From positions 310,001 through 374,000 of the forward strand of contig NW_025954980.1 of NCBI RefSeq assembly GCF_022376445.1: a stretch of DNA of 64,000 bases, in the 5' to 3' direction. The position numbers and the translations under genes were made by a program. Positions 1 through 64,000 of this stretch are shown one piece after another. Within the stretch, counting starts at the first letter, position 1, and each line of letters begins with the position of its first letter. Under the pieces are notes generated by a model. The model made no database searches. It was not told the origin of the DNA and saw only the letters and a list, made by a program, of their open reading frames with translations. The stretch comes from Fomitopsis serialis. Lineage: Eukaryota > Basidiomycota > Agaricomycetes > Polyporales > Fomitopsidaceae.

Positions 1-300
1 CTTTCACGACGTCTCTCCTTATGCAAGTGAAAAGTTTGAGCATGTAATTTATATCCTATACAGTATATTATTCACGGCGAGCGCCGCCTATCTCGAGTGC
101 GTGATTGGGAACGAGAACGAGATGAATTCGACAGACTTCGTTAAGTCTAAGCTGACGCTTCTAAGTCACGGGTCGGGATGAGACTAATAGCAATAGCACT
201 ACAACTTGTTACTACTACAACTGTCGCTCGTCACAACCGTATCAAGGACACACAATTACGATGCCCATACTCAGATAGTGTTCCGAACTTCCAAGAGGTT
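1..300 (+). repeat. Degenerate copy of the 3' flank of the DUF6534 gene family
   Basis: Short blocks here match the 3' ends of the two DUF6534 copies further on: the CACGACGTCTCTCCTTA block, the GCGAGCGCCGCCTAT block and the TCGTCACA/ATTACGATGCCCATA blocks occur in the same order around 26980-27095, and the first two in reverse complement around 40800-40890. The simplest reading is that the window begins just past the 3' end of a fourth family member transcribed towards it. No coding exon of that gene is inside the window. Confidence 0.5.
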
Positions 301-529
301 GCAGTCAAAGAGTTGGACGTTTAACATAATCGAACTGGAGACGCCGAGTGCAGAGTCAAGTACTGATTGGGGCGCTCTCATCGGAAGGCAAGATGATAGT
401 ACGCAGTATATCGATGAGTATTGAGTACTTGAGTGCGAGTGAGAGGTGAGAGGGAGATCTGAGGCACGTGTGTTGCAATGTGGCGGAGACGCTAGTCTCC
501 CGTAGGCAGACCCTAAACACGACCTTATT

Positions 530-1087
530 GCAGCTAGTTGCAGAACATTAGGCGCAGACGAACGCGCGCGACATATGATGACAAATAAGCGCCGCGCCTT
601 GGCCGCGCCACAGTTGACGTTGGTTCACCCACTTCTGCACCATCATGTTTTTGCGGCTTCACAGTCGTCTGCACTAGCACCTGTACCGAGCAATAGCGAC
701 GCGGTCACGTTCCTCGGACACTCTATTAATGTATATTCCATTGAGAGTAGTAACAATGCAATAATGCCTCCCCTACACCACTGCTTGCAGTCAGCTACAA
801 TGGACGAGTCCGACAGACGTCGTAGACCTGGGTGTAGGGGGCAGATACACGTTCAATTGTCTGCGGGCACTGGCCAGTACTCCTGCAAGGCGTCCACGGG
901 GTCGTGTTCACCGAGTTGCAAGACATGCCTCTCATGACGGCTGCTGCAGGGACAATCGATGCAACGCAAAAAAATGGTGGTGCGAGGTGTGGTGAAGTGG
1001 GTAAACCGACGTCTTCGTGTGGATAGCGCCTATTTGTCATCATATGTCGCGCGCATTCGTCTGCGCCTAATGTTCTGCAACTAGCTG
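530..1087. repeat. Imperfect inverted repeat (arms ~530-680 and ~960-1087)
   Basis: The outer arm 531-598 is almost the exact reverse complement of 1026-1087 (shared core GCAGAACATTAGGCGCAGAC, one mismatch in the next 20 bases). Going inwards the match decays but can still be followed, for example GACGTTGGTTCACCCACTTC near 616-635 against the reverse complement of 992-1011. It may be a remnant of a small hairpin-type transposon or an old inverted duplication. Open frames inside it look like by-products of the palindrome. Confidence 0.7.
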
Positions 1088-1189
1088 TGACTGGGGGAGG
1101 GTGGTCGTATATACGGAGACACATGGCACGAAAGCTCCAACCCCGGATTCTAGTGGGTAATCGTAGGCGGGGCACAAGGATGATGCAAG

Positions 1190-1815
1190 AGACGACGAGA
1201 CAACAAGAAACACTACAGTACGGATCGGATAATGAACAGGTTTCGGTGCCTGAGCATGGTGTCCACAATAAGGAGAGGCAGCAACCACGTACGACGACAA
1301 ATACGCGGCGGCCAGTCAATGAATGAAAGCAAGCATACGAGAGACCAAGAGACATAGTGATCACCGTTCGGTCGCCGATATTTAAGGGGACTCCCTCGCG
1401 GATATCATCGACTCGAGCACATTCAACCGCGAGAGGGTCTTGCTCACCTGCTTTCGCCGCTGCGGTAACGGAGTCTATGTTCACCTATAATATCAAACAG
1501 AATACGCAAGATCCTACAATGGAGAGCCCAAAGCAGCCATGTACAAATATAGACAAGGTACTTTGCATGGTAGAAAAACAGTACATGCGAAACTGGGTAT
1601 CTTAGCAGACACGGCACAATGAAGAGTTTGCGGCGGCAGTAGCATGCGGACAGTGAGCGGGGCAGTGCGAGAGCGAATAAAAGAAGAAAGGCGCCACGAA
1701 CCAGGTGCAATAGGTCCTATGCGAGAGCATGGTGTCCGAGATAACAAGCGACAACGGCCGCCTGCGCGAGCAAAGACGCGGCAACCAGTTGGGGCAAAGC
1801 AAGCATGGAAGACAG
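1190..1815. repeat. Diverged direct repeats (about 1190-1345 and 1665-1815)
   Basis: The block GAGCATGGTGTCC at 1251-1263 recurs around 1726-1738 and is followed in both places by a similar purine-rich stretch ending in AAAGCAAGCAT. Identity is low, so the duplication is old. Minus-strand translations share a run like YACFHSLTGRRVF and HACFAPTGCRVF, but no convincing gene can be built. Confidence 0.35.
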
Positions 1816-1842
1816 AGATGAGCATGTCGCGCGACGGGCCTA

Positions 1843-2452
1843 TCACACGCACGGCGTCGCGTGGGCGTACCAGCCCTGGTCCTTCGCCTTCTTCGTCGAG
1901 GCGCGGTCGGTCGAGATGGCGTTGGATATTGAAGGCAAGCCCTTCGCAGGAAACGAGTCGAACGTGTTCGACCTCGACAGCGACTGGCCAGCTTACTTCT
2001 GCATTGGCGACGGCACGACGACGGCGACGGACTCTTGCTCAATGGCGTGGGGCATCCCGTGGGTGCTGTGCAAGGCGAGGCGGATGTTGGCGTCGACGGA
2101 ACCTGGTGGCGTTGACGGCGATGCGGACGACGCGGGGCTCATGGACGTGGAGTACGACTGCTCGGGCGGGTCGGGCATGTCGGGGCTCGCGGGCGGACTT
2201 GGGTACGCCGTGCTGGCGTCGACAGGCATGGGGGTGGGCTTCGGTGACGACATTGACGGATACCTGGCGAAGTTCGGGGTGGTGGTGGACGTGGCATCGT
2301 ATACGTATGGCGTCAATCGATGGTACCGGTGTCGGCGCAGGCGAGGGGAGCACGTACCTAGGGTACGGCCTGTGGCCCTTTCGTGGCCCTTGAAGTTCCT
2401 CCGCACCTTCGCCTCGAACTCCTTCAGCGCTGCCAGTTCGATGTTGAGCTGC
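1843..2452 (-). pseudogene. Possible hypothetical gene or remnant, Ser/Pro-rich
   Basis: One minus-strand frame runs from an acceptor-like CAG near 2450 to a double stop at 1843. It starts with a short helical, charged segment (QLNIELAALKEFEAKVRR). A Ser/Thr/Pro-rich stretch of about 90 residues follows, then a tail ending in DQGWYAHATPCV. An in-frame TAA at 1993-1995 interrupts it; a donor-like GTAAGC overlaps that stop, so it could be an intron, but no good acceptor restores the frame. No methionine start or known domain was found. The plus strand of the same stretch is also open (from 1805), which is usual for GC-rich DNA. It is either a broken gene or the last exons of one cut off by insertion of the transposon at 2780. 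Confidence 0.3.
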
Positions 2453-2779
2453 TATTCGAGGTAAGAGCACATCTCTCGCACTATCTGATTGATCTTGCGG
2501 AGGGCACACATGCCCCGGCCTACGATTCTCCACGACCTGTTCGAGTACGTTCATCCCAGATGAGCTTGGATGCTATGAAAGCGGGAATCTATAGACGGTA
2601 ACTCGACGAGACGCTGGCGGCAGGGAACCACGCATTTAGACGTTGGAAAAGGTAGAGGGCAGCGAACATCACCGACGTGTGAGGCCGCGTTCTGTGGAGG
2701 GCGTAGGCGATCAACAACGCGAGAGGCGGCGACGGTCCTGGCGGATTGGCGGTGGATAATGGAGGGAGGACCCAGTGAT

Positions 2780-3330
2780 GTCATTTAAACAGGATTGACT
2801 TTAATTCAATAGTGTATTTTAGTTCACCTTAAGGCAATTCATTATTGAACCCCTATAATCCTATCCAGTACTCATCCTATCCAAAGCAGTAAACAGGCTT
2901 AGCTAAGACTATCCTCAGTATGTTAATGGTTTAGCTTAGACTGTACTAGCCAATCCAATCCTGTTATGAGCTTAGATTAGCCTATATTCACCCAATCCAA
3001 TCCTGTTATGAGCTTACCTAGACTGTACTCATCCAGTCCAATCCCATTATAAGCTGAGTTTAGTCAATCCAATCCTATTGTAAGCTTGTCTTAGTCAATC
3101 CAATCCTGTTATGAGCTGACTTTACTCAATCCAATCCTATTGTAAGCTTGTCTTAGTCAATCCAATCCTGTTATGAGCTGACTTTACTCAATCCAATCCT
3201 ATTGTAAGCTTGTCTTAGTCAATCCAATCCTACTGTAAGCTTGGCTTAGCCAATCCAATCCTGTTATGAGCTTACCTTACACTGTACTCATCCAATCCAA
3301 TCCAGTTATGAGCTTAGTTCAGCCAATCCA
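2780..3330. repeat. Left terminal inverted repeat with 31-bp minisatellite
   Basis: The first ~180 bp are unique and identical to the reverse complement of 23505-23690. They are followed by tandem units of about 31 bp starting CAATCCAATCCT, which alternate between ...GTTATGAGCTGACTTTACT and ...ATTGTAAGCTTGTCTTAGT, giving a 62-bp higher-order period. Matching with the right end can be followed to about 3327. The number of units differs between the two ends. Confidence 0.85.
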
Positions 3331-4141
3331 ATCCACTCATAAGCACAATATCAGCTCAGCTAACACCATAATAATCAGGTACATACAGTCTAATATAAGC
3401 TGTTGGCACTAGGCACTCTTTGAGATAATCCCATATACTACTGAGAAAGTAGCAAAGCAAAGACTGTTCTCATCTAATTCTAATCACCATCTCAGGTAAT
3501 CCACCCTCCTAGCTAAGTCAATCTATCAGCTGAGCACATTATCACATGATCCCGGTCAACGTCGGACTTGTACCAGGCGACCGCACGTCAGGGCGGGCTG
3601 CCAGTAATCGAGCATATGATTGGCGAACAAATGAGTAAGTGAGCGGAGGCGTGGACCATCAACACGCAGATTGAGTAACATCCGCCGGTGGCACCACAAT
3701 ATCGCCCAAGAATTGCGCACGATGTTGCGGGTTTGATAACAGCCGCAGGAACTGCCGTGGTGACGAGCATACAGATGAAGCGGGAGTCGGAAGATGGATG
3801 AAAGGAGGTGGGGTGTGCGAGGCGGTGTTGAGACCTGCTGTAACAGCGAGAGGAGGAGGAGGGGGAGGAGGGGGAGCGAGTCAGTGACCGTGGCCCGCAC
3901 CCTAGCGCACACTTCGTCAGTGCTGGCGTTATCACGATAGCAGCGGGCAGTAATGTGCTCCGATAGTACGCGAATGGACGAAGCGGAAGGCAGAGCGGCT
4001 AAGGAACGAATGTCCACACTCGCCGAATGCAATGCTCACGCCGCTCCAGCGCCACTGCTAGCACCACTCGCCGCAGCGCCCTCCTCGCCTGGTGTATCCT
4101 TAGCCGGACTTGGGGCTTTCGGTGGTATCTGCTAGCTAGGG
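3331..4141. other. Subterminal region of the KDZ element, no clear gene
   Basis: The first ~210 bp are AT-rich subterminal sequence without the minisatellite. The rest has open frames on the minus strand, but these are low-complexity Leu/Ser/Pro runs (3840-3880 is GGA-rich on the plus strand). It is probably the 3' flank of the transposase gene. Confidence 0.5.
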
Positions 4142-7100
4142 TCAGTGAACAACTCGTACTGTTCGGGGGAGATCGCGCACAAAGCTGTAGTCCCACTTCT
4201 CCCCAGGATCTCTCCGAGTCGCAGCGAACGCGGCAGCAGAGTTGGTACTCATCTGCTTGAACATCGCGGTCTTTCGCTTCGCATATGCGCGTGCACCCGG
4301 AGACATCCCGTCTTTGAGAGACACTGCTTCCCACGCCGCTGACATGTTGCGGAATCCGAGAGTCGTCCGCTTGAATTCGGCGTGTAACTTGTTGATCTCC
4401 TCGTTGACTCGAGCTTTTTCTGCCCGGGCGCGGAACCACTGGACACGTTCAACTGGAGATAGTCAGACTCGGAGAACAGGTTAGGCAGCAGTGGCATTGC
4501 CGTACCTTCAAGTTCCCAAGCCTCCGCCTCTGCCTTCGTGGTCCACGGAGGAACCGCAGTCCAAATCCAGGCAGGCTCTTCGTGGCTATCGCCCAGCTGT
4601 CGAGGCTTGCGCCAGTTCTTGCTCTTGAGGTCTTGCTTGAGATCAATGGCTGGTGGGATCTCGGACGCGTCAGGATTGCAGAGGATGAGGAGGCGGTCTC
4701 GGTTGTAGTTGTAAAGTCCCGCAAGCATGCGCGTGCGTGTTGTGGCAGCCGTCACCTTCTTTTGCGAGCGGGTATTGTCCTTCTGACCTCGTGCGTGCTT
4801 GCGCTTATCCTCGAGGAAAGCTCCCTGGTGGTTGATCGACAGCTTGACTGCATCGAGGAGATCGTAGGCATGTCCTGTCCGCACACGACGTTCGAAGACG
4901 GCTAGACCTTCGATGCCCATACTGTCGCGTTCGACTGCTGCGAAGTCAGACGGCAGCGCAAGGGGTTCGTCCTCAGGTGTTCCACCAGAGGTATCGTCGT
5001 CGTCACCGTCGTCGAGTTCCTCGCTGTCAAGGTCGGGGAGGTCCATCTGCGGCATTAGAGACGACTGTAGTTCGCGCCACTTCTCCAGTTCACGACGTAA
5101 CGTGTGGCGTTCACCGTTTAAGGTGGATAGTGCTTCATCCAACCCATCATCGTCGGCGCTTTTCTTGGCCTTGTCTCGCAATTCGTACCTACGCGCAGGA
5201 ATGAGTCCGGGTATCAGGAATCTGAATGCCATCCTTACTGTCGTCGCTCAAGCTCAAGGGCTTTCTTAAAAAAATGAGTCGTGCCCGCGGGAGCTTTCCC
5301 AGCTGCTGCCGTTGTGAATGTTTCTTTGGGGCTGATCTCGAGACTGACGAGGTCCTCGTAGGCTTTCCCAGCACTTGGCACTAGCACACAACGGCGTCAG
5401 CTTCGCCGGCTATTACGACCAGGCTCGCGGCGACACGGAACTCACCTATGCTTTCGTCCAGCATGTATACTCTCTGTAATTGCTCCGCTGCGGAATCTGT
5501 TGCATCTGCCTTGCCTTTCGCCACCTTGCCCTTCGCCACTGCCTTGCCCTTCGCCATCTTGGTCTTCGCTGCCGCCTTTCCCTTCACTGCTCGCTTGCTT
5601 GTCGCTGAACCATCTGCCGCCGCCGCTGCCTGAGGTCGTACGAGTGAACCGCTGAGGTCGGACTCCATCTCTTCCCATTCCTGTACTCTCTCTCCAGCAA
5701 CCTGGCTGAGAGAGTCGAAGAGAGCGACCTTGTGCCGCTGCAGGACAAAGGCCTCCCGGAGCTTGCGTGCGAGGAATAGGGCTGGAGACGTAGATTAAGA
5801 GTTGTCTGCCTGTTGAACACAACATGCTCACCTTGAGTCTCGACTTTACACCAGTTCCAGTGGTTGTGGACGGCGTTAAGTGTATCGTGGCGGTGTCCAA
5901 CACTCATTTCACGCGTGCTTAACCCCACTTGGTTGTGTTCGGCCCATGGATGCTCGACACTCTCACCGTGCGATAGTCCTGCGCCCCAGGAGTAACACAG
6001 AGCGTATACGATTTGGCAGAATTCTTTGTGAGCGAGCATGTGCAGTTTCGGCAAGAGGAGCTGGATCCGGTCAAGTAAGGGGACGAGGTGCGGGAAACGG
6101 TCGCCAAACCGCTTGCGCAGGTTGATCTTGTAGATGCAGGCAACGTCGTAGGTGAATATGAAGTGCGAGAGCTCTTCCAGACCTTCGAGGGCACCCGCTA
6201 GTGCGTAGTCCATGTGGCCATATCTACAGGTGGTCAGTGGGCGGCTGAGACGATATTAGAACGGCCTACCTTTCCCCCTTTTGGAGGTCAACCATCGCCC
6301 TGGGTCTGAAGCAACCGTGTCGAATGCAGATCACAGCGACGACCCCGCTGACCTCCAGGTGGCGGAACTTCCCCGGTCGCTGTGCGCGTCCCACCTTGAA
6401 ACCACTGCATGTTTCGGGCTACGATTCATATGTGTGAGAGAGCAATGATGCGATGTATAACAATAACTTACCACGGGCTCCGCGTCAATGCCTTCTAGGT
6501 ACTCCTTCATAATCGCGTGCTCCACGAAATATCCCCGACCTTCCCACAGACTCCAATCATTCGGGTCGTCGCGCTTCCGCTTCTTCTGCAACCCATGATT
6601 GCCATCGCCGCCTAGCTCGCATGCATGAATGTACCTACACATCCATGCCAATCAGTCATTTCCCACGGTAGGCTTCTATAACGAGTTGCACTTACGTTAG
6701 CTCAGTCGGCGTGTCCTTCCAATTCGGAGGCATGTTGAAACCAGGCCACGGACATGCGAAGCAAGGTACGGTCATCGACGGGGCGCGATTAGGCAGCGTC
6801 AGCCCGTGATGCAGTCCGGAACGCTTCGTAGCGGTAAGGTACTGCCATATTCGACCCGCAACATTGAGCTCTCGATACCTATTCTGGAGGGTGTGTGAGC
6901 AACAATAGTAGCATGCCGATCATGCTATTCGTACCTTGACTTTCTGAGTGCCTGAATTGTCAGTGAGGCGTCGCAAGGCTTGAAAGTAGTCGTATGCGCC
7001 CTTTTTCGACGTAAGGAAGTGAATATCCCACTGGCGAAGGACCTCGAAAGTGAATGCGCTTTCCGGCCGTTCCAGTGTGGCGGGGAACAGCCCGGCACGT

Positions 7101-7918
7101 AGAAGCTGGGAGACGGTGGCGCGATGACCAGGACAGTGACACTCCTGAATGGGTACGCAGTGAACACCGTTGCTGTGGGTGATCGTGTAGGTGATGGGAA
7201 GGAAGGTCGAGCGCAAAGACGGGCACGGATCTCCGTCGTGTCCCAAGTACATTGTCAGGCCGAGAGCCGCGAGGTCGGTCTTCACAAGGAACTCGCCATT
7301 CCACACCTCGGCCCAATGAAAGGGACTATGGCGATGCGAGTGAATGAGGCAACGAGGGCATTGGAGACGACTTTGGAAGCAGTCTCGACAACGCGTGGTT
7401 GCAGCCTGTTTTCCGCAGGTGCAAAGTTCGCCGATCCCTGGCGGTACCTCGGTAGCGAGGATGTCATCGAGAATGTCGGGCAATCGTGGTCTCCAACGCT
7501 CTAAAACCGCTGAGATGCCATTCTGAAAAGAAGTAGATCTCAACATTGTGTCAGAGCCGCAACGTATTGTGCATACCTTCACTGTGCGATCCTTTCCTGA
7601 AGGATCAGGCAGCCCTGACGCGTTCTCAGCAGCACTTGAGGGGAGTTGATCAGGCGCCGACTTGCTTGGCGAAGGGGGCGCGGCTGGGCTTGTAAGTCGA
7701 GGTCGCTTTGGTGGCAGCCGCTCAACACGGTAGACTTCACGCCTCGCAAACTGGACGAAGCCATCGCGCTGGACGCAGGTCGTATCACTGCGGGTCGTGG
7801 CAGCAGGCAAGATGTCTTCCATAACCGCAGCAGGGCGTTTCCGGCGGCGGGAGCTCATGGCTTGGAGGGAATGCGGGCGGCGTTGGCAGGCTTCGTAGGC
7901 GTACAGGAGCTGCGACAA
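4142..7918 (-). CDS. KDZ (Kyakuja-Dileera-Zisupton) transposase with CxC2-like cysteine cluster
   Basis: Multi-exon gene encoding the element's transposase. The first exon is basic (start at 7918, or more likely 7858 with MSSRRRKRP). After an intron near 7525-7578 comes the cysteine cluster (CTCGKQAATTRCRDC, then CPRCLIHSH). Next is the core: GRIWQYLTATKRSG and CFACPWPGFNMPP near 6720-6890, GDGNHGLQKKRKRDDPND near 6540-6610, and the conserved block FRHLEVSGVVAVICIRHG near 6330. The block 5584-6213 has MDYALAGALEGLEEL, YDVACIYKINLRKRF, LPKLHMLAHKEFCQ, GESVEHPWAEHNQ and GHRHDTLNAVHNHWNW, typical of the RNase H-like KDZ catalytic region. The C-terminus (4170-5270) has VQWFRARAEKARV and the family's LHAEFKRTTLGFRNM. 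A Lys/Ala-rich (KGKA) insert lies at about 5500-5600. I saw no frame-breaking stop, so it looks intact. About 1,100 residues. Confidence 0.88.
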
Positions 7919-10238
7919 GTGGTGGAGCAGACTCGCGCAGGTCTCGTCGAGAAGCTTCGGGGAACGGCGGGAACAACGGCGTCAACGGACTACACAGAGC
8001 TGCAGGGGATACGAGAAAAGCCTCGCACAGTGGCGAGGACGCGTCAACGGGCTGCGCAGATGCACACAGACCACGAGACAGGCTTGCAGAGAAGAGAGAG
8101 CGCGCAGGTTTCGAGCGTCCGGAAGAATCAGAGACGCGGATACGCCGCGCATCGAGGCTCGCAGGGGTGCATGAGCTTCGCAGGCGCGGAGACTGCGTGG
8201 AGGGAGGCGTAGGCGGCGTCCGAGCACGGAGAAGGGTGGGTCGCGCCGAGAGGCTTCTCAGAGGTGCGTGGGTCGCGTCACGGTGCGCTTTGCACCACGC
8301 TAGAGCGGCGGGTCGTTCTATTGGATTCACGCGGGGCAAAACAGTAGTACTACTCGATCTGTAACAGTCCGCCCGATCGGTGAGATCCACAATCGTAGGT
8401 ACAATCTGAGAAGACCTCAGCCACTACGGTAGTAAACGGCCCAACTTGAACAAGCCGGCATGAAACACTAGCGGGAGATGGCTACCCTGGCTCTTTTGCC
8501 ACATTCATTGCACCGAGTGACCCGTCACAAAACATGCCAACGCGCCGCGTCGTTCTTCACCACAAGACAACCAAATCTGTACTTGGCAATCGGTCAGCGC
8601 AGTAAGCCGAGACATGGTGATGTACGCGCACCTGTGCTTCCCTGCAGCCGTATATACCGAAAATGTTCCGCGCCAGCGAGACGTTGCATGCCAAGGAGTG
8701 CGTCGTTGAGCGACTGGAAAGAAACACCGATCCTCTGCACACGAGCTCAGTCGGCAGTTTGCTTTCATGTCGCAATTACTTACTTGTCGTCAGTGCAGTC
8801 CATAGATCTCAGTGTACGAGCGGTGGCGGTGGCGGTGGCGAAGTCGACGTTGAACCTGCGATCGCTCGTCTGCGCGAGCACAAGGTGAGCCCGTAGATGT
8901 GCGGCGTTCAGCCACGCCCGTGAAACTGCAGGTTCGCGATGACCATGGAGTTCGAGAGCTATATTGCTGTTTTGGTTGTAAGGACGTGTAGCTAATGGTG
9001 ATCGTTGATGACCGTACCAGCAGTAAGACCGGCCTAGCGATACCGATATGGGTGCTCCTCAGGTCTGTGGATGCGGTCACCCGGGCATAGCCCAAAGCAT
9101 GCACCACTGCAGACCATTCAGAGCAGCATCGGGGTGGGGTAGCGCAACGCTATGGCGATAGCGACACTCAGTGCGAGTCCGAACACGATCGAAGGCCGCA
9201 GGTGCATACCTCGTGAGCTCAATACGCGAACGCGGCCTTCCGGCGACCTGTTCTTGAGCTGTGACGGAGTGCTGGGCCAATCTCGACGAGGGAGGCTGCT
9301 GGTTGATATGCCGAAGCCGCATCTCAACTGTAGGTAACCCTGCAGGAGCGTACGGTATGCCAACGGGTCAAAAAGGCAATATGGCCATTTTTGCTCAACC
9401 GTGACTTGAGACTGATGTTCGTGATGGGCCTAGGCGGAACGCAGGCGAGGAACGGATTCGAGGAACGGATTCGAGGAACGGATACGAGGGGTGAGTATAA
9501 GCTAAGTAACTTAGTAAGTACGTAGAGGATAAGCCGAAGAAGGGCGCTCAGCGACAACGTCTGGTCACGTTGAAGTGCACGAGTCACGCTGCGGTTGAGT
9601 CCGACTCCAGCCACTGAGTCCAGCGGCTAATCTCATGTAATCGCTCATCCGATTCCCAAGCTCATCCTGTCTCTAATCCGCCCCAGTTGTACGCCTCGCC
9701 TCTCGACTTCAAGATCTCTCCGGACGACGGGTAGAGCGGTGCGATCTATAGGTCACAATTCCTAAGACGCCCCTCTTCGACTGCTGTGCGCGAAAAGGAA
9801 GGTTACTTCCTCGACGCCCGGCACATAGGCACTCGAACTAGGTCGTGGTTAGTGAGCTGACCATTCTTCGTTGCATCCCGACGTATTCACTGACACAAGT
9901 TCAGTCGAACTTCGCAATCCTCACCTAATCTCCCACATCTGCGCTAAGTTGAGGCCATGTTGACGTCCGGGTGAGCGTTCTGTCGCATCGCGTGTCGTAG
10001 CTGACTAGGCCGCCTCCAAATAGAGAGCAGTCGCACTGTTTGTCGAAGCGGCGGCGCGACGATACGCATGAAGAAGTCTGGCCGCCGTAAGTCCCAGAAC
10101 TTACGATTAGTCACGCGTCGACTTAATGGTCCCGTCGACAGAGCACATGAAGACCCGTTCACTGGCCACGACATGATCTCTTCCGGCGTAGGAGGGTTGG
10201 GAGTGGTTGGGGGAGAGTATGACGAGGCGGGGCGAATC
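7919..10238. other. Divergent intergenic region between transposase and accessory gene 1
   Basis: No gene is supported. The first ~500 bp are GC-rich and open in several frames, as expected for a promoter/5' region of the transposase. There is a short GGT/GGC run at about 8818-8840 and three copies of a 13-bp unit (GAGGAACGGATTC) at 9447-9485. It probably holds the promoters of both divergent transcription units. Confidence 0.5.
9447..9485. repeat. Three tandem copies of a 13-bp unit
   Basis: GAGGAACGGATTC is repeated three times; the last copy reads GGATAC. The array sits in the divergent promoter region of the KDZ element. Confidence 0.8.
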
Positions 10239-12333
10239 ATGGAGTTGAACCCCACACTTGAGCTATTCCGTGCGTATGAGACCGCTTTCGTTCGCGTGAG
10301 TCCACTGACCTGTTACAGAAGCCAACCCCCGCATCGACTGGTGCGATGGTCGCCTGGCGTCACCATGGAAGATGCGTGAGGACGCAGTCGTCACTACCCC
10401 AAACGCCGCGTGGATGCCCGAATTCCCGGTCGCCGCGCCAGGACTTATTGGCACCCGGGCCGATGGACGATGGGGTCCACAGGAATACTCGATCTGGCCG
10501 CAGCTCTATCACCCCAGAGTCCTTCACCACGCGTGCATTCCAGCCAAAGGCGGCCACGTAGACATACTCCCCATAACGATTGAGTCCCTTTGGGAACCCC
10601 TCTCGAGTGATGACTGGGCTAGCGACGCCGCATGCGGTGTGCCCGATCTAGGCTTCCTCAACGCCTCGAGGCTCCTGTCTCTCAAATATGTTGCGCATGC
10701 GGTCTATGGCCGCTTCGTTAACTCGCGAGCAGATGCGAAGGCCAAGGCATTCGGCCGACATCTTCACATTACGATTGAGCAGGCCCTCGATCGGCTCACC
10801 GTGCTTCCGACATGGCGCGCGCATACCATCGCTGTCGCCGCTCATATCCAACGTCTTTGCCTGGAGCTGTGCGGTCTAGTGCTCCTGTTCGAGATCGTCC
10901 AGCCTCGCATTTCCAATACACATTATATCGCTGCGGCTCCTCTCGCTGTACGTGGCGCGTTCACAAACAATGCTAGTACCGCCCAGGTGCTGTTCCGGTT
11001 GGGAATACCAGTCTGGTACATTCAGCCTCTTACGAAGACTCTACGCATTATTGAGGTCGTCGACGTGCCGACCTCGATCTCCACGGTCTTGAGCCTAGAG
11101 CTCTCACAGCCGCGTCTTCACGGCACCGGCGATCTTGCTGGCATCGTCCAGCATCCCGGTGATTGGCCCTTCGCGATGCAACAAGAAGTCTTGAAGAGCC
11201 TACTTGATGCGCGGTTGCCCCCGCTACCGAAGGACGAATGCCCAGCGCCTGAGGTGCCCCCTGCCAAGAAGGCAAGAGAAGAACCAGATCGAGATGAACC
11301 TCGTGCCAATGCGGCTGGTGGCTCGTCTCGTCGCAAGCCTACGCATCGGGGAAAACGGTCCCAACCGATCGCTCCCGCTCCCGCTCCCCACCCATCTCTC
11401 TATTACCAGCCGCCTACCATAGCCGTCGTGCCGAACGTCTGGGCCGACTGCCTCCGATCTACGCCTACCCTGTCGCCCCCTGCAACACCGTCGACCTATT
11501 ATTGGCCACCTCCCTTCTTGTTTGAAGGGGTGGGTGACAAGACCAAGCGGTATCTACACAACTATATCCGAATACGCGGTTTCTGTCGGCAACGTTTGCT
11601 GGACCCGACAATCGGAGGAGAGCCGCTTCGAATTTCGGAGTGGCGCGATGCGCTCTGGGGGGACTACGCCGTTCGGGGTGACGAAGTGATGCGTCCCGAC
11701 GTTACGAAACGGAGCAAGGAACGTCGTCAGGTGCAGCAGAACATTCGCCGCCTCTTTTCTAAGGCCGCGGGGCTCCCGACATATCACGAGGCTCTGACAG
11801 TGCAGTGGGGGGACACCGTCGCCACCCTTAGTACCCTCGACAACGTTATGCTAAAGCGACGAATCCTGTGGGAGATACATGAGGTGAATTGGCGGTGCGA
11901 GCTCCGTGAGCTGGACGCAGTCTTGACTGACTCGCGTCAATGGGGGACACTGCAGCAGTGGGAGCGTGAAGCACGAGTTTGTCGCGTATGGGGGGCTGAC
12001 AGCTCAGGGCTGCGCGTTGTCCCTCTCTGGGAGGACGGTGTCAAACCGAGGCTGTGTTGGATCGATTCTCCGAACATAGGATGGGAGACTTGTCGTGTCG
12101 CACTCGCCGAGATTGTGGGTGTCATGGCGCGGTGGTCGAAGCTTCCTGAGCTGCTCAAAATCTCGCAGCAGGAGGTGCTCAGTAGTGACGCGGATCGATT
12201 CCTGCACCTCCAGAAGACTGCGATTACGTTTTACATACAATCTTTTCTCGCTGTGTTTCACCGCTTGCCTGTTCCGCCTGCAGTGCTGCCGGAGAATGGC
12301 TTTAGAGATCGATCAGTCGTGTACAATGTATGA
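10239..12333 (+). CDS. KDZ-element accessory protein 1, uncharacterised (~681 aa)
   Basis: Two exons, 10239-10269 and 10319-12333, give 2,046 coding bases in frame. The first exon starts MELNPTLELF. The 49-bp intron runs GTGCGT...TTACAG with a CTGAC-like branch site, and exon 2 opens ANPRIDWCDGRLASPW. Conserved-looking parts are RWGPQEYSIWPQLYHP (residue ~65), GGHVDILPIT (~90), an Ala/Leu-rich helical part, a basic Pro-rich linker (~310-350, KPTHRGKRSQP), then YYWPPPFLFEGVG and a Trp-rich C-terminal part. I cannot assign a known domain, enzyme motif or membrane segment. Its position beside the transposase in the same element suggests a transposon cargo or accessory function, which is inference only. 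Confidence 0.75.
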
Positions 12334-12485
12334 ATGTTGCTTTGGATTTCTGAATGCGATGATTTCACGTCTTCCTCAGGGTTTCGGCGACATTTCAAAC
12401 GCGTGAGCCTTCTCCACAAATTCATACGGAACTAACACTTTTTTTTTTGTTTTGGTGACGAAATATGCAAGTAATCGCTCACCTG

Positions 12486-12494
12486 TATAAAAGG
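12486..12494 (+). promoter_or_regulatory. TATA box upstream of accessory gene 2
   Basis: TATAAAAGG lies 46 bp before the ATG at 12540. It rules out the in-frame ATG at 12465 as the start and makes the one at 12498 too close. Confidence 0.55.
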
Positions 12495-12539
12495 CGCATG
12501 AGAACCTCTGTACGTCGTCCACTTCATTCGACTGCAAAG

Positions 12540-13731
12540 ATGGCTCGCTCTGATCCCCGTGTCAAAAGCATCATTAACCACCACCTGCCATCGCGCGTTC
12601 GCATTCGCAACAGCATGTTTCCGTGCTCGGTGCATCCGGATGTTCGCCACATCCCTATAGTCAGCTTTGGAGCGACGAATAGAGACACACTAGGCAAGAT
12701 ATTCATGGTCGTAAGTGTGAAGAACTTCATTGTGTACGACGAGATTGACAGTACAACTCCACTGCAGTGCACTTCGCCAACCCAAGCTCGGTGCGGCCAG
12801 CATATGAAGCCCACCGACTTGCAGATGAGCGAGGCCGATCTCGCTCTTGTCCGCCGGAAGGTCGCCGAGCTGGACCCGCCAGCGAAGCTGGGTGGTACTT
12901 GGTACATAGGTCAAGACGACCCGGTTGCCACCGCCCCAGACACGCCCAGAGGCCGTGGCCGTCCGCAGCTGGAGATGACTGTTGTCGACTGTTACGTATA
13001 CATACAGGTATGCATCGATTGACCGCTTTTTTCAAGTGCTAAGTACTATGTGACAGGATGGAGAGATGCCCATATCTATACCACTTCTCGCCACCGTGCG
13101 AAGCAAGCACCTCGAAGTCAGATTTCGACAAGCGATAACGTGCGATATTCTCAATTTCGGCCCACGCGACACCAAGATCGACTTCGAGCCGTTCAGCCCC
13201 CAGCTAGGCGACTTCGACCAATACCCGCGTGCGCAGGACAAGCGGTTTGTCCCTCATGACCAGGTTCTCGTCTATCGAGCCCGGGGCGTGTTGGATTGTC
13301 CGGGTGCTGCTGACCTAGCCGTAGGCAAGCCTATCCCGTCTTTCCTTCAGTACATGCGCACTCGCGGCGGGGAGAGCGACAGTTTTGGTACTCCTGCCAA
13401 TTCACCTATCCGCGGTAGCGCATTCATGTGCAGCATGGATGTAGACTCTTCGTGCTCATCCCCTGCCCGGTACTTGCGCTCCGGCCGAAACGTCAGCCCC
13501 TCGTTTGGGAGCCCGGCCTCTGCCTCGTCGTCCCGCAGGCTCGCGCGGTTCGACGCGGACGTCATCTCGTCTGGCGGACATACCTCTAAGGGGACGAAAA
13601 GGAAGCGTGCCGAGGAACACTTGACAGCGCGCAAACGCGCCAAGGGCAATAATCGCCTGGACGATCGTCCCGTTGTTGGGCGGTGGGAGCGCATCGACGA
13701 TGAGATAGAGATGTGGATCGAGTTAGTGTAG
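12540..13731 (+). CDS. KDZ-element accessory protein 2, uncharacterised
   Basis: Starts MARSDPRVKS just after a TATA box. A likely intron begins at GTAAGTG after KIFMV (near 12711). The next exon has SEADLALVRRKVAELDPPAK and ends ...VDCYVYIQ at GTATGC (13007). A third exon starts after GTGACAG (13056) with DGEMPISIPLLATVRSKH and runs to a stop at 13731. The C-terminal third is low-complexity: Ser-rich, then a basic stretch with TKRKRAEE and TARKRAKG that could act as a nuclear localisation signal. The exon-3 core (FRQAITCDILNFGPRDTKID) looks like a small folded beta-rich domain, but I do not recognise it. It lies between accessory genes 1 and 3 on the same strand with short gaps. Confidence 0.65.
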
Positions 13732-15794
13732 TTGCAGAGTAGCCGTGGTTGGATGTCGTCTCGCTGCAGTTCTGATGGTCTCAAAATGAGATCGTGTTTG
13801 ACTGAGATCGTTGTGGTTACAGATTGCGGTGGAGATTCACACCAGCCGAAGGGTTTTCCCGGGCGTAAACAACGACGAACATGCGGAAATATGGTCTTGC
13901 CGCCGATGAATCCGGGTGAGCTCATGGCTCGTACGATCGAAGTTTGCATTGGGGTACTGCCAGCGCGTTAACCGCTGCTAACCGTCACGATTGCAAACGG
14001 TGAGTTTCGCTTGTTACGGATCACGCCGTGGCTCAGTACGTCGACGGCAGGATACGACGACTCTCTCTTCCACCGTCCACTTGCTTCACCTCTCAGTATC
14101 TAGCTATGTCAACCGACGATGAGTCTAGCCTCCAAGACACGCACGAGACGCCCAGCTCCGACGAAGACAGTGACGACAAAGTCGACAGCAACACTGCAGC
14201 GAGCAAGCCGCTCGAGACTGCGAGACAAATGGCTGAAGACAACGAAGAAGAAGAAGATACGAGGGACCGTACAGATTGGAGCAAGGATGGGTTGCAGCCG
14301 TTCATGAGGGGGAAGCTCCAGGCCTGGTTTGAGCTGCCCAGTGGGGCAAGGGCCGCACACAAGCCTTTCGTACAGAGGTTGAGATCGAGTTGTCGCGAAA
14401 CTATCCTTGGAACCAGTCGACCGACATGCAACAAGTGAGTGGGAGGTAACACGAGATATATGTGCTGATAACCTTGTGCAGGCTGTCTACAATTGGTTCA
14501 AGAACAATGGCTCGAACGCGGCACGCGCCGCATGGTTGAAGAACGGTCGTACCGTACTAATAAGCGCACCTACTACGAAGAGTAAGTCTCTGTTCGCCAG
14601 ATCGCGACTGAAGGGACCTTCGGAGTTGTGGGCGGAGGTTCCTGCGAACAAGGCGTTGATTGTAAAGAAGACGGAGAAGGGTGGTTTGGGAGCAGGAGGT
14701 TTTCAAGCCACGACGCGCACGGACCTATTCCAGAAGCTCCCTCTCGACGAGCAGCAAGCATTCAAGACCAAGGCAGAGGAGAAGGCGAAGGCGAAGGCGC
14801 AGCCGTCGCCTGAGCAGCTGGCCGTAGCCATGAAGGAGTACGTTCTCCTATTAGTCACTGCGCGTACGTCAAGTGCTAAAGACAGTGATAGAAACCGTGC
14901 CAATTTCCCAGAACAGATGCAAGAGTATCTGTTAAGCTGCATTGGTACAGGCCTTCACTGCCTCGGCAATGCCGCGTTCTTCATGCGCATCGCGTTCCGT
15001 GATGATGATGGCCCACTCGAACTCAAGCAGTAGGTGCAGCATCTCTGCGTGATTCACCTCCGTTGATACTATGCCTTTACAGGATGTACGTCGGCGACTT
15101 GCTGAATAAGCAAGGATTTGTTAAGTTCGCAGGAGGACTGGTGGAAGAGAGCGCCGAGTGGAGGAGGTTCGCGTCTGCCATACTTCGTAAGTTCGTTGTC
15201 TCAAGCTTGTGTCCCTGTACACTAAGAGCTCGTGCAGCGCAACAGGAAGCTGGACAAGAATATGGCATCAAGTACCATGACGGCTTCCCAGTACTTCCGA
15301 TGGCTCAGAAAGAGTGGAACTGCTTGCAGCTAACGAAGATTCTGGTTATTTTCTTTCGGGCGTGTTGGGGTATAGTCGTCAATGTTTTGTCTCAGATCCC
15401 ACTTACTGATTGCTGTGTTGTAGTCTATGCACACCGAGGGTTTGCCTCTGTCCCTACCATGCCGACTGCGGCGATCTCAGAACGCTTGCGGGAGCTTGAC
15501 TGGGACGATGTGGACTTCTCTGACCAGCCTGGCTATGCAGAGGTTGTGCCGCTTTGGACCAAGATTTGTAAGACTCAAGGGACACCCGAACACTTCACCT
15601 TCAAGAGTGTATCATCCGACGCCGGTGCTACTAGCTCCAGTGTTGCCGTTGCTGGCCCCTCGAGTGATCGTACATCGGACGTTACCGTGAGTGGCCGTGA
15701 ATCGAGAGTCAAAGACAGTGCCGAGGAGGACGTCGGAAAGAGCAACGAGGACAACATCGAGGCTCCGGTTGACGACAACGTCGATGCCAAGGGT

Positions 15795-15960
15795 GAGGAC
15801 GACGTCAGTGCTGAGGTTGGGGCCGCTGTCGAGGCTGAGGTGGAGAACGATGTCGAGGCTCGGGTCGAGGACGACGTCGAGGCTCGGGGCGAGGATGATG
15901 TCGAGGCTCGGGGCGAGGATGATGTCGAGGCTCGGGTCGAGGACGATGCCGAGGCTCGGG
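15795..15960 (+). repeat. Coding tandem repeat of acidic VEAR(G/V)EDD units
   Basis: GTCGAGGCTCGGG(G/T)CGAGGA(C/T)GA-type units of about 24 bp repeat several times, with the last ones nearly identical, so the array expanded recently. The Copia element inserted into the last unit (GGGTC). Confidence 0.8.
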
Positions 15961-15962
15961 TC
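15958..15962. other. Target-site duplication, left copy (GGGTC)
   Basis: GGGTC directly before the 5' LTR equals 22520-22524 directly after the 3' LTR. Removing the element plus one copy rejoins the accessory gene 3 frame (...EAR V|EGGKDTEAENEG). Confidence 0.95.
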
Positions 15963-16527
15963 TGTTGAACTTCGACTATTTTGGGTGTTACACTACGGGA
16001 TAGGACTTATCCTTTACCCGTTATGGACTTATGTTCTTCGTTGCTACATATTACATACATTTCTTACGGACTTGATCCAGACCTGTAGCACATGATCTGT
16101 TCTAGACTTGTACGGAACATTCCACTACCTTCCAGTACTTTCCAGGATGTTCCAGCACGTTCCTTGATGACATCACCATGACATCACTATGATATCATGT
16201 TCTAGGACTGTCCAGATTCCCTTCCGGTCCTGTCCAGTCCTTTCCAGTACGTTCTATCCATGGTGCAATCATCGCATCATTGCTCATTGCACCATTACGA
16301 TGTCATGCTATTACGCTTACTGTACGATCATGTGATGGCTCTCTCATGTGTATATATACTGGGCTGGATGCCCCTGTAATGTAACGATCTCTCCTCTCAT
16401 TCTACGCCTCCTGAGTCTTCCCTCTCAGTAGTCTTGAGATCTGTTGTAAGTCCTCCATTCTAACAGTCCATTGTTTGCTTCTTTGTAGTTTTGCCTTCAG
16501 CTACGCCACATCACTCCTTGTTCAACA
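15963..16527 (+). repeat. 5' LTR of Copia element
   Basis: 565 bp, TG...CA ends extended to an 8-bp inverted terminal motif TGTTGAAC/GTTCAACA. A TATATATA box at 16351-16358 marks the likely U3/R promoter. No difference from 21955-22519 was found on reading. Confidence 0.96.
16351..16358 (+). promoter_or_regulatory. TATA box in the 5' LTR
   Basis: TATATATA follows CTCTCATGTG in the last third of the LTR, at the expected place for the element's transcription start. The same sequence is in the 3' LTR. Confidence 0.6.
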
Positions 16528-16539
16528 GGTTATGAGCCC
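16528..16539 (+). other. Primer binding site for a half-molecule of initiator tRNA-Met
   Basis: GGTTATGAGCCC directly follows the LTR and is complementary to the anticodon stem-loop of initiator tRNA-Met (GGGCUCAUAACC), not to a tRNA 3' end. Priming by an internally cleaved initiator tRNA is known for Drosophila copia and yeast Ty5. Confidence 0.85.
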
Positions 16540-16615
16540 CGGTCACTGACCAGCTCCCTGTTACAGTGCGCACTACTGTTGTTTTAAAGTCCTACTTCTT
16601 CAAGGAGTAAGTTAG

Positions 16616-17259
16616 GCACCGTTTGCTGTCCTTCTGGGACTGAGTTTGGCGTTGCGTGACATAGTGCCCAAGGCCTTGTCCCAGCGTCTTTCCAGGGTTA
16701 CTCGTCAGAGTACTTTACAAGTTTATCCTCCAGCCAAACCTGAGAGAAAGGTTGGTCTGACGCCGACACTACCTACGTTGATCTTTTGATCTTAACGTTT
16801 TCTTGATCCCAGTCTCATCCGCTCCCCTCTCGCCCCGCCGCCGCTCCCACCTCTGAACCCAGACCTCTTGCTGAGCGTCTGTCAGCACCTCGCCCTCTCC
16901 CTGACTTCAAGCGGAAGTCAGACGTCGAAGCTCAAGGCATTCTTGCCAAGAAAGTAGAAGCTACCGCTGATCGTTTCCAAGCGATCTTTGACAAGAAGCA
17001 TCTCTTTGATCGCCTCGACGACGAGTACCAGAAGGCTCTCCATCGCTTCGCTGATCAGCTCAACTGGCTTGATCAGAACATCGACAAGGTTCCTACCTGG
17101 TCGAAGGAGCAGCGTGAGAAGGTTTCTTGGGCGTGCAAGTGCGTTGGGAACGTCGAGTTTTCTACTCCTACAGAGCCACTTGCGCGTAGATATCGCAAGG
17201 TGACTAGGGAGCTTGTGCATATCTCGAACGGCGGATATTTGGACTGGATCGTTTTGTAG
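16616..17259 (+). CDS. Copia leader ORF, uncharacterised
   Basis: A two-exon frame lies between the primer site and gag: open from 16616, intron 16751-16812 (GTTGGT...TTGATCCCAG), exon 16813-17259 ending GGYLDWIVL and TAG. It reads as a plausible protein: a Pro-rich start (PPAKPERK, SEPRPLAERLSAPRPL), then a helical charged region (KKHLFDRLDDEYQKALHRF, LNWLDQNIDKVPTWSKEQR). No in-frame methionine is visible, so the true start must be reached by further splicing, or the ORF is decayed. It may be an accessory or regulatory protein of this Copia lineage. Confidence 0.5.
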
Positions 17260-17764
17260 TATCTTTGGTCGGCATACCAATACGTTTTTTGTATACCTGG
17301 ATTTGTTATAAAAGCATCACACTGTGGCTTCGTCTGAGCATCAATCGGACAACAGCGAATCTAGTGAGGAAATTACTCCTTACGATTGTACCAGTCATCA
17401 GCATCTATTTGATTATCAGGAGGTCTTCGATTATCACTACGAGCCAGAAGCAAATTCTTGGTCGGCTTGTGATCGTCATCTTTGTCCAAATCGTTACGAT
17501 ACTCCTGAACACCCTCTACAAGAAAGTAGTTGGGGTGGCTTACCGGTTGCTTCCTGGCAGGAAGACTTTGTATTCGCTGAATCGTTTTCGGAGGCACCTC
17601 TACCTCCTGGTCCTGAACACGTTGTAAGGCTACCGTCGCCAAGCAACACAGATTATTCTCCTCCTACTCCCCTACCTGAAGTTTCGTCTGAGGATTTCCT
17701 AGATCCTATCGTTTTTGAGTCCGAAGATTTTGATTTCCAAGAGTTTATTCTTTTGACTACCACC

Positions 17765-20700
17765 ATGGGAGACGTCAAGCCTGATGCTATTCCTGTGCTT
17801 GCCCAAGCGTCTCAGTACGCTAATTGGTCGGCTGCCATGCGCGGCTACCTCACGTTTATTGAAGCCTGGCCTGCTATCGCTCCGGGTACCACCACGTCGG
17901 AGGGATACTCCAAAATGAACTCTCGCGCTCAGGGTGTTCTCCTGATGCGCACGGATAGAAATATCCATCATCACCTCCTTGAGGCTGACGGGGAGACCCT
18001 GAAGTCTGCAAAATCTATGTGGGACGCCCTTAAAAAGGCTTTTGGTACTCCGGATGCGGCCTATTCCTGGTCGTTGTTTTGCTCGCTCATCAAGTCGCCT
18101 GAGATGTCTGATTCTAAGCCCCTGCAAGACCAGACGAACAAAATTGTTACTCGTCTGAAGGAAGTCATTGCTGGCGGGATCAAGCTCGACGACTCTACGC
18201 AGGCCCTCATCCTCTTGTCCAAGGTGCCGGAGACGTACCAGACGATGGTCTCAGCTCTTATGGCAACTGTCAAATTGACCGAGTTGAAGGTCGAGACGGT
18301 CGTCAACAAGATCTTGGCTGAGGAGTCGCTTCGTCGCTCCGGTATGGGACAGTCCGCTTCAAAATCTTCGCAGATTAAGCGGAAGTCGACGGGTCCTTGT
18401 GGTCATTGCGGCGGAAAGCACGGCGAGGAGAATTGTTGGACCAAGTACCCTCATCTGCGCCCACAGGCTAAGGGCGGCAAAGGGGGAAAGGCCAAAGGCA
18501 AGGGCAAGGGCAAGGGTAAAGCGGACTCTAACGGACATTCTTCGCATACGGTATCTACGTCAGATGGTGCTGGTAGTTCTGGACAGTCGTCAAATGTTGT
18601 ACAAGTAGATCAGAGCTCTGCTGGCTCCGTTCAATTGACTTCTTCTTTCTATGTTGCGGATCACTCCGCTGAGGATAGAGGAAAGATGACTGACTGGATT
18701 ATGGATTCTGGTGCGTCTATGACAATCACCAATGATTTGTCTGATTTCTGGGACTACCATGAGTATCGTGTCCCTATCGTTTTTAAGACCGCCGGATCAG
18801 CAACCATCAAAGCACTTGGTGAAGGTACCGTTAAGGGAGTTTGTTTAGTCAACGGACGGCGCATTTCTACGACGATCACAAATGTCGCCTATATTCCGTA
18901 TGCATCTGGTCGTTTGTTCTCAACCGGATGTATTGAGAGGACGAACTATTGTTTGATTCAAGGATCAGGACGGATGGTCATTTATGACCGTAAGTTTGAA
19001 CATGGGCAAAAGACACAGAACATTGGCAATGCCATTTTGCAGGCTGACTATTCACCTGTCAATAACTTGTATCTGTTGTATTTGGAGATATTGAGCCGCA
19101 AGTCTGTAAAGACTGTTTCGTCGTCAGATTGGAAACTCTGGCATCGTCGTTTTGGGCATCCTTCTAAGGAAGCTCTTGAGAAACTGCCTAGCCATACCAC
19201 GGGTGTCGATTCTATTGGAGACCCTGAGAAGTCTCCGTGCGAAGGTTGTCAGTGGGGTAAATCTCATCGTGCCCCATTCCCTGCATCGGAAAAGAGAGCC
19301 TCTAGGCCTCTTGAATTAGTTCATACCGATGAAGACGGTCCTATGCGTACGGCCTCTGTGCCAAATGGTTTCAAGTACTTCATAAGTTTCTTGGACGACT
19401 ACTCAAGTCTTGGCCGTGCTTATTACCTGAAGCAGAAGTCTGATTCGCTCCGTGCGTTTGAGGACTTTAAGGCGTGGGCTGAGAATGTCACTAAGCAGAA
19501 GATACAATGTTTACGCTCGGATCGTGGGGGGGAATATACTTCTGACACTTTCACGGCACATCTCAAGTCTTATGGTATTGAACACCAGAAGACGGTCGCT
19601 GGCTCGCCTCAGCAAAATGGCAGAGCTGAACGTTGGAATCGCACTATTGTAGAGAAGGCTATGGCCATGCTACACCAAGCTGGCCTAAGTCATGGTTTTT
19701 GGCAATTGGCAGTTGATACGGCGATTCATATCTACAATCGTCAGCCCATGCGCCGCTTGAAGTGGCAATGCCCCATTACTCTCTGGGACGGCACAATCCC
19801 AGATGTTTCCTATTTTAGAGTTTTTGGGTGCAAGGCGTTTGTGCATGTGCCGAAAGAGCAGAGATCTGGGAAGCTCGACAAGAAGGCAGTCGAGATGATC
19901 TTTGTTGGTTATGAACAGGGTTCAAAGGGCTATCGTTTTTGGAACCCGGCCACTCGAAGTATCGTTGTGTCTCGTGATGTGACCTTCGATGAAGAGATCT
20001 TTCCAGCACGCAAAGATTTAGGCAATGACCCGAAGTCCCTGGGTCCGCCGCAGTTTGACCCTTCGGATCTTGAGGAACCGGAGGATGTAGATGTACCTCT
20101 ACCTGAACCTGTACCCGCAGACGATGATGACGATGAACCTGAAGAGCCAAAAGTCGAACCTGAGCCAGTGGGAGAACATCCGCATGAGCAGCCACATCCT
20201 GAACCTGTTCCACCTCCTCAGCCTCAGTATCAAAGGCCTCGGAGAGATGGCGCTGGGAGAAATCCTGCAAGGAACAGAGACAACATTTATGGAGATGAAC
20301 CTCCAGCTTCTATAGACCGACGCACTGATACTCAAGGGAATCAGCGGCCTGAAGCAGATGTTTTAATGATGGCTCGTGCTGTTGCGGAAGCGAACTATGG
20401 TGTTCCTCAGAGTCATTCTGAAGCCATGCGTTCTCCTGACAAGTCGAAATGGCAAGGTGCAGAGAAGTCTGAGTACGACTCTCTGATTCAGAATAAGACT
20501 TGGATTCTGGTTCCACGGCCTAAGAACAGGAAGGTCGTTAAGAATCGTTGGGTTTATACGATCAAGCATGATGGTCGTTATAAGGCTCGTCTAGTAGCCA
20601 AAGGTTTCACCCAAGTTTGGGGTCAGGATTACCACGAGACCTTCTCCCCGGTTGCGCGTTTTGAATCCGTGCGATACTTGCTTGCACATGCAGCCCTTGA

Positions 20701-21943
20701 GGATTGGGAGATTGAGTCGATGGATGTCAAGACGGCATTCCTGAACGGTGATCTTGAAGAGGAGATCTACATGGAACAACCTGAAGGCTGGGTTGTACCA
20801 GGCAAGGAAGACCACGTTTGTCTTCTTCTGAAGGCTATATATGGACTTAAGCAGGCTTCACGCCAATGGAATGCTAAGATCCATGCGTCTCTCCTAGGGC
20901 TTGGTTTTATGCGCACATATTCGGATGCTGGTGTATACGTTTATACCCGTGAGTCTGGAGATCACACCTGTGTCGTCATTTTATATGTCGACGACTTGTT
21001 GCTCTTGGGTAACTCTAAGCCCTTCATTGATTCGGTCAAAGAGCGCTTGTCAAGTGAATACCAGATGACGGATTTGGGAGAAGTCCAACGTTTCCTAGGT
21101 CTTAGAATACGTCGAGAGCGTTCTACACGCAGGCTCTTTGTTGACCAGGAAGACTATGTTGAGACTGTCCTAGAGCGTTTTGGAATGAGCAACTGCAAAG
21201 TAGCTCGAACACCGTTGCCAGCGGGTGCAAACTTGCTGAGCAGTACTGAGACTGCTACCGAAGAGTTTAGGACGAAGTATCAGAGCATCATTGGCAGTAT
21301 CATGTACGCCATGCTAGGTACTAGGCCTGATATCGCTTTTGCGGTCACGCGATTGGCCAAGTTTTCGTCCAACCCATCTAAAGAGCATATGTGTTTAGCA
21401 TTCTACGTTCTGCGCTACTTGCAAGGAACTAAGAGTTTTGCGCTCTGTTATGATGGCGGCAGTAACTCTGGTCTGATTGCCTACTCAGACTCAGATTGGG
21501 CCGAAGACCGCGATGATAGGCATTCAACAAGCGGTTTCATCTTCATGATGGCCAATTGTGTCATTTCGTGGGCGTCGAGACGTCAGCCGACTGTTTCTCT
21601 GTCTTCAACTGAAGCAGAATACAAGGCCGCCTCAGACACTTGTCGTCAGATGGCTTGGCTTCGTCATTTCGGCGAGGAGCTTGGAGACAACATGTCAAGT
21701 CCTACTCCTCTTTGTTTAGACAACCACGGAAGTATCTTCCTATCAGTGAATCCTGTTGTGGACCGCCGAACCAAGCATATAGAGATCAGGTATCACTATA
21801 TACGCGAGTTCTACGAGCGTGGTGAAACTGAGATCTACTATGTCGCTAGCGAAGACCAGCTTGCTGACTGCTTGACGAAGAATGTTCCTCTCAATGCAAT
21901 TGAGAAGTTCAGGTCGTCTTCTGGCATGCTTGTAGCATCTTGA
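17765..21943 (+). CDS. Copia Gag-Pol polyprotein (1,392 aa from this start)
   Basis: Residues ~1-230 are a UBN2-type Gag (ANWSAAMRGYLTFIEAWPAI, MWDALKKAFGT). A zinc knuckle CGHCGGKHGEENC is at ~211; its spacing CX2CX3HX4C is one shorter than usual. The aspartic protease is DSGA at ~314. The GAG-pre-integrase has HRRFGHPSKEALEKL and CEGCQWGK (HHCC). The integrase core has VHTDEDGP (~519), LRSDRGGEY (~584) and the Glu of QNGRAERW (~620). The reverse transcriptase runs from ~915 (KARLVAKGFTQ, DVKTAFLNGDL) with YVDD at ~1075. RNase H has AYSDSDWA, SLSSTEAEYKA and RTKHIEIRYHYIRE. The same frame is open upstream to about 17309 with protein-like, acidic sequence (PLPPGPEHVVRLPSPS), so translation may begin earlier. 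The first ATG in frame, at MGDVKPDAIPV, was chosen. No stops or frameshifts seen. Confidence 0.93.
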   Translation: MGDVKPDAIPVLAQASQYANWSAAMRGYLTFIEAWPAIAPGTTTSEGYSKMNSRAQGVLLMRTDRNIHHHLLEADGETLKSAKSMWDALKKAFGTPDAAYSWSLFCSLIKSPEMSDSKPLQDQTNKIVTRLKEVIAGGIKLDDSTQALILLSKVPETYQTMVSALMATVKLTELKVETVVNKILAEESLRRSGMGQSASKSSQIKRKSTGPCGHCGGKHGEENCWTKYPHLRPQAKGGKGGKAKGKGKGKGKADSNGHSSHTVSTSDGAGSSGQSSNVVQVDQSSAGSVQLTSSFYVADHSAEDRGKMTDWIMDSGASMTITNDLSDFWDYHEYRVPIVFKTAGSATIKALGEGTVKGVCLVNGRRISTTITNVAYIPYASGRLFSTGCIERTNYCLIQGSGRMVIYDRKFEHGQKTQNIGNAILQADYSPVNNLYLLYLEILSRKSVKTVSSSDWKLWHRRFGHPSKEALEKLPSHTTGVDSIGDPEKSPCEGCQWGKSHRAPFPASEKRASRPLELVHTDEDGPMRTASVPNGFKYFISFLDDYSSLGRAYYLKQKSDSLRAFEDFKAWAENVTKQKIQCLRSDRGGEYTSDTFTAHLKSYGIEHQKTVAGSPQQNGRAERWNRTIVEKAMAMLHQAGLSHGFWQLAVDTAIHIYNRQPMRRLKWQCPITLWDGTIPDVSYFRVFGCKAFVHVPKEQRSGKLDKKAVEMIFVGYEQGSKGYRFWNPATRSIVVSRDVTFDEEIFPARKDLGNDPKSLGPPQFDPSDLEEPEDVDVPLPEPVPADDDDDEPEEPKVEPEPVGEHPHEQPHPEPVPPPQPQYQRPRRDGAGRNPARNRDNIYGDEPPASIDRRTDTQGNQRPEADVLMMARAVAEANYGVPQSHSEAMRSPDKSKWQGAEKSEYDSLIQNKTWILVPRPKNRKVVKNRWVYTIKHDGRYKARLVAKGFTQVWGQDYHETFSPVARFESVRYLLAHAALEDWEIESMDVKTAFLNGDLEEEIYMEQPEGWVVPGKEDHVCLLLKAIYGLKQASRQWNAKIHASLLGLGFMRTYSDAGVYVYTRESGDHTCVVILYVDDLLLLGNSKPFIDSVKERLSSEYQMTDLGEVQRFLGLRIRRERSTRRLFVDQEDYVETVLERFGMSNCKVARTPLPAGANLLSSTETATEEFRTKYQSIIGSIMYAMLGTRPDIAFAVTRLAKFSSNPSKEHMCLAFYVLRYLQGTKSFALCYDGGSNSGLIAYSDSDWAEDRDDRHSTSGFIFMMANCVISWASRRQPTVSLSSTEAEYKAASDTCRQMAWLRHFGEELGDNMSSPTPLCLDNHGSIFLSVNPVVDRRTKHIEIRYHYIREFYERGETEIYYVASEDQLADCLTKNVPLNAIEKFRSSSGMLVAS

Positions 21944-21945
21944 AC

Positions 21946-21954
21946 AAGTGGGAG
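21946..21954 (+). other. Polypurine tract
   Basis: AAGTGGGAG lies directly before the 3' LTR, two bases after the gag-pol stop codon, where plus-strand synthesis would be primed. Confidence 0.8.
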
Positions 21955-22519
21955 TGTTGAACTTCGACTATTTTGGGTGTTACACTACGGGATAGGACTT
22001 ATCCTTTACCCGTTATGGACTTATGTTCTTCGTTGCTACATATTACATACATTTCTTACGGACTTGATCCAGACCTGTAGCACATGATCTGTTCTAGACT
22101 TGTACGGAACATTCCACTACCTTCCAGTACTTTCCAGGATGTTCCAGCACGTTCCTTGATGACATCACCATGACATCACTATGATATCATGTTCTAGGAC
22201 TGTCCAGATTCCCTTCCGGTCCTGTCCAGTCCTTTCCAGTACGTTCTATCCATGGTGCAATCATCGCATCATTGCTCATTGCACCATTACGATGTCATGC
22301 TATTACGCTTACTGTACGATCATGTGATGGCTCTCTCATGTGTATATATACTGGGCTGGATGCCCCTGTAATGTAACGATCTCTCCTCTCATTCTACGCC
22401 TCCTGAGTCTTCCCTCTCAGTAGTCTTGAGATCTGTTGTAAGTCCTCCATTCTAACAGTCCATTGTTTGCTTCTTTGTAGTTTTGCCTTCAGCTACGCCA
22501 CATCACTCCTTGTTCAACA
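21955..22519 (+). repeat. 3' LTR of Copia element
   Basis: 565 bp, reads the same as the 5' LTR throughout. Confidence 0.96.
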
Positions 22520-23037
22520 GGGTCGAGGGAGGCAAGGATACTGAGGCCGAGAATGAGGGTATGCCTGGCCATACGAGTGACAGGGATGTGGCTGACTGAA
22601 CAGTTACAGGTGATGGTGCCGAGGGACTGCAAAGCCGCCGTAGGGGCCATGAAGAAAATGATGAGACTCAGGGAACAACTGGTGAGTTCTGCTCGGCTCA
22701 TTATCAAATCTGTTGACTGAATAAGTTGATGGCGTAGACAAGTTGCCAGCGAAGAAGCGCAAAACCAACAACGGCAGCGCAAGGTATGTTCTGTGGTTGA
22801 TATTTGTGAGATCAATATGATTGATTTGCTTGTCATGTAGCACTGCGCCATCGAAGAAGAAAACACGTGAGAAATCCTCATTGAAGGGAGTTGCGACTTC
22901 GTCCAATGAACCTCGTGTCACTCGCGCTAGGGCTTCGGCCGTCAAGTAAGTCATTGACTGTTCAAGTATCACTCTATACTGACATGCCTCATGAACTGTG
23001 TAGGCCGCAGACTCGCTCAGCTGGCCGGGCTAAATAG
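22520..23037 (+). pseudogene. KDZ-element accessory gene 3, 3' part after the Copia insertion
   Basis: Continues the acidic frame broken at 15962 (EGGKDTEAENEGMPG). Introns are likely near 22560-22610, at 22783-22839 (GTATGT...CATGTAG) and 22946-23003 (GTAAGT...GTGTAG). Exons carry basic segments (PAKKRKTNNGSA, PSKKKTREKSSLKG, EPRVTRARASAVK) and the last reads PQTRSAGRAK then a stop at 23035-23037. The basic tail resembles a nuclear localisation or DNA-binding tail. It would form one gene with 14106-15962 without the retrotransposon. Confidence 0.65.
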
Positions 23038-23239
23038 GCTGTCTTGTGTTTCGGTGGACCATGTTTCCTTTTTTGGTAATTGTCATTTGTGGATGAGATC
23101 AGAGATGGAAGTGGATTAGCTGAGCTGAGATGGACAGTTTTGGCTAAGGTTATACATGCCTGATTGAGTTGATTAGATTAGATTAGTGACTAAGCTCATG
23201 AGAGTATGGATTGGCTCAGATATAACCAGGCTCACAATA

Positions 23240-23690
23240 GGATTGGATTGGCTGAACTAAGCTCATAACTGGATTGGATTGGATGAGTACAGTGTAAGGT
23301 AAGCTCATAACAGGATTGGATTGACTAAGACAAGCTTACAATAGGATTGGATTGAGTAAAGTCAGCTCATAACAGGATTGGATTGACTAAGACAAGCTTA
23401 CAATAGGATTGGATTGAGTAAAGTCAGCTCATAACAGGATTGGATTGACTAAGACAAGCTTACAATAGGATTGGATTGGGTGAATATAGGCTAATCTAAG
23501 CTCATAACAGGATTGGATTGGCTAGTACAGTCTAAGCTAAACCATTAACATACTGAGGATAGTCTTAGCTAAGCCTGTTTACTGCTTTGGATAGGATGAG
23601 TACTGGATAGGATTATAGGGGTTCAATAATGAATTGCCTTAAGGTGAACTAAAATACACTATTGAATTAAAGTCAATCCTGTTTAAATGA
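23240..23690. repeat. Right terminal inverted repeat with 31-bp minisatellite
   Basis: Reverse complement of the left terminus: the outer ~180 bp appear identical, followed inwards by the same GGATTGGATTG-containing 31-bp units but fewer of them. Between 23038 and 23240 is unique subterminal sequence unlike the left side. Confidence 0.85.
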
Positions 23691-24843
23691 CAAAGACGGA
23701 GGACCGGGCACGCAAACAAATGCGTCACATACCTCGTAAAGGGCTTCGCATCTCTTCGTGTCCGTCTCAGCGACAGTGGATCAGGACGGAGAGCGTAGAC
23801 TCACTGTTGCATTGTAGGCCTGTTCACGGCCTGTTCGCGGTTCAGTACTCGGTACTCAGTACTTCAACTACTTGCATGTGGCGGATGCCCGGCGCTTGCC
23901 GGGCAACCTGTCAGACAACCTGTCAAACCACCTGTCAACCACTTGTCAAACCACTTGTCAAACCACTTGTCAAACCACTTGTCCGACAACTTGTCAACTT
24001 CAACGTCAAGAACAACGTACCCAACTTGTGTAAAATGTCTTCAACACAGAGTTCGACGTCTCGGGACTATCAAACAGAACAGCTTAAGGTCGTCAACGTC
24101 AACATCAACCCGTTTTTTTCGACAGGATAGCAATTGTCCGGCCGTACCCTTCACAGACGACCGCTCCCAGCCTTGACTTTTGACCACATAGCGCTGGTGC
24201 GTCTCGTTCTCGCATAGCCACACAACATGCACACGCCGTATCACCCACTGGCAAACATCGTCGTATCAGATACCCACTTGCAAACATGGCAGTGCGCAAG
24301 TGAGGCCATCCGATTCGGACTTCTCTCGTCGCCGAAGGTGGATGTCGGCGCTGAGCGCTGAGCATTTCGCTGACGCTGAGAACATCTTGCTCTGCTCTAA
24401 GCGATGAACTGGACATAGCATGTGCAATAGTCTACTGCTGGTATCTGGACTCGTGGGTGAGTGGCTTCTGCGAACATCAATAATGAAGGGGAACAAGCCA
24501 CCTTTCCTTCAAGTTGATGAATCCCAACGACAGCTGGTACCGGCGCGGGACCATAATGCTGTGACCACTGCATCCATCATCGGGGATTATCTACACTTAT
24601 GATTGTCGAAAAAAAGACGTACAGTCATCACAGGTGGCCGCAACGGCATCCTATCTGATACAGGCAATTCCTTTGCTTAGACGCACCATAGCAGGGTATG
24701 TTTCCGCGTGCCAGCATGCATAGACCTCTACACCGACGCGCCGGTCATCACTTTGGGCGGCATACGTAGCGGGATACATATAATGCGCATTGCTGATATA
24801 ATTATACCCTGTGGCTGCTCAGGATTCTGCTTCGACGACAGTC
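23691..24843. other. Spacer between KDZ element and DUF6534 gene A
   Basis: Holds a 12-bp minisatellite (23905-23999) and, from about 24158, the upstream part of the duplicated DUF6534 segment. A reading frame on the minus strand (24266-24496) corresponds to a plus-strand one at 43285-43593 in the other copy; it is broken by an indel and stop in this copy, so I do not call it a gene. A TATA-like ATATAAT sits at about 24778. Confidence 0.5.
23905..23999. repeat. 12-bp minisatellite
   Basis: Units of CACTTGTCAAAC and variants (CACCTGTCAAC, AACCTGTCAGAC) repeat about eight times just outside the right end of the KDZ element. Confidence 0.85.
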
Positions 24844-26917
24844 ATGCCTACGCTCATTCCCCTTGATAATTTCTTGGGCGCGGCCTTCATAGGTATAATA
24901 CTCTCAACTATGTACGTGTCCCTCTCATCTGGCTTTGCTATATCGATGCTCACCATTGCGTCAGGCTTTATGGCGTGTCATGTCTGCAGACGTGGCTGTA
25001 CTATACGCAATACAGCAAAAGCGATAGCTTGCGGTTGAAGCTCTTTGTAAGCCGTTCTTCGCGAGCCCCCTCCCCTCCCCCTCAATGGACTCATGACTTG
25101 TGGTTTCCGATATATCAGGTTGCACTCGTTGTGTAAATTGCACATGTTCTTAAGTGGTCGAGCCTCAGAACGCTAATGCCATTGCCAGCGTCTTGGATAC
25201 CTTGCATGTCGCGCTGATATCGACCGCGTACTATCACTATACGGTGACAAACTATGGGGACTATGAAATACTTGACACAGTGACTTGGTAAGCGGAAAGC
25301 GGATCGGCGAGCATGAAATGCTGACCACTTTGCGTTACATAGGAGTATTGCGGTACGTGTCATCCTCATAACCCTTAAGTGCATGTCATAAACAGGTTAA
25401 CAGGTTCAGATATCTTTCGGGGTACGTACCGTTGCGATATCACTAATGCACGCTTGTACTAACGGCTCGGTGTATATAGGGCTTTGTGGGGTTGCTGGTG
25501 CAATTGTACGTGTAACAGCCGTGCCAATCAATGCTAATATACGTGACGCCTCGATAGATTCTTTGCAACGAGGATCTATGTCTGTAGGTATCACGAATGC
25601 TCTATGTCCCCTCACGACACTAATGATTTGTGAGTGGGGAAGCGACGGCTGTTATTTCCTGGAATCATCGTACGTAGCACCCATCAGTCACAGTAACCCA
25701 TAATGATCTTTTAAGCCATCTAGGGTTTACTTGGCATCGTTGAGTTAGGTATGTAACGACCTATCTTGTACGCTTAACAACATGACACGTACGGCATATT
25801 GCGTCTCAGGCTGTTCCATAGGTCAGTATTGTTCATGTATGCATTTGCAACAGACTCACGCGTCAGACTACTATCATAGCGTACACCGCTGCTGGGTGAG
25901 CATACTTCCGATCACTGGCGTTATGGTGCATGCTCATCGACTTGTAGTTACAGCGATCGCTACTTCTCTGTGTCTGGCAAGGAAGGGCATGCCAATGTGC
26001 GTGGTGACATGCTACTGGGTATTTACGATCTCTCATTCTGCCAACGCGCCTAGGTATACACGAGTACGGCACTGACTGCTAACATTGTCTGCGACTTATT
26101 GATCGCGGGATGTACCGTGTATTACTTGCGGGAGGGTCGAACGGCTTTTTATCGGTATGGAAATGAGGTACTCGACCATATGATGTACTCATATACTGAA
26201 CAGGACGAACAAAGCTGTCACTCTCCTGATGACCTATGCACTCAGCACATGTGAGTTGTAGACACTCAGACTACCTTACGCTTGCGCTCTGAAAACGTAC
26301 TGCATTAGGTGTTCTCGCCATGTAAGCCTTCGGCCAAGTGTCGTTCCTATCGCAGAACTCACCCGTGCCTTCCAGGATCTTCAGCTTTGTCTGTCTCATC
26401 ACCGTACGTGCCTGGGCATTCTATACACACTTTCACCATCGGCATGGCTAACAAGCTCACCACGGCGCCGGTTTTAGTCGGTCGCACTGGGCGAAGGGCT
26501 GATATACGCCGTGTTCTATTGGATACTAATTCGAAGTGAGTAATCTGACTAGCAAACACTGCTGTATCTGACTACGATACTCGCAGTCTATCCATGCTCC
26601 TTCCTATCGACGTATGTTTTATATATTACTTTAGTATAGTACTGACTACTGACTGCTCCCTTAGCTTGAACTCTCGGGAAGCTGTAAGACGCGCTTTCCA
26701 GGAGGACTTTCCAGCCCGCGAGCTCAGCAGCCTTGACACGCAAGTTGATAGTCCTGACAAGGACAAGGACCTTCCCGAAGCGGCCCGAACGAGACCGTCG
26801 TCGAGCCGCGCTTTTGGCCCCTTTACTCCCAACACCCCGCTTCCTGTGTACCGCCTCGCAGAAGACGGTCGGAACTCGGGCCGTATCATAGTGTCTGGTG
26901 TGAATACGGCAGTGTAG
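24844..26917 (+). CDS. DUF6534-family multi-spanning membrane protein, copy A
   Basis: Member of the large basidiomycete family of seven-helix membrane proteins carrying DUF6534; no biochemical role is known. Exon 1 24844-24911 (MPTLIPLDNFLGAAFIG); intron GTACGT...GTCAG; exon 2 24965-25046 (LYGVSCLQTWLYYTQY, SLRLKLF). A short exon VALV follows at 25119, then 25169-25288 with the signature LDTLHVALISTAYYHYTVTNYGD. Later exons include LLIAGCTVYYLREGRTAFYR and RTNKAVTLLMTYALST, typical of the C-terminal DUF6534 region. The last exon starts LNSREAVRRAFQED and ends at 26917 in a Ser/Pro-rich cytosolic tail (RPSSSRAFGPFTP). At least eight introns, several with tiny exons. Middle exons (25350-25700) are uncertain. 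Near-identical copy B lies at 40957-43024 on the other strand. Confidence 0.8.
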
Positions 26918-26960
26918 AAGCTGCAGTATACATGCTTTAGTCGAACCTCATTTGTACTGC

Positions 26961-26981
26961 GTGGAAGTCGAGGACTTCCAC
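26961..26981 (+). other. Conserved 3' hairpin of DUF6534 copy A
   Basis: GTGGAAGTC-GAG-GACTTCCAC is a perfect 9-bp stem with a 3-base loop, 44 bp past the stop codon. Copy B has the same stem with a different loop (ATC). Confidence 0.7.
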
Positions 26982-27108
26982 GACGTCTCTCCTTACGCAG
27001 GTATATTTTATATATTCACGCCGAGCGCCGCCTATCACAACAGTCGCTTGTCACATCCGAACTATGGACGCATAATTCCGATGTCCATACAGCACTAACT
27101 GCCATCAC

Positions 27109-29528
27109 TCACACCATTCGCTTGAGCAACACAAAGCTCGTCGCTGCTGCAAGGAGAACCGACAAACCGACACCCACACTACCTCTCGGCACCGCTCGGC
27201 TGCTGTGGTCTGTAGCCCCGAGGACGATGCTTCCGTTGCCGTTCGATGTGGAAAGCACGCTTGGGTTGACGGTCACAGTCACAAGTGGGTTGGTTACAGA
27301 CGTGGTCGCAAACGTAACCACGCTGCTTGGCTCGACCTCCTCGTAGGCGGTGTCGGAGAGGAAGACGAGGGCCAACCCCGGTGCGGGAACGTTCACTTGA
27401 CAAGTGTCGGAGGACGTATCGCACTGCACGGTCTGCACATTCTCTCCGCCTTTGAGGCGGCCATCGACTTCGAAACGACTGCCTAGGGTCTGCCCAATAT
27501 TCAGTAATACACTGTCGTGGTACGAGAAGGTTCCGCACCTGACCCGCCCAAGTGATATTCTCCTTGACGGCAACACTTTCTGCCGCGAGGTACTTGATCT
27601 TCACGGTTTGCGGGGTGCTTACTTGCTCGCCCATTCGACCGCCATCGATAGAAATGGTCGCAGTGACATTACTAGCCCCACTGGCATCCGAGACGTAGTT
27701 GAAGAGCGCTAGCCTTGCGAGGGCGTTGTTCTCGTAGATAGCGTACGCGGGCGTGTAGATGCTGCCATTGTTGGCATTGAGGTCAATCACGCGGGAAGTG
27801 TTGGAGGAGCCGAGAGCCTCTGCTACGGCCAGTACGGAGTAGAACACCGGACCGATCGTCCAGCCCTGGAACAATGACTCATTCGTTGGCGGTGCTATAG
27901 ATGGACGATCAGTGAGACATCGCTGTATGATTGAGTAGCCGTACGGATGAAGGGCTATTATAGACCTGATGTTAGAATGAAGCTACCGCTCTAATGTGAG
28001 AACCACCCACGTTATATGAATCGCTCAGGCCGCCAACGTGAAGATTTGCAGCTGAGAAATTGCTGTATGCCATCTGCAGAGCGTAGTCGGCTGCCCATAA
28101 AGCCGCACCGAAACTGTCGCTGACGCCCGGAAAGCCTCCGCAGCTCGCTGTGTTCGTTTCAAACATGTAAAACGGCTTCCCATTTTGCTGGGCTAGCGCT
28201 GTAGACGCGAGGTAGGGCTTCACCAGCAATTGGCCGGACGTGTGATTGAGATAGTTGGCGAATACGCCTTGTGGGTCCTTTGCGGGGCCGAAATCACCGC
28301 CGGGATATAGGGCAGCGCAGTTGTCGTCAGGATACCTATCGATGTTGGCATGTGCATTAGATAGAAGTCTCGTACAGATCGGAAGTCATACTTTTCAACA
28401 GCTAGAGCACCAAGGCTCGAATCGTATGACGTCAGAAAGCCGGTGTTCCAGACATCTTCGGGCGTCCATGTTCCGCTCACGCTCGGTGCGATGAGATTGT
28501 TACGCATCGGTATGTTGTCGTCGGCAGCAATCGCTTCGACGATCTCAGCGAACTCCCCAAAGTAGTCCCAGACGCTGTAGTTCGCGGCCCGGTGCCCGTG
28601 CAAGGCGTAGAGGTCGGGTTCGTTACCGACCTGGAACCCCAGCAATCTGTCGCCGAGGATAGCCTCGCCGGTCTCGGCGATGTCCAATCGCCAATTGGAA
28701 GTGTCGTTGAACGGGATACCGAGCCACCAATTGACATTGATGAGCGCGGATACGTTCGACAGCATGTAGAGCAGTTCAGGTGTGAAAAGCAGAGTCGGTG
28801 TGTTTGTCTGTGAGAAGTGCGCAAGTGTAAGCCTATCAAATCCAAGCCTCCTGTATGGTCAAACTCACTGGATTACGAGTGTCGTCGATGTCCTTCTTAA
28901 CGCATATGCCACGATTGTCTGAAAGCCCTGTGACTTCGACCGCGTAATCTTGAGTATTACCCCCTACACGGACATTGACACTTCCCCCACGTTGCGCTAC
29001 GAGTTGCATAAGGTTCAAGAAAGGCACCTGTAGAAACGAGCTACACCAGGGGATTCAAGAAACAGCAGGAAGCATCATTGAAACGTGGCTCACGCATTGA
29101 TGCCGACTTGCAAACCAAACATTAGTCGCAAGATACATACACCTTCAGCTACTTCGTCACTTACTGACTTCGGTGGCTACCGACATCTCGACTGAGAAGC
29201 CTAAGAATGAACCACTTTGAGGGATGCTCAGTCCTTGGACACCGGATGCGCTTCCCGGCAGCACCAGGTCATATTGAGTCGACAAGTTAGAAGGGACGGC
29301 AGGCGGCGCGAGGACGATGGGGTTGTACGCGGCATAGCCGCTATAAGATCCATATGGGGGGTCGTACACAGCTGTCCCTGCTGCGGTATCACTCGTCGAT
29401 GTCGCAGAGCCGATGGTCAAGGGGCCCTGTACGTTGTAGGCGGTGATTGCGGAACAGCAGGCCAGAGGAAACGACCACAATGAGGCGAGCGATAGGAGGG
29501 TCGCTGCGCGGAAAAGGTACGGTCGCAT
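27109..29528 (-). CDS. Glycoside hydrolase family 79 (beta-glucuronidase-like), secreted and probably membrane-anchored
   Basis: Predicted to release glucuronic acid residues from glycoproteins or arabinogalactan outside the cell. Start at 29528 gives a signal peptide (MRPYLFRAATLLSLASLWSF, cleavage near CCSA). The N-terminal domain has GSFLGFSVEMS, then FLNLMQLVAQRGG and VRVGGNTQD. The acid/base glutamate is in LGFQVGNEPDLYALHG (~28620-28660) and the likely nucleophile in PFYMFETNTASCGG (~28150). The C-terminal beta-sandwich has ARLALFNYVSD, ENITWAGQ, and CDTSSDTCQVNVPAPGLALVFL. The tail is Ser/Thr-rich and ends in a hydrophobic helix (VGVGLSVLLAAATSFVLL) followed by KRMV, which fits a GPI signal or membrane anchor. 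Multiple introns, no disruption seen. A paralogue begins beyond the right end of the window (63449). Confidence 0.88.
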
Positions 29529-31655
29529 GTCGAGGGAATGGTCTAGGGAGTGGTTCGGAGCAGAGAATGAGCCCGCTGAGAGGCATATTTCAAGTTTGCC
29601 TGCAGACGCCTATCGTTTGAATCATGATGCAGAGACATACGTGCTGCGCTCAGCGCTGGGTGCGATCGCAACTGGGTGTAGGTGGACAGAGTCAAAATCT
29701 GTATAGTACAATCCCAATGGTACGCCACCAGCCCGCGCACAAGTCGATGTGGACGCACGGCGCCCACCCGCGTGCTCGCCGGGGATCTATCTGAGCCTCA
29801 GCGTCGAGTTGTCTGCTTTCAGACCGTCGTGCCCGAGAAGATCAGATGCCCGAGCAAACCTTTGCACCCGGCCACCGAATATTGTCTATTGGTTGATTTG
29901 TTAGACAGGTAGCAGGGTGTCGTTGATGGCGACCGATATTATTGAGTAGCACTCTCCGATGGTGCGTGCGAGCCCGGTGCCACTGCATGCTCCCGGTGCC
30001 CTTTGAATGGTATGACTTGATATGAGGTCCGGTATCAGCCGCTTCAAAGTGAAGGTGCGACTGTTGGAACAACTCAACATTACAAACTTCTTGCTACAAG
30101 AGATAACGGCGAGACGTACCCGAGACGGATGAGTCTTGTATCTGCACTATTAGGCTGATGGCGAGTTAACGCGTACCGCGATTACTGGTAACTGAACCTA
30201 AACTGCTATCCACTCATCAAAGAAACATTAATTATAGCCCGGCCGATGCGTGCACATCTCTAGTAGTTCAGGACGAGAGGACGAGAGGTGAAAACGGTCG
30301 CTTGTGGATCGGACTGTCCACGATCTGGTTGCTCAGTACCCCGCGTGTTATCGCAAGCTGCACAGACTGAGTCCTCACCGGTGATGATGCCTCGACCTGG
30401 GAAACGTTGCCCGAAGCCATGGTCCCGAACCGCAAAGTTGACCATTATGGGGACTCATAATCTGCAGCCGACATGGAACTACCAGACAAGACGTAGGTGC
30501 GGAGGTCACAGAGATGATGTGTGGCACATGATCGCTCATCCTGGGCCCCGCAACAATACTGATATAGAACTGCCAGGATGGGAGACGTTGCGCCGAATAC
30601 TGAAAGAGCATGTGTCCGGTTCATGTGCGGCAGGGACTGCTGGACGCGTAACACGAATATGTTACGCACAAACATGCAGACGTGCGAGCCGCACCATTGC
30701 TCAAATAGACGTGATAGGCAGGGCTCGACGACCATAATCATGCAGCTGTCCTTGTATATGTGCCTGTCTAAATACAGGCGGACTGAGTAGCAAGCGCACG
30801 CACCTCGTCTGTCTGCACCGAGCGGCAGCGGACGCGACGGCGAGCGCAAGCGCGGCGGGGCAGGCAGGTCGCGCCTGCCCACGGTGAGGATGCTGTTCCG
30901 GCTCATGGAGTGGAATACCCATGTTGTGACCCTGCACTGGATGTTAGATACTCGACACATCTTTGATCCAGCAAAGGCTCGTACCAATCCCACAGTTAAC
31001 GGACGTCCGAGTCCCATACCCCATGCTGCGTGTCGATGGACATGACACATACTCGAATAGTTCAACACGTACTCAAGGCAGGGCGTTGCAGCGAAGTTCA
31101 AGCGATCTCATGTATTTCCGGCATCCACAATAATGTGACATGGCAAGTTTCCCTACGCTGGGCAACTCGCCCACGTCCGGTCCACGTTCAGCAATTATAG
31201 AGACGCCCCGGCCGCCCGTCCAAGATATTGCTGCCTTGTCAAGTCTGTTATAGCATGCCAGTAGAACAACGGGTGCATGGCGACGGCGTTGGGAGTGAGT
31301 GCGAAGAGAAGGATACCAGGCATTTGGTACTTACGTAGAATACCACTATTCCGGTGGGACCCCGTGCACCGCATTTCACGTGACTCTCTACAGCCGGCGC
31401 CAATCGCGCGACGCCCTGCTCTCCCAGTCTTGAATCTTGACCATCTCCTCGAAAGTGCAAACTCCCATCTCGGCTTGCGCACTAGCTTTGCTGCATATCC
31501 TTCACTTGTCTTCACCGATAGTTTTCTCGGGAACTGCTTCTGCGGTGCACAGCCCGCACCATTTCCGGCCTGCTTCTTCTGGTGCTGCATCCTTCACTGA
31601 GCTCTCGCAGTCTTCTTCCTGCTTACCGCGCATTCTCAGCCTCTGATTCCGAACA
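29529..31655. other. Intergenic, no gene recognised
   Basis: About 2.1 kb between the divergent GH79 and NST1 genes. Several open frames exist on both strands (for example 30445-31101 minus) but they lack domain-like sequence, sensible introns or a second copy for support. The 3' 250 bp are pyrimidine-rich, as expected for the NST1 promoter and 5' UTR. Confidence 0.5.
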
Positions 31656-34600
31656 ATGGCTACCGGCAAAGCCAAGAAGGCGGCCGTACCCGTCTCGCGA
31701 CCCACAGTCGTCCCTGCGCCGCCGTCGGCACCTATGCCAATGGCCGACCCCACGCCCGCACCCACGGTGAACGGCAAGAAGAAGAAGAAAAAGAAGACCA
31801 AGGGAAACCTCGACCCCGCCTTCCAGGGCATGGTGTTCGAGGACAGGCTGTACGGCGAGGACGACGACATCCAGGCGCAGCTGGTGAGTGCGGAGTCCGA
31901 GACGCGGTCTCCAGAGTCCCTGCACTTGTCCACGGCCGCCTCGCTCGAGTCCGTGCACCTGTCCACGACCGCGTCGCTCTCTGCATCGCTCGCCGCCGTC
32001 GCCCGCCAGAATCCGGGGATGGTGACAGAAGCGGACCTGGCCGCCACAGTAAACCACCTCACGCGCGGGATCGAGCCGGACGCGGAGGGCCGGTTTGACG
32101 AGGAGTACCTGGAGCAGTTGCCGGACCACATACGGAGCTTTGTACGGAACACTTACTTGCATCTGAGCGCGTATGGTGACGGCGACGAAAAGACGCAGGC
32201 GATGTATGCGATCGCGCAGCAAATCCACGCCGGCGCGGGCGGTGGCGGCGCGAAGAACAGCATGCGGTACGCGGCGGGCGCGTACCCGACGACGGTGCCC
32301 TTCGACCCGGCAATGTTCTCGGACCCGGCGTTCAGCCTGGCGATGGAGCAGGCGGCGGCGGCGAACGGGCTGCACCCCCTCGGAGAGGGCGACGCGCTCT
32401 CGCCGACGAACGTCGTGCTGCTGAACGAGTACGGCGAAGAAGGCTACGCGGAGGACGACTACTACAGCGAGGACGAGCTCGACGACTTCGACGACGTCGA
32501 CGACGTTCGTCGCGCGGCGGCAACGTACGCGCGCGACGCGCCGCCGTCGAGCGGAGGCGGCGGCGGGTTCGGCCCGGAATATATGCCAGGGCGAAAGAAA
32601 AAGCCGAAGAAAAAGAAACGACAGCCACCGCGGCCGGCCAGCGCGGAGGCCCCCGGCCGGCTGCGGCCGGAGACGCCGGGCGACGCGGCTGTGGGAAATT
32701 CGCCGCCGCCATCCTCTGCTCACAACTCAATGCCGACCGCGCGACCTCCGCCGTCGTCCAACCCTCCGCCGTCGTCGCGCGCGGCGGGCAAGCAGCCTAT
32801 GTCCTATGCTGCCCCCGCGCCAGCCGCCAACCCACCCCCTAGTCGTCGCGCAGCCTCCAAGGCCCCCATTACCTCCCACGCGTACCAGCATAATCATACT
32901 CATCACCATCCATCGCCACCATCTTCGAACGCCTCCGCACCTCACAAACCGCGTCCCCCAGCGAACGGAACAGGAGGGGGAGGTACGGCGAAAAATAACA
33001 AGATATGGAGTACGAGCACGACAGAGGAGCGGGAGCGCATCAAAGACTTCTGGCTTGGGCTGGGCGAGGAGGAGCGTCGGAATCTCGTGAAAATCGAGAA
33101 AGAAGCCGTCCTCAAGAAGATGAAGGAGCAGCAGAAGCACAGCTGTAGTTGCGCTGTCTGCGGTAGGAAGCGGTCCGTGTGCCTCTCCCCCTTTGCACGA
33201 AAATTTTTACTGACGCTCGGCATCGGCTCTCGTACCCAATCCCGCTGTGTCTGCATCGTGCACCTCCGTTGTTGCGTGACGCGTGTTTCGGGATAGGAGT
33301 GCAATAGAAGAAGAGCTGGAGGTACTGTACGATGCTTATTATGAGGAGCTAGAACAGTACGCGAACTACCAGCAGCGCTACATCTCCTCTGGCGGCACGC
33401 TCCCTCCTCCGCAAGGCCCAGGACCCTTCCCAGGCAGCGTTGAGCTCGACAAGAACGGTGTCGTCATTGATCCCCATGCTCCCGCCCATCCCGCCACACG
33501 CCCGAAAGGCGCCGTCATGACCAATGGCCGCAAGCCCGTCAAGCCGCCCGAGAGCGAGTTTGATGAGGACGACGGTGAGGAGGATGAGTATGAGGAGGAG
33601 GAGTACGACGATGAGGAGGACGATGAAGAGGAGGAAGAGGAGGACGAGGAGGTGGATGCGGCAGACGAGGACGACGTCAAGCCACAACCCGATCGGCGGG
33701 CGCCGTCCCATCGGCGACGCGCCATGCCCAACGGGACAAAGGCGAACGGCCGTGATGGTTTGGGCCACTTTGGCAACAGCCTCACTGTCACAGGCGAGTA
33801 GCACGCAGCTACATTCAGTCCGGCCTCTGATCTCACGATTACAGGAGCAGGTAACATCCTCACCGTGGCCGATGACCTGCTGAAGAACGACGGCCAGAAG
33901 TTTCTCGAGATGATGGAGCAGCTGGCTGAGCGGCGGATGCAGCGCGAGGATGAGGCTGTGCAGGACGTCGAGGATGAGAGCGAGGATGAGGATGATGACG
34001 AGGGAGATGAGGATGACGAGGACGATGACGAGGACGATGAAGATGAGGACGAGGAGGAGGTCCGTATCTGTGCGCTCAGTCGTGTGACAGGCGTCTGACC
34101 CCGCAGTAGGTGATGACGGAGGAGCAGAAGATGGAGGAAGGCAAGCGGATGTTCTCCATCTTTGCAGCACGAATGTTCGAGCAGCGGGTGCTCCAGGCGT
34201 ACCGTGAAAAGGTCGCACAGGAGCGCCAGTTGCAACTCCTTCGCGAGCTCGACGAGGAGGACAAGAACAGCAAAGAAAAGGAGGCCAAGAAACAGACGCA
34301 GAACCAGAAGAAGAAGGAGAAGAAGCGGTGCGTCATGCTGTCCATGCGGCTATCTACTCACGTCCTTACCTCTGCTCGCCACAGTCAGCAGAAGCTTGCG
34401 AAGGATGAGGAGCGCGCGGCCAAGGCGGCTGAGAAGGCAGCCGAGGACGCAGAACTTAAGGCAAAGCAGACGGCGCAGGAGGAGGAGCAGCGTAAGAAGC
34501 GCGAGGAGGAGCGTGCACGCCGTGAAGCGGTGCGGAAAGCGGCCGAGGAGGAGAAGCATCGCAAAGAGGAGGAACGGCGGAAGCGCCTAGCTGAAGAGCG

Positions 34601-35936
34601 CGAACGCGAGGCAGAACGGGAACGCAAGCGCAAGGAGCAGGAGGAGAAGCGCAAAGCAGAGCGGCGGGCGCAGGAAGAACGCGAGCGCAAGGTACGCGAG
34701 GAGCGCGAAGCCAAGGCTGCCGCCGAGCGCGCCGTTGCTGCTGCTGCGAAGCGCGAACGAGAAGAGAAGGAGCGCAAGGAACGGGAGGAACGGCTGGCGA
34801 AGGAGCGCGAGGAGAAGGAGAAAGCCGAGAGGGAAAGGGTGGAGAAGGAGAAGGCAGAGCGAGAGGCGCGTGAGCGCGAGCGTGCAGCTCAGCAACAGCA
34901 ACAGCAGCAGCGCGCAGCCTCGCGCAATGCACGTCCACCTACTTCGCCTCGGAATGCTAACACAGCAGGGCCCTCTCAGCGGTCGCCAAACCACGCTGCG
35001 CCGTCGAAGAAGATCCTTAACAAGCCTACGCCCGCCCAGCAACCCGCCACTCCCGCTCCTCCCATCATTCAGCCACCTCGTCCTCAGCAGCCCCGCGTGA
35101 CGGTGGTGACGAACCATACCGCGCCGCAGCCGATGCCTGCCCATGTTCCGAACCACCTCTCTCCCCAAGGGCCTCCCATGTTCTCACCGGGTGTGATGCC
35201 TCCTGTAATGTCTCCACGCGGACCGTTCACGCCAGGTCCCTTCGGTATGGGCCCTGGTCCGTCGATGCAGCAGGGCCCGCCACCGCCTCTGGGGCCATCC
35301 GCGATGCCGCGAACCTTCGGCAACGGCATACCGTACGATGCGCCGTTTGTACGGAACGTGCCTCCGCCTGCTCCCATTGCTCCGCCCTCCGCCATTGCAC
35401 CACCAACTCCTATCGGTCCTCCAGCACCTATTGCGCCTCCCAACCGAGCCTCTGGCAATGCAGTGACCTCGCCGACGCATCTCACTCCCAGTACGAGTCG
35501 TCTTCCTGCGGCCGATCCTGGTCCCATCACTCGCCCGATTGCGCCCATCGCGCCCATTGCGCGACCGTCCGCTGACGCGTCGGGCTCCGGTTCCACATCA
35601 CCAAGTCGTCGCTCGCCCAGTCCAAAGGGTGTGCTAGGCTCATCTGCGCTCGCTGCGGACGACGATGAGGTTGTGCAGGCACCGAGTCGCCGCGCTGTTG
35701 CCCCCGCTCCAGTAGGAGGAGGATGGGGAAGCCCACGTAGCTCGGGTCCCGACATGCGTGGCCCCTGGGGGGCCCCTGGGCCTCATGGACCGCCTGGCTT
35801 TGCATCTAATCGTCCGCCGCCTCCCATTGGACATCCGATCTGGACATCGAACCCTGAGTGGCACCCTTCGACACCTTTCTTCGCTAATGCTTTCACTGCT
35901 CACAACCCTTCGCCTCCTCCTCACAGTGGTAGTTGA
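31656..35936 (+). CDS. NST1: NST1-like stress response protein
   Basis: Homologue of the fungal Nst1 family, implicated in salt tolerance and, in fission and budding yeast, in RNA-processing and P-body-like complexes. Start ATG 31656 ([11 protein letters not shown]) then a Lys run. The diagnostic block lies at 33000-33360: [48 protein letters not shown], and after an intron (~33176-33297) [20 protein letters not shown]. Next come a long acidic stretch (33560-33670), [20 protein letters not shown], a second acidic run (33960-34060), [23 protein letters not shown], then ~170 residues of charged coiled coil (Lys/Arg/Glu, 34385-34890). A Gln run (~34890) and a Pro-rich disordered C-terminus end at 35936. 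Introns also near 33795-33844, 34062-34107 and 34330-34384. About 1,330 residues, intact. Long minus-strand frames over the acidic and coiled-coil parts are compositional shadows. Confidence 0.9.
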
Positions 35937-36077
35937 GTGCATTTTGACGGTCCTTTCTGTTACCCACTTCATATCGCATCTTACCTGCAATGATCCTTAT
36001 TGACCCGCATGACACTGACAACAATATAAATGCATTAAAGATCGTATCTCCGCGTAATTCCATAAGCAAGGCATAAA

Positions 36078-39000
36078 TTACAGCAGTTTGCTAGATGCTG
36101 CTGGTGCTATTCGACTACGGATAAGTTTGATGATGTAGAGAGGGAACGCGCTGATAGCCACAATCACTGCGACTTTCCAGGCGAATCGTACCGAGATGAC
36201 GAAGGTGAGGTCTGGCAAGTGTGGTCAGTATGCATACGTCGACAGCAACATCAGCTGGACACACCGAAGTATTCAGGGAGGAATGCGATGCTGATGACAT
36301 AGAAGAACAATGTCGCGACCTCCGAGATTACCATATAGACGTGCCTAGTGCACGAATTGTAAGTCGCGCAATGAGAAAAGACAATGTTCTGCTGACCATG
36401 TGGTTATTTCTAATGCCACCATGATGAGCTCATTCAGGATCAACGCCGTAAACGATATTGAGACGATGTTCAGGAACTCGTTCTCAAACAACACGAGGGA
36501 CATGATCATGATCGCGGCACCTAGACGTAAAAGAGGCATGAGGCCCAGCAGTCAGGCAGAGAAGTCAGACGCACCTTGGTAGACGCTGATCATCAGCCAC
36601 ATAAAGAACGTCTTGAACGACAGCACCCGACCCTGCAGCCCGCGTGAGCCTCGACGAGAAGATATTAGACGACTAACTGACCTTCGTAAGCTCTTTGTAC
36701 AGCTCTGGGTAGAGCAAGGCGAGATCTTCATTGACGTCCCGGTCCAGCACCAGGGAGAAGACAGGCGCCATCGTATACACAGTAGCGTATCCTACCATCA
36801 GCCAGCCCTGGTAGAGTGCTATAGGCGCGAAGTAAAAGATTGCAGAGAACACAGCTTGCATGACGGAGATGATAAGTCCACGGTGGATAACGAACTGCGC
36901 GAGCTTCGCGGAGCGGCGATACGAGTTGCGCCCGTGCCAGAGAAGGAGCTTCGTGAGATGGCTGAATTGCGTGACGGAGAAATCGGCAGCAAGAGATGCT
37001 TGTTTCCCTTCTTTGCCAACGATACCAACACCTAATGATAAGCCAGTCAAACAATCGCCACTCGTGATCTGTTTCACCTTACGCACCGACATCTGCAGCC
37101 TGGATCATGCTGACGTCGTTACCTCCATCGCCGATACAGCAAACACGCTTCTTGGTGTGGTGCCGAATCAAGCGAGCTACATCAGCTTTCTGGGTAGGCG
37201 AACAACGACATGCTACGACAGCGGAGAGCTTCGTGGCGATCTCAATGAATTCATTCTTGAACAGATTCAGGCATAGCTACAAGCATTGTGGTCAGTGTTG
37301 CACAGGGGTGCGCGTATGGAAGAACCGACCTGCAGAGACTCTCCGTCGATCACAAGACAACAATCCAGCTTGTTTTGTAAGAACTCCAGCTGGTCTCGAA
37401 CTTCCGTCGCCGTCTTCACTAATCATACCGACAGCGGTTGAAAGGTGAGCACGCCGCCCGACGGATAGAAGTAACAACTGACGAACATTTCGCAACTTGA
37501 TGGATGTACTGATTCCGTGCAACAAGTTTTGTCGATATTGCGATACACGTCGCAGTCTCGATCTTGTCACCCGTCAACATCCAGATCTTGATACCAGCAT
37601 TCCGCAACAATTCCAGCGTCGACTTGACCTCATCTTGCAGCTTGTCCTCGACACCAGTGAGACCGAGCAATTCCAAGTCTCGTTCGAGCAGTTCCGACAC
37701 CACAGTAGTCATGGCCTCGTTCCGGCCTTCGAGCTTGATGCTTGCCTGGTGGTGGCGCTCCTTGAAGAGTGCGTACGATTGTTCGCTCAACTTGCGGCGC
37801 GCCATGACAAGCGTCCGGAGACCCTCACGGGCCATGTTCGCGCACTCTTCCTCAAGCCAGTCGTTCCGCTGTACAATACGCGCCATGACGGCATCGGCAC
37901 CCTTCTGCAGGAAGGTAATCTCGCCCGACTGAATGTCGCGTACGATGATGCCCATGCGCTTAGACTCGGAAGTGAACGGGAAGAGGTCGAGCACGTCGTA
38001 AGTGATGCGGGAACCGGAGGGCGTCTGCAACTCGATCCGCGTGCGGTCGCGATACGTGAGTGTTAAGCCGACGGACTCAGTCCACTTGACGATCGCTACT
38101 TCGTCCGGAGAAGACGCTTGATAAGTCACGGTGCCGTCATCGTTCGTTACCGGAGTGACCTGAAAAGTCGAATGAGCGTTCGGCCGTGAGGAGTAGTTTG
38201 TATGCGCACATTATGGCAAAGAGCAAGACTGAGGACGACATCATGCACACGAGAGGACATATCTCGACGCCCCCTCGTGGCAAGCTGCGCACCCGTGGTA
38301 GTAGAGCCTATGCGTTTGTGCGCTGACCATTGTATGAGCAACGACACCGCAAGTCATGGAAATCTCCCTGATACCTTGTTCTGCAGATGCTCCAAAGGCC
38401 ACGGCAAGTTGATGTACAACCTCGTCCATGGAGTCGTATCCGTACGACACAGTGCCCATGTGCAGCCTGCGCATCTCCATCTCTACGCATGCGCTGCGTC
38501 AATCGGTCAACGCGGAAGAGTTTGACACGGAATGCCTACCGTTCTGCGTCAGGGTCCCGGTCTTGTCACTGAGCAGATACTCTATGCGGCCGAGTTCTTC
38601 GGGCAGCGTACTTGTACGGACGATCGTATTCGGGATCTCGCTGTCCTTCATGATCTGTTGCGCGTATACCGTCTTGCCCATGTCCAGGTTCACGCGCAGA
38701 CTAGAATACAACTCGTCGCACCTAGTTTACGGATGAAGGATGAGTTGCACATACCTGATCGGGATGATGGACGAGAACAGGATGAGAAAACGGAAGATGT
38801 AGATATACCACAGTCCACGGAAGCCGTTGAGGGCGACAAGAGCGAACGACAGAGCGAAAGTCACCGCACATAGAATCTGATCAGTAGTGGGTATGGTACG
38901 TTATTATTCTCGGGTGGACTGCTGCGAGCGCACTGACCTTGGCGAGTCGGTTGATCTCCAAGTCTAGTAAACCCACCTTCGTCTCTGGGTGGCTCGTGTT

Positions 39001-40401
39001 CATGACTGCACGCGTCTCAGGGCCAGTGTAGACAACGAATCCAACAGCAGAGCCAGCCGCAAGGACAGTGTTCGCCCATAGAACGTTCTCCGCAGTGAGA
39101 GGCTCGACGGTAGGCACTTGTACCATGGGCACATCGTCGTCGGAGGCAGACCGCGGTGAATTGATCGTGAATGTGCCAATGAACGTATGGATATCCTTCG
39201 TGGGCGCATCCGCTACGAAATCATCCCATGGCCGTGCATTTGTGAATAGGCATGTAATCGACACATGGAAACCACTCACCATAGATCTCCGCGTCAAGGT
39301 CCATGAGCTCCCGCTCGGACGGCAACTTCTGACACGTGGGCACTGCGACGCGCAGCTTCCAGTCCGTCTCGCCGTCAAGTTGGTCGGTCCTGATGAAACA
39401 AGTTCCTGACGAGTCTGAGGTGCGCAATAAGACCAGATCAGCGGGGACGCGCTGGTTCTTCTCCAGCAAGACGAGATCGCCCACACGTAGCGCAGAAGAC
39501 GGGACGGAGCGTGTATGCGGGCCATCGTCGCGGTCTAGGTCAGGAGACGAGGACCTGGAGATGGTGGTAGGCGTGAAGATGAGGTAGCGCGCGGAATTTG
39601 CTTCGCGGTCCCGGAGATTCCGCTTGTAGTCATCATACGCTTCCTTGCCCATGGTCACGAATAGGACGAAGGCAAGGGGAGCAACATAGGTCGCGATAAA
39701 TCCTATGACCAAGTGAGCCGCTCTGTACCCCGGAGCGCGCAGAACGGCGTACCAATCTTGAGCGCGGGTATGAATTGGGACAGTGCGACCAGTAGGAAAT
39801 ATAGGTTGAAGAAGAATTTGAACTGTTCATAGAATACAATCGGGAGGAAGGTGAAGGCATTGTACTTTTGGTTGCGGACGATATTAGCCGGGAAGCGGTT
39901 GCGCTGCTTGTCTGGTGGAGCATATATGCAGTCAATGTAGCCCTGCTCACACGAGTGCTCCTACCTGGTGGTCTGAATGGCACTGTTCTCGACTTGTCTT
40001 GTGGTGGCTTGAACTTGCGCGACCAAGGTGAATGCTACCTCGCGTATTGCAGGTTTAGAACAGTCTAAACTGATGCAACCATAGTGAGAACATACTGGCG
40101 TTGACGGTTCCCCCCTATGATCCCTCTGCTCCTGCTCCTCGTCGTCTCTGAACTCTCCGTCCTCCTCGTCACCCAAGAGACCCGCCTGTTCGTCCGGATG
40201 GTCCGCATCGTCGGCATAACGCTCTCTCCGCTTACCTTTCCGCCGTGCTGACGCCGCGGCGCGCGGACTGAGAGGCATGGCGTCGCTCGGAGACCCGGGT
40301 TCGTCACCGTTGGGTGAAGGTGCGCCGTTCGCGAGACGCTCGTAGCCCACTGTAGATAGCTTTCTGTGACGCCTGAGCTTGTGTAGGGGGATCTCAGACA
40401 T
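36078..40401 (-). CDS. NEO1: NEO1-type P4-ATPase (phospholipid flippase)
   Basis: Flips aminophospholipids to the cytosolic leaflet of Golgi/endosomal membranes; NEO1-class enzymes work without a CDC50 subunit. The N-terminus is charged and disordered ([14 protein letters not shown], then acidic). The first membrane part is [20 protein letters not shown] and [35 protein letters not shown] and [10 protein letters not shown] follow the NEO1 rather than the DRS2/DNF pattern. The actuator motif is DQLDGET (~39390). The phosphorylation site is [12 protein letters not shown] (~38555). The nucleotide domain has [40 protein letters not shown] and the hinge [19 protein letters not shown] (~37130, just past an exon joint). 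C-terminal helices include [20 protein letters not shown] and end ...[10 protein letters not shown] at 36078. At least ten introns; all key catalytic motifs present. Confidence 0.93.
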
Positions 40402-40794
40402 AGACTCCCTCCGGGCGTCCAGAAAATGTCCAAGAGGTGATCCAGTATGTCGTCCGCAACTGGTCTGAAAGCGGCTGAACGCCTTAGCACTAGGTGTAGT
40501 ATGAGGTAGTGATATGGGAGTAGAGTCGTGTACGTTGTTGATTATGCCGCGTTTCCAGTCTACTGAAGATAAGTACTTATCTTAGACTCACTACTGAGTT
40601 ACTGTATACTTATCTCGGGTAAGTGATACTTAAGGAATCTAACGAACATAACAGTGACCATACTACTTGCAGTAACCAGAACTGTCCGGCTGGCTAGTAT
40701 ATCGGCGGCATGTGGGCTTCTGTCATTCCGTCTCTCTGCGGACAAATTAACCGCCTGCTTCGTGGTTCGGTCGCGCCTGGTCGCAGCACTCGAG
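40402..40794. other. NEO1 upstream region
   Basis: Non-coding; contains the GATA-containing palindrome at 40566-40583 and a further TTATCT at about 40608. Downstream of 40794 the inverted DUF6534 segment begins (its 3' flank). Confidence 0.5.
40566..40583. promoter_or_regulatory. 18-bp perfect palindrome with two GATA-factor motifs
   Basis: AAGATAAGTACTTATCTT is identical to its reverse complement and holds AGATAA on each strand, matching the fungal GATA-factor consensus HGATAR. It lies 165 bp upstream of the NEO1 start codon. Role inferred. Confidence 0.4.
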
Positions 40795-40889
40795 ATAGGC
40801 GGCGCTCATCGTGAATATATTAGGATATACATATATGCTCAAACTTTACACCTGCGTAAGGAGTCCTAAGTCTTTGAAGGAGAGACGTC

Positions 40890-40910
40890 GTGGAAGTCAT
40901 CGACTTCCAC
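40890..40910 (-). other. Conserved 3' hairpin of DUF6534 copy B
   Basis: GTGGAAGTC-ATC-GACTTCCAC, the same 9-bp stem as in copy A but with the loop changed, 47 bp past the stop codon. Confidence 0.7.
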
Positions 40911-40956
40911 GCAGTACAAATTAGGTTCGACTCAAGCACGTACTATACTGCAGCTT

Positions 40957-43024
40957 CTACACTGCAGTATTCGCAGCGGACGCTATGATACGACCCGAGT
41001 TTCGACCGTCTTCTGCGAGGCGGTACACAGGAAGCGGGGTGTTGGGAGTAAAGGGGCCAAAAGTACGGCTCGACGACGGTCTCGTTCGGGCCGCTTCGGG
41101 AGGGTCCTTGTCCTTGTCTGGACTGTCAACTTGCGTTTCAAGGCTGCTGAGCTCGCGGGCTGGAATGTCTTCCTGGAAAGCGCGTCTCACAGCCTCTCGA
41201 GAGTTCAAGCTGAGGGAGCAGTCAATAGTCAATTACTGAAAAAAGATATTTAGAGCATACGTCGATAGGAAAGAGCATGGATAGACTGTGATTATCATAG
41301 TCAGATACAGAAGTGTCTGCGAGTCGGATTACTCACTTCGAATCAGTATCCAATAGAATACAGCGTATATCAGCCCTTCGCCCAGTGTGACCCACTGAAA
41401 CCAGCGCCGTGGTGAGATTATGAGCCACGCTGACGGCGAATGTACGTATAGAATGGTCAGGCACGTACGGTGATGAGACAGACAAAGCTGAAGATCCTGG
41501 AAGGTACGGGTGAGATCTGGAGTAGGAACAACACCTGGCCGAAGACTTACATGGCGAGAACACCTAATGCAGTACGTTTTCAGAGCGCGAGCGTAAGGTA
41601 GTCTGAGTGTCTAGAACTCACATGTGCTGAGTGCATAGGTCATCAGAAGAGTGACGGCTTTGTTTGTCCTGTTCAGTGTATACTATGAGTATCACATGGT
41701 CGACTACCTCATTTTCCATACCGATAAAAAGCCGTTCGACCCTCCCGCAGATAGTACACAGTACATCCCGCGATCAATAAGTCACACACAATGTTAGCAG
41801 TCAGTGCTGTACTCGTGTATGCCTAGGCGCGTTGGCAGAATGAGAGGTCATAAATACCCGGTAGCATGTCGCCACGCACATTCGCATGTCCTGCCTTGCC
41901 AGACACAGAGAAGTAGCGATCGCTGTAACTACAAGTCGATGAGCATGCACCACAACGCCAGTGATCGGAAGTATGCTCACCCAGCAGCGGTGTATGCTAT
42001 GGTAGTAGTCTGACGCGTTAGTCCGTTGTAAGTGCATACATGAACAACACTGACCTATGGAACAGCCTGAGCCGCGATATGCCATACGTGTCACGTTGTT
42101 GAGCATACAAGATAGATCATCACACACCTAGCTCAACGACGCCAAGAAACCCCTAGATAGCTTGAAATATCATAATGGGTTACTGTGACAGATGGGTTCT
42201 ACGTACGATGATTCCAGGAATTAACAGCCGTCGCTTGCCCACTCACAAATGATTAGTGTTCGTGAGGCGACATTGAGCATCCGTGATACCTACAGACATA
42301 GATCCTCATTGCAAAGAATCTATTAAGGCGTCACTTATGTTAGCATGGATTGGCACGGCTGTTACACGTACAATTGAACCAGCAACCCCACAAGGCCCTA
42401 TATGCACCGAGCCGTCAGTACAAGCGTGCATTGGTGATACCGCAACGGTACGTACTCCGAAAGATATTTGAACCTGTTAACCTGTTAATGACATGCACTT
42501 AAGGGTTATGAGGATGTCACGTACCGCAATACTCCTATGTAACGCAAAGTGGTCAAAATTCCATGCTCGCCGAGCCGCTGACCGCTTACCACGTCACTGT
42601 ATCAAGTGTTCCATAGTCCCCATAGTTCGTCACCGTATAGTGATAGTATGCGGTCGATATCAGCGCAACATGCAAGGTATCCAAGATGCTGGCGATAATA
42701 TCAGCGTTCTGAGACTCGACCACTTGAGAACATGTGCAATTTACACAACGAGGGCAACCTGACACATCGGAAACCACAAGTCATGAGTCCATTGAGGTGG
42801 GGCTCGCGAAAAACGCCTTACAAAGAGCTTCAGCCGCAAGCTATCGCTTTTGCTGTATTGCGTATAGTACAACCACGTCTGCAGACATGACACGCCATAA
42901 AGCCTGACGCAATGGTTAGCATCGATAAAGGAAAGCAAGATCGGAGGGAAACGTACATAGTTGAGAGTATTATACCTATGAAGGCCGCGCCCAAGAAATT
43001 ATCAAGGGGAATGAGCGTAGGCAT
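40957..43024 (-). CDS. DUF6534-family multi-spanning membrane protein, copy B
   Basis: Paralogue of the gene at 24844 with the same structure. Start at 43024 (MPTLIPLDNFLGAAFIG), first intron GTACGTTTCC..., exon 2 with TWLYYTQYSKS, the signature LDTLHVALISTAYYHYTVTNYGD near 42600-42690, and a last exon from LNSREAVRRAFQED to the stop at 40957. Changes against copy A are scattered substitutions and small indels, mostly in introns; exons seem to keep frame. Whether both are expressed cannot be told. The middle exons (41900-42480) are as uncertain as in copy A. Confidence 0.75.
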
Positions 43025-43693
43025 GACTGTCGTCGAAGCAGAACTCTGAACAGCCGCAGGGTATAATCATATCAGCAATGCGCATTATATGTATACCGCT
43101 ACGTATACCGCCCAAAGTGATGACGAGCGCGTCGGTGTAGAGGTCTACGCATGCCACGCGGACACATACCATGCTATGGTGCGTCTAAGCAATGGAAGTG
43201 CCTGTATCAGATAGGATGCCGCTGCGGCCACCTGTGATGACTGTACGTCTTTCTTTCGACAATCTTCAGTGTAGATAATCCCCGATGATGGATTCAGTGG
43301 TCACAGCATTATGGTCCCGCCCCGGTACCAGTTATTGTTGGGATTCATTCAGGAAAGGTGGCTTGTTCCCCTTCATTATTGATGTTAGCAGAAGCCGCTC
43401 ACCCACGAGTCCAGAGACCAGCAGTAGACTATTGCACATACTATATCCAGTTCATCGCCTACAGCAGAGCAAGATGCTTTCAGCGTCAGCGAAATGCTCA
43501 GCGCTCAGCGCCGACATCCACCTTCGGCGACGAGAGAAGTCCGAATCGGATGGCCTCACTTGCGCACTGCCATGCTTGCAAGTGGGTATCTGATACGACG
43601 ATGTTCGGGTGATACGGCGTGTGCATGTTGTGTGGCTATGCGAGAACGAGACGCACCAGCGCTATGTGATCAGAAGTCAAGGCTGGGGGCGGT

Positions 43694-45792
43694 CGTCGGG
43701 ACACAGCTTGACAAGGTCTTTGACTTGAGACTGTGCAAGTGAGATAGCTAGATGACACCAGCCTGATGACGTCTTCCCAGTCAAACAGAAACATGCAGAA
43801 TGGGTCTGACTTGTAGACACATGAGGGCCCCGAGTCCGCCGAGGACGGGCGATGGAGGATACACATCAAGATCAAGTACAGTTCGAAACATGGCTTGAAT
43901 GAGAACCAGTCTAAGTGTGCGCGCACCGTCTACTTGGCCATGGCAACTCGTCGATAGCACTACAATCTAGCCCGCATGGATCGGAGTAGCGGGACTACAG
44001 TGTGGTTGTCCGGCACTGTACGGAGGATCCGGGCTTATCAACGCGAGCGGTCCGAATAATTGTTCAATCAGTTCTCTGCAATGATAGAAGGTAACGTCAG
44101 ACACTAAGATGTCAGACAATGACGCTCACTTCGGTTGTGGGCCGGAGACGGACGCGTTCGTTAGTACAAATGCAGCCGCTGAGGTGAGTTTTGGCAGACA
44201 TGACAGGGCATATCCAGGTACCGAAGCTGACTCTCCCTCACACTCGGGAGTGTCCTGTAAATCCCCGTCACGGTGCGTAGGTCAGGACTAGCGAACCTCC
44301 TGCGTTGCTCGCGAGTCGATGTGGCTTCCGCGGCAAATCCTGCATATTTCATCAGCCATGTCGATGCCTCGGGACAGTCCTCTTACATATTGACATAGAT
44401 GTCCGAGTCTGGAATGGCGAGTATCAGTAGAGGTTGTCTCAACGTCCCGGTTTAGAGCGCGGTACGTCTTGAAGAGAAGCGGATATGCTGAATAGGTTAT
44501 TGAACTAGGACGCCTTGCTCTCCGAGTAAAACGTGTACTTGAGTCGAATGGATGTCAGTGAGACTGAAGAACCCGGGCTCGACGCGAACTCCGTTCGTTT
44601 TGCAAGTGCTCGACGTTGTTGGCAATACCAAATAAGACATCCTTGGTGGCGAGTGTAGTTTTGTCCAAAGAACACAGCTAAGTATCGTAGGGCGCTGCTT
44701 ATGGCATCACCAAAGCTGCAGAGAACCTCGTTGCAACGGTGGTCGGCATATAATCAAAACCTTCCGTCGCGCGAAGTTTGTGTCGAACCCAAGTCAAACC
44801 TTTCATGCACCAATGTCATGACTGCTTTTATGGACGAAGCACAACTTCCGGTCATCATTATAATTATCTTTGCTTCGAGAGCATATCTGAACACTCGCCT
44901 TGTACAATGGACCGTTTGTGGTAGACAGTTGAATCAGTCGTCGGCTTTGAAGGGACTGGGTGATCGTAGCATTACCAGAGATCGGCGCTGTCTCCACACG
45001 AGATTGACCGAGGGTAGTTATATCCTAGTCTCTGCGGTGCGCAAACCATGACACTTGAACGACAAGAGTGCAGCAGTAGTTGCGATGGTCGGACGGTGTG
45101 CGAAGGGTTATGCATAGACGCGCGCTCAGGGGAAGCGCCTACGACGGCTGCAGATCTCAGAGCCCAGATCTCGAGATCTCAAGATCTCAACGCTCAGCGC
45201 TTAGCCTTTTGAACTTTGTCGTTTTCGATTTGTTTTCGATTCAATAATCCTCGAGGCCCCAAGAACAACCTAAATGTTACACGGTGCTATACTGCGTACT
45301 ACCATCTTCCTTCCGATTAGAGCGCTCCTGTCAGTACTAGACTCTGCACTCGGCGTCTGAATCTCCGGTTCGATTGACAGCCTGAGATGGCAACTTGAGT
45401 CTCATAATATCGATGCTTTAAACGCAAGTCATGTATGTAAGTGCTCTCGCGACGAGCAATGCATGCTGAATGTGTATATTCAGTAGGAAGATTGATTGCG
45501 GTAGCTATGCAGAGGTTTCCTTCAGTCAAGACGTGAGCAGTGCGGCCGGAAGCCCATTTTCGACCAGTCTGCCATGAACCAGTCTGCCATGAAGACGCGT
45601 CAGCGTCGGCCGCGGAGCCAGGGAGAATTACGCCGAGGTCCAAGATGCTTGAAGATGGTTCTCCCATAGGTCATTAGGCTGATATCTCAGGGCCGCAGTC
45701 TTCTGGCTGGTTGGGCAAGTATATAGCTCGTTCAGTGACAGCAGAATGCCGTGTCCTAACTTCGCAACTCATAGTCCAAGTGTTCGCACGCG
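43694..45792. other. Intergenic, no gene recognised
   Basis: 2.1 kb without a supported gene. Short frames at 44701-45051 (+) and 45317-45667 (-) have no recognisable domain. A 14-bp palindrome AGATCTCGAGATCT occurs near 45173, and a 15-bp direct repeat (CCAGTCTGCCATGAA) near 45570-45600. A TATATAG at about 45720 may serve the dehydrogenase at 45793. Confidence 0.5.
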
Positions 45793-46899
45793 ATGCCGTT
45801 GTTCGCTCTGATCGGTGCTGCCCGAGGGGTCGGCCTCGAACTCGTCCGCCAACTTGTGCGTGCTGTCTCTTCATTCGTCCTTTGTTCTGTGCACTGACAC
45901 GATGTGCAGTCTGCGAATGCCGACAACACTGTCATTGTGACTGTCAGGAACAAGGAGAAGTCCGTGTTCCTAAATGAACTCGTGCGGCAGTCGCAGAACA
46001 AAAACATCCACATCTTGGAGGCAGATGTCGTTGATGCCCACGCCATGGAGGTACGCGTTTTGACTCGGTTTAGGCATCATTCACTCGCTCACCCCGTCTC
46101 AGCGTGCTGCCGTCGATGCCGCTGAGATCACTGGCGGAGCCCTCGATGTTCTCATACATAATGCAGCCCGTATGGAAGCGGAGAATCGGGTAAAGGGATT
46201 GTTCGACTAGTAGGTTTTCCCTCTATCGAATCACAACGAGCTACCACGGTTCCTTGCGCAGTGAATCGGCCGAGAAACTCGACGCCGAATTTCTGGCCTC
46301 CGTATGTGTCCATTCAGCTGACCAGCGATCGACGTGTATGACTCACATCGGTGATCACTACTAGTTCCAGGTCAACGTCCTTGGAGTTATCCACGCGGTC
46401 AATGCATTCTTGCCGCTGTTGCGCAAGGGTACGACGAAGAAGGTGGTAATCATCGGCAGTGAAGCAGGCGACTGCGGACTCGTCTGGAAGATCCGGCACG
46501 CGCACGCTGCAGCCTACGGAACGACCAAGGCCGCAGCCAACATGGTCGCGACCAAGTATGCGGCTGAACTGGAGAGCGAGGGGTTCACGGTGGTCTCAGT
46601 GAGCCCTGGTACGGTGGATGTGTCCGGGACATCAGCGTCCGGTGCCAACCATGGTAAGTCTTGCTTTGTGACCGACCCCAGAATCGACTTACCCACCTAT
46701 GCGTCACGAACCTGAAGGTGACACAAAGAAGATCGCCCCCACTGTCATGAAGATCTTGGAGAATATCCGCAAGGCGTTCCCGAAAGCAGGGACACCGATC
46801 ACGCCCGAGGAGTCTGGGCGCCGCTTGATTAGCTTCATCGGCTCCGTCAGCCCTGCGGAAAGCGGTGTCTTCCACCCTTCAGCTGAGTACCTTGATTAA
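45793..46899 (+). CDS. Short-chain dehydrogenase/reductase, paralogue 1
   Basis: Classical SDR fold, NAD(P)-dependent oxidoreductase of unknown substrate, cytosolic. Start MPLFALIGAARGVGLELVRQLV contains the nucleotide-binding GxxxGxG (GAARGVG). Exon 2 (~45910) has NTVIVTVRNKEK and ILEADVVDAHAME. Exon 3 (~46108) has GGALDVLIHNAAR, the usual NAG-type motif. Later exons give VNVLGVIHAVNAFLPLLRKG, the catalytic Ser in VVIIGSEAGD and the YxxxK pair in AAYGTTKAAANM, then VSVSPGTVDVSG. The last exon (from ~46718) ends TPEESGRRLISFIG and HPSAEYLD at 46899. Five introns; at one joint the exon ends GACTA and a TAG appears in genomic DNA only. Two paralogues follow at 53968 and 55903 on the other strand. 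Confidence 0.88.
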
Positions 46900-47858
46900 C
46901 TGTAGCCGGAATGGACTGCTCGGATTGTAACTTGCAACTGTATGACTCTCGCTGAATGTGTGACAGACATAGAACGTCAGGCGGTCTGTGATGCGCCGTC
47001 TCCATTATTCTGCAGCGTTGTTGCCATTTGCGTGGCTGGTTCTAAGTGCGGTTCGGTAAGACTACGGACGTAGGGTTCCACAGGAGTTGTGCCTATGTCT
47101 GCAGCTGATCCGTCGTATCGACTCGGACTCGGAAATGCCTTGATCTCCGCAGACTGCGGTTCTCCTATTACTTCCAGCCAAATCGGTGAAGTGCAGTTCT
47201 GCTGACAGACCCTTGGGAGGCAATGCGCCGGACATATGCCGGACGCCCGGAGGCGTCGATCACTACTACCTTATCGCCACAGCGCAAGCCAATGCAGGAA
47301 AGCACTTCCCCCAGGCCTAAGCGGGGTAGCTCATAATGTGGTCAATAGACTGGCAGTGCGTGAGCAGTGCAGGTGAACTCAATTGGTTCATTTGCTTGGC
47401 TCTGGTTCCATACGTCCATGAATCTGATAACGGATGACAGGGAATTGCTCGCACAATCGAAGTCCTTTTGATATCGTCACCGTTGCGCTGGGTCAAGGAT
47501 ACATTCAACCCACTGGTCACATCGCGTCTCGGGTAGGCGTTGCAGTAATACGAATAACATGCACCTCCTGAGAGCGAGAAGCTCCTACTAGCACCGGCGA
47601 CGACTCAAAGTCATCCTCAAACGTGGCGCCGGATTCATTCCTTTGACTTGCTTGGAAGCAGCTGTCAAGTGTCCCAAAGGCGTAATGGTCGACTCAGATG
47701 CCGAGGCGAAGCTGCGCTTCTCCCTCCCCGTAGAGATTCGATCCGGCGTTATGGAGGCTGAGCTCGCATTAAATGTCTGGATGGCTTAAATCCATATATC
47801 GCCGCCTTCGATCGCATATATAATAGCAGCTATGCACTGCCCTCAGAACGAGCGAACG
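46900..47858. other. Intergenic, no gene recognised
   Basis: About 950 bp. No conserved frame. A TATATAATA at 47814-47822 is the likely promoter element for the next gene. Confidence 0.5.
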
Positions 47859-49814
47859 ATGGTCGAATCCGCGCTGGTTGGTCAGAGTCTCGGGGACGAT
47901 TTGCAGACGACGTTCATCGGAGCGTTCTTCCTCTTCCTGTAAGTGATTTCGAATTGTCGTCCAATGAGACCTCGCTATCAACATATTGTGTATTAGGCTC
48001 TACGGTTGTACCCTGGGACAAACGGTATACTACTACTCGCGCTACGGGCAGGACCATTCGCAGCTCAAGATACTTGTGAGTCCTGGACTTTCACTACGCT
48101 GTCGCGGCGGGGACACTGCATACTCATGTCAATTGATATCATTAGGTGGGAGTATTGCTGTACGTCAATCGCTGCATCGTACTGCGTCACTGAACACTGA
48201 ATTGCCTTCAGTGCTGTCGACACTGCGAAAGTGGGGGCAGGCGCCGATGTATGGAGTCTATACGACATACCCCATCCGACTGTCTAACTCATTGATCGTG
48301 CGGTAGATCTTGTATTACTACACCGTGGCGAATCACCAAGCGCCATCCGACATCGCTGCGCTCATAGGGTCGGTTATGCGCATTCCTCGGCAACTTACTA
48401 TCAGCTCACGATCATATACATACCAGTGCATACACGGCAAGTTCACAGCGATTCAACTCCCCGCCAGCCACTGATCTTCTGCAAAGATTCTGACTGTTCT
48501 GGGGGTGAGCACCGGAACATGAGTATCACAAACAGCATTTTCTGAACGACGAAAAGATCGTGACGGTCTTTGTGTCCCAATGGTGAGCATCTCAGTCGAG
48601 TGTCAATGATACCGGTGTTCCTTGGAATGAACGCACCCCCCTGTGCTTCAGCTTCTATCTGCGGACCATATACTCAGGTAAGTGGTAACCCCAAACCTCC
48701 GCATCAAAACCATCCCGATAGGCAGCGATATTCAAGTATGGTCGGGGCGACGGAAGGCACATCGCGTGGCTATCGTGATACCCGGGGTAGGTCCAAACCT
48801 GAGGATTCATCTTGGAAGTACTGACACCCAGGCTTACAGCTGCTCCTGTCTATGCTTGGTTTCGGTGCGCTCTGAACACGTCGTCCATCCATGCTTTTTG
48901 GCTAACCGCGTTCGATCGCCCAGCCACCGGCATCGGTCAATAGTATAACCCTCTGCGGCTTTTGCACCAGGGTGCTGACGTTTCTACGGAACACGTCAGC
49001 ATGGATAACCGAACTGTAGGTTTCCTTCCGTGTTCAGCCTACCAGAGCGAGTCTCAACGTTCCATAGTAACCTACATGACGCAAGCAAGGACGCACTCAC
49101 GGGCATCTCAGCGGTGCGCTCCCATGTCTCACGTCTTTCTCGTTGACTCACCAAAGTATCACCGAATGCAGAGGATGGGCGTCGTCCAGCTTGCCACGAA
49201 CATCGCAACAGACCTCTACATCACCGTCGCCCTCACGTGGATCCTGCACCACTTCCATTCTGCCGTCGAGACGCGAGGGCTGCTGAGGAGGTATGATTCG
49301 AACCTGGGCACGATCATGTCGCGCCTGTTTGCCTACAGCGCAAGTCGAGGCGCACTGCTCCTGTGGGTTTCTTCCGCATGTTTCATCCATGATGACGCGA
49401 GCTCTGATCGCTGGCACCGACCCGCAGAGTCCTGCAGGTTGTGGAGATCACTATCGTGCGTGTATCGAATGTCATCCTGGCGAATTCTCATGTCGACGAC
49501 TATACAGAATCTCCTCGATGACGAACATCACACATACCTTACCAACATCGTGTGGCTCTCACAAAGCACAAGTGCGTGCCTTGGTGATCCATGTCATACA
49601 GGAGCTGATACCAGAGAACCATCAGTATACTGCAATACCGTGCTGGCTGCGTAGGTGCCGATTTCTCCTGAGCACGTTGCTCACCATCGTGATCACGATT
49701 CACAGCCTCAACGTGCGGCAGCACGTCCGCGAGAGTACAGCCACGCCATCGCTCTTCAGCTGGTCGATGCGTCGGGCACAGTCGGGCATCTCCGCAACAA
49801 TGCAGAGGTCCTGA
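47859..49814 (+). CDS. DUF6534-family multi-spanning membrane protein, paralogue C
   Basis: Diverged relative of the genes at 24844 and 40957, same strand as the dehydrogenase upstream. Start MVESALVGQSLGDDL was preferred over the ATG at 47832 because TATATAATA lies at 47814. Exon 1 ends TTFIGAFFLFL at GTAAGTG; exon 2 (~47997) reads LYGCTLGQTVYYYSRYGQD. The YYYTVANHQ motif is near 48310-48340. The C-terminal helices are clear at 49198-49370 (NIATDLYITVALTWILHHFHS, then a short loop RGLLRRYDSNLGTIMSRLFAY). The last exon has LNVRQHVRESTATPSLFS and a stop at 49814; a second frame across the last exon is also open to 50038, so the end is uncertain. Middle exons (48400-49150) were not resolved and could contain a lesion. 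Confidence 0.65.
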
Positions 49815-50114
49815 CTCACGTCTGCATAAGCGAAGTCATGAGTGGAGGGCGTTGTACTGTTGTGCATAGAGAGCGACTTGCCAGGTGCAATCGATGCTGG
49901 GACATTCGTTGTTGGTTGTCTGCGTTCTACACTGTCAGCAACCTCCGCAACGAGAAGTTGAGTAGGCAGCCCCAGGACCACAACGCCAGAAGATCCCCTG
50001 CACGCCATGCCAGAGTCATTCAGAGTACAGATTCGTAGATCAGTCCGTGCAATGAAACATATACTATACATGATACACGCCTCACGGCAACTAGCACGCA
50101 CAACGCACACCTAC

Positions 50115-52785
50115 CTACACTTGGTTCAACGGCTCGTATCCCGCGCGGCTGCTGCCCCCGCGACTGAGCCCAAAGCCCATCAACAAGCTCTTCCTCACGC
50201 TCTTCCTCCCCTCCCCGTGCATCTCCTCGCCCTCCTCGCTCTGCCTCCTCCTCTTCGCCTCCTTGAAACCATCCGGGGGCACGTCATACAACCGCTCATA
50301 CTCGACGCCGAGCTCACGACCCTTCGTCCAGAAGTCCTTGCAATTGCCGAATATGCCAAGGTCGAAGGGGTTCGGCGCCTTGCCCGCACGCGCGAGCCCA
50401 TCGGCAGCCTTGCCCTTCGTGAAGCGGTCGAACCCGAGGAGGTTCATCAGGAACCCACTCCCGCACCCTCCGCACGCACCATGGCTGTGCTTGTGGTTAT
50501 GCCCCGTGGGCGTTGCTGCGCCATCGCCGCCGGGCATGCCCTGGTGTTGGTTGTGCTGGTGCCCCATCTGGGAGCCGAGGCTCGCACCACCGCGCCCGCC
50601 CATAAAGCCATATCGCCCAAGGTTGGATACTTCGAATGTCGTCAGCTGGCGCGCGACCTGCCAGTACTGGCTAGCGAGGAGGACTATGGTCCATGACAAT
50701 TGGAGCGTCGACCAGCATGCGACAGAGAAGAGGAAGGTGTCGTACGCAGTGAGTGCGCAAAGGTAACTGGGAAGAATGCAGATGGGGGAGATATGCGCAG
50801 GGTCGGTGGGAATATCGATTGACGAGAAGTCTGCGTGGTAACGTCCGCATTTAGCTGACTTCGCCGCTGAGACGTAACCACTTACAGGCATATGTGAGGT
50901 AATCGAAGAGAACGATACCTGTCACCAATGTCGTGACGAAAAGCAAAAATTGGCGATGGTTGTTCACGCCAACTGCACGCTCGCAATCAACACACGTCGA
51001 TAATAATGTTTGCTCGACGAAGACTTACCGCAATTCCAGACCCAAGGGCAATGACTGCCAGCAAGTCAGTACCGCGGAAAACACCAGCAAGACAGGCAGA
51101 CGTACTGGTCCTGTCGGGCAACACACCGATCACATGTCCGGCAATGCTTGGATCGCAATGGCTTCCGTGCCTATCACACGGCATCAGTACCGCCGGGGCG
51201 GACTCACTGGAAGCACTAACCATGCACTGAATACAGAACGTCTGTCCATTGAGCCGGCCTTCCGATGCGAGCTCTTCAATGTTCTGGCGGAATATGAGTA
51301 TGCCTTCAAGACAAGATATGTACGCGAACACTCACCGATTTGAGCTCTGCATCGCTCGCAGGCTTGGGACAGCTCCCCGGGTCCAAGCTAATTGCTCGGA
51401 AGAAGTTGTACGCACACAGGATGACGCTGATGGCGAAGAGCAAGTGGGAGAAGGCATGCGATTGGGTCTCTGCAGGAACGATATATCAGGGGATCCTTCG
51501 ATATACCAGGAAAGACTTCGCTTACGATTCACAAGGCGCGTGAGCCAACTGTAGGCGACCCATACTATTGACGCAAATATGATGCCTGCAAAATATGGGC
51601 TTTGCGCTACGCTGTCGGTGTAGTTCGATTTGTCCAGGAGGACGCGTGTGACGACCTATAACCGATTCAGCAAGTGGCACGATGTACGTAGGACGGTACC
51701 ATACATGGTGCATGCCGAAGAAGAGTGCCATCGAAAGAATTATGCCGGTGTACCATGGTAGGATCGTCAGTGTCGTGAACATGAGGAAAAAAGAGATCGT
51801 CGGGAGCGTGAATATCGCGATTTTCGTGTTGCGCTATTAGGGGCCGCCGATCGTGGATCAGCCTCCAGACTTGCACGGTCAAAGGAGGCACGCACGTCAC
51901 TGAAAGGCTTCCGCTTCTTCGTGCCGTCTTCATTCATCCCACCCTCCTCCAGCGCCCGCTTCCAAGCCCCGAGACTCTTCAGCTCAACGGCCATGTCTCG
52001 CGCCGTCCTGCCCTCGCCGTCTTTCGCGCTGATGTCTGCGCCGCACTCGATCAGCCTGCGGATGCACACCCGGTTCCCCCTCACTACTGCCCAGTGTAGC
52101 GGCGTTAGGCCCGTATCGTCCTTCGTGTTCGGGCTCGCGCCGTGCTTGAGCAGCAAGTCGACCGAGAGCGCGTCGCCCTGGTAAGCCGCCCACATGAGCG
52201 ACGTGTGTCCTTGCGAGTCTCGCGAGTCGACGTTGATCGGCTGGTGGAGCAGGTAGAGCAGCGGCATAACAGATGAGGAGTGCGTAACGAGGTGCAGGCT
52301 GTTGTAGCCCTGCGCGTCGGCGATGGTGGGGTCGGCGTTGTGGGCGATGAGCAGCTGGATCACGTACAGGTAGCCGTTCCGCGCAGCCCACTGCATCGGC
52401 GTTGCGACGAGATCGCCGCCCAGCGCATCGACCTCGGCGCCCTGCTCGAGGAGGTAGCGGCAGGCAGCCACTTGCGCGTTGATGGAGGCCCAGTGCAGGG
52501 GCGTGATGTTCTGCTCGTCTCGATCGGTCGCCTTCGCCTTACCCGATTCTATGAGTTCCCGGATGGTCGCGACGTCTCCGCGCTGTGCTGCGACGAAGAT
52601 GTTGGCCTGCACCTTGCGTCAGTCACCCTCAAGGAAACAACCAGAGGCATGGCACTTACGTCGGGTTCCTGCAGGGTTGGTGCGGGCTGAGAGGACGAGG
52701 CGTTCGCGCCCACGACAGACGCGGCCGTAACAGAGCTGGCAGACGGCTCGGATTTGATCCCAGCGAGGAAGTTTGGGTCGGCCAT
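50115..52785 (-). CDS. AKR1: Ankyrin-repeat DHHC palmitoyltransferase, AKR1 type
   Basis: Protein S-acyltransferase of Golgi/endosomal membranes. Start [17 protein letters not shown] (52785), disordered N-terminus, intron, then six ankyrin-type repeats from 52612 ([22 protein letters not shown], [78 protein letters not shown]). Next are a short linker, paired membrane helices ([48 protein letters not shown]), and the catalytic cysteine-rich domain [35 protein letters not shown]. The DHHC codons are split by an intron with donor GTACGT inside the first His codon. Two more membrane helices ([19 protein letters not shown]) lead to a cytosolic tail with Gly/His-rich [13 protein letters not shown] and [17 protein letters not shown], ending GYEPLNQV at 50115. 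Intact; convergent with the DUF6534 gene C. Confidence 0.92.
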
Positions 52786-53967
52786 GGTGGATGGGAGGGA
52801 TCGCAGCTGGCGCGGCGGTCGTGGCTGTGGGCAACGACGACAACAGCGCCTGCTGCCCCCAATGATCGGCACGTGACCTGTGCTTTACAAAAATAGCATC
52901 TGGCAAGCGGCGAGCCTAGTAGCTCTAGTCATGCATTCTGCGGCGGTAATTAGATAAGTAGGTCGGCAATAAAGTGCCTGACGTTACCTGTACATGGAGG
53001 CATATACCAAAAATTCAACAAGTGCACGGTTCGTCTGGTGAGTCCATCGGACAACTTGAAGAGAGGAACTTGATGACTCGGAGTCTCGGAGTCTGAGGAG
53101 AGGAGGGGCAAAGACACCGTCGGTACAAGCCCGCCTTTATACACTGACACAAGTGGAGCTCGTCAGAAGCGGCGGCGGAGTTCCAAGCAGGTGCGAGACG
53201 AAGGAGAGGCTAGGAGAGGTTAAGACTGAGAGCACGGTGCGGGCTGACGGATTTGGAAGGTGCCCTGCCGTTTTGGGAAGGTGTTGTACGTCAAAGTCAC
53301 GTGCATGCCCGCTCGCTGACAGTGGTTGAGTTTTGGCTCAATTATTCGTTGACTCCCTGTCAAGCAAGGTTCGGTATTCAGATGTTGACCCGGCTCACGG
53401 CTGGGAAATATTCCTGAGATTCCGATAGCCTACGCTGCAAGGTAAGTACTTACTACATTGGCGAGCCGGTGTCTTCGCCTGGTGGCCCGGGATGATAAGT
53501 CCGAGACGCCATCGTCGTCGCGGTCTTGACTCAATGAACCCGAGAGAATTGGAGGAGTACACCAAAGTACGTATTCTGCATCGCAGTAAGTATTTTTGAT
53601 AAGAAATTGACCGGCCACGAAGGTGTGATTGGTTGAAACGAAGCACCACGCTACGTTGCCGCCAGAGTCAGTGCCTTTCCGGACACCTCCATGGCACCGG
53701 GCCAAGTGTCGTACTCACGAGTCTGAATGGACAGCAGGCAGCTCGAGACATCCTCGGAAAGGCGTGGATGTCGAGCCGACTATGTAGCGCATTTTCAAAT
53801 CGGTCTTAAGTTTACTGGACACGGTAGATGTCTTATGTTGCGTACTACTTCACGCAGCAGTTCATTTACGGGACGGGTGATCTATCAAATACTGCGATGC
53901 ATAGCCACATTAATAGCCTAGCGTTGCGACACAGAAAGCCGTTCCACTCTATCCCCTCGAAAGGCGC
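52786..53967. other. Intergenic, no gene recognised
   Basis: Upstream of AKR1 and downstream of dehydrogenase 2. Short frames only. The TTTGGGAAGGTGTTG and TTTGGAAGGTGCC pair at about 53250-53290 is a minor direct repeat. Confidence 0.5.
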
Positions 53968-55081
53968 TCAGTAAATGTACTCGGTCGAGGGGTGAAAGAT
54001 TCCGCTGTCCGCGGGACCGGCAGAGTCGATGAAGCTGACCAGGCGGCGGCACGACTCCTCGGGCGTGATCATGGTGGCCTTTGGGAAAGCCGCATAAATT
54101 CCGTTCATGATCTTGTTGACAGTGGGCATGAGCTCTTCAGGCGGCACTGTATGAGTTCATGAGCTCAACTTGCGACGAAGATAAACCTTTCAGTGGGGCC
54201 TACCAGAGTAACCAGACCCGGTGGCAGAGACGTCGACCATGCCTGGACTGACGGAAACGACGGTGAACCCCTCGTTCTCGAGCTCAGCCGCATACTTGGT
54301 CGCAACCATGTTCTCGGCCGCTTTGGTCGTCCCGTACGCTGCGGCCTTGGCGAGCCGCATCTTCCATACGAGGCTGGAGTCTCCGCCTTCGCTGCCTATA
54401 GTTATGATCTTCTTCGCCGTGCCCTTGCGCAGAAGGGGCAAGAAGGCATTGACGGCATGGACGACTCCGAGGACATTCACCTTGAACTATGAACAGGGAG
54501 TCAATCAAGCCTCTAGACATTTCATTGAGCACAGCAACCGGCACATACGGAAGCGATGAACTCCTCGTCGAGCTTCTCCGGTGTTTCACTGCGGAGGATG
54601 TTGAATCAAAGTCCCAGCTACCCGGGCGAACGACGTACTAGTCTAGGAATCCCTTGACCATATTCTCTGCCTCCATGCGCGCGGCGTTATAGACGAGAAC
54701 ATCCAGGGCTCCGCCAGTAATTTTCGTCGCTTCGGCGGCTGCGAGCTACAATGACGGGAGAGATTAACCTTCGCGCATCGCCCAGATGCTTTCAATAGGA
54801 TGCGAGACGCGAACCTCCATGGCGTGCTGGTCCACAACGTCCGCCTCGATGACATACACGTTGTTATTCTCTGATCGCTGCACCAAGTCTTTGAGGTACG
54901 TGGGCTTCTCTTTGTTCCGTACGGTCACGACAACGGTGTTGGCTGAATTGGCGGACTGGGGACTGCATGTCAGCACTAGTTATAACAGACAGTGACCAGG
55001 CCCCAAGACACTACGCACGAGCTGGCGGACAAGTTCGAGGCCGACCCCGCGCGAGGCACCGATCACAGCGAAGGAGGGCAT
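53968..55081 (-). CDS. Short-chain dehydrogenase/reductase, paralogue 2
   Basis: Start MPSFAVIGASRGVGLELVRQ (55081). It has NTVVVTVRNKEKPTYL, VIEADVVDQHAME, GGALDVLVYNAARM, VNVLGVVHAVNAFLPLLRKG, the catalytic Ser in ITIGSEGGD, YGTTKAAENM for Tyr/Lys, and VSVSPGMVDVSATG. The last exon reads ITPEESCRRLVSFIDSAGPAD and ends STEYIY, where paralogue 3 has SAEYID. Same exon plan as paralogue 1, including the exon ending GGATTCCTAGACTA before GTACGT, so the genomic TAG there is not a stop in mRNA. It sits head-to-tail with paralogue 3 after a tandem duplication that also copied upstream DNA. Confidence 0.88.
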
Positions 55082-55902
55082 CTTGTTGATGTTCTGAGTC
55101 GGAGGATTGGATGAGATCGACAGTGAAATTGGGATCCTCACCCAGTACTGCTGGGCCGCAGGTTTTGTACAAATGTCGCGGACCAGGTACGCGTAAGCAA
55201 TATTCACCGTGGGCGGTGCCAGTGTATGGAAACGTCGATGCGAATGCGTACGACACCTGCGGCATCGTTCTTACGGACCTTCCGGCCGATCGGCGAGCGT
55301 CTGAGAACTTGAATCCTACTCACTTGCGACATGCCGCCACTAACGCGTCTTCACGGCAGGTAAGTTGACGCGTTCGAGTGCATTCGGCATGCCTGCTTCC
55401 TTCTGCTCGGCATGAATCGCTGTAGTAATAAGGGCGTCAATATATGAGTCAATGGGTACGAGGAACGCCTGTGCTTGCCTAGAGCCATTGCGAGTACACC
55501 GAAGGCCAATCCGAGTCGAGAGTGAACAGGATCTGTCAAAAGGAGGCATCGAAGGCAGACGAGCGCGATGTTGGTTCAATTGTGCGCTGCGCAGCCAGAC
55601 AAGTTTGACTTCGACGTCATATTCTCCGACTTGCTACACAGCCAGTAAATCCAGGGGCAGCATATTGGTGCTCGACGGATCGCAAACGCCGGTGACTCGC
55701 GATCGTGTCATCAAACTGTATATATTGACATCCTGGCACAGAATGTAACCCTGGGATACGCTGCGCTCCATGGACCGCACGTTGCAACATCTGTAATACC
55801 TGCTATCCGGGTCGGCCATTCGAGTCTTTAGTCCTGCATAGATGCTAAAGTGCGATGAGTACAGTAATACTCACAACTTATCCTGGCAGATATCCGATCG
55901 AA

Positions 55903-57018
55903 TCAATCAATGTACTCGGCCGAAGGGTGAAAGATTCCACTGTCCGCGGGACCGGCAGAGTCGATGAAGCTGACTAGGCGACGGCACGACTCTTCGGGCG
56001 TGATCGTGGTAGCCTTCGGGAAAGCCGCAAGAATCCCGTTCATAATCTTGTTGACAGTAGGCATGAGCTCTTCGGACGGTACTGTATGGATTCGTGAGCC
56101 CATCTCACGACAAAGATAAACCTTTCAGTGAGACCCACCATAGAAACCTGACTCGGCGGCAGTCTTGGAGACGTCAACGATGCCGGGACTGACGGAAGCA
56201 ACGGTGAAGTCCTCGCTTTCGAGCTCAGCCGCATACTTGGTCGCAACCATGTTCTCGGCCGCCTTGGTCGTCCCGTACGCTGCGGCATTGGCGAGCCGTA
56301 TCCTCCATACGAGGCTGCAGTCTCCGCCTTCGCTGCCTATGACAATGATCTTCTTCGCCGTGCCCTTGCGCAGAAGGGGCAAGAAGGCATTGACGGTATG
56401 GACCACTCCGAGGACATTCACCTTGAACTATGAGCACCACGAATGAGTCAATCAAGCCTCCAGACAGTCCAGTGAGCCCGACACGGAAACATACGGAAGC
56501 GATAAATTCCTCATCAAGCTTCTCCGGTGTTTCACTGCGAAGGACGTTCAAATGAAGGCCTGCTAGTAGCCGTCCGAGGCGAACGACGTACTAATCCAAA
56601 AAGCCTTTGATCGTGTTTTCTCCCTCCGTGCGCGCAGCGTTATGGACGAGAACATCCAGAGCTCCGCCAGTGATCTTCGTGACCTCGGCGGCGGCATGCT
56701 GCATCAGCGGGAGCAATCAGCCTTTGACACTGTTCAAAATAACGCGAAGACGCGCACATCCATGGCATGCTGGTCCACAACGTCCGCCTCGACGACATGC
56801 ACATTGTTGTTCTCTGATCGCCGCACCAGGTCGTTGAGGTATGTAGACTTCTCTTTGTTCCGGACGGTCACAACAACCGTGTTGGTCGGACTGGCGGACT
56901 GAGGACTGTATGTCAGTAATAGAAAACAGTGACCAGGCGCCGCGACACTACGTACGAGTTGGCGGACGAGTTCAAGGCCGATTCCGCGGGAGGCACCGAT
57001 CACAGCGAAGGAGGGCAT
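55903..57018 (-). CDS. Short-chain dehydrogenase/reductase, paralogue 3
   Basis: Tandem copy of paralogue 2. Start MPSFAVIGASRGIGLELVRQ (57018). Next NTVVVTVRNKEKSTYLNDLV, VVEADVVDQHAMD, LDVLVHNAAR, VNVLGVVHTVNAFLPLLRKG, the catalytic Ser in IVIGSEGGD, YGTTKAAENM, and VASVSPGIVDVSKTAAES. The last exon gives TPEESCRRLVSFIDSAGPAD and ends HPSAEYID at 55903. All SDR catalytic residues are kept. The genomic TAG in the fourth exon joint is shared with paralogues 1 and 2. Confidence 0.88.
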
Positions 57019-58924
57019 CGTATTGATATTCCGAGTCGGAGGACTGTATGAGATTGACTGGACGCGAAATTGGGATCCTGACCCTAGTACTGCTGCATTG
57101 TAGATTTTATACGAATGTCACGGACCAGGTACGCGTAAGCGATATCCACTGTGGGCGGCGCTAGTGTATGGAAACGTCCAAGTGGTTGCGTATTCTGCGG
57201 GCCCATTGTATTCGACATCCAAGATGAAACAACAGAATCTGGACATTACCATTATGCCCGGAACGTTAAGACCGCTCATCCGCCGTATTGCTACCGCCTT
57301 AGTATGCTGAGTCGACGCGGAATTGGCGCCACATCTGCGGAGCATACCATACGTGATTGAGCAGCCTGCCAGACCGTGCCATCTGTGAGCCCAAAAGCAA
57401 GACGTAAAGCATGCAGGAGGTGAATATTTGGATACTCACTCTAACATGTCACAATATTCAGAAGGGAGTCTTGCCCGAAATCAAGGTCAACTTGCCACCG
57501 TCATGGTTGCCCACGAAGTCGAGAGAGGCTCCGCAGAACTGTCCTCAATCGGCTATATGATTGCACTTCATGCTAGCTCGACACCTGCGCCGTCGGTGTT
57601 ACGGACATTTCCCACCGATCGGCGCGCGTTTGAGAACTCGTATCTTAGTGCACTCGCGACATACCGCCGCTGACGCGTCTTCACGGCAGGAAGATTGACG
57701 TGTTCGAGTGGATTCGGCATGCGTGCTTCTTTCCATGTCGGCGAATTGTTGCCACGGTAGTAGTGAAGGCGGCAAGACGAGGGAGTAAATAGGTACGAGG
57801 AACGCCCTGTGCTTGCCGAGCCATTGCGAGTACACCAAACGCCGATCAAGAGTGAACAGGATTTGTAAAAAGGAGGCATCAAAGGCAGACGAGCGCGATG
57901 TTGTAATTAGTTCAATTGTGCGCACAGCCGGAGAAGTTTGAGTTCAACGTCATAACCTCCGACTTGCTAGCCAGTGGTAAATCTAGGTGCATCATATTGA
58001 TGCTCGACGGGTCGCGGGAATGCCGATGGACTGCGGCGAGGAGGGGAGGGCAGGAGGAGTGGGTGGTTCACGGTGGCTGAAGAGAGTAGTTGAGCGCCTA
58101 ACTGGAGCAGCACTGGCATAGGCGCCTAGCGACGTACGCTTACCACTTACCGACCGCAGGAGGAGGGCAGCTTTTCAGTTCTGGCGCTGTCGCATTTTGT
58201 TTGCTCGTGTGCTCAAGTCTCAGTGCGGTGGTACCGCTCGACCTTGAGTTCGCGGTTCGTCAGGCCGCTCGGCGTCGCGCGTAGATTCAGAAGCGACCGT
58301 GTTCTTGAAGTCTTCAAGTTCCCCTGGCCAGTACTTGTGCCCTTCATCCGACACCCGGACCCATGGAAGCGTGAACACCGATGCAAACAGGAGGGGGGGC
58401 CTAATATGATTGTGTGGGATCGCGGGGAGAGCAGCAAGACGCGTCAGCCCGCCACACAAAGCGGGGTGAGTTGCGTGGTTGCTATCTCACACGTATCCAT
58501 TCTTGACAAAATCCTGCCAGGACACGGAGCGTGGTCGAGGTATGGCACCTCTGCTATGCTAGGAGCTGCTGACGCTGCGCTGCCGTACGTTGGATTGACG
58601 TCCTCGTGACCTTGCATTACCGCCAGTACCTTCGTGCAGAGTGCCGTGAGTACAGTCGCCGTCATGAATGTCGTTCCACTAATCTGTTTGCAATCTCGAC
58701 CCAGATCATCCCATCTGATGCATCTTGAAGTCACGGAGCCGTATTGGAGCCGTATCCGCGCATACATACCGAACTTAGCGCCGCCGCCGTGGCCCCCCGA
58801 CTGATCACCCGCCATGAACCTGCTCTCTGATGTGTCGGCAGCATCCGAAAGGGCAGAAACCATTTACATTGGACACTTCAATTCGGCGACTGTAACGTTC
58901 TATCGAGAAAGACCTAGATCACAC
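57019..58924. other. Intergenic, no gene supported
   Basis: The first ~850 bp hold the duplicated upstream block of dehydrogenase 3. From 58013 the sequence is GC-rich (GGCGAGGAGGGGAGGGC). Minus-strand frames at 58220-58459 and 58444-58863 contain protein-like patches (GHKYWPGELEDFKN, KFGMYARIRLQYGS) but no continuous gene could be built; possibly a decayed gene. Confidence 0.4.
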
Positions 58925-60372
58925 CTACGCAAACCCGAACAGCTTCGCAAGGCCCCTCTCGAATGTGAAGTCGACCTCGCCGCCATTCTTCTGCGCGACC
59001 GCCCACTGCAGTTCCACCTCATCCTTGATCGTCCCCAGTATGTCCGCGTGCTTGGGCTTCCACCCGATCGTGCGCGCCCGCTCCGCCTTCGCACGACATG
59101 TCGTCCCGCCGAAGCTGCCCACCGCCTGCGAGCACCAGACATAGTCAATACCAAGTCACGCGTGAGCGGCAGCCCGGGAGACGTACCAGTGAGCCCCAGT
59201 AGTTCTCGAGCTCCTCGTTTGCGAACGGCGTAGGCTCAGCGTCTTTGGTGATTCCGAGGTCCACTAGTGCCTGGCCGATAGCCTTGCCGACATCGTACCA
59301 GGCGACCTCGCCGTTCTCGACAAAGTAGTAGCCCTCCCAGCCGTGCCCGACGCTCTGCGGGTCCTTGGCGATCGCATCGAAGAGATTGACGTAGATGTCG
59401 GCCACTGCAGAGAGCGTGCGCATGTCAGCCCTGCAGCTGCGAGCGCGGTGGGTCTGTATGTACGCACCATCATCGACGTGGGCATGCGGCCAGACAGCCT
59501 TGCCAGGACCGACGATGCCAGCGCGCTTCCTGGCCAGCGCCGCCTTGGCCAGCCCCGGGATCTGAATGGAGAACTTCTTCGCGATTCCCGCCTCGTGCAC
59601 GGGTGCGGTTGCAAGACCGTACACAATGCCCGGCGAGATCAAGTATGACCTCGCATAGCCTGTCAGTGAGACTTGGTCAGCAAAGCCCAGTCAGTGGCTC
59701 GGATCCATCGCACCTTCCTCGTCTGCGCCAATCACGACCAGGTCGACGTTGCGGTGGAGGGCTGCTGCAGGGATGGACTTGATCTGCTCGATGTCCACGT
59801 CCGAGTAGACGGTCTTGGCGGCATACTTTCCCTGCGCGAATTCAATGACTTCGCCAAGGCCGGTCTAGATCATCGTGAGTCGTACGAGGCATCATGGGCA
59901 CGCTCTGGATGTGCTTACAGTGTGGATGAGCACCGGTGGTTTGCCAGTGGCCGCGTGCGCCTTTCGTATGCCCTTGAGAATCGCGTTCATCTGCGGGACA
60001 TTGTCCGCGTTCGCCTGCACGGAAAGCCGTATGTCAGCATATGCGAGCATTGGAGTCTCACGGACAGGAACTCACGAGGTTAAAGATGACATCCGCATGA
60101 GACGCGAGTTCCTCGATTTTATCGTACTCGCTGAGAGCAGCGATCTCGGGCTTCGCGCCCAACTTCCTGAGCACCTCTGCCTTCTCGGCGGAGCGCACCG
60201 GTGTAACGATCTCGAAGGTTGATGTCTTCGAGTGCTTCAGAAGGCGATCCAGGAGAGTTCCCCCAATGTAGCCTGCAAATGCGGTCTGAGTACGCGTTCG
60301 CCAGCACACTAGTACGGAGGCTTGTGACGTACCGGAGGCACCGAAGAGCAAGATATTCGTCTTACTGGGCAT
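58925..60372 (-). CDS. NmrA-like / atypical SDR NAD(P)-binding protein, paralogue 1
   Basis: Start MPSKTNILLFGAS (60372). The first intron splits the Rossmann glycine motif, which rejoins as GASGYIGGTLLDRLLKHSK. Then VTPVRSAEKAEVLRKLG, ASHADVIFNL, ANADNVPQMNAILKGIRKAH, PPVLIHT, VYSDVDIEQIKSIPAAALHR, DLVVIGADEEG, ARSYLISPGIVYGLATAP, GPGKAVWPHAHVDDG, and WEGYYFVENGEVAWYDVGKA. The C-terminal exons have KHADILGTIKDEVELQWAVAQ and end RGLAKLFGFA at 58925. The usual extended-SDR YxxxK is not evident, as in NmrA-like/atypical SDRs, so reaction and substrate are unknown. About seven introns; TATAAAAG upstream. A tandem paralogue follows at 61320. Confidence 0.85.
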
Positions 60373-60460
60373 GTCTGTCGGTTTGCTTGTTGCTGGATGT
60401 GGATGTGGGTTGCTGGGAGAAGATGAGGATTGTGTTGGAAAAGACCGTGTCCCGTCGTCG

Positions 60461-60468
60461 CTTTTATA
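60461..60468 (-). promoter_or_regulatory. TATA box of NmrA-like paralogue 1
   Basis: TATAAAAG on the minus strand, 89 bp upstream of the start codon at 60372. The paralogue has the same box at a similar distance. Confidence 0.6.
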
Positions 60469-61319
60469 CGCGGGCCAACATCGCTGGTACGAGTTACAGC
60501 CTGTGTATCAGTCATCCTACTACTGTCCATGGATCTCCATGGATCCGTCTAACCCGTCAGCGAGCTTGGACCATGTAAGCAATGTTAGAGACATTTTGCT
60601 CAGTAAGCTGGTTTGCATCGATTCTGTTGGTAGGCGAAGAACCCACTGAACCGAGGAAGAACGATGGATGAGCAACAAGATGCAGCCTCCATGTACGAGA
60701 AAGGAGGTGGATTAGTAACGAGACCGCGGACGTCCGACTAGTATGCTGCTCGCCACTTGCATACGCGAGCGCCAAGAGGGCGTCTCTGTAAGCATTTCGT
60801 CAGTGAGTACTAGAAGTTGCTAATGAATAGGTACTTGCTGAGGAGCGATTGTAACTGGCTGGGTAATTATGGGTCTGATAGTACATGCCAAAGCGAACAT
60901 TGAGCAAACAAGTCATGAACTCGGCGGTCGTAAGCGCGGAAGCCAACCGCCTACCCCAGCCTCGTTGAATCCTGTTCGGTGACCGCTCACGACTTCCAGC
61001 GTGCGTCTCCTAGCATCATACACCCACACCACTAAGAGTGCAGTACCTTAAGTGAGTGGTAAGCCCGAATTTGTATCCGTGCCAGTGTTATTCATCTCCG
61101 CCACGGACAAAGATGACAGGTTCGCGCGATGTCCACCGCTGGCGTCCACAACATTGCTACATCGTACATACGGAAAGGCTCGACCTCCGATCCAATGGAC
61201 TCAGTGCAAGCTTGCATTGGCACCACAGTGAATACCGCACAGCAACAGTAGCACACCACCATCATCACCCAAGGGAGTAATATCCAGACCGTTATATATA
61301 TCCTACGACATCCCGGTCT
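60469..61319. other. Intergenic between the two NmrA-like genes
   Basis: No gene. It must hold the upstream region of paralogue 1 and the 3' end of paralogue 2; no repeats of note. Confidence 0.5.
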
Positions 61320-62780
61320 TCAGCTCGAGGCAATCGCATTCTGGAACAGTACCGAGAGACTCCGCTCGTACGAGAAGTCGATCTCGCCCTTCTCCTGCGC
61401 AATCTTCCACTGCAACTCGGTCTCGGGCTTGAGAATCGCAAGCAAGTCCGCGCTGCTGTACTTGGGCTTCCACCCAAGCGCACGTATGCGGTCAGCGCGG
61501 CAGCGGCAGGTTGACCCACCAAAATTTCCCAGAAACTATGCGAAAGAAGCTCAGTCAATGCCACGAAAGGTACGAAGGACGACGCACCACCGAACCCCAG
61601 TAGTTGACTAGCTCGTCGTCAGTGAAGGGCGTAGGCTCAGCGTTGTCCGCGAACCCGAGGTCTACGAGCGCCTGACCGATGGCCTTCCCGATCTCGTAGT
61701 AAGAGATGTGGCCATTCTCTGCGAAATAGTAGCCCTCCCAGCCGTGGCCCGCGCTCTGGGGGTTTGCCGTGATCGCGTCGAGGAGCACGGTGTACATGTC
61801 GGCCGCTGTGGATATCAGTACACAAATGACGCTTGGGAGCTGAGTTGAATCACGCACTGTCGTCGACGTGGACGTACGGCCAGATGGCCTTACCGGGACC
61901 AATCACGCCCGATCGCTTCCTGTCCAACGACGCCTTGATAAGTGAAGGTATCTGCATAGAGACCCGCTTCGCTATTCCCTCCTCAAAGACGGGGCCGGAC
62001 GCGATGCCTTCTACGACGCCCGGGATGATGATATACGACCGGGCGTAGCCTGCGTGATTTCAATGTCAGTAACGCCAAACTCTGATGGCATAGTTAGCAG
62101 CTACCTTGCTCGTCTGCGCCGATGACAGCCAGGTCAACATTGCGATGAAAGGCTGTCGGGGGTATCGACTTCAGCTGGTCGATGTTCAGGTCAGAGTAGA
62201 CGGTCTCCGTCGCGTATTTCCCGTCCGCCAGCTCCGCGATTTCACCCGTGCCTGACTGCAGATTACCATAAGTCGTACGTAGCACCGATGAACGTGCACT
62301 TCTCGCACTGACCGTGTGGATGAGGATAGGTGGTTGCCTAGTAGTTTCGTACGCCTTGCGCACGCCCTTCAGAAGCGCGACTATGGCGGGCAAGTCGTCC
62401 GAGTTCGCCTGGTCAGGAAACCGTCCGTTAGTTCGTTTCCCATACTGTGAACCCTGAGATGGAGGACTGACCACGTTGAAGATAACGTGCGCGCGCGAGG
62501 CGAGCGACTCGATCTTGTCATGGTCACTGAGAGAGGCTATCTCGGTTTTCACGCCCAGCTGCTCGAGCAGCTTGGCCTTCTCGGGAGACCGCACTGGCAC
62601 GGTGATGTCGAAATTATCTGCATTAGGATGCTGCAGGAGGCGGTTCAAGACAGAACCTCCAATATAGCCTGGAAGATGCCATTATTACACGTGAGCTATC
62701 TGAGCCTGTCTCTGCCAGTGGTATGAGACCATACACGTACCTGTGGCTCCGAAGAGCAAAATGTTCGTCTTGCCTGTCAT
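61320..62780 (-). CDS. NmrA-like / atypical SDR NAD(P)-binding protein, paralogue 2
   Basis: Start MTGKTNILLFGAT (62780), intron, then the glycine motif completed as GYIGGSVLNRLLQHPN. Next VPVRSPEKAKLLEQLG, RAHVIFNV, ALLKGVRKAYETTRQPPI, VYSDLNIDQLKSIPPTAFHR, DLAVIGADEQG, ARSYIIIPGVVEGIASGP, RKRSGVIGPGKAIWPYVHVDDS, and WEGYYFAENGHISYYEIGKA. The C-terminus has RIRALGWKPKYSSADLLAIL, WKIAQEKGEIDFSYERSLS and ends FQNAIASS at 61320. Same intron plan as paralogue 1. Substitutions are spread over the whole protein, so the duplication is older than the dehydrogenase tandem. Confidence 0.85.
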
Positions 62781-63448
62781 GCCTACTATAATTTGCTAAT
62801 GGATGGCGGTAGATTGAGCCGACGCAGGAGCTCAGGATGCGGTGGATCCTTTTATATGTAGTGCTGAACACGCGTCGGTTATTCCATTAACAGTGCCCTT
62901 GTCGATCCTAGATGGTGTCATCTCGAGGATCACTAAGCTGTCTTCGATCGAGGTTCGGAAGGTTGGCTGTCAGTCGCCAACTCGCAAGACCGGTCCACCG
63001 GGACAGACAATCAGTATTAGGGGCTAGAGGTATATATGTAAGAAGATGGGCGCTAAATAATTGCGCGATCGCCGAGCTAGCGGAGTGTCGGTGGCTCTGT
63101 AAGCCTGCTGTAAGCACTATGCTGTAGTACTGATACTGATGAAAAGTACTTGCCCATGCAGAGACAAGCATCAGATGGCACGTCGCACATGGTAGCCTTG
63201 AGCTTGAGTAATCGCCCAATGATGACCCTCCCGGGCCCTTCGTGGATTTCAGTTGTGCAGCAGCAACGAGTCGCGTTACACATTTCACCTATCCGGCCTC
63301 TCCAAGACTGGATAGCCAGCCTCACACTTGTCGGTGATCCCGTCTGAATGCTACAGTACTTGAAGGCGCCTGAGAATGCTTAAGCTTACATGATAGTCTG
63401 GTAACGTTAGAATGTGGTGGAGTTAAGGATGTCCCTGTCTCCGAAAAC
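62781..63448. other. Intergenic, promoter of NmrA-like paralogue 2
   Basis: TATAAAAGG at 62848-62856 on the minus strand. Otherwise no gene; short frames have no support. Confidence 0.5.
62848..62856 (-). promoter_or_regulatory. TATA box of NmrA-like paralogue 2
   Basis: TATAAAAGG on the minus strand, 68 bp upstream of the start codon at 62780. Confidence 0.6.
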
Positions 63449-64000
63449 CTATGGCCAGCGCCAGGCATACGTCCTCCCAAGCACCCCAGCTCCGAACAGC
63501 ATTGCCACAAGCATCAACAGGCTGGGTGCAATCCCCGTGCCGCGACTGGTCTGGCTCTTTCCGCGGCTCGTGCTCCCCGCATGCGAACCACCGCCTGGCG
63601 ACCCGTTGCTTGTCGCCACCACGCTCGGGTCCACCTTCGTCGCCGTTGCCTCTACCGCGGTCGTCGCAAAGGTGTGTGTCGGGTACGAAGTGGAGGAAGA
63701 TGGCTCGAAGGAGACAAGCGCGAGCCCTGGCGCGGGTACAGTTATTGTGCATTTGTTGGCGGACGTGTCACATGTGACAGTCTGGATGGACTGTGTGCCC
63801 TGCAGCCGTCCATCAGACGCGAACTGGCCTCCCATAGTCTGTTGATGATGTCGAATTTTAGTGAGTTTAAAGTCATGACACCGTTTCGCACAAGTACCTG
63901 TCCTGCCCAAGTGATGTTGAAGTGCTCGCTAACCGACGGCGCTTGCAGATATCTCGTGACATTGATCAGTAAATGTCCTAGCTCCACCATAGCGAAGAGT
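63449..64000 (-). CDS. GH79 beta-glucuronidase-like, C-terminal part (continues past the window)
   Basis: The minus-strand exons match the C-terminal beta-sandwich of the GH79 gene at 27109: SEHFNITWAGQ, an intron (GTACTT... to about 63840), then MGGQFASDGRLQGTQSIQTV, CDTSANKCTITVPAPGLALVSF, a Ser/Thr-rich stretch and a terminal hydrophobic helix (APSLLMLVAMLFGAGVLG) before TYAWRWP and the stop at 63449. The catalytic domain and start lie beyond base 64000. As in the first gene, the tail suggests a GPI or membrane anchor. Confidence 0.85.

Follow-up and report, generated by a model that had tools for sequence, protein, structure and literature searches.

The window, a 64,000-nucleotide stretch of the genome of the wood-rotting mushroom Fomitopsis serialis, contains a KDZ element spanning positions 2773-23698 (20,926 bp). 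Three co-oriented plus-strand genes lie divergent from the KDZ transposase gene between long inverted ends, and a Copia retrotransposon is nested within the unit. The features are arranged as follows.

2766..2772, unstranded: target site duplication, left copy (GAGGACC)
2773..3344, plus strand: left terminal/subterminal inverted region, with the terminus CAGTGATGTCATTTAAA followed by a 31/62-bp tandem array
4249..8423, minus strand: KDZ transposase gene in exon pieces, with the KDZ domain at 5854-6225, a weak piece of it in 6331-6651, and CxC2 at 6950-7273; exon ends approximate
10068..12333, plus strand: gene 1, in two exons (10068-10269; 10319-12333), with the splice placed by eye
12540..13731, plus strand: gene 2, exons 12540-12710, 12768-13007 and 13057-13731 (P0033, 361 aa, B0H18DRAFT_1117462)
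14106..15962, plus strand: gene 3, multi-exon, with a C-terminal tail of acidic repeats, split by the Copia insertion
15958..22524, plus strand: Copia retrotransposon including its 5-bp duplication GGGTC; element proper 15963-22519
23227..23698, minus strand: right terminal/subterminal inverted region, with the mirrored array and the terminus ...TGACAAAGACG
23699..23705, unstranded: target site duplication, right copy (GAGGACC)

Profile searches on the minus strand matched the KDZ domain PF18758 (7e-30, 104.8 bits against a cut-off of 26.6) and the zinc cluster CxC2 PF18803 (8e-31, 106.8 bits against 27). Both scores lie far over the cut-offs and bear out the KDZ-type transposase recognised in an earlier note made from the DNA letters. 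The Copia element, whose LTRs (15963-16527 and 21955-22519) are identical over 565 bp, is a later insertion outside the accessory cassette. Its subtraction leaves 14,364 bp (20,926 - 6,562), so that the size of about 14.4 kb given earlier is right for the element without it.

The earlier note could assign the three co-oriented genes to no nameable family, and the searches agree: genes 1-3 gave no Pfam match over the cut-off, and no DNA-binding family was recognised in them. The product of gene 1 has a conserved 653-aa core (P0001) with a mostly helical predicted structure, for which relatives were sought in Pfam and PDB and none were found. Genes 2 and 3 encode basic stretches near their C-termini that look nuclear by eye, and for these two genes a very divergent (PE-type) TET identity is conceivable. 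The coding tail of gene 3 appears to resume beyond the Copia element, after 22524. Compared with the copy at locus C257, the reading frame of gene 3 seems to shift near 14375, so the window copy may be broken; the shift may also be a missed small intron.

The inverted arms (2779-3015 and 23456-23692) are 237 nt long and 99% complementary, and they continue into 31/62-bp minisatellites, as the earlier description of near-identical, minisatellite-filled ends had it. The true termini, at 2773 and 23698, lie a few bases outside the arms and were set by the break in homology with other copies together with the perfect 7-bp duplication GAGGACC (2766-2772 and 23699-23705). Perfect 7-bp duplications border three of the four elements read at both ends, namely the window element, C179 (CAGAAAC) and C92 (TCCAATG), each of which carries KDZ and genes 1, 2 and 3 in a single order; the fourth, C257, has no target duplication. 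The eighth base mismatches in C179 and C92, while the window element alone is compatible with 8 bp too. The terminal bases are CA..TG in C92 and CA..CG in the window element and C179. The proposal of one unit comprising transposase, ends and three genes thus holds: the window element is a bounded mobile unit, whose transposase and three genes moved together.

Recurrence of the three proteins was analysed within the window's own genome. Gene 2 was identified at 10 loci and gene 3 at the same 10, with gene 1 at most 0.9 kb from gene 2 at each, so the trio occurs in the same order at nine loci besides the window. A divergent KDZ match accompanies seven of these ten loci and a divergent CxC2 match another (C93); at the remaining two, C307 and C308, contig ends cut off the KDZ side. 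Additionally, 9 of the 15 matches to the element ends belong to trio elements and one to a truncated copy (C568), while five have no gene 1 match nearby. For the trio subfamily, therefore, homologues are not found mainly outside KDZ elements, nor ends mostly alone, the two outcomes that the earlier note had named as counting against its idea. The recurrence of the trio beside KDZ transposases, which that note had asked about, is borne out for this subfamily. Across 33 gene 1 loci, 16 are divergent from a KDZ match at a spacing of 3.1-6.3 kb (14 of them at 3.1-4.1 kb); for comparison, regions up to 10 kb from KDZ clusters make up no more than about 2.3% of the genome. Twelve of the 33 have no KDZ or CxC2 match nearby; all are distant-group or weaker matches, and three of them (C77, C76 and C623) are intact and constrained. 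In the distant group, gene 1 is followed by a second gene at 12 of the 14 loci, and gene 1 is present in every cassette variant. Since further copies of the element carry this cassette as well, the three accessory proteins are probably partners of the KDZ transposase.

Gene 1 is under purifying selection among related copies. In 21 of the 33 listed pairs dN/dS was 0.10-0.21; ten pairs were saturated and two near-identical pairs gave 0.43 and 0.69, and the constraint spans copies with dS of 0.16-3.1. The nearest relative of the window gene 1 in its own genome shares about 58% (one fragment, 61%), and selection was therefore measured on its paralogues.

Both ends of the element consist of strand-polarised arrays of the hexamer YAATCC, a feature described here for the first time. 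The first 800 bp of the left end contain 26 overlapping copies, and the last 800 bp of the right end, read from the end, contain 21, with one on the other strand in each case. Across the window element, C257, C92 and C568, each end (0.8-1 kb) holds 16-26 forward copies versus 1-3 reverse, and shuffled end sequences hold a mean of about 1. In contrast, AATCC occurs 6-7 times per strand in the element bodies of about 13 kb. Elsewhere in the window (800-bp windows, step 50, starts outside 1900-3700 and 22000-24000), the maximum was 2 non-overlapping YAATCC per strand, versus 15 at the left end. The comparison covers the ends of gene 1-type elements. The hexamer and its polarity are retained among relatives with unlike repeat units (31 bp, 22 bp or irregular), and C46, of the distant gene 1 group, has a different 21-bp array with the motif GGCCGAAGC. 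As counterpoints to a reading by the cassette, such arrays could grow by slippage without function, and their binding partner could be the transposase, through its CxC2 zinc cluster.

KDZ matches are abundant in the F. serialis genome, forming 75 clusters (fragments included), of which 29 have neither gene 1 nor TET. A search with PF12851 (TET/JBP) returned 71 matches, none on the window's contig, and no TET match was found within 10 kb of any of the 16 divergent KDZ-gene 1 loci. In this genome TET adjoins a different KDZ clade. In a KDZ tree built solely from rows of this genome, the gene 1-type rows group apart from the TET-type rows. This split tracks the KDZ tree and may therefore reflect one event each, which does not imply functional replacement.

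In the most likely reading, to which we give about even odds, this KDZ-superfamily transposon has its own accessory cassette, one or more of whose proteins act at the YAATCC end arrays. The cassette, which is divergent from the transposase gene, would belong to the element. One or more accessory proteins, foremost gene 1, which is the first candidate because it occurs in every cassette variant, would act on the arrays at both ends and make these competent, joining them for the transposase and/or keeping them unsilenced. The cassette would thus serve as a transposition cofactor or anti-silencer after the manner of plant TNPA or VANC, and an unsilencing role would match the one proposed for TET/JBP genes in the other KDZ clade of this genome.

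Other explanations share parts of this evidence. The transposase might bind the arrays alone through CxC2, leaving the three proteins to nuclear import, transposase regulation or donor-site repair. CxC2 accompanies KDZ in gene 1-type and TET-type elements alike, CxC2 precedes every intact KDZ transposon described in Pleurotus (PMC7641404), and the lack of a recognised DNA-binding family in genes 1-3 points the same way. However, on its own this account leaves unexplained the change of array motif along with the cassette, from YAATCC in the trio elements to GGCCGAAGC in C46, although the transposases differ too; we regard it as rather unlikely. A soluble suppressor of silencing (RNAi or heterochromatin) acting in trans, with the arrays as neutral minisatellites, appears improbable. 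Minisatellites are common at transposon ends, and in place of the cassette the TET-type KDZ elements of this genome have a candidate anti-methylation enzyme, but slippage alone is not expected to keep a polarised hexamer in unlike repeats. Passenger cargo, in the form of three captured host genes without a role for the element, is very unlikely: large fungal elements can carry cargo and the three genes have no known function, yet their order and spacing are constant at ten loci, distant homologues adjoin KDZ as well, gene 1 is constrained across that whole range of dS, and a single predicted Rhodofomes roseus protein (P0009), the sole context datum from outside F. serialis, spans gene 1 and gene 2 consecutively.

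An extension of the array-acting cassette is more tentative. The cassette may counter silencing or recognise the ends in a sequence-specific way that does not depend on TET. In that case KDZ clades of this polypore would have solved silencing differently, one with a TET/JBP enzyme and the other with a new family (gene 1 and partners) reading YAATCC arrays at the element's ends, which would parallel VANC in a fungus by means of unrelated proteins. The available excerpts of the KDZ literature name TET/JBP genes and cysteine clusters as transposase partners, and no others were found there. A conserved partner family and a candidate cis motif make KDZ end-finding and silencing escape directly testable, and a single genome offers a natural comparison of TET-carrying and cassette-carrying elements.

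Among known systems, as far as the accessible parts of the cited papers describe them, Kyakuja (KDZ superfamily, Agaricomycetes; Kojima 2025, PMC12730594) shares the KDZ transposase, the 7-bp duplications and, in C92 only, the CA..TG ends. The Laccaria Kyakuja families lack terminal inverted repeats and carry TET, whereas the elements described here have long inverted ends, CA..CG termini in two of three, no TET match and a three-gene cassette on the transposase's other side. The window element is not filed as Kyakuja proper because of its 237-nt, 99% inverted arms. Zisupton of the same superfamily likewise has terminal inverted repeats, but its duplications are 8 bp versus 7 bp in C179 and C92 (PMC12730594). 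Cryptococcus KDZ1-3 (PMC12810828) are similar in their KDZ transposase, TIRs of 139-241 bp and length of about 9-11 kb; they differ in having CxC1 rather than CxC2 and 4-8 bp duplications, and an accessory cassette was not found described in the part of that source available. Outside the superfamily, VANDAL/VANC (PMC5735166) involves other proteins, and binding and methylation loss are demonstrated for VANC whereas the present likeness is one of sequence analogy; the two share a short motif clustered in non-coding tandem repeats, whose make-up varies from one related element to another, and an extra element-coded protein. En/Spm-CACTA (PMC2613891) also belongs to another superfamily, in which DNA binding is demonstrated, and it resembles the present element in its subterminal motif arrays and in having, next to the transposase, a second element protein (TNPA) of comparable size at 67 kDa.

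The KDZ element of the window lies on contig C113 (485,092 bp) of the 66.2-Mb genome (G000) of Fomitopsis serialis, a brown-rot polypore; other contigs are likewise given as C numbers. Its boundaries were fixed at 2773 and 23698 because homology to C612 and C257 starts at the former and homology to C568 and C257 ends at the latter.

Features of the element and its surroundings (window coordinates)
2766-2772: GAGGACC, left copy of the target duplication, just outside the left end
2773: left boundary, terminus CAGTGATGTCATTT
2779-3015 and 23456-23692: 237-nt inverted arms, 99% complementary, with 31/62-bp tandem arrays inward of both
Minus strand: transposase gene with KDZ and CxC2 domains
Plus strand: genes 1, 2 and 3 (the cassette)
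15963-16527 and 21955-22519: identical 565-bp LTRs of a nested Copia
23698: right boundary, terminus ...AAGACG
23699-23705: GAGGACC, right copy of the target duplication, just outside the right end
23909-23997: 12-bp minisatellite (TGTCAAACCACT), directly outside the right end
32001-36000: strong swing in base composition (GC 0.67, AT skew up to 0.49), purine-rich short repeats, long open frames overlapping on both strands

The element is mobile as a unit. Perfect 7-bp duplications flank three of the four elements read at both ends, namely the window copy, that of C179 (7,097-35,656, 28.6 kb, CAGAAAC) and that of C92 (15,517-37,630, 22.1 kb, TCCAATG). Both ends of the fourth, on C257 (about 301.33-316.64 kb), were read and showed no target duplication; here the two terminus types are exchanged relative to the genes, as if by recombination. 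C223 displays this swap at its single located end, while its other end was not found in the 4.5 kb searched. The nested Copia, with a single long Copia reading frame and a 5-bp duplication (GGGTC), interrupts the acidic tail of gene 3. Once the Copia and one copy of its duplication are subtracted, the element measures 14,364 bp, in agreement with the approximately 14.4 kb proposed in the earlier note. The element belongs to the KDZ superfamily; it was not filed as Kyakuja proper because its inverted ends depart from a stated Kyakuja feature, nor as a Zisupton because its duplication is 7 bp. Ends belonging to this family but lacking a nearby gene 1 match were observed at C612:159952, C17:79777, C70:7864, C371:1134 and C335:64965, those on C371 and C70 close to contig starts, and are read as truncated, non-autonomous or contig-edge copies.

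For the conserved core of gene 1 (653 aa), 7,996 database candidates were scored and 32 proved to be relatives; those with species names belong to Fomitopsis, Rhodofomes, Trametes, Earliella, Ganoderma and Sparassis, which are all Polyporales. None of the 32 carries a precomputed Pfam domain, and a domain scan of 30 of them gave one weak match, DUF6130 (0.025). The gene 2 product (361 aa, B0H18DRAFT_1117462 of F. serialis) was the only protein found in a full-length search of 7,150 candidates. A predicted protein of Rhodofomes roseus, P0009, consists of gene 1 followed by gene 2, the latter part 41% identical. Gene 3 has two relatives among 7,995 candidates, P0034 (the C257 copy) and P0035 (R. 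roseus); compared with the C257 copy, the reading frame of the window gene seems to shift near 14375, for which a missed small intron is a possible alternative reading.

The cassette recurs within the genome in a fixed layout. Gene 1 gave 57 matches in 37 clusters, or 33 loci after pieces of broken copies (C2, C179, C307, C556) were joined by eye. Gene 2 gave 10 matches and gene 3 gave 11 at 10 loci; the two share ten loci (C113, C157, C93, C223, C2, C92, C257, C307, C308, C179), at all of which the order and strand of the three genes are identical. C179, C307 and C308 appear to derive from a single duplicated stretch, which brings the independent loci below ten. In C179:13060-26274 and C307:23059-36231, gene 1 is split by a stretch of about 13 kb, equal in size in both, and C308 holds a third such copy, cut by the contig end.

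KDZ searches gave 108 matches, 106 of them over the cut-off and grouped into 75 clusters; the zones reaching 10 kb from these clusters cover no more than 2.3% of the genome. A binomial estimate based on this share assumes independent loci, an assumption that near-copies violate. A divergent KDZ match was present within 10 kb at 16 of the 33 gene 1 loci (17 rows, C556 being counted twice). At C93 and C444 the divergent match beside gene 1 is to CxC2, and in C307, C308 and C741 the contig end cuts off the transposase side. At the remaining 12 loci (C163, C50, C54, C623 twice, C643, C721, C76 twice, C762, C77, C81), no KDZ match within 10 kb and no nearby CxC2 match was found. The C163 gene is 99% identical to that of C102, which has KDZ. 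Copies on C77, C623 and C76 (stretches L017, L019 and L020) resemble one another at 92-94%, have open frames of 692 aa and dN/dS of about 0.15-0.17, and show no KDZ, CxC2 or downstream-partner match nearby; they may have been domesticated or may travel in another element. In C77:22501-25000 (L083), the position expected for the transposase is occupied by a single long open frame made of degenerate repeats.

Gene 2 is confined to the ten cassette loci in the own-genome search. In the distant gene 1 group, a second gene begins about 300 bp past gene 1 on C46, and its two overlapping exon frames, used as queries, gave 13 and 14 matches. It lies downstream of gene 1 on the same strand at 12 of 14 loci, within 0.5 kb at 11 and 3.7 kb away on C444; gene 1 matches are absent at the other two, C110 and C113:8 kb. 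The wider module is therefore gene 1 plus a downstream partner.

Another KDZ clade adjoins a Tet_JBP gene (TET), for which all 71 matches were used, 36 being over the cut-off. Within 10 kb, the 75 KDZ clusters comprised 18 with gene 1 only, 26 with TET only, 29 with neither and 2 with both. Sixteen of the 18 are divergent, and none of these 16 pairs has a TET match within 10 kb. The non-divergent cases (C179:4041 and C93:19936 with gene 1 only, C307 and C308 with both) look like neighbouring elements or fragments. TET is oriented convergently with KDZ in 28 of the 31 pairs and gene 1 divergently, so the two kinds of element are assembled on opposite flanks of the transposase. A KDZ tree was built from 32 rows (30 loci, the window and C257) out of the 75 clusters; its deeper joins are unsure because of the program's long-branch warning. 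In this tree gene 1-type rows form two starred clades, which an unstarred branch (93/89) unites with C103, where the contig ends on the upstream side. Two changes are required for the gene 1 label, with a single group in 18% of bootstrap trees. TET rows form a separate group (92/93), which includes C179a, labelled as having neither gene and a near-copy of the TET-type C307. The exclusion of gene 1 and TET is a property of clades and does not count as several independent events.

Gene 1 is under constraint. Among 33 listed pairs from 19 copies (60-99.5% identity; the window copy was left out, being too distant from every other), dN/dS was 0.10-0.21 in 21, 10 were saturated, and two near-identical pairs gave 0.43 and 0.69. 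For one exon of gene 2 in six copies, close pairs gave 0.21 and 0.27 and distant pairs 0.26-0.52, with two undefined.

The end arrays are polarised. Overlapping YAATCC counts, read inward from the terminus, reached 26 (window left), 21 (window right), 20 (C568) and 17 (C92) in 800 bp each, and 18 and 16 in 1000 bp at the two C257 ends. The reverse strand of these ends held 1 to 3, and 1000 first-order (dinucleotide) chain shuffles gave means of 0.5 to 1.2 and maxima of 4 to 7; across about 13 kb of element body, each strand has 6 or 7 AATCC. These ends amount to three independent arrays, since C568 belongs to the window's family as one of its copies. Hexamer and direction are unchanged although the repeat unit varies, being 31/62 bp in the window, 22/44 bp in C92 and of irregular length in C257. 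The C46 element instead carries a 21-bp array around GGCCGAAGC, with a mirrored counterpart further along; in L082 (C46) 2380-4180, the two arrays, with their flanks, face one another at about 3.3 kb and may represent two element ends head to head.

A cassette protein would read these arrays. We give a probability of about 0.5 to the cassette encoding end-acting accessory proteins, as cofactor or anti-silencer; its bolder form, a TET-independent, sequence-specific anti-silencing or end-recognition system, is doubtful. Variable subterminal motifs are described for CACTA elements (PMC2613891). For VANC targets (PMC5735166), a motif is reported to be concentrated in tandem repeats that differ among related elements, as in the YAATCC arrays.
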